A DNA stretch of 64,000 bases from a virus. Where the stretch lies: positions 62,001-126,000 of the IMG/VR virus record IMGVR_UViG_3300043122_000207. One strand, written 5' to 3'. The position numbers and the translations under genes were made by a program. Positions within the stretch are counted from its first letter, which is position 1, and each line of letters starts with the position of its first letter. The notes under the pieces are model-generated. The model did not search any database and was not told the origin of the DNA. It saw only the letters and a list, made by a program, of their open reading frames with translations. Of this stretch, positions 1 through 64,000 are shown one piece after another.

Positions 1-951
1 TCTGGCAGTTTCTTCACCAAGCAAATCAAAAGACTCCCTAATCATTTCTTCGTCCATTTCTGCTTCGTAATCTTCTGCTGCTGGTTCTTCTCCTTCTTCG
101 TCATCGCCATACAGTTCATTAAAGCTATCTTCTAATTCTTCTGGTGGTGTTTCTTCCATATCATCCATTCTTTCTAAGAACTCTTTTTTCTTCATTAATC
201 TTAATCTATCAAAAGCCACAGCAATAGCGACATAGACTATAGTATCTAACTTAGCTGACTGCATGATCACATCTTCACCAGCATCAATATTTGAATATGT
301 ATCAATCACTCTTTCTTTTATAATGGAAATGTAATCCTTATCAGGGGTTACTTTATTATTAAAGGGATCTAAAGATTGGATTGCATCGAAAGTTGATTCA
401 CCAATTGTTTCTGATTCGTCTACTTCATCTTCGAAACCCATTCCCTCTTCATCTTCTACATCTAATTCTTCTTCTAGTTCTTCTGCTTCTTCTTTATCCT
501 TTTTGACTTTTTCTGCATCTTCTTTCATTTCTTTTTTAATTGTTTGGGAAATCTCTTCTTCTATGTCTGTATTCTCCATTTCACCTAATACATCTTCTAC
601 TTCTTTTGGTGCCTCTTTGGTTTCTTCTTCATCTTTAGCCTCACCAATTAATTTAGAATAATGATCTGTTAAACCCTCAATGATACCACGAATATAGATT
701 GTATTGAATTCGTTTGTCTGTTTTACTCTTTCATCGAATTCTTCAAAGGGAAGTATTTCATCAACAACCTCACCTATATGGTATTTGACATCTCTAGCAG
801 GGATATCTGATAACTGTTCTTTTTGTTGATCTGGAATCGAGTTAAAGATAACCTCACCCATAACTGACTGATAAATCTTATCATAAGATTCATCTAACAT
901 TTTTCCTTTTTTATTTAATAAAATTTGATCTTCAAAACTATTAAAGTACAT
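1..951 (-). CDS. Acidic protein of unknown function, 3' end beyond window
   Basis: Open frame from an ATG at 951 running leftwards to base 1 without a stop, so 317 codons are visible and the C-terminus lies outside. An AGAGGTG ribosome binding site precedes the ATG, and the start overlaps the last 11 nt of the neighbouring gene, as expected for translational coupling. Residues from about 85 to 180 are a low-complexity run of Glu, Asp and Lys, and a second acidic run follows near residues 275-310. I recognise no domain. It is last in a minus-strand series that starts at the RusA-like gene. A scaffold or core-like role would fit the acidity, but nothing in the sequence proves it. Confidence 0.7.
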   Translation of the reverse strand, partial: MYFNSFEDQILLNKKGKMLDESYDKIYQSVMGEVIFNSIPDQQKEQLSDIPARDVKYHIGEVVDEILPFEEFDERVKQTNEFNTIYIRGIIEGLTDHYSKLIGEAKDEEETKEAPKEVEDVLGEMENTDIEEEISQTIKKEMKEDAEKVKKDKEEAEELEEELDVEDEEGMGFEDEVDESETIGESTFDAIQSLDPFNNKVTPDKDYISIIKERVIDTYSNIDAGEDVIMQSAKLDTIVYVAIAVAFDRLRLMKKKEFLERMDDMEETPPEELEDSFNELYGDDEEGEEPAAEDYEAEMDEEMIRESFDLLGEETAR

Positions 952-1222
952 TATCTACACCTCTTTTTTTATTATAGTTATTAACATGATAGGATACAAA
1001 TTCTTTAGAATTTTCTTTTTCTAAAACTTCTTTAATATCCTTTTTATGATAGAAATTATTGGACAAGGAAAGAAGTGTTGAAAGTGTTCTTTCCCTATTC
1101 ACAAACTCACCAAATAAACGATTTATATCTTTAGCAGAAACTTCTATATCAGTTTTTTTTATTATCTCATTTGCTATATTCATTAAAAGCAGTTTGTCTT
1201 TTTCTTCTACTGTCGCAATCAT
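941..1222 (-). CDS. Small hypothetical protein (93 aa)
   Basis: Lysine- and glutamate-rich protein with no recognised domain. I chose the ATG at 1222 because an AAGGGTGAG ribosome binding site lies just upstream; longer versions would overlap the end of the RusA-like gene. It follows that gene by about 16 nt and overlaps the next gene by 11 nt, so the three are probably one operon. Confidence 0.65.
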   Translation of the reverse strand: MIATVEEKDKLLLMNIANEIIKKTDIEVSAKDINRLFGEFVNRERTLSTLLSLSNNFYHKKDIKEVLEKENSKEFVSYHVNNYNKKRGVDNVL

Positions 1223-1238
1223 TAAGCTCACCCTTTTT

Positions 1239-2117
1239 TTATAGTTTACCTTTAGACTCCACAACATAAGTTGAAAGAGCATTCACATTTTTAGATTTTT
1301 TTCCACCCAATAGTTTAGGGTTTATATTTTCTAAAATGGTTATGACTTCATCTGCATAGAAAACACTGTTGATATATTTAGCAGCTTTATCGATACATTT
1401 ATTTTTTCTTTTAGCTTTATCTTTTATATGTGAATACGATGTGTGGAACTTTAGTTTCTTTATGAATTTTTTAAAATGCTCAAACAGTTCCTTACCCTCT
1501 AAACCTTTCATTTCTATATATTTTCTAGAAAGTTTAAATTTATTATACACCATAGATTTCTTTATTGATTTTTCATAACAGTCATAAAGATAATCTTCTG
1601 AGTATAACACATCTATTTCTACTCTGGGATTATTGGAATAATATTTTTCTGTATAATTTTTAATTATTGAACTGTCATTTAATATTATTTTAAAAGCGTC
1701 ATCTTGTAATATATCCCAATGTACCTTTTCTATATTATCATTATCCTTTAAACCCAAAGCAGGAGCATTTTCTTTTTCTAAAATCTCATCAGGCAATGCT
1801 GCATCGAATGCTTTTTTTGGTTCTACATATATCCTTAAAACCAACATATGAGGGTATGTTACACATGTGTTTAATAATAGTTCATCTTCCTCATATAGTT
1901 TTTTAAATAACTTCTTTAAAGCATTTTTATTTGGGTTATAGAAATGTCCAGATTTAGTACCCCTAGGTCTTGAATCACTTACAGGTGTACCCGGGATAAC
2001 TAAGGATAATTTTTTATCAAAAAGATCTTCATGCATTAAATCGTTTTTAGAAATTTTAGCTGGCACATAATTATCTATTGAATATCTTATTCTATCTACA
2101 TCTATTTTAACTACCAA
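1239..2117 (-). CDS. RusA-like Holliday junction resolvase / endonuclease
   Basis: A 292-residue protein. Residues about 40-62 hold PGTPVSDSRPRGT followed by GHFYNP, and residues about 122-140 hold GLKDNDNIEKVHWDILQDD. This pairing resembles the RusA family, in which an N-terminal PxPxxRPR-like strand precedes a conserved D-x-D-N segment that binds metal. RusA-type enzymes cut four-way DNA junctions and could debranch replicating phage DNA before packaging. The protein is about twice the usual RusA length of about 120 residues; the C-terminal 100 residues are Lys-rich and unassigned. Start is TTG with GGAGGTG ten bases upstream. A late-type promoter (2166-2178) sits 49 nt upstream. Family assignment is by motif reading only. 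Confidence 0.6.
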   Translation of the reverse strand: MVVKIDVDRIRYSIDNYVPAKISKNDLMHEDLFDKKLSLVIPGTPVSDSRPRGTKSGHFYNPNKNALKKLFKKLYEEDELLLNTCVTYPHMLVLRIYVEPKKAFDAALPDEILEKENAPALGLKDNDNIEKVHWDILQDDAFKIILNDSSIIKNYTEKYYSNNPRVEIDVLYSEDYLYDCYEKSIKKSMVYNKFKLSRKYIEMKGLEGKELFEHFKKFIKKLKFHTSYSHIKDKAKRKNKCIDKAAKYINSVFYADEVITILENINPKLLGGKKSKNVNALSTYVVESKGKL

Positions 2118-2165
2118 ACTAAAAAAACACCTCCTACATTGTATGAACGATTAATTACTTATTTT

Positions 2166-2178
2166 CTAAAAAATTGTT
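2166..2178 (-). promoter_or_regulatory. Late-type promoter for the RusA-like operon
   Basis: On the minus strand reads AACAATTTTTTAG, matching AACA-N6-TA(G). It lies 49 nt upstream of the TTG start at 2117, so the RusA-like operon can be transcribed independently of the tail genes to its right. Confidence 0.6.
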
Positions 2179-2200
2179 GTGGGTGAGCTTATAGTTAGTT

Positions 2201-3595
2201 TTATCTTAATCCGAAAGTATCCAAAAGACTATTTACTGTGTTTACACCAATATCAGAAACATTTCTTTTTGCAGAATGATATAGTTCGCCGGGAGACAAC
2301 CTCTTTTTAACTTCATATAATAGTTTTATTTCAGCCATCAATTCTGGATCTGGCTTATTCATATTGTACCCACAAAGGGTTCCAAGATAACCCATTAATC
2401 CTGTGGTCTTAATTATCCCCGATATACTTGGTTTTTCTGGCATGTTCATTAAAGCATACAAATCTTTAACTGTCATTGTTACATCAATTTCTGTTGGTAA
2501 ACCATCGATAGATACCTTTTCTGGATGACGGTTAATGTTTATTGCTGTTGCCATTCCCATATCACAATTCATCATACCCTTTGAAAAAACTCTTAAGACA
2601 AATGGTGATGTGTAAGTGTTTGACATGTTTATTCTTCTGGATGAAACCAATGGTAATAGATGACAGATTGGAACGACTATGTTCATATAAACACTCAATG
2701 GATCACCATGTGGTGTTGAGAATTTAAATTTAACATTATATGTTTTATCATAAGAACTATCCTTCCATACATCGGGTAGTGCAACATTTACAGCCAGTGA
2801 AGAAACACCCCCGCCTAACATACCACTCAAAGCATTCATCGTGCCTGTATCCATACTCTCATTTGTGGCACCAGTATTCATTTTTTCTATATCCCTGGCA
2901 ACATCAGCACCAGCTAGAAAGGAAACTTCAGATAACTTTTGTTTTCCTGGGAAATTGTTAACCATACCCTCTATAGACGATTGTCCAACCATGTTCCCAA
3001 TTATTTCACTGGATTCAACTATACCGTCATTATAGAAAGGAACATATTGCCAGAACTTAGTTGTGTCCCCTTCACCCGATGCCTTCTGTGACATAGAATA
3101 ATTTATAAATTTTGATTTAAATTCACCCCAATGCATTTCGCTGAAATGGGACACACCATCAAAAACATCTCTGGCCATTGTATCAACACCCATCATTTTG
3201 GCAGATATACCAGCTAAAATATCAACGTATCTCCAGTATTCTGCCATGGCATTTTTAAAACCAAATAACTTATCATTTTTATAGTCCTTAAGTATCTTAT
3301 TAATATTTTCTTCTCCACCATCTGATGTTAAGCTTTTAATAAAAGTAGATACCTGTCCTGTTCCTTCACCAGGTAAAAGTTTAGCCTTACCACAAGTAAA
3401 GGCAACAAAATTCCCTTCAGTAATAAATCTTTCAACGTATTCTCCACCGTAGGGGTTATTCGTTGTTTTGGTGTCGGCTAAAGTTGAGAAAATTGGAGGT
3501 GCACCTATAAGACCTTGCAAATCAATGGTACTGTAATTAGAAGATTGGTTTGCCATAGAACCTAAAAGTCTTTCTGTTTCACCTGTCTTTGACAT
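2201..3595 (-). CDS. Virion structural protein, probably tail/baseplate
   Basis: A 464-residue protein directly downstream of the tape measure gene in the same orientation. The C-terminal half (about residues 275-400) has the pattern of phage tail-associated structural proteins: DPLSVYMNIVVPICHLLPL, then TYTSPFVLRVFSKGMM, then GLPTEIDVTMTVKDLYALM, ending in a two-Gly hydrophobic segment. The first 60 residues are Ser/Thr/Gly-rich and contain NPYGGEYVERF. The exact role (hub, tube initiator or connector) cannot be told. I chose the ATG at 3595 over a TTG six codons earlier because the GAGGGGG ribosome binding site overlaps the upstream codons. Confidence 0.55.
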   Translation of the reverse strand: MSKTGETERLLGSMANQSSNYSTIDLQGLIGAPPIFSTLADTKTTNNPYGGEYVERFITEGNFVAFTCGKAKLLPGEGTGQVSTFIKSLTSDGGEENINKILKDYKNDKLFGFKNAMAEYWRYVDILAGISAKMMGVDTMARDVFDGVSHFSEMHWGEFKSKFINYSMSQKASGEGDTTKFWQYVPFYNDGIVESSEIIGNMVGQSSIEGMVNNFPGKQKLSEVSFLAGADVARDIEKMNTGATNESMDTGTMNALSGMLGGGVSSLAVNVALPDVWKDSSYDKTYNVKFKFSTPHGDPLSVYMNIVVPICHLLPLVSSRRINMSNTYTSPFVLRVFSKGMMNCDMGMATAININRHPEKVSIDGLPTEIDVTMTVKDLYALMNMPEKPSISGIIKTTGLMGYLGTLCGYNMNKPDPELMAEIKLLYEVKKRLSPGELYHSAKRNVSDIGVNTVNSLLDTFGLR

Positions 3596-3609
3596 AATTT
3601 TTCCCCCTC

Positions 3610-3648
3610 TCAAAAAAGAAAAACAGGGGCTTTAAGTTAAGACCCCTG
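3610..3648 (-). terminator. Hairpin at the end of the tape measure gene
   Basis: On the minus strand CAGGGG and CCCCTG pair around a loop that contains the tape measure stop codon, followed by TTTTTCTTTTTT. It lies between two tail genes with no promoter after it, so it may reduce rather than stop transcription into the downstream gene. Confidence 0.55.
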
Positions 3649-6600
3649 ATGATATTTTGTTGATTGTTTCCATAAATGAATCTCTTTTATTTTTGTCTAA
3701 ATTCTGTTCATCTTTACCACCAGCATTAACATTATTTGTGTTATTGTTGCTGGTTATATTATTGGTGTTGGAGTTTTGAACTATCTCTTTACCTACTGTT
3801 GAGAACACTCCGGCCAATTTTTTAATCTCATCTATTAGAGTATCTAATTTCTCTTCAACTTTAGAATTATCAACTGATAAGTCTTTTATAGTTTCAGAAT
3901 TAGAGGAATTATTATAAGTGGTATTATTTATTTCTCTTTCGATATCCCTACCATAAGATACCCTGTCTTTTAGACTTCTTATCTTATTTAGTTGATCTGC
4001 TCTTTGTGTGTTGACCATGGATTTTATCTTATCTCTTTTTTGTCCAGTTAATAAATCAACACCTGCACCTAATCCTGCCCCAACTCTGGTTTTAAAATCA
4101 CTTAAACTAAACATCTTCTCGGGGTCCATTTTAGGTTGAGACATATAAGCTAATGAAGCATCTCTTATTATTTTGTCGTTTACTGAAATCATTTTGGTGT
4201 TGTTTTTAAGTGGATCAAATAACATCAATTTTCCACCAGATTTTTTAACCAGAACATAATGGTCATTTCCGTTTTGTGCTTTGGTTAATAACACGGATTG
4301 TGATCCTTCTGCCATATTATTCATTAGATCAGGTATATTTTCAGTATACATATCTCCTTCTAAATTATGTTTTTCGAATTGGTGTTTAAAGTAATCTATA
4401 ACAACACCGCCGTTACTTGTGTAAGGTGCAGCCTCTTTAGCTAGGACTTCAACTGGAACCTTTTTACCATAATTAGAAAGGAGCATTGATAATACAGATG
4501 GTGCACAACCACTATTAGAGAATTTCTTAGAACCGATCATTAAGTTTTTAAACTTATTGGATTTTTGGTTAACAAAATTATCTCTACCATCACCATGTGC
4601 TGCAGGGTAACCACTTGGACCCATAATAGGTTGGGTTTGACCCCTTCCTCTTTTAGCTTCGGCTTGATCATAATAACTACCAAAGTTTCCTAAAGCACCC
4701 CATACATTGGAGAATGTATTTCCAATATTACCAAAGAACCCGGTTGTGTTTTGGTATGCACTTTGCATCCAGTTAGGTGTATATCTATTTATAAAACCAC
4801 CTGCAGTCTTTTTAATAAAGTCACCAGGGTTTGTTACAATCTCTACAATTGTATCTTTAAATTCGCCCAACTTTTCAGCAATGGTTTCAAATGATTCTTT
4901 AACCTTACCTATTGTGTTATCATATATGGCATCACCCAAGTCAGTGACTTTTTTGGTAAATTCATCATAGGCTGTTTCAACCTTTGATTTTACATTATCA
5001 CCTATACCGACTATTTTGTTTTTGAATTCAGTAAATGATTCTTGAACAGGACTTACTATATTATCATCTAGTGGTTTGACTATCTTTTCATGTAAACCAT
5101 CTTTTATGGATTGAGCTGTATCGGATATCTTTAATTTAGCTTCTTCCACATTCTCTTTAACACCCTGGACTATCTCGTCAACATTAATGAATTGGTCTAC
5201 AACATCACCGGCAGTTTTTCCAGCAGCTTCTAGGAAAGAGCCAAATTTAGAATCCCAGATTGCATCTTTGATACCTATTAGTTTATCACCGATCCATCCA
5301 CCAACATCACCGATTGTTTCAATTGGGTTGGCAATTTTCTTTAAGAATTTACCTGGACCATAAGCACCAACACCAGCACCAATAAGTAATCCCAATGGAC
5401 CACCCATTGCACCACCAGCTGCACCACCTTTTATTGCACCAACTATCCCGTCATTTTCACCCATTTTCTCAAAGATACCTTTTTTAGCATCTTCGCCTTC
5501 TCCATCATTACCGACAAAGAATTCTTTGACACTTGTTGTTATTTTACTACCAAACCCAAAAATAGCATCTTTTACTCCGGTTTGGAATTTAGCTATCCTT
5601 GAACCATTTACGGCACCCATACCAGCACCCAATACTGCACCAGCTATTGTACCGACCCCTGGTCCTATAGCTGTACCTATTAATCCCCACTTAACTGCAT
5701 TCCAAACAATATTTGATACACCATCACCTGTACCACCTAGAACAGATGACATACCAGTTAGCACCTTATCTATAAATGTGGTTTCATCAACATCTTTATC
5801 AAGCATATCGCTTGCATGAATAAAACCTTTAATGGCATCCCAGACACTCATACCAGCACCAGCCGCACCAGAAGCTGCCATACCTGCACCAGCCAATATT
5901 CCTCCAGCACCGTGAGTTGCAACAGCATTGGTGGCGACACCGGCAACAGTACCACCGACAGTTCCACCTAATAATTCAGCTATGGATTCTTGTAAAACAC
6001 CATCTATTAACCCACCTTCATCTTTACTTCCTTTTTTACTTCCGAGTTTATCTTTTATTTTTCCAAGTAAAGATGTTCTTTTGGATTCATTTGAAATGTC
6101 CATTTCCTGTTGTCTATCGGCAACCGTTAAAGCCGTAGAAGAATCAAAATCAATATCTCTACCTTCATGGTTTTGTGCATTCTCAGTTTTATCTAAATCA
6201 TCTTTGGCTGCATTGTAAGCATCAGCATCGATAGCACCCACAGCACCAATAGCATCTAGATGACCACCATCAACATATACTTTCTGAACCCTTTTGGAAA
6301 ATAACTTATCTTTTATCTTTCCAGCTTTATCAGAAAATAAACTACCAACAGATAGTGCTTTATCCAAACCCCACTTACCAGCAGATTTTATTCCACCCCA
6401 TAATTTAGAGATACCACTTGCTAAATGTTCCTTAGCTGATGTGAAGAATTCTTTTCCTCTTTCTTTAAACTCGCCCATTGACTCTTTAATTGATGGGTAG
6501 ATATCTTCTTTCCATCTTTCCCAAGCTGAGGCAGATTTCTTTTTCATATCTTTCATGAATTCTATAGCAGATTCTTTCATAGATTTAGCTGCATCAGACA

Positions 6601-9600
6601 ACTTATCTTTGAATTCTAAACCATATAGATAAACTGTTTCACTTAAGTCTTTTAATTTATCTGTGTATTCGTTCCATTTGCTTTCGATATCCTCTTTAGA
6701 AGGTAACAGACCATCTATTTTATCCTTGATAGTTGATGGTAAGTTTTTCAAGAATGTAAATGGTTTGGTTATATTCTCTTTTATCTTACCTAAGTAATCA
6801 GTTATAGGTGAAATATATTGGTCTTTGAAATTGCCCATCATATTTTTAAATTTCAGCATTAAGGCATTTCTTTTTTTGAATACACCGCCAAACACACCTT
6901 CTTTATCTGGTCTTAATGAAGGGTCTAGGTCACCAAATTGACCAACCAGTAATCTTTTAATGTATTCTATATTGTATGCAACACCATTTAAAAGTTCTTC
7001 TTGTTTTCTCATTATTTTATTTGAGAACTTTTTGATAGGTGATTCTGATATCTCTTCATTTCTTTTTTGTACAGAACCACCACCGGCAGCTTTTTTGTAT
7101 TCGTTCATATCCACAACTGTATCTGACTTTTGGATATCACTTAATACACTTTCCATTGTGGTGTTTGATACTTTACTGGATAATTTATTTAAACTACCCA
7201 TGACATCTAAATCAGAAATCTTTTTAGATAGTCCACTTTTTTTAAACATACCACCGAAAAATTCCTTTATAGATTTTGAATTTTTTAATTCATTATCTCT
7301 TTCTTTAGATTCAGATGCTGTATCTGGATAGAATACAATGAAGTTTCTAGATTTAGCATATATTAGATTTTTTGGTATATCGATTCCTTTGCCTCTCATC
7401 GGATCATCTACAGCAAAATGTTTTTGCTTACCGTTTCTTACTAATATATAATGTAGGGAACCCGACTTATCTTCATATAAAGAGATAACCATTGCACCAC
7501 TTGATATGGTATTATCTAATGCTTTAAGGGATACCTCTTCTCTTGAGAATATGTTAGTTGAGATATCGAATCTGTATCCAACATCTCTGAAGAAACCAAA
7601 AGATATACCGTCATTTTTGACTTTATATTTTTTAGCTATATTTGTTAGTTCATCTGGTTTTATTTCAACATCAAGTATATTTGATACAGCCATTGCAGCT
7701 GTCAATAAACCACAACCAGATTCACCAACTGTTGAACCACCACTTAAAGGAATAGAAGAATAATCGCCGTCCTTTTGTGAGAAGAAATGAATACCTTTTC
7801 CAAATAAAGCTCTATTGGATTTACCACTATATAAACCCTTAACTCTATTTACCCCTTCTCCGTATTCTTCACCTTCATCATCTCTTTTTACTTCGTTATC
7901 TATTTCATCTAAATTTACACTGTCGGTTTGGGAGATATTTTCACTTTTAGGTTCTGTCATATCATCCCCGATACCGAGTTTACCCTTAACCCAATTTATT
8001 GGTTTTTTAAGCCACTCCCCAATTGGTGTTAGGAAAGTGTCTTTAAAACCTTTATATGCATCCATAATTGATTTATGGATTTTATCTGTTCTCTCTTTCC
8101 CAAAAAACTTCTCAGATATATTGGTTATCATTGATTTATCTTTATTTTTGGCACCAAATAATCTCTCTTTTAATTTAGAGTTGTTTGCCATCATACCTGA
8201 ACCAATACCTATTAGGGAAGTCAACATAGTACCCATAAAAGGAGAACCGGTTAAAACGGTAGAAGCTATTGCACCAATACCGATACCACCCATAGCACCA
8301 GCACCAAAATCTAACCCTTTCATTACATTGGGGTTATAATCTTTAAATAAATCCCAACCGTCATCACCAGAGGATCCTCCACCCGATTTAAGAGCTTCAA
8401 CAGCTGGATTTGAACTGGGAGAACCAGCTGCTTTAGAAAATAATTTGGATACACCTTTGGATAGTTGTTTTGTGACCTCATCTTCTATATCTTTTTCATC
8501 TTCTATATTGATATTGGGTGATTCAAAATCATCAGTTGCATCTTTAACACCAGTTAAAATCTGTCCCAATTTGTTATCCATATAGGATGAATGTATATCA
8601 TCTATACTTTGTCCACCAGATTTTATAATATTATCTAAATCATATGGGTTATTATCTTTCCATTCCTTTATTTCTTTAATGTCGTTTACCCCGATTTTAT
8701 CTAGGAACGGTAAATTTGTAACCCCCATCATAGAAGCATTAATATAATCAAGGGTATTGAATTTATCATATGACTCTTCTAAAACTTTTTTATCTTCCTC
8801 TGTCATATTGATGTCAAAATTATTACCCATCTCAGATAAATCTTTTCTATTTCTGGTTGGGTCATATTGACTTAAACTTTTATATTTTCTTTTATCATCT
8901 TCAGCTAGAGGTTCTCCATTTGAACCCATACCGTTTACACCGTAACTTTGAGATCTAAATGAACCGTCGACTAAAGTGTTAACACCAGTCATATTAGCTC
9001 TTTGGGATTGCTCAGCATAATAATCTGACATCTGAACATTATAGTCACCCATTGCATTTTGGATATCTCTGAACTCACTGGCTGAAGTTTGGTCTTTTCC
9101 AGATTTGGCTTTCATTATTGCATTTCTAATTAACTGATATTCAGATTTAGATATTTCATCTGGGGACATACCCATCATATTTATGAACTTATTGTATTTC
9201 ATAACCGACATATCGTCTAAAGTGTATGAACGGTCTAAAAGATTATCAGTTATTTTTGTCATTGTGGCTTCTAAAGCATCTGAGTCCACTTCACCAACAC
9301 GGTCTTTATCTAGGTTACTTTCTACTAGACTGGTTATTCTACCATACTGTCCTTTAAAATCTGGACGCATATCGTAAAATTCTTTTGCTACTTCAGACAC
9401 ATCTTTATATTGACCGGTATCATAATTGAATACCATCTCTTCATTACCAGAAAGTGTTGAAAGTATCTTTCTTAGGTATGTTGGTATAACTTCAGTTATT
9501 GCTTTTTTAGTTACACCATCGAAGAAAGTTCTACCTTTATTATAATTGCCAGTTTGGATGCCCCTGTTTATATCACCTTTATCTCTTAAGGCATCACCCA

Positions 9601-10708
9601 ACATCTTGACAAGTTTATTATCGGATAAGGACATCTTATTGAATAAAGAGTTCTTACCAGCTTTTGCTTGATCAAAAAGCCCATCTAATTTCTCTACAAC
9701 ATCAAATCCTAAGAAACGATTCAATCCTGCTTCAGTAACATCCTTTAAAATCATAGATGGGTTTGACATATATTCTTGCATGAAAGTGGGAGCCATAGAT
9801 GCCATCATAGCAAAAGAACCTGTTGGGTCCATTGCATTTAATAATTTATAACCAGCATCTTGAGCTGCACCTTTATAGTTTCCTTCTCTTATGAAGTCCA
9901 TCATTCCACGGTTTTTATTTTGACCACCCATCATTTGACCCATTGGGTTTTCTTCTATAACAACATTCTCTTCTAATATGGATCTTATCTCGGTCATTAA
10001 ACTCATATGGTCTTGATAGAATTTGGTTGTCTTATCTATGAAATCTTTTTGGATCTCGTCATTAAATTTAACCAGGGTTTCAAGGTTATCATTCATCGTA
10101 TCCATTTTATTATCTAATTTATCGAAGTGTATGTTGGATGCGATTTTACTATCTATATGTAAAGCCTGCATGACATCACTTAAAGATAAAGCTAAAGCTT
10201 CATTACTATCTATGACGGCATCGGGTGTTTTCATATCCATCCCGTCTTTAACAGAATTATTTTGTCTGAGTTTACCTAATAATCCTGAATCTTCATTGGT
10301 GTCTGATGATGTGTTTATGTTTGTTCTGCCGGATGCTTGTTCATCATCTACAGAAACACTACCACCCTGTGGGATATCGTCACCCTCACCGTCATCATAT
10401 ATCATATCATTAACATTTGATAAACCCATTTGTTCTTCAAATGCTTGGTCTTTTCCTTTATATACATTACCTCTTTTTAATTCTTTAAAATATTTCCTAG
10501 AGGCATTATTGATATCTCTAAACATTGAGGTATTTAATATTTGCTTTTTTACATTTCTTATCGAACCTGATTTATGGTATAATTTTTTACTATCTTGTAA
10601 AGTCTTATTTAAATTTCTACCAGCTTCCATTGTATTCGGTGCATAACTTTCTGATAAATCCTTAACCAAATACTCGAAGCTTTTTTTAAGGTTTTTTATA
10701 TAAGCCAA
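3632..10708 (-). CDS. Tape measure protein with two C39-like peptidase domains
   Basis: The longest gene here (2358 residues), next to another tail gene, with the long alpha-helical, Lys/Glu-rich build of a tape measure that sets tail length and is ejected with DNA. Four Gly/Ala-rich hydrophobic blocks (about residues 800-840, 1575-1625, 1673-1703, 1755-1785) look like membrane-inserting segments. Two regions resemble C39 papain-like peptidases: Cys999 in GESGCGLLTAAM with His1086 in GSLHYILVR and a following VDDP; and Cys2068 in SNSGCAPSVLSML with His2150 in GNDHYVLVK and a following LFDP. C39-type folds cut peptides, so they may cut the tape measure itself or peptide cross-links in the wall. 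Start is TTG after AAAGGGGTGAAG; a late-type promoter lies 37 nt upstream. Confidence 0.85.
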   Translation of the reverse strand: MAYIKNLKKSFEYLVKDLSESYAPNTMEAGRNLNKTLQDSKKLYHKSGSIRNVKKQILNTSMFRDINNASRKYFKELKRGNVYKGKDQAFEEQMGLSNVNDMIYDDGEGDDIPQGGSVSVDDEQASGRTNINTSSDTNEDSGLLGKLRQNNSVKDGMDMKTPDAVIDSNEALALSLSDVMQALHIDSKIASNIHFDKLDNKMDTMNDNLETLVKFNDEIQKDFIDKTTKFYQDHMSLMTEIRSILEENVVIEENPMGQMMGGQNKNRGMMDFIREGNYKGAAQDAGYKLLNAMDPTGSFAMMASMAPTFMQEYMSNPSMILKDVTEAGLNRFLGFDVVEKLDGLFDQAKAGKNSLFNKMSLSDNKLVKMLGDALRDKGDINRGIQTGNYNKGRTFFDGVTKKAITEVIPTYLRKILSTLSGNEEMVFNYDTGQYKDVSEVAKEFYDMRPDFKGQYGRITSLVESNLDKDRVGEVDSDALEATMTKITDNLLDRSYTLDDMSVMKYNKFINMMGMSPDEISKSEYQLIRNAIMKAKSGKDQTSASEFRDIQNAMGDYNVQMSDYYAEQSQRANMTGVNTLVDGSFRSQSYGVNGMGSNGEPLAEDDKRKYKSLSQYDPTRNRKDLSEMGNNFDINMTEEDKKVLEESYDKFNTLDYINASMMGVTNLPFLDKIGVNDIKEIKEWKDNNPYDLDNIIKSGGQSIDDIHSSYMDNKLGQILTGVKDATDDFESPNINIEDEKDIEDEVTKQLSKGVSKLFSKAAGSPSSNPAVEALKSGGGSSGDDGWDLFKDYNPNVMKGLDFGAGAMGGIGIGAIASTVLTGSPFMGTMLTSLIGIGSGMMANNSKLKERLFGAKNKDKSMITNISEKFFGKERTDKIHKSIMDAYKGFKDTFLTPIGEWLKKPINWVKGKLGIGDDMTEPKSENISQTDSVNLDEIDNEVKRDDEGEEYGEGVNRVKGLYSGKSNRALFGKGIHFFSQKDGDYSSIPLSGGSTVGESGCGLLTAAMAVSNILDVEIKPDELTNIAKKYKVKNDGISFGFFRDVGYRFDISTNIFSREEVSLKALDNTISSGAMVISLYEDKSGSLHYILVRNGKQKHFAVDDPMRGKGIDIPKNLIYAKSRNFIVFYPDTASESKERDNELKNSKSIKEFFGGMFKKSGLSKKISDLDVMGSLNKLSSKVSNTTMESVLSDIQKSDTVVDMNEYKKAAGGGSVQKRNEEISESPIKKFSNKIMRKQEELLNGVAYNIEYIKRLLVGQFGDLDPSLRPDKEGVFGGVFKKRNALMLKFKNMMGNFKDQYISPITDYLGKIKENITKPFTFLKNLPSTIKDKIDGLLPSKEDIESKWNEYTDKLKDLSETVYLYGLEFKDKLSDAAKSMKESAIEFMKDMKKKSASAWERWKEDIYPSIKESMGEFKERGKEFFTSAKEHLASGISKLWGGIKSAGKWGLDKALSVGSLFSDKAGKIKDKLFSKRVQKVYVDGGHLDAIGAVGAIDADAYNAAKDDLDKTENAQNHEGRDIDFDSSTALTVADRQQEMDISNESKRTSLLGKIKDKLGSKKGSKDEGGLIDGVLQESIAELLGGTVGGTVAGVATNAVATHGAGGILAGAGMAASGAAGAGMSVWDAIKGFIHASDMLDKDVDETTFIDKVLTGMSSVLGGTGDGVSNIVWNAVKWGLIGTAIGPGVGTIAGAVLGAGMGAVNGSRIAKFQTGVKDAIFGFGSKITTSVKEFFVGNDGEGEDAKKGIFEKMGENDGIVGAIKGGAAGGAMGGPLGLLIGAGVGAYGPGKFLKKIANPIETIGDVGGWIGDKLIGIKDAIWDSKFGSFLEAAGKTAGDVVDQFINVDEIVQGVKENVEEAKLKISDTAQSIKDGLHEKIVKPLDDNIVSPVQESFTEFKNKIVGIGDNVKSKVETAYDEFTKKVTDLGDAIYDNTIGKVKESFETIAEKLGEFKDTIVEIVTNPGDFIKKTAGGFINRYTPNWMQSAYQNTTGFFGNIGNTFSNVWGALGNFGSYYDQAEAKRGRGQTQPIMGPSGYPAAHGDGRDNFVNQKSNKFKNLMIGSKKFSNSGCAPSVLSMLLSNYGKKVPVEVLAKEAAPYTSNGGVVIDYFKHQFEKHNLEGDMYTENIPDLMNNMAEGSQSVLLTKAQNGNDHYVLVKKSGGKLMLFDPLKNNTKMISVNDKIIRDASLAYMSQPKMDPEKMFSLSDFKTRVGAGLGAGVDLLTGQKRDKIKSMVNTQRADQLNKIRSLKDRVSYGRDIEREINNTTYNNSSNSETIKDLSVDNSKVEEKLDTLIDEIKKLAGVFSTVGKEIVQNSNTNNITSNNNTNNVNAGGKDEQNLDKNKRDSFMETINKISSGVLT

Positions 10709-10744
10709 AGTGTCTTCACCCCTTTATAAACTTATTTGTTTAAA

Positions 10745-10758
10745 CTATTTACTTTGTT
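10745..10758 (-). promoter_or_regulatory. Late-type promoter for the tape measure operon
   Basis: Minus-strand AACAAAGTAAATAG (AACA-N7-TAG), 37 nt upstream of the TTG start at 10708. It stands back to back with the PhoH promoter at 10789-10801. Confidence 0.6.
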
Positions 10759-10788
10759 CCTCTTACCTTTTTATGGTGATATGTCAAA

Positions 10789-10801
10789 AACAATACTGTA
10801 G
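10789..10801 (+). promoter_or_regulatory. Late-type promoter for the PhoH-like gene
   Basis: AACAATACTGTAG, an exact AACA-N6-TA(G) match, 39 nt upstream of the GTG start at 10840. Confidence 0.65.
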
Positions 10802-10839
10802 TGTTTTTATATTTATATAGTATTTGAGGGGGAAAAAAT

Positions 10840-11763
10840 GTGAGACATTACAAAGTAGATGAACATATAATAGAAAATCTAGAAGAAAAAAAAGAGATTG
10901 CATGTGATTTACCGATCACCGATATAGGATATTACCACATATTCAAACATAAAGAACCGATCGAATTTTTATCGGATGATGATATGTACTCTGGTTTCTC
11001 AAGAACCAATTATTTTTACCCCAATGGTCTAATGGCTTATTATGATGGCACAACTTTAAAAGCTGTAGACAGAAACAGATGTGTTTATGGGCAGAAAGGA
11101 AAAAATCCATATCAGTGGATGGCTATAGATTCCCTGCTTAGACCAGAAAAAGAATTAGTTGTTTTGACTGGTGTTGCTGGTAGTGGCAAAACATTTTTAG
11201 CATTAGCATATGCTTTAAATATGATAGACAATCCAGATTGCGAGAATAAATATAATAGAATAGTTTTATCCAGACCGAAACAAACTCTAGAAAGAAAAGA
11301 TGGTGCGGTACCTGGTGATGATGATGATAAAATCAAAGCTTATATGATGCCTTTCTATGATAATGCTAAAGCGATGGGTGCAACCCAAACCTTTAGGAGA
11401 ATGGTTGGTCGTGGTGACGATATAATGGGTATAGAATTTCAACCTTTAGAAAAAATAAAAGGAAGAAGTTATGCTAACGCCATAGTTATAATAGACGAAA
11501 GTGAAGATATGAGATATAGAGAAGTTGAGTCTTTATTAACTAGGTCCGATAATGCTAAGGTTATTTTAAGTGGTGACATAAAACAAATTGACGATAAGAC
11601 ATTCACCAAAAACAATATCCCTTTAGTATATACCATTAAAAAAACAGAGGGTCAATTATTTGCATCCCATATAAATAATCCTGTTACTTCAAGAAAAGGT
11701 GAACTCACAAAATTTGTGATAAACAATTTTTCACAAGAAGAATACAGGTCTAAAAAATACTAA
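10840..11763 (+). CDS. phoH: PhoH-like P-loop ATPase
   Basis: A 307-residue protein whose C-terminal two thirds match the PhoH family: Walker A GVAGSGKT at about residues 111-118, SRPKQTLERKDG, a Walker B AIVIIDESED at about 213-222, and LSGDIKQID near 245. PhoH-like proteins are predicted RNA/DNA-linked ATPases or helicase-like enzymes common in phages. The first 100 residues are an unassigned extension. Start is GTG at 10840: a GAGGGGG site lies seven bases upstream, and the overlapping ATG at 10838 is followed directly by TGA. Monocistronic, with its own late-type promoter and a terminator at 11771. Confidence 0.85.
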   Translation: MRHYKVDEHIIENLEEKKEIACDLPITDIGYYHIFKHKEPIEFLSDDDMYSGFSRTNYFYPNGLMAYYDGTTLKAVDRNRCVYGQKGKNPYQWMAIDSLLRPEKELVVLTGVAGSGKTFLALAYALNMIDNPDCENKYNRIVLSRPKQTLERKDGAVPGDDDDKIKAYMMPFYDNAKAMGATQTFRRMVGRGDDIMGIEFQPLEKIKGRSYANAIVIIDESEDMRYREVESLLTRSDNAKVILSGDIKQIDDKTFTKNNIPLVYTIKKTEGQLFASHINNPVTSRKGELTKFVINNFSQEEYRSKKY

Positions 11764-11770
11764 AAATTGT

Positions 11771-11796
11771 GGCAGGGGTCAAACCCTGCCTTTATT
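11771..11796 (+). terminator. Terminator after the PhoH-like gene
   Basis: GGCAGGGG and CCCTGCC pair around TCAAA, followed by TTTATTT. Confidence 0.7.
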
Positions 11797-11819
11797 TAAT
11801 CTAAAGATAAACCTACCGA

Positions 11820-11833
11820 AACAATTTAGATAG
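11820..11833 (+). promoter_or_regulatory. Late-type promoter for the portal-like gene
   Basis: AACAATTTAGATAG (AACA-N7-TAG), 33 nt upstream of the ATG at 11866. Confidence 0.6.
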
Positions 11834-11865
11834 AAATTTAACCGTTTATTAAAGGAGGTTTATAA

Positions 11866-14028
11866 ATGGCTGATAAAGAAAACGAATTAAAAACACAATT
11901 CCAGAAAAAAATAGAAAACATTGATGAAGATTATAATAAATTAGAGGATAAACTAAATAGAAAAGTATACGGTGTCGGAACTAAAGTTAGAAACCTTGTG
12001 GATATAAGTGATGACTTACCTAATAACTTTCTAGAGGGTCTAGGTTCCTCTTCTTACCGTTCATCTAGAAAACACCTGTTAGACATCGTTGGAAAAGATA
12101 ACGACACCAGGGTGCCTTTAGAGGACGCTATGGAGGATGCACTAAACGATATTGGTGATTACATAACATCTTCTCCTACATATCAGGAGAGAATACTTTT
12201 AGAGCAAGAATACAATTACATGTGTGCACAAATGCCACAGCTTTTAAACTCAATTGAAATAAAAGTTAATAATATTTTATCACCAGATGGCACATCCAAA
12301 AGGTTTATCCAAAACGATATTGTGCGAGGAGATAGTATCATCTCCCAACAGGAGTTAAAAGATATAACAGATAGCAAAGAATTAGAGCCAATGGTAAAAG
12401 ACATATACACCAAAACATTTATAAGTGGAAATAAATATGTTTATACAGTACCCTACAGAAGAATAGCCGAAAGAATATATTCTAGGTATTTGGAAAAAGA
12501 ATCTGTAGGTGGTATGATAGCTGAAGCAGACCTTGCAGAAAAAGAATTGGATAGTTCACTTTTTAGAGAATCTATTGAAGAAGTTGTTTTTTCTGACAGT
12601 GATGAAGAATTTGTTGATTACTATGGGGAGAGTGTGACTTTTGAAACCAGTGAAGAAAACAAATCAGAAATGATGTTAACAGAAAACCCATTGATTGATG
12701 AGGCTAAAGATTCTATAGCTTATGAACTTAATAAGAAATTTGAAGAAGGTGACGATTTCTTATCTGAAAAAGATGGTGTGTTGATAGGTGAAGCTAGATC
12801 GAAGTTTAGTAAAATGACTGGGTGTCATGTCGAGGTTTTAGAAAACGAAAGATGTATTCCGGTTGTTGTTAATAGAGAAGTCATAGGTATATACTATATT
12901 GAAAAACCAGAAGTATTAAATGCTGCTGGTGGGAGGACAAGTTATAGTATCTCAAATATGACCGGCTCCAATTATATTAATGACACTAACGATGTCTTTA
13001 ATGAAAGAAACAACATGACAAAAAATATGGTAACCAAGAAATTGAGAGGTGTAATAAAAAAGAACCTCGATAAGAAATTGATAAAGAAAAATAAAAAAAT
13101 CTTGGATACAATAGAACATATACTAAAATCTTCTGAAACATCCGATTATAAAGTTAGGTATATACCAAGAAAATATATTACACCATTTATGGTTAATAAA
13201 GACAATATGGGTCTTGGTAGATCTCAATTACATCGTTCAAGAATAATGGCACACATGTGGATTTTATTAAACTATTCTAATTTAATGAATAAATTGTTTT
13301 TTGAAAAAGATAAAATGTTGGTTAATGCAAGGGCATCTGTAAGTAAAGATTTAGGTTCGGTTGCCAAAAGAGCACTAGAGGCTGTCAAAAAAATATATCC
13401 TATGCCAAACGAAATCTTGGATCTATCTAAGACACACGGTAGGATGGCTGACATAGCAAGGGTTATAATGCCACAGGCAAGAAACGGAACTAAAGCTTTA
13501 GATATAGAAAGAATGCAGGGTCAGGCTATTGAAGAAAACTACGATTTTAAAAAGGATTTAGAACACATAGCAACAGCTTTAGTTGGTGTTCCTTTTTCAA
13601 TGACAGATACTCAAGCAAATACTGATTATGCCACAAACTTAATAAGTCAAGACATACATCAAGTATCATCTTCGATAACGTACCAAATAGAATTAGAAAA
13701 ACAGATATCTGAGTTTATAACAAAGGTTGCCAGATACGAAAAAGACGATGACAGTATAATTATTAAATCAAACTTACCATTACCTAAAACTCTAACACAA
13801 GGGTTACAGGGTGACGCTTTAAATAGAATAACAGACAAAATAAATAGTATAGTTGAACATGTGGTGGAGGATAGAAATGAAGAGAAAAGGGATTATTTAA
13901 GAGAAAAGTTATTTAGAAAAGAAACAGGTTCTTCCATCGACTGGTTCCAGATAGATAAGATACTAAATAAATACAAATCAGAAACACCAGATAAAGATGA
14001 CGAAGATTCAGGTGGAGGTAGATTCTAA
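11866..14028 (+). CDS. Portal-like protein
   Basis: A 720-residue protein with the layout of large myovirus portal proteins: an acidic helical N-terminal part, then from about residue 430 YIPRKYITPFMV, LHRSRIMAHMWILLNYSNL, KMLVNARASVS, an ALDIERMQGQAIEENYDF stretch near 550, and DTQANTDYATNLISQDIHQ followed by a helical stem-like segment. Portals form the dodecameric ring at the capsid vertex through which DNA is packaged and the tail attached. The Gly/Asp-rich acidic end is common at portal C-termini. Start has an AAAGGAGG site. A monocistronic unit under a late-type promoter fits a virion role. The call rests on pattern and context; another large head or neck protein is possible. Confidence 0.55.
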   Translation: MADKENELKTQFQKKIENIDEDYNKLEDKLNRKVYGVGTKVRNLVDISDDLPNNFLEGLGSSSYRSSRKHLLDIVGKDNDTRVPLEDAMEDALNDIGDYITSSPTYQERILLEQEYNYMCAQMPQLLNSIEIKVNNILSPDGTSKRFIQNDIVRGDSIISQQELKDITDSKELEPMVKDIYTKTFISGNKYVYTVPYRRIAERIYSRYLEKESVGGMIAEADLAEKELDSSLFRESIEEVVFSDSDEEFVDYYGESVTFETSEENKSEMMLTENPLIDEAKDSIAYELNKKFEEGDDFLSEKDGVLIGEARSKFSKMTGCHVEVLENERCIPVVVNREVIGIYYIEKPEVLNAAGGRTSYSISNMTGSNYINDTNDVFNERNNMTKNMVTKKLRGVIKKNLDKKLIKKNKKILDTIEHILKSSETSDYKVRYIPRKYITPFMVNKDNMGLGRSQLHRSRIMAHMWILLNYSNLMNKLFFEKDKMLVNARASVSKDLGSVAKRALEAVKKIYPMPNEILDLSKTHGRMADIARVIMPQARNGTKALDIERMQGQAIEENYDFKKDLEHIATALVGVPFSMTDTQANTDYATNLISQDIHQVSSSITYQIELEKQISEFITKVARYEKDDDSIIIKSNLPLPKTLTQGLQGDALNRITDKINSIVEHVVEDRNEEKRDYLREKLFRKETGSSIDWFQIDKILNKYKSETPDKDDEDSGGGRF

Positions 14029-14042
14029 AAACAAATATAAGA

Positions 14043-14063
14043 GGCAGGGGTTAACCCTGCCCT
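14043..14063. terminator. Bidirectional terminator between converging genes
   Basis: GGCAGGGGTTAACCCTGCC hairpin between the portal-like gene and the converging membrane-protein gene; T-rich bases follow on both strands. Confidence 0.6.
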
Positions 14064-14067
14064 TTGT

Positions 14068-14469
14068 TTATTCTTTAAAAAAATCCTCTATATTCTTTTT
14101 CAGTTGAATTAAGAATTCAAATAATATGTTATGTTGAACACATTCTTTTATATAGTTCTTTTTAAACATGTTTTCCAATACCACCCTTCGAGTAATATAT
14201 TTATGTTCCAAATGTATGGTATATAAAATTGCTACGGTAGTGAATATCCATAGTAACCTAACATTACCTGAACCCGAATTAATACTCATAAATGTAGTAT
14301 ATAAGCATAACAACATTAAAGTTATCATTCTCAACATACCCTTTAAATCGTATGTGTCCCTTATGATATAAATTTTTTTTCCCTCATAAACGGTTCCGAC
14401 TCTACCTATTGTTTTCTCTAAGACAAAAACTTTTTTATCGGGATTAGTCTTACATTTCCATTTTTCCAT
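14068..14469 (-). CDS. Small membrane protein
   Basis: A 133-residue protein with two adjacent hydrophobic segments at about residues 45-63 and 70-88 (GMLRMITLMLLCLYTTF and RLLWIFTTVAILYTIH), flanked by polar termini. Its ATG overlaps the stop codon of the thymidylate kinase gene by one base, so it is translated from the polymerase-kinase transcript. No family recognised. Confidence 0.65.
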   Translation of the reverse strand: MEKWKCKTNPDKKVFVLEKTIGRVGTVYEGKKIYIIRDTYDLKGMLRMITLMLLCLYTTFMSINSGSGNVRLLWIFTTVAILYTIHLEHKYITRRVVLENMFKKNYIKECVQHNILFEFLIQLKKNIEDFFKE

Positions 14470-15197
14470 TAAATACCACCTTCACTAGTGCCCCCATACG
14501 TTATCCAAGCTGGATTAGGTAATACACCTTTTCTTTTTATTGATTCACATATTTCCCCGAGTATGGTTTCTCTATTCTTTAACTGTCCATTTTCACTACA
14601 TTTGATTATGTCCCATTTTTGTCTTTTTACAACAAATAAAGAATTCTCATGGGTTTTTTTCATGTATGCTTTATCAACTTCATGTATATCTTTATCCTTG
14701 GTGCCAGTGATTTTATTTTTTCTATTCTCTATAAGTTTTTCTCTGATATCATAATCCATATGAAGGAAAATTGTGATATCTGGTTTTGGTAAACCTAGTT
14801 TATTATACTCTAAATCATATTCCCAATCTAAAAATTTTTCTTTTTCATTTAAGGTTTCGAATTTAGAACTCTGGTGTATCATATTGGAAGAAACATATCT
14901 ATCCATTATTATAATATATCCTTCATCAACATATTTTTTCCATGTGTTTTTAAAGGATATAAACCTATCCGAGGCATAAAATAAAGATGCAGGGTAACCA
15001 CCGATATCTTCAGCCTCTTTAGAAATTTCACCATTTAAATACATTTTAACTAAATGTGAAGAATCATTATCATAGAAAGGGAAGGATAATCTTTTCACCT
15101 TCTCATATCTACCATTTAAATAATCATATAATAATCTGGTCTGTGTTTCTTTCCCTACACCATCTACACCATCAATCGCTATTATTTTGGATTCCAT
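14469..15197 (-). CDS. tmk: Thymidylate (dTMP/dUMP) kinase
   Basis: A 242-residue P-loop nucleoside monophosphate kinase. GVDGVGKETQT at residues 10-20 is the P-loop; the usual Ser/Thr after Lys16 is Glu17, with Thr18 next. FYASDRF at about 73-79 and MDRYVSSNMIHQ at about 97-108 carry the family's DR(Y/W) and nucleotide-binding residues, and PDITIFLHMD at about 138-147 is the conserved strand. The reaction is phosphorylation of dTMP to dTDP; some phage enzymes also use dUMP. It lies 13 nt downstream of the polymerase last exon, and the window also has a dCTP deaminase and a ThyX-like gene, pointing to a phage-run pyrimidine pool. Confidence 0.85.
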   Translation of the reverse strand: MESKIIAIDGVDGVGKETQTRLLYDYLNGRYEKVKRLSFPFYDNDSSHLVKMYLNGEISKEAEDIGGYPASLFYASDRFISFKNTWKKYVDEGYIIIMDRYVSSNMIHQSSKFETLNEKEKFLDWEYDLEYNKLGLPKPDITIFLHMDYDIREKLIENRKNKITGTKDKDIHEVDKAYMKKTHENSLFVVKRQKWDIIKCSENGQLKNRETILGEICESIKRKGVLPNPAWITYGGTSEGGI

Positions 15198-15210
15198 TTA
15201 AACCACTCCT

Positions 15211-16650
15211 TTAATAAAAGTCTATAACATTGGTAACATGTCTTCTTTTTTTGCTATCTCTAATAGTTATTAAACCTAATGGATCAATGACCGGTGCAAT
15301 AAGGTTTGATGTTTGTGTTATAACTGGTGTGGTATTTAAGAAATCCAAAACAAAATCCGGTATATAGGTTATATCGTATGGTAGTGCTATTTTTTTTATA
15401 TCCCTGTATCTCTTCTGGATGGAAGATAAATTATCAAGTCTAAATCTTTTTAATTCAGATTCCTTTGCACCTCTCTCAATTAGTTTCTTTTTAATCTTTA
15501 AACCTTTTCTTTTCATAAATTCATTGGAAACTAAACGGAATGTATCTGTATAAATGTCTAATACATCCATAGCCATTTTCTCTATACCCTGATCATATAC
15601 ATCGTTGATTTTAAGATATAAATATTCACCGTCATTTATGACCATGATATTATTATCCATCATGTCTACTACTTTCTTTGTTTTATAAAGGTCATATTGG
15701 CTCCTAAACTTAGAGTTAAATTTCTGTACTATGACATCCAGTAAATCTTGATCTAAATCTATATCGTCAGATATCTTTAAAAAAACAGAGTTATTTTTTA
15801 CTGAGACTTCACCGCGATACATTAAACCAGATTTACCTTTTTCTTTTAATTCTATGAAATCCAACTCTTCATAATTGAAATTTATTCTATCTGATATGTC
15901 AACTCTGTATCCATTTAATTTATCTTCGTTTGATTCTATCATTCTATCTATTATGTGATAGGATAGTTTCTTAAACATCTCAGGGTAATCTCTTTTCATA
16001 CCCTCTATATCTGTCATATCTAAATAAGCTGTATAAAAGGTTGCTGGTGCCTCTATCTCATCATCTAAACCTAAATCATTCCATAACTTTATTGCAGTAA
16101 CTCTGTGGTCTGAGATAGGGAAGTCTTCGAACACACCATTTAGCTTATGGACATCAAAGAATTCTTGTGCAGTTTCACCCTTCATCATTTCTAAAACTTC
16201 ATTATCTATATCTCTTAATTTATTTAGTATCCTGTCTAACTTTATATCCTTTTCTCTCATGATATCATTTTCAACTATGTCCTCAACATTACTGCATAAC
16301 TTCTGGTTAAAATTTGATTTAGTAAAAGATAAACCCTTAACGTCCAAGTCAGCAACTTCAAAAACATTTCCTTCTTTAAGTTTATTTAATCCTATATAAT
16401 TTTTCTTTCTAGATGTTAAAACGAATCTTTTATAGAGGTACTCGTTTTTCATATTGATTCTTGATTTATATCTTTCCAAAACATTAGTGTGGTCCTTATA
16501 TCTTTCCAAAGAATAATCCACACAACTTACAGCAACCATTGTGGAAAGATTAGAAAGAGTAAACCATATCTCGTCTTCAGACAAATTTTTGTATCCTTTG
16601 TTATAAAGATCGTTTATATCATTATTCAGTTCATCTATAGCAACCATATT
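15211..16650 (-). CDS. B-family DNA polymerase, exon 3 (C-terminal part)
   Basis: Last exon, 479 residues. It begins at AAT (16648-16650) straight after the intron's terminal G, in phase with exon 2, so the protein reads DTDS-NMVAIDEL across the junction and completes catalytic motif C. Residues SRKKNYIGLN (about 477-480 for KKNY in the spliced protein) followed by LDVKGLSFTKSN match the KKxY and downstream thumb region of T4-type B-family polymerases. A free-standing reading would start at the ATG at 16647, but a TAA stop lies just upstream and the ATG has no ribosome binding site, which supports splicing. Confidence 0.75.
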   Translation of the reverse strand, partial: NMVAIDELNNDINDLYNKGYKNLSEDEIWFTLSNLSTMVAVSCVDYSLERYKDHTNVLERYKSRINMKNEYLYKRFVLTSRKKNYIGLNKLKEGNVFEVADLDVKGLSFTKSNFNQKLCSNVEDIVENDIMREKDIKLDRILNKLRDIDNEVLEMMKGETAQEFFDVHKLNGVFEDFPISDHRVTAIKLWNDLGLDDEIEAPATFYTAYLDMTDIEGMKRDYPEMFKKLSYHIIDRMIESNEDKLNGYRVDISDRINFNYEELDFIELKEKGKSGLMYRGEVSVKNNSVFLKISDDIDLDQDLLDVIVQKFNSKFRSQYDLYKTKKVVDMMDNNIMVINDGEYLYLKINDVYDQGIEKMAMDVLDIYTDTFRLVSNEFMKRKGLKIKKKLIERGAKESELKRFRLDNLSSIQKRYRDIKKIALPYDITYIPDFVLDFLNTTPVITQTSNLIAPVIDPLGLITIRDSKKRRHVTNVIDFY

Positions 16651-17701
16651 CGTTTATACCCTCGGTCTCCCGATATTTAGAAACTTGGGACTAGACTATA
16701 TCATGATCATATAACCTTAAAGGTTACTTAGATCCCTTCCATTTCCCTCACGGTACTCTACTCAGTTATCATCAGTCAGTCACCCAACTGAATCCCTTTT
16801 CGATAGTCGTTGAACCTTTAGTCGAGATATCTTAAAAATTATAGTTTTCGGAAATATTAACATATGATTCTTTCTCTCTTATTCTTTTTACAAATTTCCA
16901 GAACTTTTGTCTTTCTAATGTTTCTGAAGTATCAAAGTTTAACGTGTCGGCTATTTCTCGGGTTGTAAGATTTTTTTCTAATAAATCACAAACTGACACC
17001 ACCATGCTTTTCCAATTGTACTTATATTTGTTTTTTCTATGGTGTATATCATAATTTGCATATATGCCCTTATGAATGGTACCAGTTTTAATTTTTTGTA
17101 TAGTGGTTAACTCCACTTTATCTTTGAATTTTGGATATAAATCCATCGGATTTAACCCTTTTTCTAACCCTCTACAAATATAATGTACATCGTCATCAGT
17201 CAATACACCTTGATCTTTATGTTGTGTGAATGTCCCTTGTTTTATCGAATGGTGTATATTTTCTTTTTGTGTCAACCATCTCAAATTATAGATATTATTG
17301 TTACCCCTATCTAAGTCTATGTGATCGACCACATAGTCATTTGGGTTATCTATTGGGTCATAGGTGTTTAACATCACCCGATGCACGTAGAAATTTCTTT
17401 TATTATTGTTTTCATCTATAGGTAATCTCACATACTTATAGCCGGCATTCTTTATATTTTCTTTCAATACTTCACCAGTATTGTAATTTTCTATAATTCC
17501 GTGTTCTGAAATAATGTAATTCCCGTATATTTTGTACCCATCGACAAATTCAATATCTTTATAAATGATAAACAAATCACTCCTTTGTCGATATCTCGAT
17601 TACTTGGCTGCTGATTGTCTTATAACTTTTCAGCTATAACAGTTCCCAGCAATTAGAAAGGTTTTTCACATAATGTTTCCACTATGTGCTCCTATAAATT
17701 A
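16651..17701 (-). mobile_element. Group I intron 2 in the DNA polymerase gene
   Basis: A 1051-nt insertion after the DTDS codons of motif C. Minus-strand core elements are readable: AATTGCTGGGAAC (P) and AATCAGCAGCCAAG (Q) near the 5' end, TTCAACGACTA (R) and GATATAGTC (S) near the 3' end. The 5' junction forms a P1 helix: exon CUCU pairs with GGAG nine bases into the intron, with the expected U-G wobble at the cut site. The last base is G. TCGAGATATC after Q is complementary to GATATCTCGA before R, so the HNH gene sits in the P6/P6a loop. Splicing keeps the reading frame (phase 0). Confidence 0.8.
16832..17575 (-). CDS. HNH homing endonuclease of intron 2
   Basis: A 247-residue endonuclease in the intron's P6 loop, same strand as the polymerase. 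Residues about 65-68 (VHRVML) and 83-105 (VVDHIDLDRGNNNIYNLRW then LTQKEN) form the HNH site, preceded by a NUMOD4-like opening (GYKIYGNYIISEHG). The C-terminal half (LTTREIADTLNF) looks like a DNA-binding helix-turn-helix. Such enzymes cut intron-less alleles and spread the intron. Start is TTG at 17575, five bases after AAAGGAG. The frame is intact, so the enzyme may be active. Confidence 0.85.
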   Translation of the reverse strand: MFIIYKDIEFVDGYKIYGNYIISEHGIIENYNTGEVLKENIKNAGYKYVRLPIDENNNKRNFYVHRVMLNTYDPIDNPNDYVVDHIDLDRGNNNIYNLRWLTQKENIHHSIKQGTFTQHKDQGVLTDDDVHYICRGLEKGLNPMDLYPKFKDKVELTTIQKIKTGTIHKGIYANYDIHHRKNKYKYNWKSMVVSVCDLLEKNLTTREIADTLNFDTSETLERQKFWKFVKRIREKESYVNISENYNF

Positions 17702-18430
17702 AGAGTCTGTATCAATCAATAAAATCAAACTTCTCATTATATTTTTAATTGTACCCTGTGTATTCGTGGTGATTTTGTTTGCCTCTTCAATAAGATCCCC
17801 GCCATACCAGTAATATCCACACAATATCTGTTCTGTCATATCCTGTAATTTATCGATTTGTTTTTTAACAGATTCCGGTGGTTCATAAGGGTCAACAAAA
17901 ACACTACCTTCATCTTCTTTTCTATTTTTATCAATTGTATCTAGGGACTCTTTAAATAAACTTTTAACTTCGTCAATATTTAAAAAGGCGTCTATATTAT
18001 TTTTATAATATATTTTTATTAAAGATTCTAAAGATATCTTATTTATTTTTCTAAAGACACCATCGTATGCATAGTAGTTTTCATCAATACCAATATGCTC
18101 CATTACTTTTTGTATATAAATTCCTTTTAACTTTGAATCTCTTTCTTTTTCGTTGTTCCAACTAATACCATTTTCTTTAGCTCTCCTTACAACATTAGCA
18201 AACAATACCCCATAATAATCGTCATCTTCTTTTATTATTTCATCCAATGTGTAAATTAGTGCATCATATTTTTTAGGGAAATAACCACCCAAAGCAGCTT
18301 CAACAGTTAAAGCAGAAATAGATATTATACTTCTACCTTTAGAAGTTATTGCTGCACCCAAATCAGGAGAAAACAATTTACAGTACATATTAATTAAAAC
18401 ACCGTATAAGGTGTTCATAATAATTTTTGT
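17702..18430 (-). CDS. B-family DNA polymerase, exon 2 (palm motifs B and C)
   Basis: A 243-codon middle exon. It opens with TKIIMNTLYGVLINMYCKLF, the KxxxNSxYG motif B of B-family polymerases; joined to exon 1 it gives KQCGTKIIMNTLYG with the spacing usual in the family. AAITSKGRSI follows as in T4 gp43 (AITIFGQVGI). It ends in LLIDTDS, catalytic motif C. About 230 residues separate B and C, far more than the roughly 60 in T4, so the palm holds a large insertion of unknown role. The exon starts at ACA (18428-18430) after the intron 1 terminal G; a GTG one codon upstream has no ribosome binding site. Confidence 0.75.
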
Positions 18431-19748
18431 CACTGTTGCTATTCATAACAAATAGCTTAGTGGACTATATCATATCCGTACATTCTTAAACAGGGGGCGA
18501 TTCATTTGAAAAATGTAAAAATTAATACTGAGGAAACTTTATTTGATTATCACATTGATAAGGATGGTTTCATTTATGGACAATACGATAGACCTTTAAC
18601 TATATATAAAAATGGTAAAGGTGAGTTTGTCAAAATGTATCATGAGGGGTCTTCAAAATCTTTTCATATACATGAGCTAATTGCGTATACTTTTTTGGAA
18701 TATGAAAAGAGTGAAGACACAATAATATCTTATTACCCTAATAAAAAAACCAAACTGAACAACGTGAAGATATCCAATGTTTTCGATTACGTTGAAAATA
18801 GACATGGTTTCAAAAAACCCAAATTTTTAAAATACGATGATAAAAAATACACCAAATATATCGTGGATATAGATGGTCGTGTATTCAACACCGAAACATA
18901 TAAAATATTATCTGAGCATCAAACCCCTCAGGGATATGTCTTTGTGACATTAAATTTAAAGACAAGAATGATGCATCGTATTTTATATAGCACATACGTT
19001 GAACCCATGGATCCTGATCTAGTTATAAACCATAAAGACGGCATTAAGTCAAACAATACCCTCAGTAACTTAGAGTAGGTGACCACAAGAGAAAACTCAA
19101 TGCACGCTATCAATACTGGGTTAATTGAGACATTTGGGCCCGAAACAATAGAACCTATTTTGACCTTATACTATGGTGGGGAGGGAAGAAAACATATCTC
19201 AGAAAGATTAGGTATCAATTATAATACGGTTAGGTATATAATAGAAAAACATGCCAACCATTCTCCCGACTTTATTAACAGAACTTCTTTCAATTTATTA
19301 GAAGTTGAAAAAATATTCAAATTAAAAGAAAAAGGCTATTCATATTCTGAAATCTCAAAAAGAATCGATCACAAAAATATTTCCACCATAGGGTATACAT
19401 TGAATAATAAAAATTTCCAAAGAATGTTTAAAAATGATTAGGATTTGCCTGTTTCCATTTAATCACATGGGTTTTTAGTGAACCTTTCGAGGGCTGTACT
19501 ATATCTAAAAAGATACCCTAGTCTCTGAACCCACACCATGATGACCTATATAAAAGTCATTTTAGATGTTCGGCTGCTGATTATCCATTATAACTCTCCT
19601 TAGGGCACCATCCTTAATTGGGTGGTGTTTTTATTTCACCATAGAGAATCCCCTAACTTGTTTCTGACTTTCGTCACCTTTGTATGGGTTTTCACCGCAT
19701 ATTTTGGTACAGGGGCGTTAAGAACTCCCAGCATTTAAGGCAATTTTA
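18431..19748 (-). mobile_element. Group I intron 1 in the DNA polymerase gene
   Basis: A 1318-nt insertion just before motif B. Minus-strand core elements: AAATGCTGGGAG (P) and AATCAGCAGCCGAAC (Q), and GGTTCAGAGACTA (R, plus coordinates about 19516-19532). GATATAGTCC (S) is 1 kb away at 18462-18471, with the antisense HNH gene in between. A GCTATT/AATAGC hairpin (P9) precedes the 3' site. The 5' junction is less certain than in intron 2: exon TGTGGT can pair with GCCUUA seven bases into the intron. I placed the ends after GGT and before ACA because this restores the family spacing around motif B. The 307 bases from 19442 to 19748 hold only this intron core. Confidence 0.7.
18506..19441 (+). 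pseudogene. HNH homing endonuclease broken by an amber codon, antisense in intron 1
   Basis: One reading frame of 312 codons interrupted by a single TAG at 19076-19078. Before it lies an HNH core (MMHRILYSTYVEP, VINHKDGIKSNNTLSNLE); after it VTTRENSMHAINTGL. The family normally reads LEWVT here, so a TGG Trp codon has become TAG by one base change. The downstream part (GINYNTVRYIIEKH, KGYSYSEISKRIDHK) is the DNA-binding region and would be lost. The gene is on the plus strand, opposite to the intron and polymerase. Start is TTG at 18506 after AGGGGG. TAG is a normal stop elsewhere in this genome, so recoding is unlikely. Confidence 0.8.
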
Positions 19749-20204
19749 ACCACACTGTTTCCAGTATGGTAGGACACACTTTTTATCCTTTTGTCTTAAA
19801 TCATACAACTTACCAAGTATGGGGTCATCACCTTCTGTTAAGTAGTAATTACCCAACTTCTTTATCTCAGCTCTATCATCAAACAATCTCATCTCACCAC
19901 TAACAACTGGTGGTGTTTTGATATCTTGGTTTAAAAAGAATGTGCCATTTTCAACCATAAGATAAGGGGTTGAATAAACATCTTCAATAAAATCCAACGC
20001 ATCCAATTTATAGTTTTTACCTCGAACTGTATTGATTAATTCTACGCTTCTATTTACAAACTTATCTTTAAATAATCCGTATAATTTTGTGTCATCTTCT
20101 AATTCTAATTTTCTAGAAACATCCTCTATCCAAGCGTCTCTAAAAACATCTTCATTCTCGAAATTTTTTGCAAATTCCAAATACCCTCTTGACCATCTAC
20201 TCAT
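19749..20204 (-). CDS. B-family DNA polymerase, exon 1
   Basis: A 152-codon first exon, from an ATG at 20204 (AAGGAG ten bases upstream; a TTG at 20210 is an alternative) to GGT, where the intron's TAA begins. The sequence ends LPYWKQCG and continues into motif B after splicing, for a total of about 874 residues. It contains neither the 3'-5' exonuclease motifs nor motif A (DxxSLYPS), which in T4-type enzymes lies about 150 residues before motif B. The gene upstream is divergent, so the missing N-terminal half must be encoded elsewhere. A weak late-type promoter (20240-20251) lies 36 nt upstream. Confidence 0.7.
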
Positions 20205-20222
20205 TGACAATCATCTCCTTAG

Positions 20223-20235
20223 AACAATATTTTAG
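20223..20235 (+). promoter_or_regulatory. Late-type promoter for the 20289 gene
   Basis: AACAATATTTTAG, AACA-N6-TA(G), 54 nt upstream of the ATG at 20289. Confidence 0.55.
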
Positions 20236-20239
20236 CTCA

Positions 20240-20251
20240 CATTAAATTGTT
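20240..20251 (-). promoter_or_regulatory. Possible weak late-type promoter for the DNA polymerase
   Basis: Minus-strand AACAATTTAATG fits AACA-N6-T but ends TG instead of TA. It lies 36 nt upstream of the polymerase start, the same distance as the better sites. Confidence 0.35.
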
Positions 20252-20288
20252 TACGATGATAAAAAATTATCTAGGAGGTCATTATATA

Positions 20289-20720
20289 ATGGAATTGCTA
20301 TCTACAAATGAAATAGAGAAACAATTGGACGCAAAAGAAAAAGGTTTCACCAGTCTTAATAGTGTAGACGATATTCTTCTTTCTCTTCTTCTTATCAAAA
20401 AAGGTGTACCTATGACAGCTCAACTTTCTAAGAAGGTAAAAAAGAATACTGAGTTTGAAATCCCCACAATCGAAGGTCTTGTTTCAAAAGAAGACGAAGA
20501 ACATAAAACATATGATATTGAACTTTTAAAACTTACTGCATTTTTAATAGCCCAAAAACGCGGCGATGAAAACGTAAAGGTTATTGAAGAACAGTATAGT
20601 GAATTTAAATCTATGATGGATAACCTTTATGAAGACTATGCTGAAGATGCGGCTGTAACTTTAAATGAGGTTATTGAAAAAGCAGAAAAAATTGAGAAAC
20701 TCGATAAATTAGATGTATAA
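20289..20720 (+). CDS. Hypothetical protein (143 aa)
   Basis: Charged, helical protein with no recognised family; it contains PTIEGLVSKEDEEHKTYDIE and an acidic C-terminal helix. The ATG at 20289 follows TAGGAGG at ideal distance. It stands alone between a late-type promoter and a strong terminator, diverging from the DNA polymerase gene, so it is probably a late or virion-linked protein. Function unknown. Confidence 0.65.
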   Translation: MELLSTNEIEKQLDAKEKGFTSLNSVDDILLSLLLIKKGVPMTAQLSKKVKKNTEFEIPTIEGLVSKEDEEHKTYDIELLKLTAFLIAQKRGDENVKVIEEQYSEFKSMMDNLYEDYAEDAAVTLNEVIEKAEKIEKLDKLDV

Positions 20721-20725
20721 AAATC

Positions 20726-20752
20726 ATGTGGGGTAAAACCCACATTTTTTTT
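20726..20752 (+). terminator. Terminator after the 20289 gene
   Basis: TGTGGG and CCCACA pair around a GTAAAA loop, followed by eight T. Confidence 0.75.
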
Positions 20753-20812
20753 ATTTGTCACCAACAACCATTTAGACCACATCCAAATGATGTAGATGCT
20801 ATATGTCTACGA

Positions 20813-20823
20813 TTATATATTAT
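20813..20823 (+). promoter_or_regulatory. Early-type promoter, 20.85-23.1 kb operon
   Basis: Exact TTATATATTAT, 27 nt upstream of the ATG at 20850, in the gap after a terminator. Confidence 0.6.
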
Positions 20824-20849
20824 TAAAATGAAAGAAGGAGATGAAGGAA

Positions 20850-21203
20850 ATGTTGATACTGAAAAAATATTCAGTAGTAGAGGAGATTTTGGAGAAGGTT
20901 TTACAGAATGTAAATAGCTATAAAGCAGGACACCCAGAACTGATGATCAATGATAAATTAAAATTGGAGGTGAATATAGAAAGTGAATCTAAAAAATTTT
21001 ATGGCTTTTCAATACAGATAAAAAAGGGAGAGAAAGTATTGGACACCATAATGATAACTAATGATGAAAGGTCTAATATATTCGATGTATTTAAAAAGGA
21101 GGAATACGATAAAGAGAGTATATTGACCACAAATAGTATAAAGGAGATTGTCAGATTTTCAACAGAATATCTTATAGAAAAATTAAACAAGTTTAAGTTT
21201 TAA
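20850..21203 (+). CDS. Hypothetical early protein (117 aa)
   Basis: Small soluble protein, first in an operon behind an early-type promoter. I chose the ATG at 20850, nine bases after GGAG; an ATG at 20841 abuts the ribosome binding site. A mixed alpha/beta pattern (KLKLEVNIESESKKFYGFSI) gives no family match that I know. Confidence 0.6.
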   Translation: MLILKKYSVVEEILEKVLQNVNSYKAGHPELMINDKLKLEVNIESESKKFYGFSIQIKKGEKVLDTIMITNDERSNIFDVFKKEEYDKESILTTNSIKEIVRFSTEYLIEKLNKFKF

Positions 21204-21216
21204 GGAGATGGTTTTT

Positions 21217-22113
21217 ATGGAGCCTAAAAAGAAAAATTTTTATATTAACCTAGGACGAGGAGGTGTTAATTATTTAGTAGATTATATAAACACTAATTAC
21301 GATGAGATAACTTTTGAATACTTAGATAATAAATTAAACGAAACGGTTATCACACATGATAAATTGGATTTAGAAAATGTCATAAGTTATTTATCGGATT
21401 ATGATAAATTTATAAACCACTATGGTAATGTGCCAAGGAATACTTTGATGCCTAATTTATCTTCCTTAGAGAACCCTGATATTAGAGCAAGAATAAAAAA
21501 TCTTTTATTATCAGATCTTTTGGGAAAGGTTCATGCTGTTTACAGGGATCTGTTTTTCAAAGGTTTGGAATCGTTCATCTTTGAAATGAAAAGGAAAGGA
21601 AGAGTATCTTGGGCGTATTTATATCACCCAGAGTTTGGAGAGTATTTGGGGGATTATAACTTAGGAGATTTCAAAAGATTTTTACCTAGAATTAAAGAGT
21701 TAATCAATGAGTGGTTCTTTTATATAGAAGGAGCTAGTAATTACCCAGGAACAAGTTACAATCATCCTGATGATTACGAGGTCAATAATCTTGAATTTAA
21801 ATTTATTGTCGATGAATATGCTGGCAAATATTCTGATAATAAAGAAAATTTAATGCATGTTATTAATGAATTGATACACCCAGAATATCTTGATACTTTC
21901 ATAGAGACAAAAAATCTAATTTATTTGGGCTCTGAAAACATGAAAGAAATAATAGATATCTATAGTGAATTTTTAAGATTATTGATTTTTAGTTCTGAAA
22001 CTATCGATTATAAGACACCGCTCAAAAAGGAACTCATGAGAGAGTTTGGGGTTATGGAGATTGGAGATACACAAACTTTCAATCACAATAGGAGAGTGAT
22101 TTATCATGGATAA
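21217..22113 (+). CDS. Early paralogue family protein (298 aa)
   Basis: Member of a family with at least seven copies in this window. The opening KKNFYINLG and LVDYINTNYDEITFEYLD align best with the 44294 gene (RKNFFKNLG, SNYDDEISREYI), and the following DLENVISYLSDYDKFINHYG and MPNLSSL keep the family's central pattern. All helical; no enzyme motif and no membrane segment. Start at 21217 is nine bases after the AAGGAG. Second gene of an early operon. No family function is known to me; early expression and repeated copies suggest host takeover or a counter-defence role, but this is inference. Confidence 0.6.
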   Translation: MEPKKKNFYINLGRGGVNYLVDYINTNYDEITFEYLDNKLNETVITHDKLDLENVISYLSDYDKFINHYGNVPRNTLMPNLSSLENPDIRARIKNLLLSDLLGKVHAVYRDLFFKGLESFIFEMKRKGRVSWAYLYHPEFGEYLGDYNLGDFKRFLPRIKELINEWFFYIEGASNYPGTSYNHPDDYEVNNLEFKFIVDEYAGKYSDNKENLMHVINELIHPEYLDTFIETKNLIYLGSENMKEIIDIYSEFLRLLIFSSETIDYKTPLKKELMREFGVMEIGDTQTFNHNRRVIYHG

Positions 22114-22204
22114 ATCAAATATTTTACTTGGTGTATTAGCCTTTGTTTATTGTGTATACCTAATAAAGAAAGGTTACTTTGGAGAATCCAGTAAGTGGAA
22201 ATAA
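22106..22204 (+). CDS. 32-residue membrane peptide
   Basis: Short gene overlapping the previous stop by 8 nt. The ATG at 22106 has GGAGAG nine bases upstream. It encodes one hydrophobic segment (ILLGVLAFVYCVYLI) followed by a Lys-rich tail, a single-pass peptide. Its placement inside an operon with coupled overlap makes it likely real. Confidence 0.5.
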   Translation: MDKSNILLGVLAFVYCVYLIKKGYFGESSKWK

Positions 22205-22229
22205 CAAAAAATAAAAAGGAGATGTTAAT

Positions 22230-23111
22230 ATGAAATTAAACAATTTAAAGTTAGAGATCAATGGTGAGGTTATCAGTATAGATGAAGCTGAAGTTAGACC
22301 TGAAGAAATAAATAAACTCTGGTCTTTGAATTCAGAAAACTTTAAGGTTGATTTGGGTAATAGACCATTCACACCCAAAGAGGTCCAACAATTATTGAAT
22401 GCAAAATTTAATAAGGAAGTTAACACTGTAACAGAAAAACCAAAGGCCGAAGTTAAGCAGACCAATACGAATACGAATGATAGAAGTGTCGTTGATAAAA
22501 CTGGTGTTATGGTCCCAAGAGAAATAAGAAACACAAATCTTTTGGAATTCTTTGACGGACAGTACACCAAAAAAGAAATAGAATCAATGAACAATGAAGA
22601 GTTGGTCAATGCTTATGAAAAAAAGAAACATATGGTTGAAAATGGATCAACTGAAGATAGCTATGACACAGAAGAAGATGATACTTTAGATATAGGTAAT
22701 ATAATATCTTCAGCAAAAAAGAATAACAAGAAAGAAGAGAAAATGGATTTAGAAAAAATGGATGTTTTAGATATATCATTCTATGATTTTCATAACACTA
22801 TCGAAAACATTTATAAAGGATTAAGAGAAGATTTAAATGTAAGAGAAATCGTATTAGAAAAATTCAATTACGATATGACTCTTGGTATGAGAATAGATAA
22901 CTATGAGGAAATGGAAGATGTTATGGATCCTACTGAAATCAAACAGTTGAAGGAATATGTTTATGAAACACTGATAAACAATATCAATCATGACTTGTTT
23001 GATATGAAAGATTACAGTATATACATCCAAGCACAAGATTCCAATTATGATATGGACTTACAACCGAAATCACAAGTTTTATTTTCCATACTACCATACG
23101 ATGAAGAATAA
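22230..23111 (+). CDS. Hypothetical early protein (293 aa)
   Basis: Last gene of the 20.85 kb early operon, with an AAAGGAG site. The N-terminal 35 residues look like a short beta hairpin (LKLEINGEVISIDEAEVRPE). A Thr/Asn-rich linker (about 75-90) and an acidic Lys-rich linker (about 140-175) separate a C-terminal domain of about 115 residues. No family recognised. The modular, linker-joined build suggests an adaptor or scaffold. Confidence 0.6.
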   Translation: MKLNNLKLEINGEVISIDEAEVRPEEINKLWSLNSENFKVDLGNRPFTPKEVQQLLNAKFNKEVNTVTEKPKAEVKQTNTNTNDRSVVDKTGVMVPREIRNTNLLEFFDGQYTKKEIESMNNEELVNAYEKKKHMVENGSTEDSYDTEEDDTLDIGNIISSAKKNNKKEEKMDLEKMDVLDISFYDFHNTIENIYKGLREDLNVREIVLEKFNYDMTLGMRIDNYEEMEDVMDPTEIKQLKEYVYETLINNINHDLFDMKDYSIYIQAQDSNYDMDLQPKSQVLFSILPYDEE

Positions 23112-23122
23112 TAAAAATAATC

Positions 23123-23152
23123 GCAGGTGTTTAAAACCACCTGCTTTTTTTT
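23123..23152 (+). terminator. Terminator of the 20.85-23.1 kb operon
   Basis: GCAGGTG and CACCTGC pair around TTTAAAAC, followed by eight T. Confidence 0.75.
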
Positions 23153-23156
23153 ATGA

Positions 23157-23167
23157 TTATATATTAT
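23157..23167 (+). promoter_or_regulatory. Early-type promoter for the 23210 gene
   Basis: Exact TTATATATTAT, 43 nt upstream of the ATG at 23210 and directly after a terminator. Confidence 0.6.
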
Positions 23168-23209
23168 ATATGAGAACAGATAAAAATAATTTAAAAGGAG
23201 TTGATAAAT

Positions 23210-23542
23210 ATGGATAATAAACCAAGAGAATATTCTGAGAATGAAATAAGAGAAAATTTTTTAAGAAATGTTTGGTCTATAGTGGACTATTGGAAAAACG
23301 AGGAATTAGAGAATGATACAATGGAAAACCGTATCGAAGGTGTTGTCTTTAGTATTCTAGCTATGTTGGATGGTGCCAACATCAATCTACCCAGCTTCAT
23401 AGTGGCGCCGTCACCACATAAAGATGATAAAGAATACTCTATTAAAAATAACCATAACTATTACCCATATAATGATTCGGATAATATTAAGGGGAATATT
23501 GCTGGGTGTTTACACGAATTGTTTGATAGATATAAAAAATAA
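23210..23542 (+). CDS. Hypothetical early protein (110 aa)
   Basis: Small soluble acidic protein, single gene under an early-type promoter; AAAGGAG lies eight bases before the ATG at 23210. No domain recognised. The beta-prime gene follows but has its own late-type promoter. Confidence 0.6.
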   Translation: MDNKPREYSENEIRENFLRNVWSIVDYWKNEELENDTMENRIEGVVFSILAMLDGANINLPSFIVAPSPHKDDKEYSIKNNHNYYPYNDSDNIKGNIAGCLHELFDRYKK

Positions 23543-23550
23543 ATGTTATC

Positions 23551-23563
23551 AACAATTGAATAG
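23551..23563 (+). promoter_or_regulatory. Late-type promoter for the beta-prime C-terminal gene
   Basis: AACAATTGAATAG, exact AACA-N6-TA(G), 35 nt upstream of the ATG at 23598. Confidence 0.65.
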
Positions 23564-23597
23564 TCCGAAAATATAAAAATATGAGGTGAGGGTTAAG

Positions 23598-25421
23598 ATG
23601 TTAGATATAGTTAATAATGGAGAAGAGATTGTAAGAGAACTTAAATTAAACATAAAAAATTATAAGCAAAAAAAGAAGTTCAGTTTAAATGATAAGGAAT
23701 TTAAATTAACTATCGCTAGAGCGGGTTTAAATGCACTTGTTTTTGATGTATTGCCCAAAGAATTGAGAGTTGAAAAATTCTTATTTTTAAAACCTGGCTC
23801 CAGCAGTAACCTAACAGAATACAAACAAGAAATCATTGATGAGTGTTTTAAACTTGGGAAAACAGTCGATGAAACCAAAGACTTAATATACGATGTTCAA
23901 GAAAAGGTAAATGAATATACATTGATATTTAATTTTAGGTTATCTGTCGATATATCATTATATGATTTTATAAAGATGATGAAAAAGTCTGATAGAATGA
24001 GAGAAATTTTAAGTGGTAATAACTTTAATGAAGAAATGAATGCCTTCGAAATAATGAGAAAGAAGGAGAAGTTATCTAAAGAAATTGAAGATTTTATTTT
24101 AAAAGAGAAGATAGATCCTATGTATACATTTCTTACTGCTGAAGCTGCTATGCGTAAACCACAGTTTCATGATATAGTGGTTGGTGTTGGTATAAGACCA
24201 AATAATAAGGATAGTGTTTACCCATTCCTTATTAATGAAAACTGGCTTAATGGGCTCACTAATAAAGATTCCTTTTGGGCTGAAAACGATTCAGCAAGAA
24301 ATGCTTTGATAATTCAGAAACTGGATATAAGAAAAACTGGTACATTCAACAAACGTTCTACTATGTTGGCTCAACCAAATTATTTAAATCCAGATCCTGA
24401 TTATTGTTGTGACACTATACATTTTGTAGAAGAGAAGATAGAAGATGAAAGGGATTTCCAAAGGTTTATAGATTTGTACCATCAAGTTGATGGTAAACCC
24501 CAATTGATAACAGAAGATGACACACATTTGATTGGAAAGAAGATATTATTAAGACAACCTTATACATGTAACAGTGACGATGGTGTCTGTCACTACTGTA
24601 TAGGTGAGAAATTATATTTTGATAACCTAGAGGGTTACCATGGTGGAGAAAGAAACTTTGGTGTGGCTATCTCTAAAAAGAAAGTTGCCCCAAAAGTTCA
24701 GGGACACCTTTCTGCTAAGCATAACATTGTGGCTAAGTTATTTGATAAAGATGGTAAACCCCTAACAAGGATCAATGGTGAAAAGAACTGGCACGATTAT
24801 TTTGATTTAAAATATATCAATAAGTTAGTTTTTAAAGAAGGGTTCAAAAAGAATATTGATGAAATCAGATTAATTAAAATAAAAGATAAAGGTAAAAGGA
24901 AAGCTAGATTTAGAAGGAAAATGGAAATAAAGATGGAAAACGGAGACACTATGGAATTTAAAACTAACTCTGTATTCTATACTGAAAAACCAAATATAGA
25001 TTATGATACTGGGTTGGTTGATGATATTGAAAAGATTCATATTGAGATTATAAATAATCCGGTGTCCTCTGGTTATCATGAACTTGATAAGGTATTTAAT
25101 AAAAACAACGGTAATATTCAAAAGGCAATGAAAGAATTGAAACACTTAATGAAAAAAGAGAAAGCTATTATCCCTTATCTTTTAATAAGAAACATAATAA
25201 GAAAAGAGGGACAAAATGAAGAGAGACCAGATTATTCAAAGGAAAATCCAAAAGAAGAAATACTAACGATGCAGACTGCTATAAGAAACTTTAAAGAACT
25301 TGGTCTTAAACTCAATATTGGTTTCTTTAAATCTATGCTTTCTGATTTGAGAAATTATGAAAAGACAAAACCTTCTAAATTCGATATACTATTCGAAAGT
25401 AGGAGAAAAGACAAACAATAA
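23598..25421 (+). CDS. RNA polymerase beta-prime subunit, C-terminal half
   Basis: A 607-residue protein matching the second half of bacterial RpoC. ARNALIIQKLDIRKTGTFNK corresponds to the bridge-helix/trigger-loop region ([20 protein letters not shown]). Cys270-Cys271, Cys324, Cys331 and Cys334 match the Zn2 site around the RpoC segment LTCETRHGVCAKCYG. GVAISKKKVAPKVQGHLS replaces GVIAAQSIGEPGTQLTMR. The N-terminal half with the catalytic aspartates is encoded separately; the only copy here is at 49824. Split subunits are known for phiKZ- and AR9-type phage polymerases. Late-type promoter 35 nt upstream; start chosen by GAGGTGAG. ChaB follows in the same unit. Confidence 0.85.
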   Translation: MLDIVNNGEEIVRELKLNIKNYKQKKKFSLNDKEFKLTIARAGLNALVFDVLPKELRVEKFLFLKPGSSSNLTEYKQEIIDECFKLGKTVDETKDLIYDVQEKVNEYTLIFNFRLSVDISLYDFIKMMKKSDRMREILSGNNFNEEMNAFEIMRKKEKLSKEIEDFILKEKIDPMYTFLTAEAAMRKPQFHDIVVGVGIRPNNKDSVYPFLINENWLNGLTNKDSFWAENDSARNALIIQKLDIRKTGTFNKRSTMLAQPNYLNPDPDYCCDTIHFVEEKIEDERDFQRFIDLYHQVDGKPQLITEDDTHLIGKKILLRQPYTCNSDDGVCHYCIGEKLYFDNLEGYHGGERNFGVAISKKKVAPKVQGHLSAKHNIVAKLFDKDGKPLTRINGEKNWHDYFDLKYINKLVFKEGFKKNIDEIRLIKIKDKGKRKARFRRKMEIKMENGDTMEFKTNSVFYTEKPNIDYDTGLVDDIEKIHIEIINNPVSSGYHELDKVFNKNNGNIQKAMKELKHLMKKEKAIIPYLLIRNIIRKEGQNEERPDYSKENPKEEILTMQTAIRNFKELGLKLNIGFFKSMLSDLRNYEKTKPSKFDILFESRRKDKQ

Positions 25422-25438
25422 GAAATGGGGTTTTATAA

Positions 25439-25687
25439 ATGCCATACAAAAAGAAAAAAGAATTACCAGACAGTGTAAAAGAGAACTTACCCAAACATGC
25501 ACAGGATGTTTATATAGCAGCATTCAATAGTTCTTTTGATGATAATGGAGATGAAGCTGAATCACACGCTATAGCTTGGTCTGCTGTCAAAAGAATATAT
25601 AAAAAGAATAAGGATGATGATTGGGTTAAAAAATCAAAAAGCAAAAAGATTAAAGAGTCTGTAGAAATATTCATGGATATACCGTAA
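25439..25687 (+). CDS. chaB: ChaB-family protein
   Basis: An 82-residue protein matching ChaB almost along its length: MPYKKKKELPDSVKENLPKH, AQDVYIAAFNSSFD, and HAIAWSAVKRIYKKN with a final DDDW. ChaB is annotated as a cation transport regulator in E. coli, and small ChaB-like proteins are frequent in phages, including as RNA-polymerase-associated or virion proteins; its phage role is not settled. It lies 17 nt after the beta-prime gene, so it is co-transcribed with a polymerase subunit. The Lys-rich tail is extra. Confidence 0.9.
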   Translation: MPYKKKKELPDSVKENLPKHAQDVYIAAFNSSFDDNGDEAESHAIAWSAVKRIYKKNKDDDWVKKSKSKKIKESVEIFMDIP

Positions 25688-25692
25688 TTTAA

Positions 25693-25720
25693 AACAAGGG
25701 GTAAAACCCTTGTTTTTTTT
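25693..25720 (+). terminator. Terminator after chaB
   Basis: ACAAGGG and CCCTTGT pair around a GTAAAA loop, followed by eight T. Confidence 0.75.
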
Positions 25721-25740
25721 ATTTAAAATTATGGTGTTGA

Positions 25741-25753
25741 AACAAGTCTATAG
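25741..25753 (+). promoter_or_regulatory. Late-type promoter for the helicase gene
   Basis: AACAAGTCTATAG, exact AACA-N6-TA(G), 37 nt upstream of the ATG at 25790. Confidence 0.6.
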
Positions 25754-25789
25754 ACTTTTAAATGTCTGGAAGGTGGTGAATTATAAACC

Positions 25790-27265
25790 ATGTCAAAAGA
25801 AATGAAAATATTAGAGTATGGTGCAAGTTATAAAATAATAAACCCTAATAAAGGTATAGAAGATCTTTTAGAGAATTTAGAAACTATAGACTATCATACT
25901 AGAGAAAAAGTACCTTTGGGGTATTTTTACAATAGAGAAAAAGATGCCTATTCGGTACCAAAAGGTATAGGTAAGTCTGAACTTTTTAAATATTTGAAAA
26001 CAAATAAAACCCAAATGGGTGGGTTTTTAGATGTGGGGGATAAACTTGGTTTTAAAATGAAAAATAACCCATTTAAAAAACAGTCTAAGATAATCAATAA
26101 TGTTCATGACAATTTTAAAAGAGGAGACACACAAGCTATTGTGGATATGCCAACTGGTAGAGGTAAGACATTTGCTGCCATTTACCTAACCCATAAGCTA
26201 AATAGAAAACCCATTATATTCGTTAAAAACGGTAGACAGTGTAAACAGTGGGCAAAAGGTTTTGTAGAGCATACCCATATAGATGAGGATAGGATATATA
26301 TAGCCAGAGGTAAAACCAGGGTACACTATCTATTTGAAAATGGTGATGACTATGATGTGTTTATAACAACACACAGGACAGTCTCAAACTTTATAAGAGA
26401 TAACGGTTATAAAAAATTAAACCAATGGTTTCTAGCTATGGGTGTTAACCTAAAGATATTTGATGAGTTTGATTTGGCTGTAGAAAATATGTTCAGAATA
26501 GATTGTCATTCCTCTTTTAGATATAACTTATATTTAACAGCTACACCTTTTAAATCTGGATATTACGATAACCAAGTTTTTAAATACGCATTTAATAGAG
26601 TATACCAATTGGGTAAAGATTTATATGCAAATGAAACACCCAATAGAGATGCTCATATCGTATTTTTGAAATCTGATCCAGAGAAAAAGGAGAAGAAAAA
26701 ATGTTACACATATAAAAATACTGGACAAAGGTGGGAACCTTTCTTTGACCCTGATAAATATCACCAGTATATAATTAAAAAGAAAAAAGTTTTAAAAAGC
26801 TTTTTAGATATTCCTTTAAAACACATCAAAAAAGAATTAAAAAATAATCCAGAAAGAAAACATATATTCTTTACTGGTAAAATAGAAAACTGCGAATTAA
26901 TAAAAGGTTTATTGATAAAGGATTATAATATCGATCCCTCGATAATTGGGATATATAATTCTGACGTTGATAAAAAAGAAAAAGATGAAGCTTTAAATAA
27001 ATCGGTAATAATTTCTATCTCTTCTAGTATGGGTAGAGCATTAGATATTAAAAACCTAGAAACACTGGTTGATATGGAAACCTATAGGAGTGCATCTATA
27101 TTTGTGCAGCTAATAGGTCGTGTCGGTCGTGTGGGGGGATTAAGAGGAAGATGGTATAAAATGTTTGATACATCTTTTTATAGAAATTATTTTTATTATA
27201 AAGAATTAAAAAAATATATTCATAGCGAATTCGATGAAGTTGAATATCAAAAATTAGAAAAATAA
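25790..27265 (+). CDS. SF2 DEAD/DEAH-type DNA helicase (UvsW-like)
   Basis: A 491-residue superfamily 2 helicase. Motif I is DMPTGRGKTFAA (about 119-130), motif Ia follows with PIIFVKNGRQCKQWAKG, motif II is FDEFD (about 224-228), motif III is LYLTATPFK, and LIGRVGRVGG is motif VI. The order fits the UvsW/RAD25-like group, ATP-driven enzymes that remodel branched DNA and R-loops and help switch phage replication from origin- to recombination-driven. The first 100 residues are a phage-specific domain with GYFYNREKDAYSVPKGIG. Monocistronic start with its own late-type promoter; the acidic 278-residue gene follows. Confidence 0.85.
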   Translation: MSKEMKILEYGASYKIINPNKGIEDLLENLETIDYHTREKVPLGYFYNREKDAYSVPKGIGKSELFKYLKTNKTQMGGFLDVGDKLGFKMKNNPFKKQSKIINNVHDNFKRGDTQAIVDMPTGRGKTFAAIYLTHKLNRKPIIFVKNGRQCKQWAKGFVEHTHIDEDRIYIARGKTRVHYLFENGDDYDVFITTHRTVSNFIRDNGYKKLNQWFLAMGVNLKIFDEFDLAVENMFRIDCHSSFRYNLYLTATPFKSGYYDNQVFKYAFNRVYQLGKDLYANETPNRDAHIVFLKSDPEKKEKKKCYTYKNTGQRWEPFFDPDKYHQYIIKKKKVLKSFLDIPLKHIKKELKNNPERKHIFFTGKIENCELIKGLLIKDYNIDPSIIGIYNSDVDKKEKDEALNKSVIISISSSMGRALDIKNLETLVDMETYRSASIFVQLIGRVGRVGGLRGRWYKMFDTSFYRNYFYYKELKKYIHSEFDEVEYQKLEK

Positions 27266-27282
27266 CTTGGAGATGGATATAT

Positions 27283-28119
27283 ATGAAAACTAAATTTGAT
27301 AACATCCATGATTTAGAAAATATAGAAAAGTATTATTTTTTTGCTGATGATATACTTTTTTCTACACAATTTACTCTTCTTTATTCTTTGACAAGTTTCA
27401 TGCTAGATATAGAAAATTTTTTTGAAGCTTTAGAAAATATCGAAGAGTTTAATAATCTATCAGAAGAAGAAAAAAATAAAAGAGACCATGATCCAAACGA
27501 TATTGATATAGAACTGCCAGAAGATGATGATTTGGTAGAACTATTTAAAGACTACGCCAGTGGTGATGATAGGTTAGAAAAAATATATGATCAATGTAGT
27601 GAATTATTAAATGATATAAAGGGGAAACTCGGAATAGAAAACCCTGATGAAATTCATGAGAAAATACTATTGAGAGAGGATGAGGTCTTCATTACTTTAG
27701 AGGACCTCTTTAGTATTTATGATGGGTTTCCGTTACAATTAAAAACTATAACATCCGGTGTATGCGATGGTATGGTGTCGTTTCCCAATCAATTTAAAAA
27801 AACACATAAGATAGTTTTTAAAAACAAACTGGAATATAATATATATAAAAATATTGTCTCACCAGTAAACACTTTGGAATTGGAATACGATATAGTTTTA
27901 GATTTCTTATATATAGATGATTTAGAAGAAGATATATCGGAAGAATTGAAAACAGAAGATGAAGCTTTAATATATATATCAACAGTTGATAAAGAAATAA
28001 TTGAAAAATATTTAGAAGAATATTTTTCAAATGTATTAATACTTCTACCAACCAATTATGGTTTTATAAATAAAGATGATTTCCCCACAAACAGAATACT
28101 AGAAACCGGAGTTTGGTAA
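27283..28119 (+). CDS. Acidic hypothetical protein (278 aa)
   Basis: Second gene of the helicase unit (GGAGATGG site, 17 nt gap). It is strongly acidic throughout, for example DIDIELPEDDDLVELF near residue 75 and LDFLYIDDLEEDISEELK near 205. Aromatic- and Leu-rich segments around residues 17-40 (FFADDILFSTQFTLLY) look amphipathic rather than truly membrane-spanning. No family recognised. A high negative charge next to a helicase could mean a DNA-mimic or partner protein, but this is only a guess. Confidence 0.6.
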   Translation: MKTKFDNIHDLENIEKYYFFADDILFSTQFTLLYSLTSFMLDIENFFEALENIEEFNNLSEEEKNKRDHDPNDIDIELPEDDDLVELFKDYASGDDRLEKIYDQCSELLNDIKGKLGIENPDEIHEKILLREDEVFITLEDLFSIYDGFPLQLKTITSGVCDGMVSFPNQFKKTHKIVFKNKLEYNIYKNIVSPVNTLELEYDIVLDFLYIDDLEEDISEELKTEDEALIYISTVDKEIIEKYLEEYFSNVLILLPTNYGFINKDDFPTNRILETGVW

Positions 28120-28133
28120 AAACTATATTGTAC

Positions 28134-28146
28134 AACAAAAATGTAG
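28134..28146 (+). promoter_or_regulatory. Late-type promoter for the chaperonin gene
   Basis: AACAAAAATGTAG, exact AACA-N6-TA(G), 33 nt upstream of the ATG at 28179. Confidence 0.6.
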
Positions 28147-28178
28147 ACAGAAAATTAAATTACTAAGGGAGGAATAAA

Positions 28179-29831
28179 ATGAGTACATTTAAAAACTTCA
28201 ATGCAACAGGAAACGAAATAGACACTAAAGAAAAAATCGGTGAGATTCTAAAAGAGATGAGTGGTATATTAGCTAAATCTTACTCTCCTTTCGGGAGCAG
28301 TTCTATCATTATTGATGAACACAAGGTGACTAAGGATGGTTACAGTATACTGAATTCTTTAAAACCAGAAAGTGAACTTGCAGTCTGGGTCACTAATATG
28401 GTGAGGAGCTTAACAAATAAAACATTATTAACTTCTGGTGATGGTAAGACAACAGCTGTACTTCTTGCTGAGGCACTTTTTGAAAACTTAAATGAAGTCT
28501 TTGAAGAAAGTTACCGTGGCAAAACACCACAAGATTTTATAGGTGATGTGAACGGTTTAGGACATGCTTTAATAGACTCTTTGGATAAAATTAAGTATGT
28601 TCCAGAAAATAAAGAAGAGTTTTTGAATATAGCTTACACTTCTTTAAATAACGATAAAGAATTAACCAATTATGTTAAAGAAGCACTAGAAGTTTTTGAT
28701 GACCCAAAGGATATGAACATAGTCGCATCTATTAATGAAGGGTCTGATAAAATCAAAGTTGATGTTTCAAAAGGTATGGACATTAGGTCTTCTTTAATGT
28801 TTGGTATTGGTAGTGCTTTAAATAATGCCGTACTTAAAGAATGTAAAGTATTTGTGGCTGGAGAAAAAATAGAATCAGTAGAACAAATCGAAAAAATATA
28901 CGATGTCTTAGATTATGTTTCTGATACCAATTCTAAACTCATGTTTATTGCACCAGAATATTCTGCAACAGCAACAAGAAAAATTAAACAAAGATTACAG
29001 AAAATGAATATGGAACAAAAAAATCTGGGTGTATTCTTTTTAAGTGTGGACAGAGGTGGTACCATGGATGGACGAGACCATTATGGAGATGTCATGGCAT
29101 ACCTTGGTACTGTTGTGCTTAATCTACACGATGCTGAAGACTTTATGGATACATTTAAAGAAAACTTCAATAAATTATCGGTCGCTGACATTAAAGTGGG
29201 GACATATAGCACAACTTTCATGATTAAAAAACGAAATAATGACCTACTATACAATGATAGGATTAGTTTGATAGAAAGACAAATGGAAAACGGTAGTCTT
29301 GAAGATAGAAAGAAAGCAACTTATAGATATAATAAAATGACAAGTAAGGTTGCTGATATCAAAGTTGGTGGTAATATTCCAGAAGAAGCTAGAAGGATTT
29401 ATTCTATGTTTATGGATGCCACACTGGCTATGAATTATGCTAAAGAAGGTATTGTGTCTGGTATGAACACAGCAATGATTAAAACAATCAATTCATTTGA
29501 ATATAAAGATGAAGGTATTGCTGAAATCGCAAATGCAATTAAAGATTCCTATAAAAAATTATTTGATGTCATTGTTGATATGTCTAGAAGAGATGTCTCA
29601 GATGATATTGTAGAAGAGATCACTCATTTAGACCCTGAAGATAAAAAGAGCATACTAAAGACATATGATGTTAAAGATGAGGAATTAACTTATACCATAA
29701 CAAATCCTTTCCAATCTGAAAAGGTTATTTTATTAGCGGCATTAGAGATTGTAAAGATTTTTATTACAGCTAATCAGATTATCTTCTCAGATGTGTATGT
29801 TACAAACTATTTCGATAAAACAGGAATGTAG
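28179..29831 (+). CDS. GroEL-like group I chaperonin
   Basis: A 550-residue protein, the length of GroEL (548). [24 protein letters not shown] aligns with the GroEL stretch [43 protein letters not shown] (Asp88) is the ATP-binding motif, with Lys90 where GroEL has Thr in GDGTT. [18 protein letters not shown] (Asp413) matches the region of catalytic Asp398. Phage chaperonins of this type are known from jumbo phages EL, OBP and AR9, where they fold phage proteins. No GroES-like gene is visible here. Strong AGGGAGG site; late-type promoter. Confidence 0.85.
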   Translation: [550 protein letters not shown]

Positions 29832-29840
29832 TATATAAAT

Positions 29841-29862
29841 CCCAGGGTGTAAAAACCCTGGG
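29841..29862 (+). terminator. Hairpin after the chaperonin gene
   Basis: CCCAGGG and CCCTGGG pair around TGTAAAAA. No T-run follows, so it is a weak terminator or an RNA 3'-end stabiliser. Confidence 0.45.
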
Positions 29863-29885
29863 GTAAACTACTATATAAATTATAA

Positions 29886-29896
29886 TTATATATTAT
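29886..29896 (+). promoter_or_regulatory. Early-type promoter for the LysM gene
   Basis: Exact TTATATATTAT, 48 nt upstream of the ATG at 29944. Confidence 0.6.
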
Positions 29897-29943
29897 AAAA
29901 GTGAAAGGAAACACTACATAATAAAAAAAGGGAGATGAAGAGA

Positions 29944-30225
29944 ATGAAAAACATAATTATTTTGATAGTCATGGTTAGTTTACTTTTTGGTCTAGGTGGT
30001 ATTGTTTATGAATCTATGTCTTATGAAATAGGTTTTAACGACACTGTTCAGTTTACAGTAGGACCAAATGATACAATTTGGGAGGCATTAAATACTATTA
30101 AGGGTCGAGAAAATATAGATGGACATATGTTGGTTTCCTTAATAAAGGAAATGAATAATTTAGAAAACAGTATGTTGAGAGTCGGACAAACTCTCATCAT
30201 ACCTGAGGAGGTATATAGAAAATAG
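29944..30225 (+). CDS. Membrane-anchored LysM protein (YneA-like)
   Basis: A 93-residue protein with one N-terminal transmembrane segment (IIILIVMVSLLFGLGGIVY, about 4-22) and a C-terminal LysM domain (FTVGPNDTIWEALNTI through LRVGQTLIIP, about 41-87). Length and architecture are those of YneA, the SOS-induced cell-division suppressor of Bacillus, which acts at the membrane-wall interface. Its own early-type promoter and terminator make it a single-gene early unit, which would fit a phage block of host division. A wall-anchored accessory protein is the alternative. Start at 29944 is nine bases after the GGGAG. Confidence 0.7.
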   Translation: MKNIIILIVMVSLLFGLGGIVYESMSYEIGFNDTVQFTVGPNDTIWEALNTIKGRENIDGHMLVSLIKEMNNLENSMLRVGQTLIIPEEVYRK

Positions 30226-30249
30226 GGATTATAATCTCCCTATTTTTTT
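30222..30249 (+). terminator. Terminator after the LysM gene
   Basis: ATAGGGA and TCCCTAT pair, followed by TTTTTT; the gene's TAG stop lies at the foot of the stem. Confidence 0.65.
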
Positions 30250-30290
30250 GTGAATATTATAAAACTCCCAACATATATATGAAGAGATTT

Positions 30291-30303
30291 AACATTGAGA
30301 TAG
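30291..30303 (+). promoter_or_regulatory. Late-type promoter for the HTH gene
   Basis: AACATTGAGATAG, AACA-N6-TA(G), 39 nt upstream of the ATG at 30342. Confidence 0.55.
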
Positions 30304-30341
30304 TCGTCGTATTCTACTTTTTATGGGTGGTGAAAAAATAA

Positions 30342-30737
30342 ATGGAACAAACTCAGTTTGATTTTTCTAAAAACTCCAATTTAAAAGAACTGGATGAGGA
30401 TAAAAGAGATAACATACATAGGTGTCTGGTTATTTCTGAGGCAACATCCAATAATCTCGATAATGTTTTAAAAGAAGCTATTGAAGAAGATGACATAAAT
30501 AAAGAGGATAAAAAAGAACTTAAAGAACTTATTAAAATAGTCAATAACTTCTATAGTAAATTGGAGACTTTAAATATCAATTTAGAAAAAAAGAGGAGAG
30601 GGTTAATAAGTTTAGAAATGAAGAAAAAGATATATCATTTCTATATGTCTGGTTTATTTTCACAACACCAGTTAGGTAGAATATTTGGTGTTAGTCAGTC
30701 TACGGTTTCTAGGGTAGTAAAACAACTATCCAAATAA
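30342..30737 (+). CDS. Helix-turn-helix DNA-binding protein (131 aa)
   Basis: The last 40 residues (LEMKKKIYHFYMSGLFSQHQ then LGRIFGVSQSTVSRVVKQL) are a classic helix-turn-helix of the sigma-like/Trp-repressor type. The N-terminal 85 residues are an acidic amphipathic helix, perhaps a dimer or partner interface. Candidate phage transcription regulator. The gene between the two hairpins has its own late-type promoter, and a small gene follows after 22 nt. Confidence 0.7.
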   Translation: MEQTQFDFSKNSNLKELDEDKRDNIHRCLVISEATSNNLDNVLKEAIEEDDINKEDKKELKELIKIVNNFYSKLETLNINLEKKRRGLISLEMKKKIYHFYMSGLFSQHQLGRIFGVSQSTVSRVVKQLSK

Positions 30738-30759
30738 TATAAAAATGGAGATGGTTTAG

Positions 30760-31050
30760 ATGAAAACTAAAAACTATATTTTCGATTATTTAACAGATTC
30801 TTTAGGGTTTGGGGGAAAAGAAGACAAATTTAAAGAATACCAGTTAAGAAAGATTGCTAAAGCAGCTAAAGATTTAGACGAAGCCTTTTATGCCTGTGAG
30901 CTACATATTAGCCATGGTTACAGTATACACAAGTTAGAGACCATGTTAATGAATGGTGATAAAGAAGACTATGTGAGTGTCAGTGAAGAATACAAAAAAT
31001 TAACAGAAAATGATAGATACGATGACTTTGAAAAAAAACTTCAAGAATAA
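30760..31050 (+). CDS. Hypothetical protein (96 aa)
   Basis: Small helical protein (GGAGATGG site) co-transcribed with the HTH gene. No domain recognised; contains DEAFYACELHISHGYSIHKL. Ends before a strong terminator at 31071. Confidence 0.6.
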   Translation: MKTKNYIFDYLTDSLGFGGKEDKFKEYQLRKIAKAAKDLDEAFYACELHISHGYSIHKLETMLMNGDKEDYVSVSEEYKKLTENDRYDDFEKKLQE

Positions 31051-31070
31051 TTAAGAAATCGACACAATAT

Positions 31071-31100
31071 AAAGGTGGGGTTTGTAACCCCACCCTTTAT
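31071..31100 (+). terminator. Terminator after the HTH unit
   Basis: GGTGGGG and CCCCACC pair around TTTGTAA, with AAA/TTT extension and a T-rich tail. Confidence 0.7.
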
Positions 31101-31121
31101 TTACGTTTTGAAAGGCTAATC

Positions 31122-31135
31122 AACAATTCGTTTAG
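31122..31135 (+). promoter_or_regulatory. Late-type promoter for the lysis cassette
   Basis: AACAATTCGTTTAG (AACA-N7-TAG), 36 nt upstream of the TTG at 31171. Confidence 0.6.
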
Positions 31136-31170
31136 AGAACTAATAAAAATAAAAGAAGGAGGTAAATAAC

Positions 31171-31749
31171 TTGAACGAGAATGCTTATAGAAAAATAGTT
31201 GGTAGAAAACCCCATAATGACATCATTAGGGTTTTGATTATACCAGGACATAGTATAGACAAACCTGGTGCATATAATGATAAGTTGGGTATTAGTGAAC
31301 ACGATGTAGTGATGGATATAGCAACCAAAATGTTAAAGAAAGAAAAAGACAAGTCATTAAGTCTCATATTGACTTCAAGAAATTCTTATTCTAAATTACC
31401 TGATGAATTAAATTATTTAAGACCAGATTTTATTATTTCCTTACATCTTAATGCATTTAATTCCGAAGCACAGGGGACAGAAACCCTTTATTACGAGAAA
31501 TCCTCAGCCTCTGAACTATTAGCAGAATTAACACAAAAAGAACTCCTAAGACTAGGTTATAATGATAGAGGAATTAAAGCCAAAAAGAGATCTGATAGAG
31601 GTGGTCACATGTTGATAAACACAGCTAAACCTTGTGTTATTGTGGAACCATTTTTTATAGACTCTATAGAAACTGAAGAAGAAATGAATGAAAACGCTGA
31701 AATTGTAAGCGACCTATTGCTGAGTGCTATCTATAAAAACTTTACTTAA
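31171..31749 (+). CDS. N-acetylmuramoyl-L-alanine amidase (Amidase_3), endolysin
   Basis: A 192-residue single-domain Amidase_3 enzyme that cuts the MurNAc-L-Ala bond of peptidoglycan. IPGHSIDKPGA (about 26-36) carries the first zinc His, FIISLHLNAF (about 88-97) the second, and CVIVEPFFID (about 152-161) the catalytic Glu; the middle zinc Glu is probably in the GISEHD segment. No wall-binding domain or signal peptide is present, so release needs a holin. Start is TTG with AGGAGG eight bases upstream. First gene of a unit whose next three genes are small membrane proteins. Confidence 0.85.
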   Translation: MNENAYRKIVGRKPHNDIIRVLIIPGHSIDKPGAYNDKLGISEHDVVMDIATKMLKKEKDKSLSLILTSRNSYSKLPDELNYLRPDFIISLHLNAFNSEAQGTETLYYEKSSASELLAELTQKELLRLGYNDRGIKAKKRSDRGGHMLINTAKPCVIVEPFFIDSIETEEEMNENAEIVSDLLLSAIYKNFT

Positions 31750-31779
31750 ATATCCCAATATAAAGAGGGGAGGTATAAT

Positions 31780-32139
31780 GTGGCCACAGCAGAAAAGATC
31801 CTTTCAAACGAAGGAATTTTGAAACTCTTTGGGAGTGCTGATATTATACCACTTACTTTATTTATTTTTTTTACAATTTTTATTTTTTTATTGGTGATAA
31901 TGTTAATAAATAATAGAAACCAACTTAAGATAAATAAAGAATGGTCTAATGCTATAAATGATCTTTCTTTAGCCATTAATCTTGATATGGAAAAAGACAA
32001 AAGCACTCTAAAGGAGATAGAAAAGACCAACGATAAATTAGACAAATTAAGCTTACAACTCGAAACACATAATAAACAAATGGAAGAAAATGGGGAAAAC
32101 CAAGCCACCAAAACTATTAATAAAGAGGGGGGCGATTAA
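31780..32139 (+). CDS. Single-pass membrane protein, holin-like candidate
   Basis: A 119-residue protein with one strong transmembrane segment (IIPLTLFIFFTIFIFLLVIML, about 22-42) and a long polar coiled-coil tail. Start is GTG at 31780 after GAGGTATAAT; the overlapping ATG at 31778 leads into a short dead frame. It follows the amidase by 30 nt, so it is probably part of the lysis cassette, as a holin or holin regulator. Confidence 0.6.
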   Translation: MATAEKILSNEGILKLFGSADIIPLTLFIFFTIFIFLLVIMLINNRNQLKINKEWSNAINDLSLAINLDMEKDKSTLKEIEKTNDKLDKLSLQLETHNKQMEENGENQATKTINKEGGD

Positions 32140-32145
32140 AGAAAA

Positions 32146-32415
32146 ATGCTTGAACTTATGATACTAACCCTAATCACGATACTGATGGGTATATCGTGGG
32201 TTTGGCTTTTTAACTTATCTCCATTTACAGTTTCACTAGCTATAAGTTCAGTCATATGGTTATTTACAACGACATTTGTTTCCATATTTTTTCTGATTTT
32301 CTTTTACACTGTTTTAAACGTGATTTATGGGTGGAAAAAAATGATGAATGAAAGAATAGCCATAATCAAAGAAACTGATGCACTTACTAAAAGAATAACT
32401 AAGGAGAATTTATAA
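32146..32415 (+). CDS. Two-pass membrane protein, lysis cassette
   Basis: An 89-residue protein with two hydrophobic segments (about 4-24 and 28-60) and a charged C-terminal tail, the usual shape of a class II holin. Its stop overlaps the next ATG. Preceded by a purine-rich site. Holin or antiholin is likely from context, not proven. Confidence 0.6.
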   Translation: MLELMILTLITILMGISWVWLFNLSPFTVSLAISSVIWLFTTTFVSIFFLIFFYTVLNVIYGWKKMMNERIAIIKETDALTKRITKENL

Positions 32416-32864
32416 TGAAATATAATCTCCTACTTTATTTACTTGTATCGGTCCCTGAGCAATTCGTCATAGTATACTTTGTAACAAAAAGACAGAATAA
32501 ATGGAATAGGTTGATCAAGGAAGATAAGCAGATTTTGGTTGGGCTAACATTCATTTTTTGTTTGTTTTATTTTCCTCTGTCAAATCTGGATATTCATTTA
32601 CAATTGCTATTAATAACACCTTTTATATTGAACACAATAATGCTTACCAATCTATTACACAGTTATTACGATGTAGAGGTATTAAAGACTGTAAGATCTA
32701 TAGTGCACATCTATGCCGTTAAAGCTTTATTTATAATGGTGAGCATCACAACTATAATAATATTCGATAAAGGTTTTACAACATTAAATATTTTAGGAAT
32801 AAGCTGGCTTGTTTATTTCCCATTACTAGTTACTTATGTTTATTATATTCGATTTCATAGATAA
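32415..32864 (+). CDS. Four-pass membrane protein, lysis cassette
   Basis: A 149-residue protein with about four hydrophobic segments (near 3-22, 40-60, 65-85, 100-145) and short loops. Its ATG overlaps the preceding stop codon (TAATG), so translation is coupled. Last gene of the amidase unit; role in lysis inferred from position only. Confidence 0.6.
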   Translation: MKYNLLLYLLVSVPEQFVIVYFVTKRQNKWNRLIKEDKQILVGLTFIFCLFYFPLSNLDIHLQLLLITPFILNTIMLTNLLHSYYDVEVLKTVRSIVHIYAVKALFIMVSITTIIIFDKGFTTLNILGISWLVYFPLLVTYVYYIRFHR

Positions 32865-32869
32865 AATGA

Positions 32870-32893
32870 GGAGGGTTAACACCCTCCCCTTAT
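32870..32893. terminator. Bidirectional terminator between converging units
   Basis: GGAGGG and CCCTCC pair around TTAACA, between the lysis cassette and the converging minus-strand operon; a T-rich tail follows on the plus strand. Confidence 0.6.
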
Positions 32894-32895
32894 TT

Positions 32896-33360
32896 TTATT
32901 CTAAATTTTCAGAAACTATATCATACATCATAGAATATTTATTAACTGCTTCTTTGATCTTTACCATATCATCCAGATGTATATCATCTATTTCGATATG
33001 GTTTGTGTTGTTTTCTGATAATTTCACACCATCATTTTCGTCAATTTCTACTATTAGATGTCTGGATTCTGCGTTGTTGATATCCGCATCCAAAACGAAA
33101 CTTGTTTGTGATGCTTCATCTATAGTTCCATTTGCTTTTTCAATACTGGTTAATGAATGGTGTATATGTTTTCCTGTCTTGTGGATTTTATTTTTGATAT
33201 CGTGTTTTAATTCTTCTAAGTTATCTATATTAAAATCGTTTACATTTACAGGAATCGTTTCAAGTTCTTTTTTTGTTCCCTCTTTTATTAATCTGTCTTC
33301 TTTCTGGTTAAAATAAAGTTCTTTCTCATCTTCTGCGTTCAATACTAGATACATTTCCAT
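32896..33360 (-). CDS. Hypothetical protein (154 aa)
   Basis: Acidic, mostly beta-predicted protein with no recognised family; it contains LTSIEKANGTIDEASQTSFV. Last of four minus-strand genes from 35358, all short-spaced, so one operon. Function unknown. Confidence 0.6.
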   Translation of the reverse strand: MEMYLVLNAEDEKELYFNQKEDRLIKEGTKKELETIPVNVNDFNIDNLEELKHDIKNKIHKTGKHIHHSLTSIEKANGTIDEASQTSFVLDADINNAESRHLIVEIDENDGVKLSENNTNHIEIDDIHLDDMVKIKEAVNKYSMMYDIVSENLE

Positions 33361-33381
33361 TTTAAGGCACCTTCCCTATTT

Positions 33382-34059
33382 TTATAATTTCATATATTTT
33401 TCTAGTGGAGAAGGTGCTTCTTTACTGTCATCTTTAACGAGGGATACAGACATCATTGTCTTGGGATCTTCATATGTCATAGCCGCAAATGTGGACTGTT
33501 GGGCTACAAGATTTTTATAAGATAATAGAACATAGTCTTCTTTTCCTGTTGTGCGTAATGGTTTAGACGGATCTTTAGCATCTCTTATATAGTTTGCCAA
33601 TAATAATTCTATATCTCTTTCTGAAACATTTAATCTTTCATTTAAATTCATATTGTTTAATATGATATCAAGATACAAATCTGGATCTATTTTGTTCGTT
33701 AATTTTCCTGAGGACAGTAAATCAAACATCTTCTCCACATTAGTTATATCGGAGATAACTTTTTGTCCCATACAAAAGGGATGAGATTTTTGATGTTTCA
33801 TATCGTATTTTAAAGTGTATGTTCCTTCTTCTTTATTTCTTTCCACTTCCACTGGCTTAGTAGTAAAAACTGTTGCTAAAACCAATGCTCTCTCATCCAC
33901 TACTTTTTTGTTCTCATCTTCAACTATGATTAAAGGACCAAAACCAAAAATACTCATTATTTCTTTATCCTCTAATATGTTTTCTTCGTTCAATATCATT
34001 TCTATAATAGGTTCATTCACACACCAATTTCCATCTATTAATTTAAGATGTTTTTCCAT
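33382..34059 (-). CDS. Hypothetical protein (225 aa)
   Basis: Soluble protein with no recognised domain. The N-terminal 120 residues look like a mixed alpha/beta fold (IFGFGPLIIVEDENKKVV, HPFCMGQKVI); the C-terminal part ends SPLEKYMKL. Strong AGGAGGGG site before the ATG at 34059. Third gene of the 35358 operon. A virion or assembly role would fit a late operon but is not shown. Confidence 0.6.
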   Translation of the reverse strand: MEKHLKLIDGNWCVNEPIIEMILNEENILEDKEIMSIFGFGPLIIVEDENKKVVDERALVLATVFTTKPVEVERNKEEGTYTLKYDMKHQKSHPFCMGQKVISDITNVEKMFDLLSSGKLTNKIDPDLYLDIILNNMNLNERLNVSERDIELLLANYIRDAKDPSKPLRTTGKEDYVLLSYKNLVAQQSTFAAMTYEDPKTMMSVSLVKDDSKEAPSPLEKYMKL

Positions 34060-34070
34060 TCATTCCCCTC

Positions 34071-34706
34071 CTACTCTTTTTTAGAGGTGTACTGATTGTA
34101 GAGTTCGATTATTTTTTTAAATACCTTTTTACCATAAGTATCAACCATGGAGTTTAAAAATAGTTTAATAAATTTATATCTTGTTTCTAAGTTCTCGTTT
34201 ACACTTTCTTCTTTTGTGATCAGGTAACAGAATGCACCAAATGTTTTTTCTTCTCTTCTTGACTCTGCTATTGAATTAATATTAGCCTTTACCAATTTAG
34301 TAAACATTTTATAATCTACACCTTTTTCGTTGCATGTGTTCTGAATGAAGGCTAAAAATAAAGCATTATGTTCTTTTATCTTATCATAATTATCTAAGAA
34401 TGATAAATCAAGTGTATCAAGATATGACACTATACCTTGGACATACTCATCACTAACATTTCTTTCTTTAACACTTTCTACTACACCCATTGCTTTATCG
34501 TATACTTCATCAGTTACCTCTTTTTTATCTTCATCTTCAAAAGCTTCTTTCATATTTTTCTCATATTCAAGAACCCACTCTTTTATATATTCGTTTAATT
34601 CATAAAAGTTAGCATCCTGATATTCCATTGTGTTTTCATCTTTTAAATCTTTATTAATCTGCTCCATCATTTCTTTTTCGTCATTATAAACAGCTAATTC
34701 TTCCAT
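34071..34706 (-). CDS. Hypothetical helical protein (211 aa)
   Basis: Helical, acidic protein with no recognised family. I chose the ATG at 34706 because AAGGGG lies nine bases upstream; the ATG at 34715 touches that site. Second gene of the 35358 operon. Confidence 0.6.
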   Translation of the reverse strand: MEELAVYNDEKEMMEQINKDLKDENTMEYQDANFYELNEYIKEWVLEYEKNMKEAFEDEDKKEVTDEVYDKAMGVVESVKERNVSDEYVQGIVSYLDTLDLSFLDNYDKIKEHNALFLAFIQNTCNEKGVDYKMFTKLVKANINSIAESRREEKTFGAFCYLITKEESVNENLETRYKFIKLFLNSMVDTYGKKVFKKIIELYNQYTSKKE

Positions 34707-34722
34707 TTTATCCATCCCCTTA

Positions 34723-35358
34723 TTAGTTATTTTGTAATTCTCTATTTTTTAATCTTAATCTAACCTTTTCTGATATATTCACAAGATAATGAATGTCATC
34801 CCCATAAACAGTTGACACCAATAGATGGTACGGAGAGATGTCATCTTTTATTTCGATATAATCCTCAATAAAAGAAAGCTGATCATTTGGAATAAATTCA
34901 GATAGGTCATCCATAAGACAGTCAGAAACTATATATGATAGACTATTTCTTATAACTGATTCTTTTCTACTCACACCATATATATTTGCTGTATGATCTA
35001 CATCTTCTCTTTTAACACGGTCACGATACTGTTCATAAAGTCTGTCCTCATTAAACATTATATAACTTGCAACTATATCAGCTACATTGTTTAACCTCTT
35101 TGATACTAAAAAACGGTAAACTTTCGATATTATTTTTGGGTCATTACTATTGATGTTTATCCCAAAAAATCTTTCTATTACAGATTTAATTGAGATAATC
35201 TCATTTACGACTTCTTTTGATTTTGTGATATTGTCATCACGATACCTTTCTATATGGTAATTATAATCACCAACCCTTTCATTGTCTGGAAAACAGTTTT
35301 CGTCAATATAAGTATATTCTAAATTATTTAATTGTCTGGCTATCATATTCACTAACAT
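34723..35358 (-). CDS. Hypothetical protein (211 aa)
   Basis: First gene of the minus-strand operon 35358-32896; AAAGGAGGG precedes the ATG. Rich in Asp, Arg and Tyr; contains RRDD-like charged loops and YGVSRKESVIRNSLSYIVSD. No family recognised. Diverges from the tail sheath gene. Confidence 0.6.
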   Translation of the reverse strand: MLVNMIARQLNNLEYTYIDENCFPDNERVGDYNYHIERYRDDNITKSKEVVNEIISIKSVIERFFGININSNDPKIISKVYRFLVSKRLNNVADIVASYIMFNEDRLYEQYRDRVKREDVDHTANIYGVSRKESVIRNSLSYIVSDCLMDDLSEFIPNDQLSFIEDYIEIKDDISPYHLLVSTVYGDDIHYLVNISEKVRLRLKNRELQNN

Positions 35359-35384
35359 AACAATCCCTCCTTTTATTTTTGCTT

Positions 35385-35396
35385 CAAATCATTGTT
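35385..35396 (-). promoter_or_regulatory. Possible weak late-type promoter, 35358 operon
   Basis: Minus-strand AACAATGATTTG fits AACA-N6-T but ends TG. It lies 27 nt upstream of the ATG at 35358. Confidence 0.35.
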
Positions 35397-35452
35397 TCAA
35401 TTATGAAAAAATATTTTATCCATAGGGTTATCTTATATAAGCGTCACAATTT

Positions 35453-35466
35453 AACAATTTTTATAG
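35453..35466 (+). promoter_or_regulatory. Late-type promoter for the tail sheath-tube unit
   Basis: AACAATTTTTATAG (AACA-N7-TAG), 29 nt upstream of the ATG at 35495. Confidence 0.6.
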
Positions 35467-35494
35467 TCAATAATTGAAAGGAGGAATAACATAA

Positions 35495-37492
35495 ATGGAA
35501 CTAATTTATGGTGAGAATTTTCAATACTCATTTCCACATACCACATATTATGAAGTAGATAGAACAAGACAGGACGATCCATTGCCTGCTTTACCTGATA
35601 CAGCAACTCTGGTTATGTTTATTTTGTCGGGAGAGGGTTTAGATGATGGATTTTTAGAATTTAGTGGATCCACAGCTTTAAGAGACTTTGATGAAGCCTT
35701 TGGTGATTTAAACACAAAGAAATATGGTCTTATGATGGAATTTGCTAGAAAACATATTATAGCTGGTGGTCGTTTAATTGCAAGAAGACTAACAGCTGAA
35801 GATGCAGCTTTAGCCAATGCATTATATGAACTAGAAATTTCTGAGAAAACAGATGTTACCTTTTACTTAGATGATACTGGTGCAGTTTTTGAAAGTCAAA
35901 ATGATGCTGGTGATCTAGAAGAGGTGGTTGTTAGTTCATATGAATTCAACACATTAATCAAACATATAGCTTCAGTCCAAAACTCTGGGGAACTGGATGT
36001 TACAGCAGCCTTAGATATGGACGATAGTTTACCAGCAGCTGGTTCACCAGCAGTTCTTCCTATTTACGGTTTTTCCGTTCTAGGTAGAGGTAAATTCGGT
36101 AACGCTTATCAGATAATTCTTAACGATACTATTAAAGATGCACAAGGGTATCCTCTTAAAAATTATATGTTAGCCGATATGAAAACGGGTAATGTTATCG
36201 ATGACTATGAGGTTTCTCATGTACCTGATTTAACTGATAATGATATTCCGGTAGCTTTTGACACCGTAATTAATAATTACAGTGCTAAATTGGGTGTAAC
36301 AATGTATGAGGATAATTACGAACTGTTTAACGATCTTTTTGAAGATATGATTGATGAGGTCATCACAAACCTTAATGCACTCACTACAACTAATCCTATC
36401 ACAAACTTAGTTGATCGTTTAAACGAATTAAAAACATTCGTTTCATTATTAGATGAATCATTCCTTAATAATCTTGACTTATTTAGTGATTCAATATTCC
36501 CTGAAGAGGAAGGTATTAACCTAAATCTTATCTTCCCAAATAATATTGATACAAATATTACTTTGGCTGAAGGTAGTGACGGGGAACTGGCTAAAATGAA
36601 AAGATTTGATTGGGAATACCAAAATGCAACTGGCGATAAGGTTGTAGAAAAGTTATTTGCAGATGCTTGGTCAGGTGCTATTGACCCTGTGTTATTTGAT
36701 ATTCAGAAAGTATCTGGTGATATCATTCTTGACCCTGGATATCCAACCACAGTAAAAGAGGCTATTTCAGGACTTGTTAAAAAATCAAGATTGGATATGT
36801 TATATCTTGCTGGTGTTCCAGTCACAGCAAAAACAATCGACATGTTAGAAACATGGAATATGACATTCAATCCAGAAAATCAGCAAATGATGAAACTTGG
36901 TGAAACAGTACCTTATAGATCAGATGATAATGGTAAAATATATAGGGTTCCTATTTCTATTTTGCTATATCTGAACTTAATTGATCATTATATGAATGGT
37001 TTTAAAGAACCGTTTGCTGGAGACAATGTATATATTAGTGGAATTGAATCCGATAACATTCTGCCGTCTATCAATACACTTGATGACAAACAAAGAATGG
37101 ACGATATGAACTTTAATATAGTTTCAAGAGATTCTGACGGGATTTTCTTAAATGGTCAGATGACAAATATCATCGGTCAATACTCTAAATTAAAAGAAGC
37201 ATTCAACATTATGATTAAAGGTAGAATCATAAAATATTATGTGCCTTTATTAGAAGCTAGAAAACATAAACTGGATACTCCTCAAAATATCGAATCTGTT
37301 CGTAGAGAACTAGAAGAATTAATGAACGATAGATTTGGTGGAAAGTGTGCTAAGATCCAGGTTGAAGCTTATTTTAAAAATGAACAAGAAGAAGCTCGTG
37401 GCGATGTTACTATGGCACTCTATTGGTGGCCTAATGGGTCTATTAAACGTTATAGAGCGTATCTATACACAATGCCAAAGGAGAAGCTATAA
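35495..37492 (+). CDS. Contractile tail sheath protein
   Basis: A 665-residue protein with the sheath signature. The N-terminal part (about 30-115) reads as a nucleotide-fold-like strand-helix unit with GSTALRDFDEAFGDLNTKKY and FARKHIIAGGRLIARRLTAE, the (A/F)-x-x-GG-x-x-x-x-x-R pattern of sheath proteins. A large insertion occupies about 120-380. The conserved C-terminal domain starts near 520 and ends in VEAYFKNEQEEARGDVTMAL and YWWPNGSIKRYRAYL. Sheath subunits polymerise around the tube and contract on infection. Sheath followed by tube 33 nt later is the standard order in contractile phages. Confidence 0.75.
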   Translation: MELIYGENFQYSFPHTTYYEVDRTRQDDPLPALPDTATLVMFILSGEGLDDGFLEFSGSTALRDFDEAFGDLNTKKYGLMMEFARKHIIAGGRLIARRLTAEDAALANALYELEISEKTDVTFYLDDTGAVFESQNDAGDLEEVVVSSYEFNTLIKHIASVQNSGELDVTAALDMDDSLPAAGSPAVLPIYGFSVLGRGKFGNAYQIILNDTIKDAQGYPLKNYMLADMKTGNVIDDYEVSHVPDLTDNDIPVAFDTVINNYSAKLGVTMYEDNYELFNDLFEDMIDEVITNLNALTTTNPITNLVDRLNELKTFVSLLDESFLNNLDLFSDSIFPEEEGINLNLIFPNNIDTNITLAEGSDGELAKMKRFDWEYQNATGDKVVEKLFADAWSGAIDPVLFDIQKVSGDIILDPGYPTTVKEAISGLVKKSRLDMLYLAGVPVTAKTIDMLETWNMTFNPENQQMMKLGETVPYRSDDNGKIYRVPISILLYLNLIDHYMNGFKEPFAGDNVYISGIESDNILPSINTLDDKQRMDDMNFNIVSRDSDGIFLNGQMTNIIGQYSKLKEAFNIMIKGRIIKYYVPLLEARKHKLDTPQNIESVRRELEELMNDRFGGKCAKIQVEAYFKNEQEEARGDVTMALYWWPNGSIKRYRAYLYTMPKEKL

Positions 37493-37524
37493 TATATAAA
37501 TTTATAAAGAGAGGTGAGATTTAA

Positions 37525-38346
37525 ATGGCCAAAGATGAAGCCAGCACAGCTTATCAAAATACTATTAATGGTTCATCACTTAAAGGCGATCAGTTTAATG
37601 CCGGTGGTGTAAACAATCATTTTTTAGCTAATTATAAAGAAGACGATATTGCAAATAGGATATATACTGATCTTTTGCAGCTTGATATGGTTAACCTTAA
37701 AAAGTTAACACCCTACCAACCAGGTAGAGGATACTTTATCCCAACCAGAATGCCCAAGTTTATGGAGGATCAATTTGAAGATCAAACTAAATTCTTTAAA
37801 ACTTTATTGATTGGGTATTGTGTTGGGTTTGATGGTATCACAGATCCTACTATGAACTTCTCAGAAGTTACTAGTGGTGTTGAATCTCAGACCATGGATG
37901 TTGCAAATAATGTTACAGGTTTGACAAGAGAAGTGACAATGAGATTCCCTGCTGAACTTAGAGGGCAATTCCTAACCCGTTATCAGTACAACTGGATGAC
38001 AGGTATTATGGATCCTTATACAGATAGAGGGAGATATCATGGTGCTGATTTAGAATACACCAACGCTAACCATACAATGAGTGGTGTTTATTTTACATTA
38101 GACCCAAGTGAATCCGCTATTGAATTTTCAGCTTATCTATTAAACATGATGCCTAAAAATGCACAGCTTAGTATCAATAACAAAAACAAAGGTGAGAACA
38201 CGCCACCAGAAATTACCACACCTTACAGTTGTCAGTTTATTACTAATAATAAAATGATAACCGATAAGTGTTATGAGTTCTTAGAAGAAATGAACGGTGA
38301 AATTGGTGGAGTAACATCTAAAGCAGATAACATTGAATTTCCTTAA
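37525..38346 (+). CDS. Tail tube protein (probable)
   Basis: A 273-residue protein straight after the sheath gene in the same transcript (AGAGGTGAG site). It has a beta-rich core with LTREVTMRFPAELRGQFLTR, YQYNWMTGIMDPYTDRGRYH and a final beta strand set before a Gly/Ser tail. Size and position fit the tube protein that stacks inside the sheath. The call rests mainly on gene order. Confidence 0.65.
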   Translation: MAKDEASTAYQNTINGSSLKGDQFNAGGVNNHFLANYKEDDIANRIYTDLLQLDMVNLKKLTPYQPGRGYFIPTRMPKFMEDQFEDQTKFFKTLLIGYCVGFDGITDPTMNFSEVTSGVESQTMDVANNVTGLTREVTMRFPAELRGQFLTRYQYNWMTGIMDPYTDRGRYHGADLEYTNANHTMSGVYFTLDPSESAIEFSAYLLNMMPKNAQLSINNKNKGENTPPEITTPYSCQFITNNKMITDKCYEFLEEMNGEIGGVTSKADNIEFP

Positions 38347-38357
38347 ATAAAAATTAA

Positions 38358-38385
38358 GCAGGGGCTCACACCCCTGCCTTTTTAT
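38358..38385. terminator. Bidirectional terminator after sheath-tube
   Basis: GCAGGGG and CCCCTGC pair around CTCACA, with T-rich tails on both strands, between converging genes. Confidence 0.7.
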
Positions 38386-38387
38386 TT

Positions 38388-39485
38388 TTAATATACAAAT
38401 CTATTGTCACTATCATAAACTACTTTTATATCTCTTCTTGCTGCACGGGCTACAGAATAAAAAACCCTTTTATTATTTATGTCGTTATTTTTCATTTCAA
38501 AAAATAAAGTATCGTAAGATTTATCCACTACCATCTTTGGTGGTACAACGTAAGAATAATATAACCTAACACCACCAGCCATATACTCGTCATAATCTAA
38601 ACCATATAAAACATTAATAAAGTTCATGTCGATCCAAAGTTCCACTTCTTTTCCTTTGAAATCAAAGACACCATAGAAACACCCATCATTATTCATTCTG
38701 GCATCCTTTACTATCAATTCTTCTCCAAGTTGTATCTCTATCTCATTTCCTTTTGAATCTTTTGTTTTGATTGGTTGGTATGCAATCATTCTCTCGCCTT
38801 TTCTTGGTTCAGCACCATGGTAATCAAATATGTAACTTCTTATCTTTTTATTGGTGTCCCCAACATAGAATTTTGAAACAACAGCAACATCATAATCAAA
38901 AATCTCTTCAAGTTCTGGTTTTTTATCTGATACAACATAAGATCTGTTATTTATATTTTCTAATTCTTCCATTGTACCGTTTCTTATTCTATTGGCAAAA
39001 TAAACTAACTCCTGAGAATACTTTGGGAGTTTATTTATTTTATCTAAGTAAAGATCACAATTTCTAATATGTTTTATTACATCCCCGTTTGAAAAATAAT
39101 CAACTAAAAAAGAATCCCCTATATCGACAACCGATGTTTTAAAATTTCTTTTGATTTCATGTATGTGTTCTACACCGGTGAAATTAGAAGACCATATGAA
39201 AGTTAAGTCGGCAGTGGTGTCGTTTTCTTTTAACTCATATTGCATTCCACTTTCTTTTTTCTTTAATACATAGTAATCTGTTATCCTTTCATAATCCACA
39301 TCGTAGTGATCTAGAATCCTTTCTTGCTCTACACCTGAAGCTAAAACTTTAACACCTTTATTGGAATATAAACCCATTAATGGTTCTATTACTGTCTCAT
39401 AAACATTCACACCATGTATTGCATCTACCGTCATAACTCTATTATTAGAATTTATTGTTTTTTCATATTTTTTTACGATATCCAT
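38388..39485 (-). CDS. Hypothetical protein (365 aa)
   Basis: I chose the ATG at 39485 (MDIVKKYEKT) because GGGAGG lies ten bases upstream. The protein is alpha/beta with short repeats of charged loops: TVDAIHGVNVYETVIEPLMG near the start, DLTFIWSSNFTG and VVDIGDSFLVDYF in the middle. The strand-loop pattern is like a nucleotide- or ATPase-type fold, but no Walker motif is present and I recognise no family. Lone minus-strand gene between two late plus-strand units; its promoter at 39548 is weak. Confidence 0.6.
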   Translation of the reverse strand: MDIVKKYEKTINSNNRVMTVDAIHGVNVYETVIEPLMGLYSNKGVKVLASGVEQERILDHYDVDYERITDYYVLKKKESGMQYELKENDTTADLTFIWSSNFTGVEHIHEIKRNFKTSVVDIGDSFLVDYFSNGDVIKHIRNCDLYLDKINKLPKYSQELVYFANRIRNGTMEELENINNRSYVVSDKKPELEEIFDYDVAVVSKFYVGDTNKKIRSYIFDYHGAEPRKGERMIAYQPIKTKDSKGNEIEIQLGEELIVKDARMNNDGCFYGVFDFKGKEVELWIDMNFINVLYGLDYDEYMAGGVRLYYSYVVPPKMVVDKSYDTLFFEMKNNDINNKRVFYSVARAARRDIKVVYDSDNRFVY

Positions 39486-39531
39486 AATTTTGAGCCTCCC
39501 ACTGATAATATTGAAATATAATACCGCATGA

Positions 39532-39545
39532 AACAATTAAATTAG
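39532..39545 (+). promoter_or_regulatory. Late-type promoter for the 39600 unit
   Basis: AACAATTAAATTAG (AACA-N7-TAG), 55 nt upstream of the ATG at 39600. Confidence 0.6.
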
Positions 39546-39547
39546 TA

Positions 39548-39559
39548 CATTATTTTGTT
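39548..39559 (-). promoter_or_regulatory. Possible weak late-type promoter for the 39485 gene
   Basis: Minus-strand AACAAAATAATG fits AACA-N6-T but ends TG, 63 nt upstream of the ATG at 39485. Confidence 0.3.
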
Positions 39560-39599
39560 TCCGACATTTGGAGGTACAAAAGTATTAGGAGGTTTTTAA

Positions 39600-40358
39600 A
39601 TGTTTAATAACGAGTATTTTGAGCCAACCAGCATAGAAAAATGTATATTACTCACACCTAGAGCACATATAACTTCAAAGGAATTTGAGATAAGTATACC
39701 TAGGCTGATGCCAAAGTTAGAAAAATTACCACCAATAACAAAGAACGAACCAACAAACGAAAGTTCTCATGTTTTGAATAAAACAAGCATGGCTAAAAAT
39801 GTTTCGACAGCTAATTTTTTAAAAGCAAAAGCCATGACAGATTATAGAAGTTGGATGTTTGGACAGATATATAAGATGACACACTCACATTGTATAACAG
39901 AAACTGAAGTTGTGCCTGTTGGTGGTAGTTATGCAAAACCACCATTTAAAGAAAGAGTAGATGAAATGGAAACATCAGAAGTAACTTCACCAAGTCCGAC
40001 AATCAAAACTTCCCCACCAGCTATTAGGAACGCTGTCGTTAAGGATCTTCCAGATTTTGTTTTTAAACCATTCGAACAAAACGGCGTAAGTAGACCTATA
40101 AACTTTCCTTTTTCTTCAATGGATTTGAAGCACGACCATCTTGTGGATTCAAGAGGGGATGGACACCCACCACAACCACATAGAAAACATGTACATCCAA
40201 TCATAAAACCTTTCCAATTTTTCAATGTGAAATATGAGGGTTTGAATGATAGGGTTATAAAATATGGACATGAAATGATAGGGTGTTTTGTTTCGGGTGA
40301 TTTGAACGATTTCAGAATAATGCATATACCCGATATTATACCAATGAAAGGGGATTAA
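39600..40358 (+). CDS. Hypothetical late (virion-type) protein (252 aa)
   Basis: Pro-rich protein without transmembrane segments. Low-complexity linker about 125-145 (SPSPTIKTSPPA) and an unusual His/Pro-rich segment about 175-200 (KHDHLVDSRGDGHPPQPHRK). AGGAGG precedes the ATG. It sits just before the gp53-like gene under a late-type promoter, so a baseplate or tail-tip component is likely. His-rich spans are found in metal-binding tail-spike tips, but this is only an analogy. Confidence 0.55.
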   Translation: MFNNEYFEPTSIEKCILLTPRAHITSKEFEISIPRLMPKLEKLPPITKNEPTNESSHVLNKTSMAKNVSTANFLKAKAMTDYRSWMFGQIYKMTHSHCITETEVVPVGGSYAKPPFKERVDEMETSEVTSPSPTIKTSPPAIRNAVVKDLPDFVFKPFEQNGVSRPINFPFSSMDLKHDHLVDSRGDGHPPQPHRKHVHPIIKPFQFFNVKYEGLNDRVIKYGHEMIGCFVSGDLNDFRIMHIPDIIPMKGD

Positions 40359-40361
40359 TAA

Positions 40362-40736
40362 ATGTATTTAAATAAAGAGGATTTTTCAAGTTATACTGAA
40401 TATATAAATTTATTGGACGAAAGTATATTCAATTTCGATAATTGTAAAATAAAGAAATTAAAGGACGAACATATTTTAGACCTGTGTTCTGATATCATCC
40501 AAAAGAACAAAATGGTTTTAACATTCGATAGAGATGAAGTTAAAACCTTTGATAACAAACCAAAAATATTATCCAATACACTTTATGGTACACCGGATCT
40601 TTGGTTTATACTCATGAAATTAAATGGGGTTTCACATCCCGATGACTTTGATTGTACGAGTGATGTGTTTATAATGAATCCAGAGAATATCCCGGAGTTA
40701 TTAGCAGTGTATGATAATTTAAAACACACACTCTAG
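40362..40736 (+). CDS. Baseplate wedge gp53-like protein (probable)
   Basis: A 124-residue protein with YGTPDLWFILMKLNGVSHPD at about 77-96. The T4 gp53/baseplate wedge family has the same sense (Y-G-x-x-x-L-W-x-x-x-x-x-N) in the corresponding place. The length fits. The wedge subunit links baseplate to tube. It overlaps nothing and is 3 nt after the previous stop. Call by motif and context. Confidence 0.5.
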   Translation: MYLNKEDFSSYTEYINLLDESIFNFDNCKIKKLKDEHILDLCSDIIQKNKMVLTFDRDEVKTFDNKPKILSNTLYGTPDLWFILMKLNGVSHPDDFDCTSDVFIMNPENIPELLAVYDNLKHTL

Positions 40737-40749
40737 TATTTTTCTTCAA

Positions 40750-40760
40750 TTATATATTAT
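40750..40760 (+). promoter_or_regulatory. Early-type promoter for the 40.8-43.3 kb operon
   Basis: Exact TTATATATTAT, 46 nt upstream of the ATG at 40806. Confidence 0.6.
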
Positions 40761-40805
40761 TATATTAGAACGGTAATAATAATATTAATTAGGAGATGAT
40801 TATTG

Positions 40806-41321
40806 ATGAATGCAGTTTATAGTTTTTTAAGAGTTTTAAATGATCCAAAAGAAATAGAAAATATTGAAGATGAAGAAGTTTTAGAAATAGCTAAGAATAT
40901 CAATTTTAATATAGTGAAACATTTAAATGAGTCCAGACATTCTAAAATATTGAGGGAAAATGACGAGGAGCTAATTAAAGAGGTAATAAAAAAAGCAAAC
41001 AGTAAGGATAATATTGAGATGCTTTTGGATTCATTAAAGATACAGTGTTTAATGGGTAAGGAATTATATATGCTCATAAAAAATATAATGGACTCAATAG
41101 ATAATAAAGAAAGTGTAGTAAAATTCTTAATCCAAATATTACATGAGGTCGATGAATCACATTTACGTGATTTTCTATCCTTAATAAAAGATAAGAATGA
41201 GAATACGCTTTTAAAAGAGCTCATTAAGATGGCTGAATTGATTTTGGATACCAAAACCATTAAGAATAAATTTTCTCGCAATCTTAACACTATAATAGAG
41301 GAATGTAAGGTACATGATTGA
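40806..41321 (+). CDS. Hypothetical helical early protein (171 aa)
   Basis: Almost all alpha-helical with heptad-like Leu/Ile spacing; no recognised family. The ATG at 40806 follows AGGAGATGATTATTG. First gene of an early operon of three closely spaced genes. Confidence 0.6.
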   Translation: MNAVYSFLRVLNDPKEIENIEDEEVLEIAKNINFNIVKHLNESRHSKILRENDEELIKEVIKKANSKDNIEMLLDSLKIQCLMGKELYMLIKNIMDSIDNKESVVKFLIQILHEVDESHLRDFLSLIKDKNENTLLKELIKMAELILDTKTIKNKFSRNLNTIIEECKVHD

Positions 41322-41340
41322 GAAATTGGGAGGTGAAGAA

Positions 41341-42198
41341 ATGGTAAATGTAAAAGATTATATGTATTTTAAAAATTTATACGATGTTACAAACGATCCT
41401 AAAGTTTTTAGAGAAATAGGAGACGGGTTATATGAACTTATTGAAAAGACACCATTTTTCTTTGAGGTGTTTCGTCATGAGGATCTAATACATGAATATA
41501 TAGAAGAGATAATAGATGTTTTAAATTTTAAAAATAAAAAATCATGGATGGATTGTGACGAAGACTGCGGTAAGTGCCATATATATTGTGAGAAGGCTAT
41601 AGATATCATGTATCTACCTTTTTATAGGGGGTATCCGAAAGATAAAAAACTTTTGGATGAATTGATAGCAAGTTTTAATGATAATATGTTAATCGAGCAA
41701 TGTCCTAATCTAGCCATCTATTATTTGAATGAAGTTCCAGGTGAATTTGTTAAACTCTTAAATGAAAAGATGGTTTTAAATACACTTGTAGAAACCGTTG
41801 CAATATGGGTTGGTCAAGTTATAGAATGGTTGGGTTCACCAGTTGATTACCTTATGATGTATAAAAATATGCAGGGTATAACAGCTGAAAGTGACGACAA
41901 ATTCAATGAAGAAAGATTCGTGGTTGATAAGGATACGCCTATTGATTACGAGAAATACAGAGTTGTACCTATACTTTGTGATGAATTCTATCAAACATAT
42001 AAGGAACATATGTTGGAACTTATGTTTGAGTGGCTTTTAGATTATAAGTCAAGGGACTACATTATTTCTTATATAAATGATAATTTTGAAAAATTTGTGC
42101 GTTCCTTAACAGACATGTTACCATATTATGTGGATTCTAAAACAGACAATAAAATTTTAGCAAAGGATATAACAGAGAAATTGAGAGGAGGATATTGA
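41341..42198 (+). CDS. Hypothetical early protein with a Cys cluster (285 aa)
   Basis: GGGAGGTG precedes the ATG at 41341. Residues about 77-89 contain CDEDCGKCHIYC, four cysteines (C-x3-C-x2-C-x3-C) that could bind zinc or an iron-sulphur cluster. The rest is helical and acidic. The stop overlaps the next ATG (TGATG), so the two genes are coupled. No family recognised. Confidence 0.6.
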   Translation: MVNVKDYMYFKNLYDVTNDPKVFREIGDGLYELIEKTPFFFEVFRHEDLIHEYIEEIIDVLNFKNKKSWMDCDEDCGKCHIYCEKAIDIMYLPFYRGYPKDKKLLDELIASFNDNMLIEQCPNLAIYYLNEVPGEFVKLLNEKMVLNTLVETVAIWVGQVIEWLGSPVDYLMMYKNMQGITAESDDKFNEERFVVDKDTPIDYEKYRVVPILCDEFYQTYKEHMLELMFEWLLDYKSRDYIISYINDNFEKFVRSLTDMLPYYVDSKTDNKILAKDITEKLRGGY

Positions 42199-43301
42199 TG
42201 CTGACATTGAGGGATGTGGAGAAGATAAGAGATTTAGTGGAAAGATACCAGTTAAGTGGTAACCCTTTCCATAAAGCTGTGATTTATTTTGAGTACGGTA
42301 TAGAGGGAGCTTTATATTTAAAAGAGTATTCAGTTGCAGCTACACTGATTAAAAAGAATCCTGGTTTAATAAATAAAGAATCAGCTAGGAAATTAAAATT
42401 CAGAGAAGAAATATTTAAGATGTTGGTTAATGATTTTAGAGCATCTAAAGAAAAGATAACAAAATCCACCTCTGATACAGAAGGACTGGAAATGATTATA
42501 GATATCTGTAAGGAGATAGAACCAACACATAACACAAAGAAATTAGATATGTCTTTTGTGTTTGATATTTATAGATTATATGCTGAATGTCCATTCTTTG
42601 AGGATTATGATTTTCTTACGGATGTTGCTTTCAAAGGCTTTATGGACACAACAGAATTCGTGGATAATTTATTTTATAAGTCCACGTTACACACTGCTGT
42701 GTTTGAATTATCTCAGACAATGATTAACATGGCACCATACATGGGAGTCTATCTAGATTTACTTGTGGCTTTAATGCATATTTTTGTGAGACTTTACTAT
42801 GGTGATGATATAATCGATAGAGGAGAAAGAAAGGTTTTAATGGAAGAGATAAAAGATTCCATTTGTGAATGTACTACAACAGTGGATACAGACACCATAT
42901 TGAAAACTATCGTTTATATTAAGTCAATGGAAAGAACATCTAAATTCTATATCGATAAATTTGAATACGAACTACCTTCAGATAGGGATGAAGAATCAGC
43001 CCAGATGGAGATAATTGATAATCTTTATGATTATTTGGAAAAGAGAATAGATAATGAATATGAAGATATCAAATACGATGATATTGAAATTATCGATGTG
43101 GTTCAAGAACTCACTCATGAAAATGGTTTAAGAAGAGTGGCAGTATATAAATATATCAAAGACAACATACTTGATTTCAATGTTGAAGGTTTCTACGATG
43201 TTCAAAAAGAAGTCTATCTTTTAGATTTAATTGATAATGACACAAATACCAATGTCAGCGAAGATATGGACATCGAGGAGAACAACGAAGATTTAAAATA
43301 A
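42198..43301 (+). CDS. Hypothetical early protein (367 aa)
   Basis: Helical protein, coupled by overlap to the gene before it. N-terminal 130 residues are helical hairpins; residues about 150-220 contain hydrophobic helices (LHTAVFELSQTMINMAPYM, YLDLLVALMHIFVRLYY) that may contact a membrane or a partner. The acidic C-terminus ends EENNEDLK. No known family. Last gene of the 40.8 kb early operon. Confidence 0.6.
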   Translation: MLTLRDVEKIRDLVERYQLSGNPFHKAVIYFEYGIEGALYLKEYSVAATLIKKNPGLINKESARKLKFREEIFKMLVNDFRASKEKITKSTSDTEGLEMIIDICKEIEPTHNTKKLDMSFVFDIYRLYAECPFFEDYDFLTDVAFKGFMDTTEFVDNLFYKSTLHTAVFELSQTMINMAPYMGVYLDLLVALMHIFVRLYYGDDIIDRGERKVLMEEIKDSICECTTTVDTDTILKTIVYIKSMERTSKFYIDKFEYELPSDRDEESAQMEIIDNLYDYLEKRIDNEYEDIKYDDIEIIDVVQELTHENGLRRVAVYKYIKDNILDFNVEGFYDVQKEVYLLDLIDNDTNTNVSEDMDIEENNEDLK

Positions 43302-43343
43302 ATTTCCTTAGCCTATAACAAAAAAATAGATAAGGAAATATAA

Positions 43344-43354
43344 TTATATATTAT
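43344..43354 (+). promoter_or_regulatory. Early-type promoter for the 43407 gene
   Basis: Exact TTATATATTAT, 53 nt upstream of the ATG at 43407. Confidence 0.6.
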
Positions 43355-43406
43355 TAGAGTGAAGCAAGTTGAATATTAAAAAAAAAATTAAAAAGGAGAT
43401 GGTCAA

Positions 43407-44192
43407 ATGAAAAAAGATATTGATAATTTTGAAAATGACAACAATGGTAATGAAAGAGACAATAATCAAAGTAGGGGGAATAAAAAAATGAGCAACGAGA
43501 GACCAAAGAAAACAAGTCTAAAAGATAGTTTCAACGACAGAGATTTCAGCCCACAACACAGTGGTGTTAATTTGGGTTCAGTGAAGGAATATGACGAACC
43601 TGAATTATTAGTTACTAATTTAAGCTATCAAGCAATCTCAGATTTCCTGCTTGAGAACATACAGGAAATTAAACCTGAAAAGGTTAACTGGGAAAGGTTT
43701 GATATCGAATCACTTGCTAGTCAAATTCAAGTTGACAGTGAGGCTGCTATTGATACCATTTGTAAAATTAGTGGTGCAAACTATCGTGATGGTAGATTCA
43801 CAGATTTCTTCGATGCTATTCCTATTTTAGTATTTAAGAAATTGGATGTTGTTGAGAAGCTATCTGTAGATGAAGATTTGGGAGCACTGTCTAGAGAAGA
43901 ATATGAAATTGATTTCTCTAAGATTAAGCAGAAGAATCGTAGATTTTTCCCAAGCCACGGTATGGTTGCTAGTGTGGATAAGGTTAATGAATTGGTGTCA
44001 GTTAATGTTAACATCATTTCAGTGATTGTTTCTGCATTAGGTTATGATCCTGCTAGATTCGGTAGACCTAGTGAAAGAAACAAGTTATTCTTATATACAA
44101 AACAGCAACCACAATCCAGGAACTTTAAAATTGCTATTGCAAATAATAAGTTTCTAGATGATAGATTATTTGATTTACTACAAAGAATTTAA
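43407..44192 (+). CDS. Hypothetical early protein (261 aa)
   Basis: AAAGGAG precedes the ATG. The first 50 residues are Asn/Asp/Lys-rich and disordered (NDNNGNERDNNQSRGNKK). The rest is a compact helical domain with ISDFLLENIQEI, YDPARFGRP and a final NNKFLDDRLFDLL. Single gene between an early-type promoter and a terminator. No family recognised; a disordered basic arm suggests a nucleic-acid or coat contact. Confidence 0.6.
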   Translation: MKKDIDNFENDNNGNERDNNQSRGNKKMSNERPKKTSLKDSFNDRDFSPQHSGVNLGSVKEYDEPELLVTNLSYQAISDFLLENIQEIKPEKVNWERFDIESLASQIQVDSEAAIDTICKISGANYRDGRFTDFFDAIPILVFKKLDVVEKLSVDEDLGALSREEYEIDFSKIKQKNRRFFPSHGMVASVDKVNELVSVNVNIISVIVSALGYDPARFGRPSERNKLFLYTKQQPQSRNFKIAIANNKFLDDRLFDLLQRI

Positions 44193-44205
44193 GTATATCA
44201 AATAG

Positions 44206-44229
44206 TTTAATTTATTATAATAAATTAAA
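44206..44229. repeat. Perfect 24-bp palindrome
   Basis: A perfect inverted repeat centred on TATA (arms TTTAATTTATTA), just after the stop of the 43407 gene and before a terminator. It could be an operator or a weak second hairpin. Confidence 0.6.
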
Positions 44230-44232
44230 TAA

Positions 44233-44266
44233 TTCTGGGGATTCAGTTCCCCAGATTATTTTTTTA
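44233..44266 (+). terminator. Terminator after the 43407 gene
   Basis: CTGGGG and CCCCAG pair around ATTCAGTT, followed by a run of T. Confidence 0.7.
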
Positions 44267-44293
44267 GCCAAAAGATGAAAGGGGTGTTGAATC

Positions 44294-45061
44294 GTGGATG
44301 TATACAGAAAAAATTTCTTTAAGAATTTAGGTATATCAGAAGACAAATATAATTTTATTGCAAAGCACATAAGTAACTATGATGATGAGATATCCAGAGA
44401 ATATATAAAATCTAAAAGACTCAGCCCTAAAACAGTAAATAAAATAGATATTGAAAAAATAATATATAGATTAGGGTTTGAAGAATTTTTAAAAGATTTT
44501 AAAATGTATCTTTGGTCTGTTGAAATACCTTCATTAAGGAAGCTGGATGACGTTGTTTTAAAAGAAAGGGTAAAGTCAACTTTATTTTATTACTTGGAGA
44601 CTGAGGTTAGACTTGTCGTTTCTATTTTACACAATAGAGGTATGGATGATATAATCCAACTTGAAAAAGAAAATAATATGCAACATACAAAAACATGGTA
44701 TGATTTGTACCATGATGATCTTGGGTTTTTAAATCAAAATAATAAAATGGATTTTCTCTATAAAATAAAGGATAAAGATGTAAGAGAAGAGGTTGATTTA
44801 TTTTATAGATTCTTCCAAAGAGAAGAGGTTCTATTTTTGTTCCATAAATTCAATAGATATTCTCCAGCAGAAATGAATGCACTATATTTAGATAATGAAA
44901 ATTTAAATGATATACTAGAAATCTATTATCATTTTATAGAAACTTTAATGGACAGGGGATCTGGTATTCATATGAAAGAAGTTGAAGAAATTGTGAAAGA
45001 AGATTATCTAAAAGAAAATAAAGTAAAATATATTTTGAGTGGTGGTCACAATGGATATTGA
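44294..45061 (+). CDS. Early paralogue family protein (255 aa)
   Basis: Second clear member of the paralogue family: RKNFFKNLG, SNYDDEISREYI, DIEKIIYRLGFEEFLKDF and PSLRKLDD follow the same order as in the 21217 gene. All helical, no enzyme motif. Start is GTG with AAAGGGGTG upstream. It overlaps the FEN-like gene by 11 nt. No clear promoter of either class precedes it; it may be read through from the 43344 promoter past the terminator. Confidence 0.55.
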   Translation: MDVYRKNFFKNLGISEDKYNFIAKHISNYDDEISREYIKSKRLSPKTVNKIDIEKIIYRLGFEEFLKDFKMYLWSVEIPSLRKLDDVVLKERVKSTLFYYLETEVRLVVSILHNRGMDDIIQLEKENNMQHTKTWYDLYHDDLGFLNQNNKMDFLYKIKDKDVREEVDLFYRFFQREEVLFLFHKFNRYSPAEMNALYLDNENLNDILEIYYHFIETLMDRGSGIHMKEVEEIVKEDYLKENKVKYILSGGHNGY

Positions 45062-45908
45062 TTTATCTAGAAGAATAATGTTTGATCTTTTAAAATTTAA
45101 AGATAATGAAAACATCCATATGGATGAATACAATACAGTAATAATTAATCTAAATAGTGTCTTCTCTACAACATTTTATGAGAGTATGATTAATGAATTT
45201 CTGGTAGATGAAGATAAGATGTCAGAATATGTGTCTTCAGTTAGTGAGATGTTTAAATTGGTTTTAACATCACTTAGAACCAAAAGGGTAATACTTATAT
45301 ATTCAAATGAGGTTTCTAACTTTGTTAAAATATACCCTAAATGGAGACACAACAGATACGATAATAAAAAGAAGAATGAATTTGCAAAGATGATTTTCGA
45401 ACATTTTGTGGATATATTCAACCAATTGAAAAAAGCAAGTCCACTTATAGAAATCATTAATACCAAACAGTTTGACCCGGCTGTTTTCACACACGCTTTC
45501 ATATTACTAAGAGATTACAAAAAAGAAATACTTTTGATTTCAAGAGATAGGTTGGATTTCTTAAACTTAATAAATGAAAACGTGACAATGTTTGATGGGC
45601 AAGAAACATATACAAAAGAAAACTTCTGTGAAAATACAGTTAAGAAATTACCCAATATAGATATAGAGTTCTTAAAATATTATTATACTATCCGGGGTAT
45701 AAAAAAATATGATTATCCAGGTGTGAGGGGTAAAGGAAGAAAGAGGACTATTAAATATATTGAAAGTAATCTTGATAGAATAGTGGATGGTGAAGATGAA
45801 AAGATACACCCATATATAAAGATATTCGATTTTGATTTATTTATTGAAAACTTAGATGAAGAAGAATACCAGACACTTTTAGATATTGTAAATAAGTCTA
45901 AATTCTAA
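45051..45908 (+). CDS. FEN/5'-3' exonuclease-like protein, degenerate
   Basis: A 285-residue protein with the order of a T4 RNase H/FEN nuclease: VIINLNSVFSTTFY (about 30-43) at the first metal site, KEILLISRDRLDFLNL (about 160-175) at the strand with metal-binding Asp, and IRGIKKYDYPGVRGKGRKR (about 210-228) matching the helix-3-turn-helix GDxSDNIPGVxGIGxKT. The first Asp (usually IDxN) is Asn33, and the GD pair is replaced, while one Asp before PGV remains. It may be a DNA-binding or low-activity nuclease that removes primers or flaps. Coupled by overlap to the gene before it. Confidence 0.5.
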   Translation: MDIDLSRRIMFDLLKFKDNENIHMDEYNTVIINLNSVFSTTFYESMINEFLVDEDKMSEYVSSVSEMFKLVLTSLRTKRVILIYSNEVSNFVKIYPKWRHNRYDNKKKNEFAKMIFEHFVDIFNQLKKASPLIEIINTKQFDPAVFTHAFILLRDYKKEILLISRDRLDFLNLINENVTMFDGQETYTKENFCENTVKKLPNIDIEFLKYYYTIRGIKKYDYPGVRGKGRKRTIKYIESNLDRIVDGEDEKIHPYIKIFDFDLFIENLDEEEYQTLLDIVNKSKF

Positions 45909-45925
45909 TAGGTTGGTTAAATTTA

Positions 45926-45949
45926 AAGAGGGGTGTACCCTCTTTTTTT
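45926..45949 (+). terminator. Terminator after the FEN-like gene
   Basis: AGAGGG and CCCTCT pair around GTGTA, followed by seven T. Confidence 0.7.
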
Positions 45950-45967
45950 GTGAATTAAGCAGTATTC

Positions 45968-45981
45968 AACAACTATATTAG
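45968..45981 (+). promoter_or_regulatory. Late-type promoter for the 46016 unit
   Basis: AACAACTATATTAG (AACA-N7-TAG), 35 nt upstream of the ATG at 46016. Confidence 0.6.
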
Positions 45982-46015
45982 ATATCGATTACTTTTATTT
46001 AAGGAGGAAAAATAG

Positions 46016-47083
46016 ATGATTGTAGAACAGCAAATAGGTGAGATTCTCGGTACCATTTTATCTTCTAAGGTTTCTCTATCTATCAAAAAAACATTATTTA
46101 ATACCATATCAAAAAACACTAGCATCACACGTTCTGCTCAGGGTAGTTCTATTGTGTTTCCTGTTATCGCCACAGATGACATCACAAAAGATGTTACCAT
46201 GGAATTAGCGAAATCAGCAGAAGTTAAAATTGCATATGATATTAAAAGAATTTTAGAAAGAGACATTGCATCTGGACCAGATAAGGTAAATTATCAATCC
46301 GTAGTAGAAATGCTTCCTTTTGACAACTCTGGTGCTGTTGATTTGGCAACACTTAATGGTTTAAAAAATAGTGAATTAGATGCTAAGATCACATTAGAGA
46401 GAGAGGCTATTGATTACGTAGCTTCCAGAATTAAAGACGTCAATGTTGAAGTTTATTCAGAAGCTAAATCTTATCTTATTAAAGAAAGAGGTTCTGAACC
46501 AACAAATATTGAAATAGAAGTTAAATATGTTACCGGTGGTAATAAAAATGAAATTAAATCAATAAGATACAATATGGCTATTCAAGCTGTACCTAGATAT
46601 GTGCCAGCGACTACATTAAGGATGAAGTTATCAACATATGATACAAAGAGATTTTTTAAAAGGTTCGTTTCTTTAACAAATCCAGAAAAACATTTCGTTA
46701 AAGATTTTTTAATTGACTATGATGTTATGAAAGAGATGGCTAAAGAAAGAACTAAGAAAAACAGTGTGTTTAAAGAGATAGAGCAAGCCAGACTCAAAAA
46801 AGACATGGGGTTACAAAAATACCCATTCTCAGTATTTCTGGTCACAAAAGATTTTGTAGATAAGTTAGAGTCTTCTGAAAAAATGGACATGTATAATGAA
46901 AGCCAGATGATTATGAAAAAACTGATGGCAATGGGTATCTATATTTATGATACAGATACCGATTTAGTAGAAATCAAATACGATGGAGATAAAGTTTTTA
47001 CAAAATATCCATTTGATGAAGTTGCTAAAGACACCAGTAGATACGAAAAGGAATTAAAACAGTTAGTTAGACTAAATAAATAA
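46016..47083 (+). CDS. Late virion-type protein (355 aa)
   Basis: Strong AAGGAGG site. N-terminal part includes SSIVFPVIATDDITKDVTME, then a helical middle and a beta-rich C-terminal part ending DTSRYEKELKQLVRLNK. No known family that I can name; the mix of structural-protein-like strands and a late-type promoter suggest a tail or head component. It is followed 18 nt later by a membrane-like gene. Confidence 0.55.
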   Translation: MIVEQQIGEILGTILSSKVSLSIKKTLFNTISKNTSITRSAQGSSIVFPVIATDDITKDVTMELAKSAEVKIAYDIKRILERDIASGPDKVNYQSVVEMLPFDNSGAVDLATLNGLKNSELDAKITLEREAIDYVASRIKDVNVEVYSEAKSYLIKERGSEPTNIEIEVKYVTGGNKNEIKSIRYNMAIQAVPRYVPATTLRMKLSTYDTKRFFKRFVSLTNPEKHFVKDFLIDYDVMKEMAKERTKKNSVFKEIEQARLKKDMGLQKYPFSVFLVTKDFVDKLESSEKMDMYNESQMIMKKLMAMGIYIYDTDTDLVEIKYDGDKVFTKYPFDEVAKDTSRYEKELKQLVRLNK

Positions 47084-47101
47084 TAAAGGAGGTTGACATA
47101 T

Positions 47102-48088
47102 ATGGCTGTCACTAATGAAGATGCTTATACATTGTATGCGAGTGAGTTGTCTGAAAAAAGTTATAGAAACTATTATTCAACATTAGTAAAAGAATCCCCC
47201 AGTGATTTTGGTAAGAAAGGTAATACTTCGGATTCTGTTGTTGGGAAAGTTTCAGTGAAACTCATTTCGGCAATCACTAAAAAGATGAAGAAGATAAAGG
47301 TACATGAGATTATGGAGTCCAAAGGTGATATTAAAAAAATAAACTATTATAAAGATTTCACACGTTTAAATAAACTTTTAGAATCATATCAAAAGGGTAT
47401 GAAGAATAAATCCAAATATGCAAATATTTATTTAGACACTTTCGATTTCATGATGAAACACAGAAGAGATTTCAGAAAATCTTTTAAGAACAACGAGGAA
47501 AATGTTATGTCCTTATTTTATGCAGGACTTATTCTTTATATGATAGAGATGGCAACAGTTTTATCATCTGCTCTTTTAGAGTGGGCTAAAGAAGGTGAAG
47601 ATTTAGATAAAACGATTGGTAATAAAAAGGAATTCAAAACTCCTTTCATTAAAACTGAAGATATATTGAGTGATGATGGTTTAAAGAAATTCTTTAAGAT
47701 TGATTTCTCTAAAGAATTGATTGGTGAATCTGATATTTTTAACGGTGAATTTATCACTATGTATTCAGAGGCTTCTTTAAACGATACACTTAGAATTTTT
47801 TCTATGGGACTTGCATATTTATTATATAAGATAACAGCTTTTTTAAGATACATAGTATATCTTTTCTTCTATGCTAAATTTTCTCTGGAAAAGAAAATTG
47901 AAAAGATTAATGACACATTAGATTTATATAGTGAAAAGGATAGTGAGAAAAGAAAAAGAGCAATGGATGAAGCCTCTAAAGAAGATAGACAATATAAGGT
48001 TTCAACTATTGAAGCAGTAAGTGATACAGAAAAACAGATCAAAAAAGATAAAGTTGAAGTTGAAGATGAAGACGGTTTTAGTCTTTAA
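47102..48088 (+). CDS. Late protein with hydrophobic helices (328 aa)
   Basis: Second gene of the 46016 unit; AAAGGAGG lies nine bases before the ATG at 47102. Two hydrophobic segments at about 140-160 (LFYAGLILYMIEMATVLSSA) and 238-262 (GLAYLLYKITAFLRYIVYLF) may be membrane or core helices. The Lys-rich C-terminal third is coiled-coil-like and ends acidic. A virion protein that meets the membrane during DNA injection is one possible reading. Confidence 0.55.
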   Translation: MAVTNEDAYTLYASELSEKSYRNYYSTLVKESPSDFGKKGNTSDSVVGKVSVKLISAITKKMKKIKVHEIMESKGDIKKINYYKDFTRLNKLLESYQKGMKNKSKYANIYLDTFDFMMKHRRDFRKSFKNNEENVMSLFYAGLILYMIEMATVLSSALLEWAKEGEDLDKTIGNKKEFKTPFIKTEDILSDDGLKKFFKIDFSKELIGESDIFNGEFITMYSEASLNDTLRIFSMGLAYLLYKITAFLRYIVYLFFYAKFSLEKKIEKINDTLDLYSEKDSEKRKRAMDEASKEDRQYKVSTIEAVSDTEKQIKKDKVEVEDEDGFSL

Positions 48089-48095
48089 AATATAC

Positions 48096-48125
48096 GGTAG
48101 GGGTAAAACCCTACCTTATTTATTT
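48096..48125 (+). terminator. Terminator after the 46016 unit
   Basis: GGTAGGG and CCCTACC pair around a GTAAAA loop, followed by TTATTTATTTTT. Confidence 0.7.
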
Positions 48126-48142
48126 TTATTATTTTATAACAG

Positions 48143-48153
48143 TTATATATTAT
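48143..48153 (+). promoter_or_regulatory. Early-type promoter for the 48.2-49.7 kb operon
   Basis: Exact TTATATATTAT, 25 nt upstream of the ATG at 48178. Confidence 0.6.
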
Positions 48154-48177
48154 AAGGATAGAAGGAGATGATTATAA

Positions 48178-48492
48178 ATGGAAAAGAGAGCTAAATTTAT
48201 TAAAGAGTATATTGAAAAGGTTGAAAATTTTAGGAATGCAGTAGAGGATTTAGATGGAATCAGAAATGAAATAAGAGAAGAGAATAGAGAACTTTATGAT
48301 ATCATTGATCAAATTGACAGGGTGGTTAGATTATCTAATGACGATTTGGATTTCAGTTTTGATGAAGTGTTTGAACACACTATTAAAAAATGTAGTCTAG
48401 TAAAGATGATAGGTGTTGATAATTTTAATGAGAAGGCAATATGGGACTTGGGCAATACACTATTAGATGAATCAAGAAGGGGTGACGAATAA
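48178..48492 (+). CDS. Hypothetical early protein (104 aa)
   Basis: Helical, charged protein; GAAGGAGATG precedes the ATG. The middle (about 20-50) is a coiled-coil-like heptad run. No family. First of three early genes; its stop is adjacent to the next ATG. Confidence 0.6.
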   Translation: MEKRAKFIKEYIEKVENFRNAVEDLDGIRNEIREENRELYDIIDQIDRVVRLSNDDLDFSFDEVFEHTIKKCSLVKMIGVDNFNEKAIWDLGNTLLDESRRGDE

Positions 48493-48726
48493 ATGTACAC
48501 TGTTAGCTTGAGATTTGATGGTAAGGATAATAATGAAAAAGAAATAGTTGTTCACTCTAATGTCAAACCTGAATTAAAATGGGCGTTGAAAGTAAACCAC
48601 AAAAATATAATCTATATTCTTAGAATTGATGATGTGGTGTTGGATACAACAGCCAATACCGATTACATTATATGCAAGTGTAATGTTTTAAAAAAGATAT
48701 ATGATGGTGGTGAGAAAAATGAATAG
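48493..48726 (+). CDS. Hypothetical early protein (77 aa)
   Basis: Small beta-rich protein (YTVSLRFDGKDNNEKEIVVH, ADTDYIICKC-like strand). It starts straight after the previous stop and overlaps the next gene by 8 nt. No family recognised. Confidence 0.55.
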   Translation: MYTVSLRFDGKDNNEKEIVVHSNVKPELKWALKVNHKNIIYILRIDDVVLDTTANTDYIICKCNVLKKIYDGGEKNE

Positions 48727-49678
48727 AGATATTAATGTTCGGGATATAGATAATATGAGTGACCTTTCTTTTTATAAAGCTATTGGTACTTGGGGTGGGA
48801 GTTTCTTAGTTTATTATATCAATAATGCTGAACCAAATGAAGAATATGTAAGAAGACTTTCTATGATTAATTTAGTGAGTGAAGATATAATACTTTCCCA
48901 CAAGGAGTTAGAAGTGTTCCATCACCGCTCTAAAGATATATTGCCTGACGGTTTTTCTATTTTAGATGCACTGAGTGTTTTTAAAAATATGGATAAGATA
49001 AAGGTGATTGATTCTATAGGGGATGTTAGTTTCTTGAATAATTTCAATTTTCCTATTAAGGTTGATTTGATAGTAAAAGAAGACATACCAAAATACTTAG
49101 AGTATCTATTTACAGAAAACAAAAATGAATTGCTGGAAGATTTATTTTTAGAGACTATACTAAAAGAAATTTCTAACAATGAAAAAATATACCAATTCGC
49201 ATATGAGATTTTCGAATTTTATGATTACAATATAAATGGGTTTGGTTTACAAGAAAATCCAGGGTATTTTGATTTAGAAAATAAATATAAGGATAAAGAT
49301 TTAAAGATAACGAAAAAAGAAGCAGAAGAAATAGATTTTGATGGTGTTGTCGTATTAGAGGGTTTATCTAAACCTTATATGAAAGATATAGTTGGATGGT
49401 ATATACATGTGCTAGAGGAAGTAGAAGATTTAAAAATAATAAATAAATATAAATTTCTAGGTGGGGATATGGATGATTTGACTAATAAATTATATAGAGC
49501 TATAGTGGATAATCTCATATATTACCATGAAGATGATAATATTAGTTTTTATGATGGTTATACAGATGAGTCTCTATCCATTCATATCGGTATTTCTCCT
49601 ATATTCTATTATGAGAAAGATGAAAGTTTCGAAAATAAAGGTGACTTGATAGATGCAATAATGGGTTATGTATCATAA
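48719..49678 (+). CDS. Early paralogue family protein (319 aa)
   Basis: Family member with both hallmark blocks: LSFYKAIGTWGGSFLVYYIN plus NEEYVRRL (about 14-45), and MDKIKVIDSIGDVSFLNNF (about 88-106) followed by IPKYLEYL. The C-terminal FYYEKDESFENKGDLID is shared with the 53141 gene (FYYEKDDRFTNYDDLF). Start at 48719 after GGTGGTGAG. Third gene of an early operon. Soluble and helical; function unknown. Confidence 0.6.
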   Translation: MNRDINVRDIDNMSDLSFYKAIGTWGGSFLVYYINNAEPNEEYVRRLSMINLVSEDIILSHKELEVFHHRSKDILPDGFSILDALSVFKNMDKIKVIDSIGDVSFLNNFNFPIKVDLIVKEDIPKYLEYLFTENKNELLEDLFLETILKEISNNEKIYQFAYEIFEFYDYNINGFGLQENPGYFDLENKYKDKDLKITKKEAEEIDFDGVVVLEGLSKPYMKDIVGWYIHVLEEVEDLKIINKYKFLGGDMDDLTNKLYRAIVDNLIYYHEDDNISFYDGYTDESLSIHIGISPIFYYEKDESFENKGDLIDAIMGYVS

Positions 49679-49706
49679 GCTGGGTTTACACTCAGCTTTT
49701 TTTTAT
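49677..49706 (+). terminator. Terminator of the 48.2-49.7 kb operon
   Basis: AGCTG and CAGCT pair around GGTTTACACT, followed by eight T. Confidence 0.65.
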
Positions 49707-49750
49707 TTTTCAGTAACAATCTTTTGAAGGATTGTACAAATTCCTTTTGA

Positions 49751-49761
49751 TTATATATTAT
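49751..49761 (+). promoter_or_regulatory. Early-type promoter for the beta-prime N operon
   Basis: Exact TTATATATTAT, 63 nt upstream of the ATG at 49824. Confidence 0.6.
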
Positions 49762-49823
49762 ATAGACGAAACAAATAAAATATTAAAAGGAAAACAATTT
49801 ATTTATCATAATAAGGAGATGAT

Positions 49824-51194
49824 ATGGAGATGGGTAGAAAAGGACTTAGTTTTTCATTTTTGAATTTAGAAAAATTAGTTAAAAAAGACATTAAGAATGA
49901 AACTGGTTTTATGTTGGATACCAGTATAAACTACCTTTATTTGTACAAAGAGGAAATGTTAATGAGTGATTCTATTTATTCTAGAAAGTTTGGAATAAGT
50001 GAATCAGACCCTAAAAGTATACTGGCTTATCTTTACACATGTAAATGTGAGAATTTATTAGGTCAGAATAATAAAGGGAGAGTTTGTCCTGAGTGTGGTT
50101 ATAAAGTAAAAAAACAAGAGTTCCCAATAACGATAAGAGCTTGGGGTAAAATAGCACCACATAAAATAATGACTTATGCAGGTTTACTACACTTTAGAAC
50201 TGTACTTGGGAGAAAGAACTTTAAGAAATTTTTGAATGGGAAGTTAAAAACAGAGGACGGAAGTAAAATAAAGGTTACAGAATTATATGAGAAATTTGAT
50301 ATAGTTTTAAAGAAGGTAGGTAAATCATCTAAATCAGACACCACTAAATTTCTTTTAAAACACAAAGAAGATTTCTTCACATCGTATATACCTGTGATAA
50401 GTAAGAAAACAAGGTATTTACACAGGAGCGAGAATATCGTTCCCCATTATACAATTCATGATATGAATAGTATATACACATCAATATCTGGTGACATACA
50501 AACTCTAAGGGATTACTGTGATAGAGAAAATACCCCAAAGATTACAGAAAATACTGTTAGAGCTATACAGAGAAAATACTGGGATTTAAACGACAACTTA
50601 ATAACAGAAATAGTCGGTGGGGGTAAAGAAAAGATATTACGTAACGAGATATTCGCAACAAGATTACCCTTTACTTCACGTTGTGTGATTGTGCCACATG
50701 TCACCAAACATATTGATGCGATAACTGTACCTTATGATGTCTTTAGAGGTATATTTAGAAGAGAGATATTTGATGTTCTAGTCAATAATGGGATGCCAGT
50801 AGATAGAGCTTATAGGTTTATTGATATTAATATCGATCTAAGAGAAGACGATAAGAAAGTTCTTGATGAGATACTGGAAAAAGATATCGAGAACAATTAT
50901 GTTCTCGTCAATAGACAACCGACATTAAAATTTGAATCCACCAAATCATTGAGGATATCAAGTCTCGAAGATGAAAATGTATTAAGGATACCTTCTGTTC
51001 TGCTTGAAGGATACAATGGTGATCATGACGGTGATGCACTTACTATGACACACCAAGATAGAGATTTATATATGGACATCCATGTGTATATGCAACCTAA
51101 AGTACACATAGTAGATTATAAAAGGAAAGTTAATGAGGGGTTAAGTCTAATAAAATCTCAGTCATTAATATTTAAATCTAGTTTAGAAGAGTAG
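49824..51194 (+). CDS. RNA polymerase beta-prime subunit, N-terminal half
   Basis: A 456-residue protein matching the first half of RpoC. Cys73, Cys75, Cys88 and Cys91 form the zinc-1 motif (CKC...CPEC) at the clamp. VNRQPTLKFESTKSLRI (about 366-382) is the LLNRAPTLHRLG region. NGDHDGD at 398-404 supplies the three catalytic Asp of NADFDGD that bind the active-site magnesium. The chain stops about 50 residues later, so trigger-loop and later parts come from another gene; the only matching C-terminal half here (23598) lies under a late promoter. This gene is under an early-type promoter, first in a cluster of unknown genes. AAGGAG lies five bases upstream of the ATG. Confidence 0.85.
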   Translation: MEMGRKGLSFSFLNLEKLVKKDIKNETGFMLDTSINYLYLYKEEMLMSDSIYSRKFGISESDPKSILAYLYTCKCENLLGQNNKGRVCPECGYKVKKQEFPITIRAWGKIAPHKIMTYAGLLHFRTVLGRKNFKKFLNGKLKTEDGSKIKVTELYEKFDIVLKKVGKSSKSDTTKFLLKHKEDFFTSYIPVISKKTRYLHRSENIVPHYTIHDMNSIYTSISGDIQTLRDYCDRENTPKITENTVRAIQRKYWDLNDNLITEIVGGGKEKILRNEIFATRLPFTSRCVIVPHVTKHIDAITVPYDVFRGIFRREIFDVLVNNGMPVDRAYRFIDINIDLREDDKKVLDEILEKDIENNYVLVNRQPTLKFESTKSLRISSLEDENVLRIPSVLLEGYNGDHDGDALTMTHQDRDLYMDIHVYMQPKVHIVDYKRKVNEGLSLIKSQSLIFKSSLEE

Positions 51195-51202
51195 GTGTGG
51201 TT

Positions 51203-51571
51203 ATGTATATATACGATCATAAAGATCTATTGGGGTGTATGAACCCCAACGATATCCTACCAAAAACAAGGGTTAGGTTATTGATGGAAAATGATTTTTT
51301 GTATTATTTGTACGCTCCTTGTAGTGGAGAGAGTGTTAAAATCTTTTATTATAGAAAAATGGAAAAGATAAAAGACGAGAATGATGCAAGGAAATTGATT
51401 AACCATATTATGAATATGCGTAAAGATAACCTTCATAGAATCTTGGGGGATGAAATCTTTTTGAATGATTTGATTGAAGGGTTAACATTTGATCTTGATG
51501 TGAATATAGAAAAATATAACTTGATAGATTATATTGCATATGAAAAATATAGATATCATAATGGAGGATGA
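51203..51571 (+). CDS. Short early paralogue family relative (122 aa)
   Basis: Likely a shortened member of the paralogue family: the MRKDNLHRILGDEIFLNDLI stretch (about 73-92) and FDLD keep the central IGD-FL block, but the YIN block at the start is missing. AGGTG precedes the ATG at 51203. It follows beta-prime-N by 8 nt and overlaps the next gene's upstream region by 4 nt. Confidence 0.5.
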   Translation: MYIYDHKDLLGCMNPNDILPKTRVRLLMENDFLYYLYAPCSGESVKIFYYRKMEKIKDENDARKLINHIMNMRKDNLHRILGDEIFLNDLIEGLTFDLDVNIEKYNLIDYIAYEKYRYHNGG

Positions 51572-51576
51572 TTTCA

Positions 51577-52443
51577 ATGTATAATTCTGGTGAGGTTTTG
51601 ACAGACAAAGAATATAGAAATTTATATGGGATGTATGGGTTTGATTTTATAGCAGATTATATAAATAAATGTCAAAATGAAAAAGAAGTTGGAAGAAGGG
51701 TGCATTCTTTAAAAAGGAATTTCGAAAAATTAAAAGAATGTAACAGGTATCTTTCTTTTCAAAAGATGCTTTTAGTTGATAATGGTGATGTGAAATCCCA
51801 TTACAAAAAAAGTTGTTCGAGAATCCATAACGAATTGGTCGGTTTATTTGATAAACTTGACAAAGAAAAAATAATAAAAATTATAGGGGATAAAAAATTC
51901 TTAGATATATTTCTACACGCTATCATTATAGATATGCGTTCTTTTAAAGGTGATTCGCTTCCAGAATATTTTAAAATGTTGGATGATAAGATATCTAAAA
52001 AAATAATCTATGAGTTTATCTATTCGAATTTTATTGGGAATAAGAAAATCAAATCAACATTATATGGTCTTTATAAGAAATTATTTGAAAACAAATATAA
52101 ACCTGAACTCGATAGTGAAAGAATCGGTGGAGGGATGTTACCCCTCGGGAAAGGTGGTTTCAATAAAATACTAGAGAGTTTGGATGGTGATAATTTCAAA
52201 GACTTTATAAATGAGATAATTCCAACTATAAAATATTATGGTTTGGTAGTCAACAAAGATGAACTTATAGAAAAACTGATAATAAAAATGTTGAGAAATT
52301 TCATACACATTGAAGGGGTTGATAAAGAAAAATACAACCTTTTGACATCACCGTTATTTGTGATAGAGACAAGTGATAAAAACATAGACATTGTGTATCA
52401 GAACCTGTATGAAAAGTTGATGGAAAGTAAATATTATGACTGA
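51577..52443 (+). CDS. Early paralogue family protein (288 aa)
   Basis: Family member: YRNLYGMYGFDFIADYIN then NEKEVGRRVHSL at the start, and LDKEKIIKIIGDKKFLDIF (about 97-115), IIIDMR and LPEYFKML in the middle. The rest is helical with a Gly-rich loop (GGGMLPLGKGGFNK). I chose the ATG at 51577 because an earlier ATG lies inside the GGAGG site. Function unknown. Confidence 0.6.
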   Translation: MYNSGEVLTDKEYRNLYGMYGFDFIADYINKCQNEKEVGRRVHSLKRNFEKLKECNRYLSFQKMLLVDNGDVKSHYKKSCSRIHNELVGLFDKLDKEKIIKIIGDKKFLDIFLHAIIIDMRSFKGDSLPEYFKMLDDKISKKIIYEFIYSNFIGNKKIKSTLYGLYKKLFENKYKPELDSERIGGGMLPLGKGGFNKILESLDGDNFKDFINEIIPTIKYYGLVVNKDELIEKLIIKMLRNFIHIEGVDKEKYNLLTSPLFVIETSDKNIDIVYQNLYEKLMESKYYD

Positions 52444-52461
52444 ACCTAAGGTGTGGTGTGA

Positions 52462-53124
52462 ATGTACCAAAAAATAAAGATAACCGAATATGATATAAGA
52501 AAAGCTAATATCAACGTCTTATTTTCTGGTGGTTTAATATCAGAAGAAAAATATACAGAGTTAAAAAATTCTGATAAAAAAACAAGAGTGGTCAAAGTTG
52601 GGATGATGTTTAGAGACGACAAGGAATTATATAATGCTTTTACAAAAAGGTTAAAAAGATTTGTGAAAACATTTATTGAAGATAATGGTTTAGAAGATAA
52701 CATTTATGAAGTTGTAAAGGATGCGGTTTGGGTTTATGGTCGCTATCCTACAAAAAGAAAATACAATGATTATATAGAGTTTGTAAAAAAGAGAATCGCA
52801 ACATCTGTTTTACCTTTAGGGATACAGAGTGTGGTTTTCTATTATAACTCATTAGAAGGAGATTTCTTCCAGAGAGGTTTGGGGGATGTTACTCTGGACG
52901 AATATCCTTTTTTAAATAAAGTTAAAATGTTTATGGCATTAAAAGAAAGTAACCAATATAAAACTCTTTATGAAAGACTACACAAATATGAATTAAAATA
53001 TTTGAGAGGAGAGTTGAATAGAAAACATCGAAAGAGCATCTTAAAAAAGAAATATCAAGAGGGTGTGGTAAAAGAAGATGACAATTACAGAATAATAAAA
53101 ATAATGGTTAATAAACTGTTATAA
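52462..53124 (+). CDS. Hypothetical early protein (220 aa)
   Basis: Basic, helical protein in the beta-prime-N operon. It contains RDDKELYNAFTKRLKRFVKT and a Lys-rich C-terminus (NRKHRKSILKKKYQEG). No clear family block of the neighbouring paralogues and no known domain. Its positive charge would suit nucleic-acid or polymerase binding. Spaced 18 nt from the gene before it. Confidence 0.55.
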   Translation: MYQKIKITEYDIRKANINVLFSGGLISEEKYTELKNSDKKTRVVKVGMMFRDDKELYNAFTKRLKRFVKTFIEDNGLEDNIYEVVKDAVWVYGRYPTKRKYNDYIEFVKKRIATSVLPLGIQSVVFYYNSLEGDFFQRGLGDVTLDEYPFLNKVKMFMALKESNQYKTLYERLHKYELKYLRGELNRKHRKSILKKKYQEGVVKEDDNYRIIKIMVNKLL

Positions 53125-53140
53125 AGGGAGTGTGTGTATA

Positions 53141-54121
53141 ATGGGAAATTTTCCAAACACATTAAGAAGAAGAGATGATATAGGAGGATTAGATGTTATC
53201 AATGTCGATAATATATCTAATTTAGAATTTTCTAAATTAATTGGAGAGTATGGGTATGTATTTTTATTAAAGTATATTAATGAAGCCAAAACTAATAAAG
53301 AGTATTGTGAAAGGATAAAAAATCTAAAGATTTCTTTTCCTTATGATCGACTATATGGGTCAGACAATGATAAAGATAAGATAGTCAGAACTTTCTTTGA
53401 ATCGATTTTCTTTTATAAACATTTGGATAAAAGGAAACTGATAGATGCTATGGGTAATGAAGATTTTGTATATCGATTTGCAAACCTTATAGCTCTAGAT
53501 ATCATATATTCTACAGATGAAAATGGGATCTTAGTTAATCTACCAGAGTACATCGAATATATTAAAAACTCTGATCTTTTATTAAGTTGCGTTGAAAATA
53601 TAGTGATTAACGATTCGGTTTTTATTGAACGTATAATGGATAAAGCTAAAAACATTTGGGGTTACCTTTTTAAAGAAAGTCATTTAGAAAGTAATGATAA
53701 GGCTTTATTTGATAAATCAACAGGGGAGTTAATAAACCACCCCAATTATGATGAACATGGTATTGGTATTTATGATGAGGACACACTTTACCTGTCACCG
53801 TTGACAGATATCGATATGGCCAATATTGCAAAAATGCTTAAGGATTTTAGGGGTATACTTTATCAACACCCTCTATATCCCTTCATAAGACATATTGCAG
53901 AAACGAATGATTATTTCAATGATGAATATTCTTTGGATGTGTTCTTTATGGATTCAACCCTACACGGGTTAATATACTTCTACGATCCTGAAGGTGAGAT
54001 GTCTAATTTAAGAAGTCAAGGTTGGTTACTAGATTATATTTTTTATTATGAAAAAGATGATAGGTTCACAAATTATGATGACCTATTCTATTATATAATA
54101 GAAATGGTTGATATGCCATAA
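53141..54121 (+). CDS. Early paralogue family protein (326 aa)
   Basis: Family member: LEFSKLIGEYGYVFLLKYIN, NKEYCERIKNL (about 28-58), LDKRKLIDAMGNEDFVYRF (about 94-112), LPEYIEYI, and a C-terminal FYYEKDDRFTNYDDLF block. Closest in this window to the 48719 protein. AAAGGGAG precedes the ATG at 53141. Last gene before a strong terminator. Confidence 0.6.
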   Translation: MGNFPNTLRRRDDIGGLDVINVDNISNLEFSKLIGEYGYVFLLKYINEAKTNKEYCERIKNLKISFPYDRLYGSDNDKDKIVRTFFESIFFYKHLDKRKLIDAMGNEDFVYRFANLIALDIIYSTDENGILVNLPEYIEYIKNSDLLLSCVENIVINDSVFIERIMDKAKNIWGYLFKESHLESNDKALFDKSTGELINHPNYDEHGIGIYDEDTLYLSPLTDIDMANIAKMLKDFRGILYQHPLYPFIRHIAETNDYFNDEYSLDVFFMDSTLHGLIYFYDPEGEMSNLRSQGWLLDYIFYYEKDDRFTNYDDLFYYIIEMVDMP

Positions 54122-54126
54122 ACTAT

Positions 54127-54153
54127 AAAGCAGGGGTAAAACCCTGCTTTTTT
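54127..54153 (+). terminator. Terminator of the beta-prime N operon
   Basis: GCAGGG and CCCTGC pair around a GTAAAA loop, followed by six T. Confidence 0.7.
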
Positions 54154-54177
54154 AAGTGTCAAACTTCATTTAAACAA

Positions 54178-54189
54178 AACAAACTAATA
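54178..54189 (+). promoter_or_regulatory. Possible late-type promoter for the 54205 gene
   Basis: AACAAACTAATA fits AACA-N6-TA without the final G, only 16 nt upstream of the ATG, so it is less certain than the others. Confidence 0.4.
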
Positions 54190-54204
54190 AAGGGGATGTT
54201 AAAT

Positions 54205-54774
54205 ATGTTAAAGAAATTAATTATATTTTTACTTACTATTTTTGGTGTAAACACTAAGTCAGAAGAAATGAGTTTAGATATGGAGTTCAACAATTTAAGC
54301 GAGGAGGAATTTAATAAAAAAATACAACTGAAAGGGTTTGGGTGGTTGTGTGAATATATAAATAAATCTAATATGGATGATAGTTATATAGAGAGAGTAA
54401 AAAATATTAGACGATATTTTGAAATAACAACAGCCAGTGAAGACCCACTGATGTATATGGAGAATTTTAAAAAGTTGAATTATGTTAAACTAATAAATGT
54501 ACTTGGTAAAGATGGATTTTATAAAACATTTAAAAAAGAAATTATAATGGATATACACTATCAAATAACCGAGTATAGTATACCAGCTTATTTCCCAATA
54601 ATAAGAACAGACAACATATTAAAAGACATGTCAGATTATCTATATAGATATTATCTTAAAACAAAAGAAAAGGAATGTCTCACAACTAAAGAGTTTATCA
54701 ATTCAATGAATGGTGAACATTTATTGAGAAAAGAAAAGAATATGCTTGCAATGAATCCAATGGTTGTATCATAA
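54205..54774 (+). CDS. Early paralogue family protein with N-terminal anchor (189 aa)
   Basis: A hydrophobic start (LKKLIIFLLTIFGV, about 2-15) suggests a membrane anchor, and then the family blocks follow: EEFNKKIQLKGFGWLCEYIN with DDSYIERVKNI, and LNYVKLINVLGKDGFYKTF with a final IPAYFP. It is thus a membrane-tethered copy. AAAGGGGATGTTAAAT precedes the ATG at 54205. Confidence 0.55.
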   Translation: MLKKLIIFLLTIFGVNTKSEEMSLDMEFNNLSEEEFNKKIQLKGFGWLCEYINKSNMDDSYIERVKNIRRYFEITTASEDPLMYMENFKKLNYVKLINVLGKDGFYKTFKKEIIMDIHYQITEYSIPAYFPIIRTDNILKDMSDYLYRYYLKTKEKECLTTKEFINSMNGEHLLRKEKNMLAMNPMVVS

Positions 54775-54793
54775 GAGAGGGTGGACAAAATAA

Positions 54794-55201
54794 ATGGACG
54801 AAAGACATATAGATAGTATGCTTAGATTTTATAAAAAACACAATCCAAGAAAAGAAGCTGAAGATGATGATGTGGAGAAGTTTTATATGTATAAAATAAA
54901 CACTTTAAAGGGTTACTTTATAAGATTCAATTTCTTTTCTGGTTACACCGAATATATCGATGTTGATGCTATAAAGTTAGCCACACTATCTTTAGACTAC
55001 TTCCTTTTTGGGGAGGAGATAATAGGAAAGAGGCTAAAAAATTTAGCTGACACTTTAGAAAGCAACAGAAGAAAAGAGAGATTAAATAACTTCGATAAGT
55101 TTTTAATGATTTTGGGTCTTAAAAAGTTGAAAAATAAGAAGTCGATATTTGACAATTATGATTATGGTTCCTTTATCAAAGGAGTTTATGAAAGAATGTA
55201 A
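54794..55201 (+). CDS. Hypothetical protein (135 aa)
   Basis: Soluble basic protein with aromatic-rich middle (YFIRFNFFSGYTEYID) and a Lys-rich helix. No family recognised. It is 20 nt after the 54205 gene and before a terminator. Confidence 0.55.
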   Translation: MDERHIDSMLRFYKKHNPRKEAEDDDVEKFYMYKINTLKGYFIRFNFFSGYTEYIDVDAIKLATLSLDYFLFGEEIIGKRLKNLADTLESNRRKERLNNFDKFLMILGLKKLKNKKSIFDNYDYGSFIKGVYERM

Positions 55202-55205
55202 TAAA

Positions 55206-55234
55206 GGGCGAGGGTTAAACCCTCGCTTTTTTTA
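55206..55234. terminator. Terminator between converging genes
   Basis: GCGAGGG and CCCTCGC pair around TTAAA, followed by seven T on the plus strand; it overlaps the 3' end of the dCTP deaminase gene. Confidence 0.7.
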
Positions 55235-55771
55235 TTCGAATTCTTTATATATCTTACTCCCTTGGATACCTTTATTTTTTTGGTATTTACCTTTATCATA
55301 TGTTTTTAATATAGGCCCCATTAACGGTTCATAATATATTTGACATATCTCTATATCAGGGTATAAAAACACTGGCTCTGTACAACTGAGCTCAAGTGTC
55401 CAATACCCCTCAAAGCCGTTATCCCCAAATCCTGCAGTTGCATGGATATCAATACCCAATCTACCGATAGAACTTCTTCCTTCTAATCCTGGTACCAAAT
55501 TGTGCGTTTTAGTGTACTCTCTTGTTCTACCTAGATATAATTTATTGGGTTTCATCAAAAAACCATTTTTTTTGTCTATTTTGAAGGTTTTTGTTTTCAT
55601 TTCTTTTCTCATGTCAAGTGGTTCTCCATTAATAGAATTTTCATAAACAGTTAATTCATTGTGTAACCTAAGATTATAACTGTTTGGGTTTAATCTCTCT
55701 AAATCAAAATCCTCTATATAAATATCACCTTCATCAATTCTATCTAAAATTCCACCATCCGATAATTTCAT
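55232..55771 (-). CDS. dcd: dCTP deaminase
   Basis: A 179-residue member of the dCTP deaminase/dUTPase family. LSDGGILDRIDEGDIYI is the family start; GRSSIGRLGIDIHATAG (about 98-114) holds the nucleotide-binding Arg/Ser and the His-x-Thr-Ala-Gly, and EGYWTLEL (Glu127) the catalytic Glu. The TAG (not TAH) version resembles bifunctional enzymes that turn dCTP into dUMP through dUTP, but this cannot be fixed by eye. It feeds the dUMP used by a thymidylate synthase, or a dUTP pool for U-containing DNA as in PBS1/AR9. Confidence 0.85.
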   Translation of the reverse strand: MKLSDGGILDRIDEGDIYIEDFDLERLNPNSYNLRLHNELTVYENSINGEPLDMRKEMKTKTFKIDKKNGFLMKPNKLYLGRTREYTKTHNLVPGLEGRSSIGRLGIDIHATAGFGDNGFEGYWTLELSCTEPVFLYPDIEICQIYYEPLMGPILKTYDKGKYQKNKGIQGSKIYKEFE

Positions 55772-55789
55772 TAGTCTCCTCCTCTAATA

Positions 55790-56017
55790 TTAAATTAAGC
55801 CGTTAACATACATTGGGCAATTTTCTTTATCATTCGGTGATAACCTAGCATCACCAATATAATTACATTCATTTTTTTCCCCATTGTAAACACATTCTTG
55901 AACATTACATTTTATATCGTCATTAGTTTTGTTTTTCATTTTGTCCATCTCCTTTTTATTGAGTCTTTTAACCTTATCTTTCATAAGCAACATTCTCATT
56001 TCTAATTCTATATCCAT
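55790..56017 (-). CDS. Small Cys-rich protein, DUF1540-like (75 aa)
   Basis: The C-terminal part IKCNVQECVYNGEKNECNYI followed by NDKENCPMYV has the Cys spacing of the small DUF1540 family found in Firmicutes (C-x3-C..N....C......C). The first 35 residues are a Met/Lys-rich helix. I chose the ATG at 56017 (GGTGAT upstream). Downstream is dcd, 18 nt away. A terminator lies just upstream at 56045, so expression needs read-through or its own promoter. Confidence 0.5.
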   Translation of the reverse strand: MDIELEMRMLLMKDKVKRLNKKEMDKMKNKTNDDIKCNVQECVYNGEKNECNYIGDARLSPNDKENCPMYVNGLI

Positions 56018-56044
56018 TTTTATCACCATTTCATTGTTATCAAA

Positions 56045-56076
56045 ACAAAAAAATGTGTGGGGTTTTAACCCCACAT
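56045..56076 (-). terminator. Minus-strand terminator upstream of the DUF1540-like gene
   Basis: TGTGGGG and CCCCACA pair around TTAAAA on the minus strand, followed by TTTTTTTGTTTTG. Confidence 0.7.
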
Positions 56077-56202
56077 CTTATAAGGAATTAATATGGAGAA
56101 AACAAGGCAAGGGATTAAGAGAAATACATAATGATCTCATCTAAGACACTTGGGATAGTTTCAATAAGTTCACAGTGTATTTTTATTTCTTAATCTACCT
56201 CT
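56045..56202 (-). ncRNA. Candidate small RNA, promoter to terminator
   Basis: A minus-strand transcript from the late-type promoter at 56201-56213 would end at the hairpin at 56045-56076, giving about 155 nt. I see no gene with a ribosome binding site inside. No known RNA family is recognised, and the promoter alone does not prove the transcript. Confidence 0.35.
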
Positions 56203-56213
56203 AGTATATTGTT
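56201..56213 (-). promoter_or_regulatory. Late-type promoter, minus strand
   Basis: Minus-strand AACAATATACTAG, AACA-N6-TA(G). No gene starts within 180 nt downstream, but a terminator lies 125 nt downstream. Confidence 0.5.
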
Positions 56214-56240
56214 ATAGTAAAAATATTTTTATTTTATAGT

Positions 56241-56253
56241 AACAAGCTTATAG
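56241..56253 (+). promoter_or_regulatory. Late-type promoter for the ThyX-like gene
   Basis: AACAAGCTTATAG, exact AACA-N6-TA(G), 22 nt upstream of the ATG at 56275. Confidence 0.55.
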
Positions 56254-56274
56254 AAAATAATGGGAGGTAATATA

Positions 56275-57123
56275 ATGAATGTAAATATAGTTGGTAATGG
56301 AAAAGTTCATCTTTTATCCGGTGGTGGTAAATGTTTTACTGATGTTGTGGCTAGGTTTGTTGGGTCAGAAAGAAATGTTGAAGAAATAATAGGGAGCGAT
56401 TATAATAAAGAAATTATAAAAAACATTTTAGAATCTGGACATTTAGCATGTACCGAATTTGATCATTTTATATTTGGAGTTGAAGGATATGCAAGAGTAA
56501 CAGAAGTCCAGTTGATAAGGAAACGGTTGGCTTCATACATGATAAAATCTGGAAGAGTTGAAAAGAATGGGAAAAGAAAATTCGATGTTGTTGTTCCCGA
56601 AGATATCCTTTATCATAATACAGAATATAATTTAAAACCAGAGGATATATTTGTGGACGGTATACCTCTAGATGAAATTTTATATGATGCTGGTTATGAT
56701 AATGTAGGGAGAGAGGATATTACATTTGATTTTGATGGGTATGACCTATTATCTATGATGGAGAAGTGGTATGATGAAGGTGTTGAGTTGGGTCTTCCTG
56801 AAGAGAATTTAAGATATTTGAAACCACAAGCTACAGAATTTAAAGGTGTATTCAGTATGAATGCACATGGTCTTTTAGATTGGTTTAAAATCAGATGTTG
56901 TATGACAGCTCAAGATGGTGTTAGAGATATGGCTAATAAAACAAAAGATATCTGTAAGGATGTATTCCCAGATTTATTTAAGGATGCCGGTGCAAGTTGT
57001 GTTTCTTTAGGGTATTGTCCAGAAAACAGCAGACAACATGGAGCATGTAGTATCATAACCCATGAAGAAGTAAAAGAAATGATAAAGGAATCTAAAAGGT
57101 GTAATACAAAATGGGTGAAGTAG
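56275..57123 (+). CDS. ThyX-like flavin-dependent thymidylate synthase
   Basis: A 282-residue ThyX-fold protein. EVQLIRKRLASYMIKSGR (about 78-94) is the ThyX signature position: family consensus R-H-R-x7-S is here R82-K83-R84-x7-S92. FSMNAHGLLDWFKIRCCMTAQ (about 202-222) with the following RDMANK matches the conserved helix that binds substrate and FAD, and a C-terminal SLGYCPENSRQHGACS segment is present. ThyX methylates dUMP with FAD and methylene-folate. The His to Lys change in the signature may alter activity or substrate. Start at 56275 after GGGAGG; late-type promoter 22 nt upstream. Coupled by overlap to the next small gene. Confidence 0.7.
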   Translation: MNVNIVGNGKVHLLSGGGKCFTDVVARFVGSERNVEEIIGSDYNKEIIKNILESGHLACTEFDHFIFGVEGYARVTEVQLIRKRLASYMIKSGRVEKNGKRKFDVVVPEDILYHNTEYNLKPEDIFVDGIPLDEILYDAGYDNVGREDITFDFDGYDLLSMMEKWYDEGVELGLPEENLRYLKPQATEFKGVFSMNAHGLLDWFKIRCCMTAQDGVRDMANKTKDICKDVFPDLFKDAGASCVSLGYCPENSRQHGACSIITHEEVKEMIKESKRCNTKWVK

Positions 57124-57329
57124 TTAATTTAAACCAATTTAGAAAAGACTATAATAAAGATAGGTATGCAGTTTTTGCTTTTAGTTGGGGTGCAGCAACC
57201 AAAGATATGAAAAAAGATAAATGGTTAACTATTGTTTTTGATGCTGAGACAGCTTTAGATGTAAGTGAACGAGATGTGGTAATTGACGATGGCGGAATAA
57301 GATTCATAAAAAATAAGAGGAGAAATTAA
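57111..57329 (+). CDS. Small FSWG protein 1 (72 aa)
   Basis: Overlaps the ThyX gene by 13 nt. YAVFAFSWGAATKDMKKDKW followed by a beta strand and VVIDDGG matches the next gene (EFSWGYGIYNEKEKKW, VSVDEKG), so the two look like tandem copies. No family known to me. Confidence 0.55.
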   Translation: MGEVVNLNQFRKDYNKDRYAVFAFSWGAATKDMKKDKWLTIVFDAETALDVSERDVVIDDGGIRFIKNKRRN

Positions 57330-57342
57330 AGGGGGATGAACC

Positions 57343-57531
57343 ATGTTTAAATTAAAATTTGAATCATCAAAAGAGAATGAGGTTTATACTAGACATGAGT
57401 TTTCTTGGGGGTATGGTATCTACAATGAAAAGGAAAAGAAATGGTGGGAAGTTTCTTTTGGTGATGAACCAGTATATGTGGGTCACTTAAATGTGTCAGT
57501 CGATGAAAAAGGTTTACTAATTCGCAACTAA
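57343..57531 (+). CDS. Small FSWG protein 2 (62 aa)
   Basis: AAAGGGGGATG precedes the ATG. Shares the FSWG core, the charged KKW segment and the final V-D-x-x-G with the gene 13 nt upstream. Last gene of the ThyX unit. Confidence 0.55.
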   Translation: MFKLKFESSKENEVYTRHEFSWGYGIYNEKEKKWWEVSFGDEPVYVGHLNVSVDEKGLLIRN

Positions 57532-57534
57532 TAA

Positions 57535-57565
57535 AAACCCAGGGGTAAAACCCTGGGTTTTTTTA
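57535..57565. terminator. Bidirectional terminator between ThyX unit and beta operon
   Basis: AAACCCAGGG and CCCTGGGTTT pair around a GTAAAA loop; T-runs flank both sides, between converging genes. Confidence 0.75.
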
Positions 57566-57775
57566 TTAAACAAATTTTCTCAGTAACTTAATCTTTTTAT
57601 TAGCTAATTCTTCATCTGGAGATGTGTAACTTTTACCTGACTTCTTATATCTACGCCAAAGCTCAATCAATTCTTGTGCATTATTTCTTTCATCCTTTTC
57701 TAGCTCCTCAATTCTTTGTAAAATCTTATCTCTTTCTATTTCTCTTGAAGATTTAATAAATACACCATTAACCAT
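57566..57775 (-). CDS. Hypothetical protein downstream of beta (69 aa)
   Basis: Charged, helical protein; residues about 15-45 (REIERDKILQRIEELEKDER) look coiled-coil. I chose the ATG at 57775, seven bases after AGGGGATG. It follows the beta gene by 27 nt, so is co-transcribed with it; it could be a small polymerase-associated protein. No family recognised. Confidence 0.55.
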   Translation of the reverse strand: MVNGVFIKSSREIERDKILQRIEELEKDERNNAQELIELWRRYKKSGKSYTSPDEELANKKIKLLRKFV

Positions 57776-57802
57776 TACTATCATCCCCTAATTATTTTTT
57801 TT

Positions 57803-60800
57803 TTATTCGATGTCCATATCTTCTTTACACTGTTTTATAAGTTTTCTCATTGCACCTGTTAGGAGCCCTGAAATAAAAACAGAGTTAGTCATTCTTTTCA
57901 TAGGTGAATTTGGTGATAAAACCACATCAACATTTCTGCCAGTTTCAACACCTGTTGGCATCTTCTCGTCATCGTAAACTCTGGCATTAATGGCTTTTAA
58001 AGAGGTATAGTTTGTACCCTTATCACCAGTGGAGAAGATATCATAACTTTCCACATAATACTCAAATAAAACTTCATCTTTATTAAGTTTTATACCATTT
58101 ATTTTATCACCAACCTTTACCTTAGCATTTTTCTTACCGAAAAGAATTTTACTTTCAGTTGAACCATGTTCTTCCAACTGTTTAGCATTAGATTGTTTGT
58201 TATTTAATAAAAAATCATCTATTTTTCTTATATGGTATTGTATACTGTTTGAATATTCGTCAAGATTAGAAGTTCTATAAACTCTCATATCAACTATTCT
58301 ACCACCACGTTTTACTTTCTTTTCGTGTTGATTTAATTCTGATGACTCTACATTTAAAAACTCATCAACCTCTTCATCACCAGTCATGGATTCGAAAACC
58401 ATTAACGGTTCTCCAGATCTCACCTCTTTGAATTCTGCAACAGACTCATGTATTTTAGCATCATTTTTTAAAAGAACAGCATATTTTTTAATAACCTTTG
58501 TTGCTAATCTTTTTGTAAGTGATCTAGAAACCATAGTGGAATCCTCATAAGTCTCTGGTGCTGAATGTAATGCTAGAGTAACTATTGGACCAGGAGTAAA
58601 ATGAAGTGAATATCCGTCTGTTTTAAAGAAGTTTTTATTATATGCTAAAACATCGCCGGCTTTTATTTTCTTACCAACTTTAATTTTTGGCATCAACTTC
58701 ATTTCGTTAGATATATACATGCTTTTAGCTGAATTCTTTTCTACAGAATTTATAGGGAAACTATCTTCTGTTCCGTCAGAGTATTCCACGGTAATATAAT
58801 TTCCAGATATATTAGATACCACGCCGTCTTTTTTAGATTTTCTAACAAACTCATTTGACATATGTGCTAAAGCTTCATCTGCACCAGTGGAGACCATTAG
58901 GGGGTCTGCATCTTCAACACCCATAAGGTGGTTTGTCTGACTTAAATTCATAGCAGTTCTCGGTGCATCATCTTTTGAGGTGGTCATAGGAGTTAAAACT
59001 TCCGATATAGATAGGAGTGTTTTAGAATCAAGATCATCCACATCCTCCATATCTACGTTTTCAAAAAACCCTCTAGCAGATAATATCTTTGGGTCTACAC
59101 CAAAATGCTTTACAACACCAATGGAACCTGAGTAAGCAGAAGCCATAGAGAATTTACCATAGAAACTAGGATCATACAATCTCTTATCTGCTGTGTATGC
59201 TCTATCTAAGTTCAACCCAGATAGACCTTTCATTGAAGCAGATGAATATTTATCTATCTCTCTAGCTGGATTAACAGTAGAGTATTCCTCAAGGTTTGGT
59301 AATTCATATAACTTTTTAATTACAGCATTTTTATCAATTGAGAAAGTAGATTTAGTATTACCTCTTTTTTTAGCAACAGAGAATTTTTCATATTCATCAG
59401 CTAAAACATTAGCCATTGTCGCAGTTATTAATTCCTGATATCTAACCCTTGAATTTCTTATATCGATGTCCTTTTCATTTACAGCTGTGGATAATAGATA
59501 ATTAGCATAAATTAAAAGATCGGTGAATTCAGTGGGTAAGGAAAAATGAACCAATATATTTTTGGTTATTGCATCTATCATCGTATTATTGTAGTTATCA
59601 ATATATACTGGGAAATTATGACTACCCATTTCATCTTCTAATATATTTGCCATAACATCTTTATCTTCTAAGTCTGCTAGTTCGTATCCAGAAAGATCCA
59701 TTCTCTGCAAGTAACTCATAATAGATATATTAGCCATTGAATCATATTTATAAATTAAATATGTGTCTTCAAATTCAATTAGACCTTCTTTAAATTTATC
59801 TATCTTTGGTTTCTTTTCTTTAGTTTCTAACCTATAATCAATATCCATTTTTTCCATTAAAGAATCTAAGCCCATAAGATAAGTTAATATAAGAACTAAG
59901 GGTGCATCTTTACCCAGTATCTTTACAGAAGTATAAACGATAGTTTTTGGCACTGTGTTTTTTTCTTCAATATACTTATGGAGTTTTGGGATATATTCCT
60001 CTGAAACTTTTATCAGAAATTCTGATAAAACCATACCCTTATAATCACCATCGGTGGTTATGGTTTCTGTCTCTTTATTTAGGATTATCTCGTTACCTTC
60101 TATCTCACCTAGAACAATTTCATTTTCATTATCGTTTTCATACAACTGTTTTGATTTTTCATAATCGAATATAAGGTTAACGCTATTTGTGTTTACTTCT
60201 GATAAATATCTTGATATACCATTATATTCTCTAGTGGTTTCCCCTGTATTGAAGTTGGTTTCAAAAGCTGATTCAAAATTAATTATATCAGACTTATTTT
60301 CATCTTCAAACTTTTTAAAACCTCTGACAAATTTAGAATAAATAGGAGATAGGTATTTTCCACCTTTATATGTCATCCGTAATTTATTTCTATTTGAGGT
60401 TATAATAACGTACTCTTCATTTTTTGTTATGGGGTTACTCATGATCTGTCCTATGATATTTTTTTTAGAACCACCAAGATACACAAATTTATCATAAACC
60501 AATTTTGGTAATGTTATTTTCACATTGTGCCTATTACCCTCTAAATCTTTGAATTTCATTTTGATATCTTCAGTATAGTTTAACTCATCTGATGAGTCTT
60601 CTGTTTCTATTTTTTGAATGTATAAGGGGACATCTGTATTAGAGAAAGATTGTGCTATTTCTGTAATATCAAATTTCTTTAATTTTTCATCATATGTTTT
60701 ATTGAAGTTAACAAAAGAGTTCTCATTGTATTTATCTATGGCTGTTATATCATATGAATCTTTTGGTACATCTATATCCTTTATTTCTTCTAGAAGTTCA

Positions 60801-61927
60801 GAATACGACATATCATCTATTTCCACATTCATAACATCCTCGATATATTTTCTTTCTTTCTCACCCATTTCAGATACTCTCTCTAGGGCTTTAGTCCTTA
60901 CTTCCTTCAATATTTTAGATATCTCTTTTGCTTTTTCCGGTTCATCAGTCATATTAATTACTTTATCTAAAACTTCTTCCTCTATTAGCGGTACATCTTT
61001 TTTCTCTTCTTTATCTTCTTTTTCTTCTTTTTCTATTTCTCCTTCGGGGTCTATCTCTTCATCAGGAGAATCTTCATCTTCTAATGTATCTACAACAGCG
61101 TCAGTTACTTCGTGTTTTATCCTGTCGTTATCGTTTTCTTTAGTTTCTTCGTCATCATCGTCTGAAGTTTTAAGTCTTCTAAAACGCAACAGTATATCTT
61201 TTAAAAGATCACTCACATCAGAGTTACTCTCTTTAAGATATTCATCCAACCTCTCATCAAATGATAATTTAAATAATCCCTTTTCTGAAGTAAAGACAAT
61301 GGTTGTGTCTTTGAATACATCTTTTAAGTATTTTAAATCAGGATTATATTTTAAAACATAAAGAAAAAGGTATAGTAAATTGGGGGTTGTATAATCTGAT
61401 TTTTTGATATCCCCAACATTCACAATATCAGTATCAGATATATCGAATAAAATGTATTTGTCATCGTATTCTTCTGCTGAATTTATTATATCCTTTATGA
61501 TTGTCTTATAATATTCATCTACAAATTTGTAATTTTTTATATCTTTAGAAAAAATCATTTCATTTATTAACGATACATCATAAAAAAGATTTCTTTTAGA
61601 GTATTGAGATAAATTCCTATACATATATTTTATCTCGGGACAATTATCTTTAACATAATCGTATACTTTTTTCAAATCATTTTTCATATACACTCTCTGT
61701 GAAAGAATTTTTTCTTTATAAATTCTATCAACATAAATAGCTTTAACTCTTCTTAAGTGTAAATGATATGGTGAATTCTGTTGGGAATCATTTATGTACT
61801 TTAATGTATCATCAAAATTAGTGAACATAGGTATTATAAATCTACCTTTTGTATATGGTTTCTTTCTACTTAGAGCATAGATTCTTCTGCCTATTTTCAT
61901 CGTTGATAAGTCTTCCAAAAATATCAT
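57803..61927 (-). CDS. RNA polymerase beta subunit, single chain
   Basis: A 1374-residue RpoB-type subunit. The C-terminal third matches beta: PRTAMNLSQTNHLMGVEDAD and VSTGADEALAHMS (fork/rifampicin region), KVGKKIKAGDVLAYNK, DGYSLHFTPGPIVTLAL and STMVSRSL (beta GYNFEDAILLSE region), then STGDKGTNYTSLKAIN and VDVVLSPNSPMKRM (beta GDKMAGRHGNKG, VDIVLNPLGVPSRM). The N-terminal half diverges and holds an acidic low-complexity insert near residues 265-330. AR9/phiKZ polymerases split beta in two genes; here it is one. Start at 61927 after GAGAGGTG, 30 nt downstream of a late-type promoter. Confidence 0.85.
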   Translation of the reverse strand: MIFLEDLSTMKIGRRIYALSRKKPYTKGRFIIPMFTNFDDTLKYINDSQQNSPYHLHLRRVKAIYVDRIYKEKILSQRVYMKNDLKKVYDYVKDNCPEIKYMYRNLSQYSKRNLFYDVSLINEMIFSKDIKNYKFVDEYYKTIIKDIINSAEEYDDKYILFDISDTDIVNVGDIKKSDYTTPNLLYLFLYVLKYNPDLKYLKDVFKDTTIVFTSEKGLFKLSFDERLDEYLKESNSDVSDLLKDILLRFRRLKTSDDDDEETKENDNDRIKHEVTDAVVDTLEDEDSPDEEIDPEGEIEKEEKEDKEEKKDVPLIEEEVLDKVINMTDEPEKAKEISKILKEVRTKALERVSEMGEKERKYIEDVMNVEIDDMSYSELLEEIKDIDVPKDSYDITAIDKYNENSFVNFNKTYDEKLKKFDITEIAQSFSNTDVPLYIQKIETEDSSDELNYTEDIKMKFKDLEGNRHNVKITLPKLVYDKFVYLGGSKKNIIGQIMSNPITKNEEYVIITSNRNKLRMTYKGGKYLSPIYSKFVRGFKKFEDENKSDIINFESAFETNFNTGETTREYNGISRYLSEVNTNSVNLIFDYEKSKQLYENDNENEIVLGEIEGNEIILNKETETITTDGDYKGMVLSEFLIKVSEEYIPKLHKYIEEKNTVPKTIVYTSVKILGKDAPLVLILTYLMGLDSLMEKMDIDYRLETKEKKPKIDKFKEGLIEFEDTYLIYKYDSMANISIMSYLQRMDLSGYELADLEDKDVMANILEDEMGSHNFPVYIDNYNNTMIDAITKNILVHFSLPTEFTDLLIYANYLLSTAVNEKDIDIRNSRVRYQELITATMANVLADEYEKFSVAKKRGNTKSTFSIDKNAVIKKLYELPNLEEYSTVNPAREIDKYSSASMKGLSGLNLDRAYTADKRLYDPSFYGKFSMASAYSGSIGVVKHFGVDPKILSARGFFENVDMEDVDDLDSKTLLSISEVLTPMTTSKDDAPRTAMNLSQTNHLMGVEDADPLMVSTGADEALAHMSNEFVRKSKKDGVVSNISGNYITVEYSDGTEDSFPINSVEKNSAKSMYISNEMKLMPKIKVGKKIKAGDVLAYNKNFFKTDGYSLHFTPGPIVTLALHSAPETYEDSTMVSRSLTKRLATKVIKKYAVLLKNDAKIHESVAEFKEVRSGEPLMVFESMTGDEEVDEFLNVESSELNQHEKKVKRGGRIVDMRVYRTSNLDEYSNSIQYHIRKIDDFLLNNKQSNAKQLEEHGSTESKILFGKKNAKVKVGDKINGIKLNKDEVLFEYYVESYDIFSTGDKGTNYTSLKAINARVYDDEKMPTGVETGRNVDVVLSPNSPMKRMTNSVFISGLLTGAMRKLIKQCKEDMDIE

Positions 61928-61956
61928 ATAAACACCTCTCTTTAATTCATTGTGGT

Positions 61957-61970
61957 CTAATTGGATTGTT
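61957..61970 (-). promoter_or_regulatory. Late-type promoter for the beta gene
   Basis: Minus-strand AACAATCCAATTAG (AACA-N7-TAG), 30 nt upstream of the ATG at 61927. Confidence 0.6.
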
Positions 61971-61989
61971 CTCGACGTTTTATATCGTA

Positions 61990-62018
61990 GAGAAAGAAAG
62001 GTGGGTTTTAAACCCACC
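61990..62018 (-). terminator. Terminator after the membrane-protein trio
   Basis: Minus-strand GGTGGG and CCCACC pair around TTTAAAA, followed by TTTCTTTCTC. Confidence 0.65.
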
Positions 62019-62023
62019 GTGTG

Positions 62024-62578
62024 TTATTTTAATATAAGGTAAGTTATTCCAACACCTATACCAAAGTATAAGTATTTATTTATTTTGGATTGAATTCTCA
62101 ATCTTGTATTTTCTCTTTCTAATGATTCGTTTATCTCATCTAAATTTACGATAGTCTCATCCTGTGTTTCGGTTATGTCTTCTAATTTCATGGTGTACTG
62201 ATCATTAGCTATACGTTCTTCTTTTAATGATTCCTTTAACAATCGGTTTTCTTCCATTAAAGCACCAACCAATTCCATATAGTAATCTTTAATGGTGGTT
62301 AAATCGGCATTTTGTTTTTCCAGTGTATTTATGGTTCCTTTAAGTTCGTTAACTCTTTTATCATGTATCTCACGTTCTTCTTCTAGCATAGATTTTAATT
62401 CTTCATTATTTGTTTCTAATACACCGATTTCATTTCTTAATTTCACAATTTCCTCGGCTATCTTTTTCTCTTCCTCTTCGTTTAGTTCACCATGTGCAAA
62501 AACAACAGGACTAATTTGTATCGTCATTAAGAATACTATCAAAAGTATCGCTAACTTCTTCATCTGTGAGTTCAACAT
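62024..62578 (-). CDS. Exported coiled-coil protein with C-terminal membrane segment (184 aa)
   Basis: A signal-peptide-like start (LAILLIVFLMTIQISPVVFAHG) followed by a long coiled coil (about 30-155) and a C-terminal transmembrane segment (YLYFGIGVGITYLIL). The ATG at 62578 has GAGGG nearby; the next Met at 62563 is an alternative. It overlaps the upstream gene by 68 nt. Last of three membrane-linked genes under one late-type promoter. No lipobox, so it is not a lipoprotein. Function unknown. Confidence 0.6.
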   Translation of the reverse strand: MLNSQMKKLAILLIVFLMTIQISPVVFAHGELNEEEEKKIAEEIVKLRNEIGVLETNNEELKSMLEEEREIHDKRVNELKGTINTLEKQNADLTTIKDYYMELVGALMEENRLLKESLKEERIANDQYTMKLEDITETQDETIVNLDEINESLERENTRLRIQSKINKYLYFGIGVGITYLILK

Positions 62579-63032
62579 CCTCTTCCCTCACTTTCTTTAA
62601 TTCCTCTTCCTGTTCCTTTATTTTTTTGTCATTTTTTTCTCTTATTTCTTCAACTCTCTCAGCTGTTTCTTCAGCTAATTCTTTTTCTTTATCTATAATT
62701 TTTCCCCGTTCTTTAACCTGTTTTCTTAATCGATCTATCTTATCTTGGTCCTCTTTTATTATGCCCGTTTTTTTAGCTGCCTCTTTTAATTCTTTTTGGT
62801 TTTCTTTTATAATAGTTTCTTTTTCTTCCTTTTTCTTTTTAGCTTCTTTTTTTAGTTCTTTAGTCTTTTCTTTCTTTTCCTCTACTTTCTTTTTTCTTTT
62901 CTCTCTCATTTTTTTACCATCACTATTTAATGACACACTAATTATGATGGACAAAACAATGGTTAACCCATAAAGAATATATTCTTTGTATTCAGAGAGT
63001 TTAGCAAGAAATAATTTAAATTTAGTTTTCAT
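62511..63032 (-). CDS. Membrane-anchored Lys/Glu-rich coiled-coil protein (173 aa)
   Basis: One transmembrane segment (YILYGLTIVLSIIISVSL, about 18-35) then an extended highly charged coiled coil to about 140 and an acidic end. The following gene starts within its 3' end, so translation is probably coupled. The layout resembles an inner-membrane rod that reaches across a compartment. No family recognised. Confidence 0.6.
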   Translation of the reverse strand: MKTKFKLFLAKLSEYKEYILYGLTIVLSIIISVSLNSDGKKMREKRKKKVEEKKEKTKELKKEAKKKKEEKETIIKENQKELKEAAKKTGIIKEDQDKIDRLRKQVKERGKIIDKEKELAEETAERVEEIREKNDKKIKEQEEELKKVREEDVELTDEEVSDTFDSILNDDTN

Positions 63033-63045
63033 TTTTTCTCACCTC

Positions 63046-63345
63046 CTATTTTTTCTTATTTTTTAAATATTCGTGTGCTTCTTCTTTGAAATATTTAGCA
63101 CCCGTACCTACAACTATCAAAGAAGAAATCCATTTAAGAGAATTGAAAAATGAAGTATCTTCTATAAGTCCCTCTTTCAGGAAAAGAAATAAAAAAAATA
63201 CTATTGCAGTTAAAATAACATCATTTCTTATATCATCTTTTCCTAGTGTGGAAATTATAACTCTTTTGAGTATACTAACCCAGCTTGTGTTTTCATTATA
63301 GTTTTCTATAGGGTTTTCTTCAACCTTCTTTTTTTCTTCATCCAT
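63046..63345 (-). CDS. Small membrane protein, holin-like (99 aa)
   Basis: Two hydrophobic segments (NDVILTAIVFFLFLFLKEG and SLKWISSLIVVGTGAKYF) between charged ends, the size and shape of a small holin. The ATG at 63345 has AAAGGGTGA upstream; a GTG three codons earlier is an alternative. First gene of the trio with a late-type promoter 26 nt upstream. Confidence 0.6.
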   Translation of the reverse strand: MDEEKKKVEENPIENYNENTSWVSILKRVIISTLGKDDIRNDVILTAIVFFLFLFLKEGLIEDTSFFNSLKWISSLIVVGTGAKYFKEEAHEYLKNKKK

Positions 63346-63370
63346 TATGTTCACCCTTTCCTTTTATACA

Positions 63371-63384
63371 CTATAGTGTTTGTT
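63371..63384 (-). promoter_or_regulatory. Late-type promoter for the membrane-protein trio
   Basis: Minus-strand AACAAACACTATAG (AACA-N7-TAG), 26 nt upstream of the ATG at 63345; paired back to back with the 63404 site. Confidence 0.6.
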
Positions 63385-63403
63385 TCCTTTGACCCCCAAA
63401 TGA

Positions 63404-63417
63404 AACAATTATAATAG
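63404..63417 (+). promoter_or_regulatory. Late-type promoter for the right-end gene
   Basis: AACAATTATAATAG (AACA-N7-TAG), 16 nt upstream of the ATG at 63433. Confidence 0.55.
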
Positions 63418-63432
63418 TTTTATAAAGGAGTG

Positions 63433-64000
63433 ATGAATTTGAAAATAAAAAAAGATATCTTCGAGAGTGATTATGAATATAAGTCAACAGCACTCATAGA
63501 TTTAGCCTACATATACGGTGAAATAGTTTCTATATTTAAATATTCAGTATTAGATGATTTGGATGACATTTTAAACTTCAAATATGACAATATAAATACC
63601 CGAATAGCAATTAAAGAGAATTTAATCAAAACACCAAAAAGTTTATTGACTAATCCTAAACCTATATTGAATTTAAATGTTAGTATAGATACATCTTACG
63701 AGGGTGGTGTATTATCACCTCTTTTATACAATACAGATTTAAGCCACATAATGGATGTGAGAACATTTACAGATCCATTTATACTAACACACAACAGAGG
63801 AGACAATGCCAAAAATATAGCTGTATCTTTTTCTTTTAAAAGAATTAAGTTGACGGTTGAGGCCAATGTAATAGATGACTATAGATCTAAGTTGATAAAT
63901 GTGTATCACTATTGGAGAGCTAAAAGATACCCCGGAAGGTTATATAGGAAGACAGTGGTTATACCTTTCCCAATACCCAAAGATGTTTATTTAGAGTATT
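63433..64000 (+). CDS. Hypothetical late protein, 3' end beyond window
   Basis: Open frame from the ATG at 63433 to the window edge (about 189 codons seen). AAAGGAG is two bases before the ATG but eight before an in-frame TTG at 63439, so TTG may be the true start. The sequence is beta-rich (ILNLNVSIDTSYEGGVLSPL) and late-promoter driven, so a virion protein is likely; no family recognised. Confidence 0.55.
   Translation, partial: MNLKIKKDIFESDYEYKSTALIDLAYIYGEIVSIFKYSVLDDLDDILNFKYDNINTRIAIKENLIKTPKSLLTNPKPILNLNVSIDTSYEGGVLSPLLYNTDLSHIMDVRTFTDPFILTHNRGDNAKNIAVSFSFKRIKLTVEANVIDDYRSKLINVYHYWRAKRYPGRLYRKTVVIPFPIPKDVYLEY

What the first reader, a model, noticed from the sequence alone, without database searches (positions are those of the whole stretch)
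2166..63417. AR9-type late promoter regulon: AACA-N6/7-TA(G) before about twenty units on both strands
Sites of the form AACA, six or seven bases, TA(G) occur upstream of PhoH, portal, beta-prime-C, helicase, chaperonin, HTH, amidase, sheath, 39600, 46016, ThyX, the 63433 gene, and on the minus strand RusA, tape measure, beta and the membrane trio, usually 15-55 nt before the start codon. The well-formed ones share AACAA-N5/6-TAG. The AR9 non-virion RNA polymerase recognises late promoters described as AACA(N6)TW, reading the template strand. The same motif here implies a polymerase of that lineage and lets late genes be assigned by promoter alone.
Basis: partly seen in the sequence, partly recalled or inferred. 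Interest (0 to 1): 0.85.

Follow-up and report, generated by a model that had tools for sequence, protein, structure and literature searches.

The report
Late promoters of a giant phage
This giant phage marks its late genes with a short DNA signal almost identical to that of Bacillus phage AR9 and keeps that signal out of its genes; AR9's enzyme needs uracil DNA to read it, whereas this phage carries genes for making thymine, so how the signal is read here is an open, testable question.

Summary
Confirmed and sharpened. AACAA-N5/6-TR (AACA, six or seven bases, TA/TG) occurs 27 times in 42 upstream regions of the window (dinucleotide shuffles 4.1, maximum 11 of 300). Within genes of the 144 kb of this genome that I held it is avoided: 8 found against 65 expected (N5) and 26 against 86 (N6). 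Words with other spacings are only mildly depleted (0.63-0.67). It is a signal under selection, not AT-rich noise. The genome encodes relatives of the AR9 non-virion RNA polymerase (beta-prime N and C in the window, beta-C and a weakly matched beta-N outside) and AR9-type early promoters (TATATATTAT-N6-G). The lineage claim is supported. Uracil or template-strand reading is unproven. No transcription start was mapped. New variant of a known kind.

The parts
2167..2178 (-). late promoter AACAA-N5-TR, 50 nt before RusA-like gene
10746..10758 (-). late promoter AACAA-N6-TR, 38 nt before tape-measure-like gene
10794..10805 (-). AACA-N6-TR site, 86 nt before tape-measure-like gene
10789..10800 (+). 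late promoter AACAA-N5-TR before PhoH (the region also holds an early-type site)
11820..11832 (+). late promoter AACAA-N6-TR before portal-like gene
18447..18459 (+). AACAA-N6-TR site 176 nt before gene 18635 (distant, less certain)
20223..20234 (+). late promoter AACAA-N5-TR before gene 20289
20240..20251 (-). late promoter AACAA-N5-TR before gene 19746-20204 (piece of DNA polymerase)
20763..20774 (+). late promoter AACAA-N5-TR before gene 20850 (the region also holds an early-type site)
23551..23562 (+). late promoter AACAA-N5-TR before nvRNAP beta-prime C
25741..25752 (+). late promoter AACAA-N5-TR before helicase
28134..28145 (+). late promoter AACAA-N5-TR before GroEL
30270..30302 (+). 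two AACA-N6-TR sites (30270, 30291) before gene 30342
31122..31134 (+). late promoter AACAA-N6-TR before amidase
35385..35396 (-). late promoter AACAA-N5-TR before gene 34723-35358
35453..35465 (+). late promoter AACAA-N6-TR before tail sheath
39532..39544 (+). late promoter AACAA-N6-TR before gene 39600
39548..39559 (-). late promoter AACAA-N5-TR before gene 38388-39485
43317..43328 (+). late promoter AACAA-N5-TR before gene 43407 (the region also holds an early-type site)
45968..45980 (+). late promoter AACAA-N6-TR before gene 46016
48138..48149 (+). AACA-N6-TR site before gene 48178 (the region also holds an early-type site)
49715..49805 (+). three late-type sites (49715, 49770, 49793) before nvRNAP beta-prime N; the region also holds an early-type site
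54178..54189 (+). late promoter AACAA-N5-TR before gene 54205
56202..56213 (-). AACAA-N5-TR site 173 nt before gene 55790-56029 (distant, less certain)
56241..56252 (+). late promoter AACAA-N5-TR before ThyX
61958..61970 (-). late promoter AACAA-N6-TR before the beta-like (virion-type) RNAP subunit
63369..63384 (-). overlapping late-type sites (63380, 63384) before the membrane-protein genes
63404..63416 (+). late promoter AACAA-N6-TR before the gene starting at 63433 (runs off the window)
23598..25421 (+). nvRNAP beta-prime C subunit (AR9 chain 7S00_D, E 5.8e-15)
49824..51194 (+). nvRNAP beta-prime N subunit (AR9 chain 7S00_d, E 2.5e-13)
57803..61927 (-). single-chain beta-like RNAP subunit, nearest Fusobacterium JD-Fnp phages, then phiR1-37 gp099 (annotated a structural protein), so virion-type
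56275..57123 (+). ThyX, flavin-dependent thymidylate synthase (PF02511, E 1.8e-26); bears on U versus T in the DNA
14469..15197 (-). thymidylate kinase family protein (PF02223, E 1.3e-21)
55232..55771 (-). dCTP deaminase-like protein (PF22769, E 1.4e-36)

Best explanation
The motif is the late promoter of this phage's own multisubunit non-virion RNA polymerase (nvRNAP), orthologous to the AR9 late promoter. The first base of the TR purine would be +1 or next to it, with AACAA about 7-11 (or 8-12) bases upstream. Shown: position before genes on both strands; strict identity of AACA and of a 6-base spacer, with a 7-base spacer also used when a fifth A follows; avoidance inside genes; presence of four nvRNAP core subunits (one only weakly matched) and of AR9-like early promoters. 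Inferred: vRNAP injected with the virion reads TATATATTAT-N6-G promoters, makes nvRNAP, and nvRNAP with a sigma-like subunit (best candidate: the 516-aa gene directly upstream of the DNA primase, at genome 148938-150488) then reads AACAA-N5/6-TR. Because the phage encodes ThyX and thymidylate kinase, I think its polymerase reads thymine-containing promoters, unlike AR9's.
For: Upstream enrichment and repetition outside the window. Coding avoidance under synonymous-codon shuffles: AACA-N6-TR 88 of 168 expected, z -8.4; AACAA-N5-TR 8 of 65, z -8.8, AACAA-N6-TR 26 of 86, z -6.7, AACAB-N6-TR 191 of 198. Same word in relatives: JD-Fnp1 38 upstream against 9.3, coding 21 of 193 expected; phiR1-37 26 against 9.1, first of 17525 words; AR9 85 kb 42 against 12.6; phiKZ 50 kb 8 against 6.1 with no coding avoidance. 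nvRNAP subunits. Early promoters: 22 of 95 upstream regions (8 of 42 in the window), G after six bases at 17 of 24 sites. AR9 consensus AACA-(6N)-T A/G at 94 of 118 late starts: passages of PMC5312081. ThyX and thymidylate kinase over cut-off only in this genome among 7 searched; ThyA in none of the 7.
Against: No RNA 5' end has been mapped. gp226 was not detected, and the candidate sigma-like gene has no significant profile match and no usable model (pLDDT 33). AR9 itself shows no coding avoidance (96 of 101), so avoidance is not a general mark of this promoter. The Staphylococcus MarsHill and Listeria LPJP1 stretches, both from reported uracil-DNA phages with gp226, show no upstream enrichment (5 against 5.3; 8 against 5.4). 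Other AACAA words are mildly depleted too (0.63-0.67). ThyX could serve another purpose than making thymine for phage DNA.
Confidence: 0.85

Rival explanations
1. As above, but the DNA contains uracil and the enzyme reads template-strand uracils exactly as in AR9; ThyX and the kinase act on something else or are accessory.
For: Promoter and core enzyme are of the AR9 lineage; in the first search of the beta subunit the nearest named records after the Fusobacterium phages are phiR1-37, Staphylococcus phages and PBS1, several of them reported uracil-DNA phages (passages of PMC10303552).
Against: 0 of 4 reported uracil-DNA phages searched (AR9, phiR1-37, MarsHill, LPJP1) has ThyX or ThyA; this genome has ThyX and a thymidylate kinase. 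Relatives with a thymidylate synthase also show the motif (G004 13 against 5.5; G010 11 against 5.2).
Confidence: 0.25
2. The word is a promoter element of the host RNA polymerase with a host or phage sigma factor.
For: Upstream position, and TA near the start as in many promoters; JD-Fnp1 and this phage have strong Shine-Dalgarno sites of host type.
Against: Exact match in word and spacing to a mapped nvRNAP consensus; same word in phages of Bacillus, Yersinia and Fusobacterium; absent in phiKZ.
Confidence: 0.06
3. A by-product of AT-rich composition, codon use or reading-frame effects.
For: Non-coding DNA is AT-rich; the raw genome count of AACA-N6-TAG is below its reversed control.
Against: Dinucleotide shuffles, other spacers in the same DNA, synonymous-codon shuffles with one-base variants, and repetition in stretches outside the window.
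Confidence: 0.02

Closest known systems
AR9 late promoter, AACA-(6N)-T A/G (PMC5312081, passages seen)
   Same: Core AACA, six-base spacer, TR at the presumed start; leader lengths of tens of bases; both strands; coexists with an AT-rich early promoter ending N6-G.
   Different: A fifth A is preferred and a seven-base spacer is used before known structural genes (portal, sheath); strong avoidance inside genes, none in the 85 kb of AR9 tested; gp226 not recognisable; ThyX and thymidylate kinase present.
Late regions of Yersinia phage phiR1-37
   Same: AACA-N6-TR is the top upstream word in the 100 kb tested and is avoided in genes.
   Different: No second spacing (spacer 7: 6 sites, spacer 6: 26); its RNA-seq paper reports no new conserved sequence (passages of PMC4848604); gp226 homologue present.
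Fusobacterium phage JD-Fnp1 (ON464759)
   Same: Nearest named relative by the beta-like subunit (33%); AACA-N6-TR 38 upstream against 9.3; gp226 not detected either.
   Different: Much stronger avoidance (21 of 193 expected), T at -16 and A at -14 as well; no ThyX, ThyA or thymidylate kinase found.
phiKZ late promoter (TATG at the start)
   Same: Read by a related five-subunit nvRNAP, in a thymine-DNA phage (passages of PMC7598289 and PMC9209446).
   Different: Different word; AACA-N6-TR neither enriched upstream nor avoided in the 50 kb tested.

Membership tests
AR9-type nvRNAP late promoter | AACA, 6-base spacer, T then A/G, before genes | tested here: met
AR9-type nvRNAP late promoter | single spacing of six | tested here: not met
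   seven-base spacing also enriched with AACAA (17 upstream in 144 kb; 11 in the window) and avoided in genes, 26 of 86. The AR9 paper also reports 17 late promoters with other distances or one or two non-consensus bases, so this is a variant, not an exclusion.
AR9-type nvRNAP late promoter | transcription starts at the final A/G | not testable with these tools
   needs 5' end mapping
AR9-type nvRNAP | split beta-prime N/C and beta N/C core subunits | tested here: met
   beta-prime N and C, beta-C; beta-N weak, E 0.0087 against AR9 alone and 7.6e-4 against an AR9 plus MarsHill profile
AR9-type nvRNAP | gp226-like specificity subunit with 2.1bis helix | tested here: inconclusive
   not detected by tblastn, HMM or profile comparison; positional candidate of 516 aa next to the primase. 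50.6 kb of the genome was covered by the quick genome search only.
AR9-type nvRNAP | requires uracil at template -11/-10 (valine 206 of gp226) | not testable with these tools
   no alignable residue in this phage; ThyX and kinase argue against. In 19 gp226 relatives valine is at this column in 12, others T, T, K, R, R, P, Q.
Uracil-DNA phage | no thymidylate synthase | tested here: not met
   ThyX present in this genome, absent with ThyA in 4 of 4 reported uracil-DNA phages searched
phiKZ late promoter | TATG at the start | not tested
   only AACA-N6-TR was tested on phiKZ

The most novel reading that the evidence does not exclude
The AACA(A)-N6-TR promoter is older than uracil DNA in this phage lineage: it is read in thymine DNA by nvRNAPs whose specificity subunit has diverged beyond recognition (this phage) or has lost the uracil-selecting valine (for example G004, with proline at that column and its own ThyX). 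Uracil selectivity in AR9 would then be a later refinement, and this phage additionally reads two spacings.
Probability: 0.45. Interest if true: 0.78.

Novelty: new variant of a known kind. Interest (0 to 1): 0.62.

Why it matters
AR9's promoter is the textbook case of a polymerase that reads uracil in the template strand and so ignores host DNA. If the same promoter works in a thymine-DNA phage, uracil is not what the promoter is for, and another barrier must keep the enzyme off host DNA. The strong avoidance of the word inside genes gives a way to read promoter specificity from genome sequence alone, base by base and spacing by spacing; on phiR1-37, where the RNA-seq paper reported no new conserved sequence upstream of new starts, it points to the AR9 word. 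It also gives a concrete, cheap test set (Fusobacterium phages are in culture).

Tried and rejected
Rejected: AT-rich chance and codon effects; host-type promoter (comparison). Tried without result: gp226 by tblastn in the own genome and in JD-Fnp1 and two near-identical contigs by profile; HMM on all held frames and a wider 19-sequence profile; profile-profile comparison. The best single candidates (JDFnp1_165 and window 21217-22113) were dropped: short, insignificant matches. AlphaFold without an alignment gave pLDDT 33, so no fold search was made. Searches for distant relatives of the sigma candidate and of beta-N found only near-identical contigs (JDFnp1_71 none). Uracil-pocket residues R363, K375, N382 of beta-N could not be aligned reliably in this phage. 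PDB profile search with the candidate: one chance hit.

Rows and limits: JD-Fnp1 was held as five overlapping loci, so about 3.6 of 180 kb was counted twice. My gene caller is a simple greedy one; at 62511-63032 it chose an opposite-strand ORF over the likely membrane gene. Of 12 relatives given handles, 10 were tested for the motif on two 20-kb stretches plus their 6-11 kb locus; G007 and G013 were not. Of the 10, upstream AACA-N6-TR exceeded other spacers at p below 0.02 in 7 (G004, G005, G006, G008, G009, G010, G011) and not in 3 (G003 6 against 3.1, G012 4 against 1.9, G014 2 against 3.9). Thymidylate synthase among the 12: ThyX 1 (G004), ThyA 4 (G010, G012, G013, G014); several records are fragments.


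Full report
What was checked. The window is positions 62001-126000 of a 194,604-base virus record. I called genes with a simple ORF picker (67 genes, 42 upstream regions of at least 20 nt) and asked whether AACA-Nk-T[AG] depends on k. In upstream DNA of the window k=6 occurs 21 times against a mean of 7.1 for 15 other spacers; in coding DNA it is rarer than other spacers (sense 36 against 67.8, antisense 16 against 48.7). In a scan of every 4-mer, spacer 0-12 and dinucleotide class, it is third of 9239 words, behind two Shine-Dalgarno words. A raw whole-genome count of AACA-N6-TAG is below its reversed control (35 against 50), as expected if a rare upstream excess is masked by avoidance in genes.

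Sharpening. Synonymous-codon shuffles, which keep each protein and its codon use, give 88 found against 168 expected for AACA-N6-TR in genes of window plus left flank (z -8.4). At -11, -10, -9, -8 and -1, one-base variants are near or above expectation, with two mild exceptions (A-10 to T 0.84, A-8 to G 0.73); at the start base, C and T are near expectation (1.10 and 0.95), A and G are depleted (0.48 and 0.61). Splitting by the next base shows the real word in this phage: AACAA-N5-TR 8 found of 65 expected, AACAA-N6-TR 26 of 86, but AACAB-N6-TR 191 of 198 and AACAB-N5-TR 95 of 131; other AACAA spacings are mildly depleted, 0.63-0.67. Upstream, AACAA-N5-TR occurs 26 times and AACAA-N6-TR 17 times in 144 kb, against 5-10 for the other spacings listed from 2 to 10. 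In the window, 27 upstream sites stand against 4.1 in shuffles (maximum 11 of 300); outside it, 16 against 4.4 (maximum 13 of 300). The seven-base spacing precedes portal, amidase, sheath, genes 39600 and 46016, and beta.

Held-out stretches. The left 60 kb was fetched after the test was set. The plain word is only weakly enriched there (11 against 5.9, p 0.04) and is not among the eight best words, but coding avoidance is as strong (36 of 74, z -5.9).

The enzyme. Window 49824-51194 and 23598-25421 match the AR9 nvRNAP beta-prime N and C chains of PDB 7S00 (E 2.5e-13, 5.8e-15). Beta-C lies at genome 140683-142620 and matches AR9 beta-C at E 3.8e-32. A 444-aa gene three kilobases on is the beta-N candidate (E 0.0087 with AR9 alone, 7.6e-4 with an AR9 plus MarsHill profile). 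Window 57803-61927 is a single-chain beta nearest to four Fusobacterium phages (33%) and then phiR1-37 gp099, annotated as a structural protein, so I take it as virion-type.

The missing sigma. AR9 gp226 has clear relatives only in Bacillus, Staphylococcus, Listeria and Yersinia phages among 50,697 phage records (20 records). None was found in this genome or JD-Fnp1. The genome search tool warns that an empty answer proves little, and 50.6 kb of this genome was searched only that way. By position, the best candidate is a 516-aa gene directly upstream of the DNA primase (L021:14938-16488, genome 148938-150488), where AR9 and BpSp keep gp226 and phiR1-37 has it one gene away. A search with primases brought 27 loci; in 21 of them a gp226 relative was found, 20 at E below 1e-18 with the six-sequence profile and one (L051, cut at the contig end) at E 2.8e-23 with the wider profile. 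The other six are L028 (near-identical to this phage), L040, L041, L045, L050 and L054. The candidate has an ortholog in JD-Fnp1 (E about 1e-10) and an early-type promoter 47 nt upstream. Profile comparison with gp226 is not significant, so homology is unproven.

Uracil or thymine. The AR9 structure paper (passages) ties uracil choice to valine 206 of gp226, called absolutely conserved among close homologs. In my 19-sequence alignment 12 have valine there and 7 do not (T, T, K, R, R, P, Q); W208 is invariant. This window encodes ThyX with a R-x-R-x-x-S-x4-S-x-R motif (the motif is recalled, the residues are), thymidylate kinase and a dCTP deaminase-like protein. Of 7 records searched, ThyX and thymidylate kinase pass the cut-off only here, ThyA nowhere; the six others are JD-Fnp1, AR9, phiR1-37, MarsHill, LPJP1 and BpSp, of which AR9, phiR1-37, MarsHill and LPJP1 are reported uracil-DNA phages (passages). 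I therefore think thymine DNA likely, not shown. JD-Fnp1 has none of these genes, so the argument does not reach it.

Relatives. AACA-N6-TR upstream against mean of other spacers, and coding found/expected: this genome 144 kb 35 against 14.3, 0.53; JD-Fnp1 38 against 9.3, 0.11; AR9 85 kb 42 against 12.6, 0.95; phiR1-37 100 kb 26 against 9.1, 0.56, first of 17525 words; MarsHill 50 kb 5 against 5.3, 0.67; LPJP1 50 kb 8 against 5.4, 0.76; phiKZ 50 kb 8 against 6.1, 1.12. In JD-Fnp1 neighbouring AACA spacings are also depleted (0.21 at seven, 0.45-0.54 at 4, 5 and 8) and so are AACA-N6-AR and -GR (0.51, 0.58), so there AACA itself is avoided. Ten metagenomic relatives: p below 0.02 upstream in 7 of 10, including G004 (proline at the valine column, ThyX), G005, G006 and G011, where the gene before the primase also fails the gp226 profile (25 against 6.4, third of 10292 words); not in G003, G012, G014. 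Coding ratios were 1.18, 0.95, 0.75, 0.70, 0.39, 1.13, 0.69, 0.72, 0.36, 1.06 for G003, 4, 5, 6, 8, 9, 10, 11, 12, 14. AR9 uses the promoter without avoidance, so avoidance is not a universal mark.

Early promoters. The commonest enriched 11-mers besides Shine-Dalgarno words are TATATATTAT forms. They occur in 22 of 95 upstream regions (8 of 42 in the window), with G after six further bases at 17 of 24 sites, which is the AR9 early consensus (passage). In the window 21 regions have late sites only, 5 both, 3 early only and 13 neither. Beta-prime N has both classes, as expected of a polymerase made by the virion enzyme and kept on by itself.

Print. Searches of the held open-access library listed no paper describing this promoter in Fusobacterium phages or phiR1-37. 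The phiR1-37 RNA-seq paper reports no new conserved upstream sequence (passages). Subscription journals and preprints were not covered.

Verdict. Observation confirmed; lineage supported; uracil and template-strand reading untested and doubtful here; a new variant of a known promoter.

Noticed in passing
window upstream regions at 10709-10839, 20721-20849, 23112-23209, 29832-29934, 40737-40805, 43302-43406, 48089-48177, 49679-49823 (+): Early-type promoters TATATATTAT (up to one mismatch), mostly followed by N6-G, as in AR9.
   Followed up: partly
L055-L056 (phiR1-37, 1-100000): AACA-N6-TR is the most over-represented upstream word of 17525 and is avoided in genes, although the RNA-seq paper saw no new motif. 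Sites often read TAG (A 0.87, then G 0.78).
   Followed up: partly
L003, L012-L015 (JD-Fnp1): Extreme avoidance of AACA-N6-TR in genes (21 of 193 expected; 3 antisense of 67.5) and extra conserved T at -16 and A at -14 of the upstream sites.
   Followed up: partly
L029-L046 loci, aligned gp226 relatives: The uracil-selecting valine of gp226 is replaced by T, K, R, P or Q in 7 of 19 relatives, while W208 is invariant.
   Followed up: partly
window 15211-20204 (-): A DNA polymerase gene in three separate pieces with an HNH endonuclease gene (16832-17575) between two of them, suggesting introns.
   Followed up: no
L017:14208-17944 (-), genome 36208-39944: An RNA polymerase-like gene in three pieces matching one JD-Fnp1 gene (JDFnp1_14), also suggesting introns.
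   Followed up: no
window 28179-29831 (+): GroEL-like chaperonin; in AR9, BpSp and phiR1-37 GroEL lies two genes upstream of gp226, here it does not neighbour the sigma candidate.
   Followed up: partly
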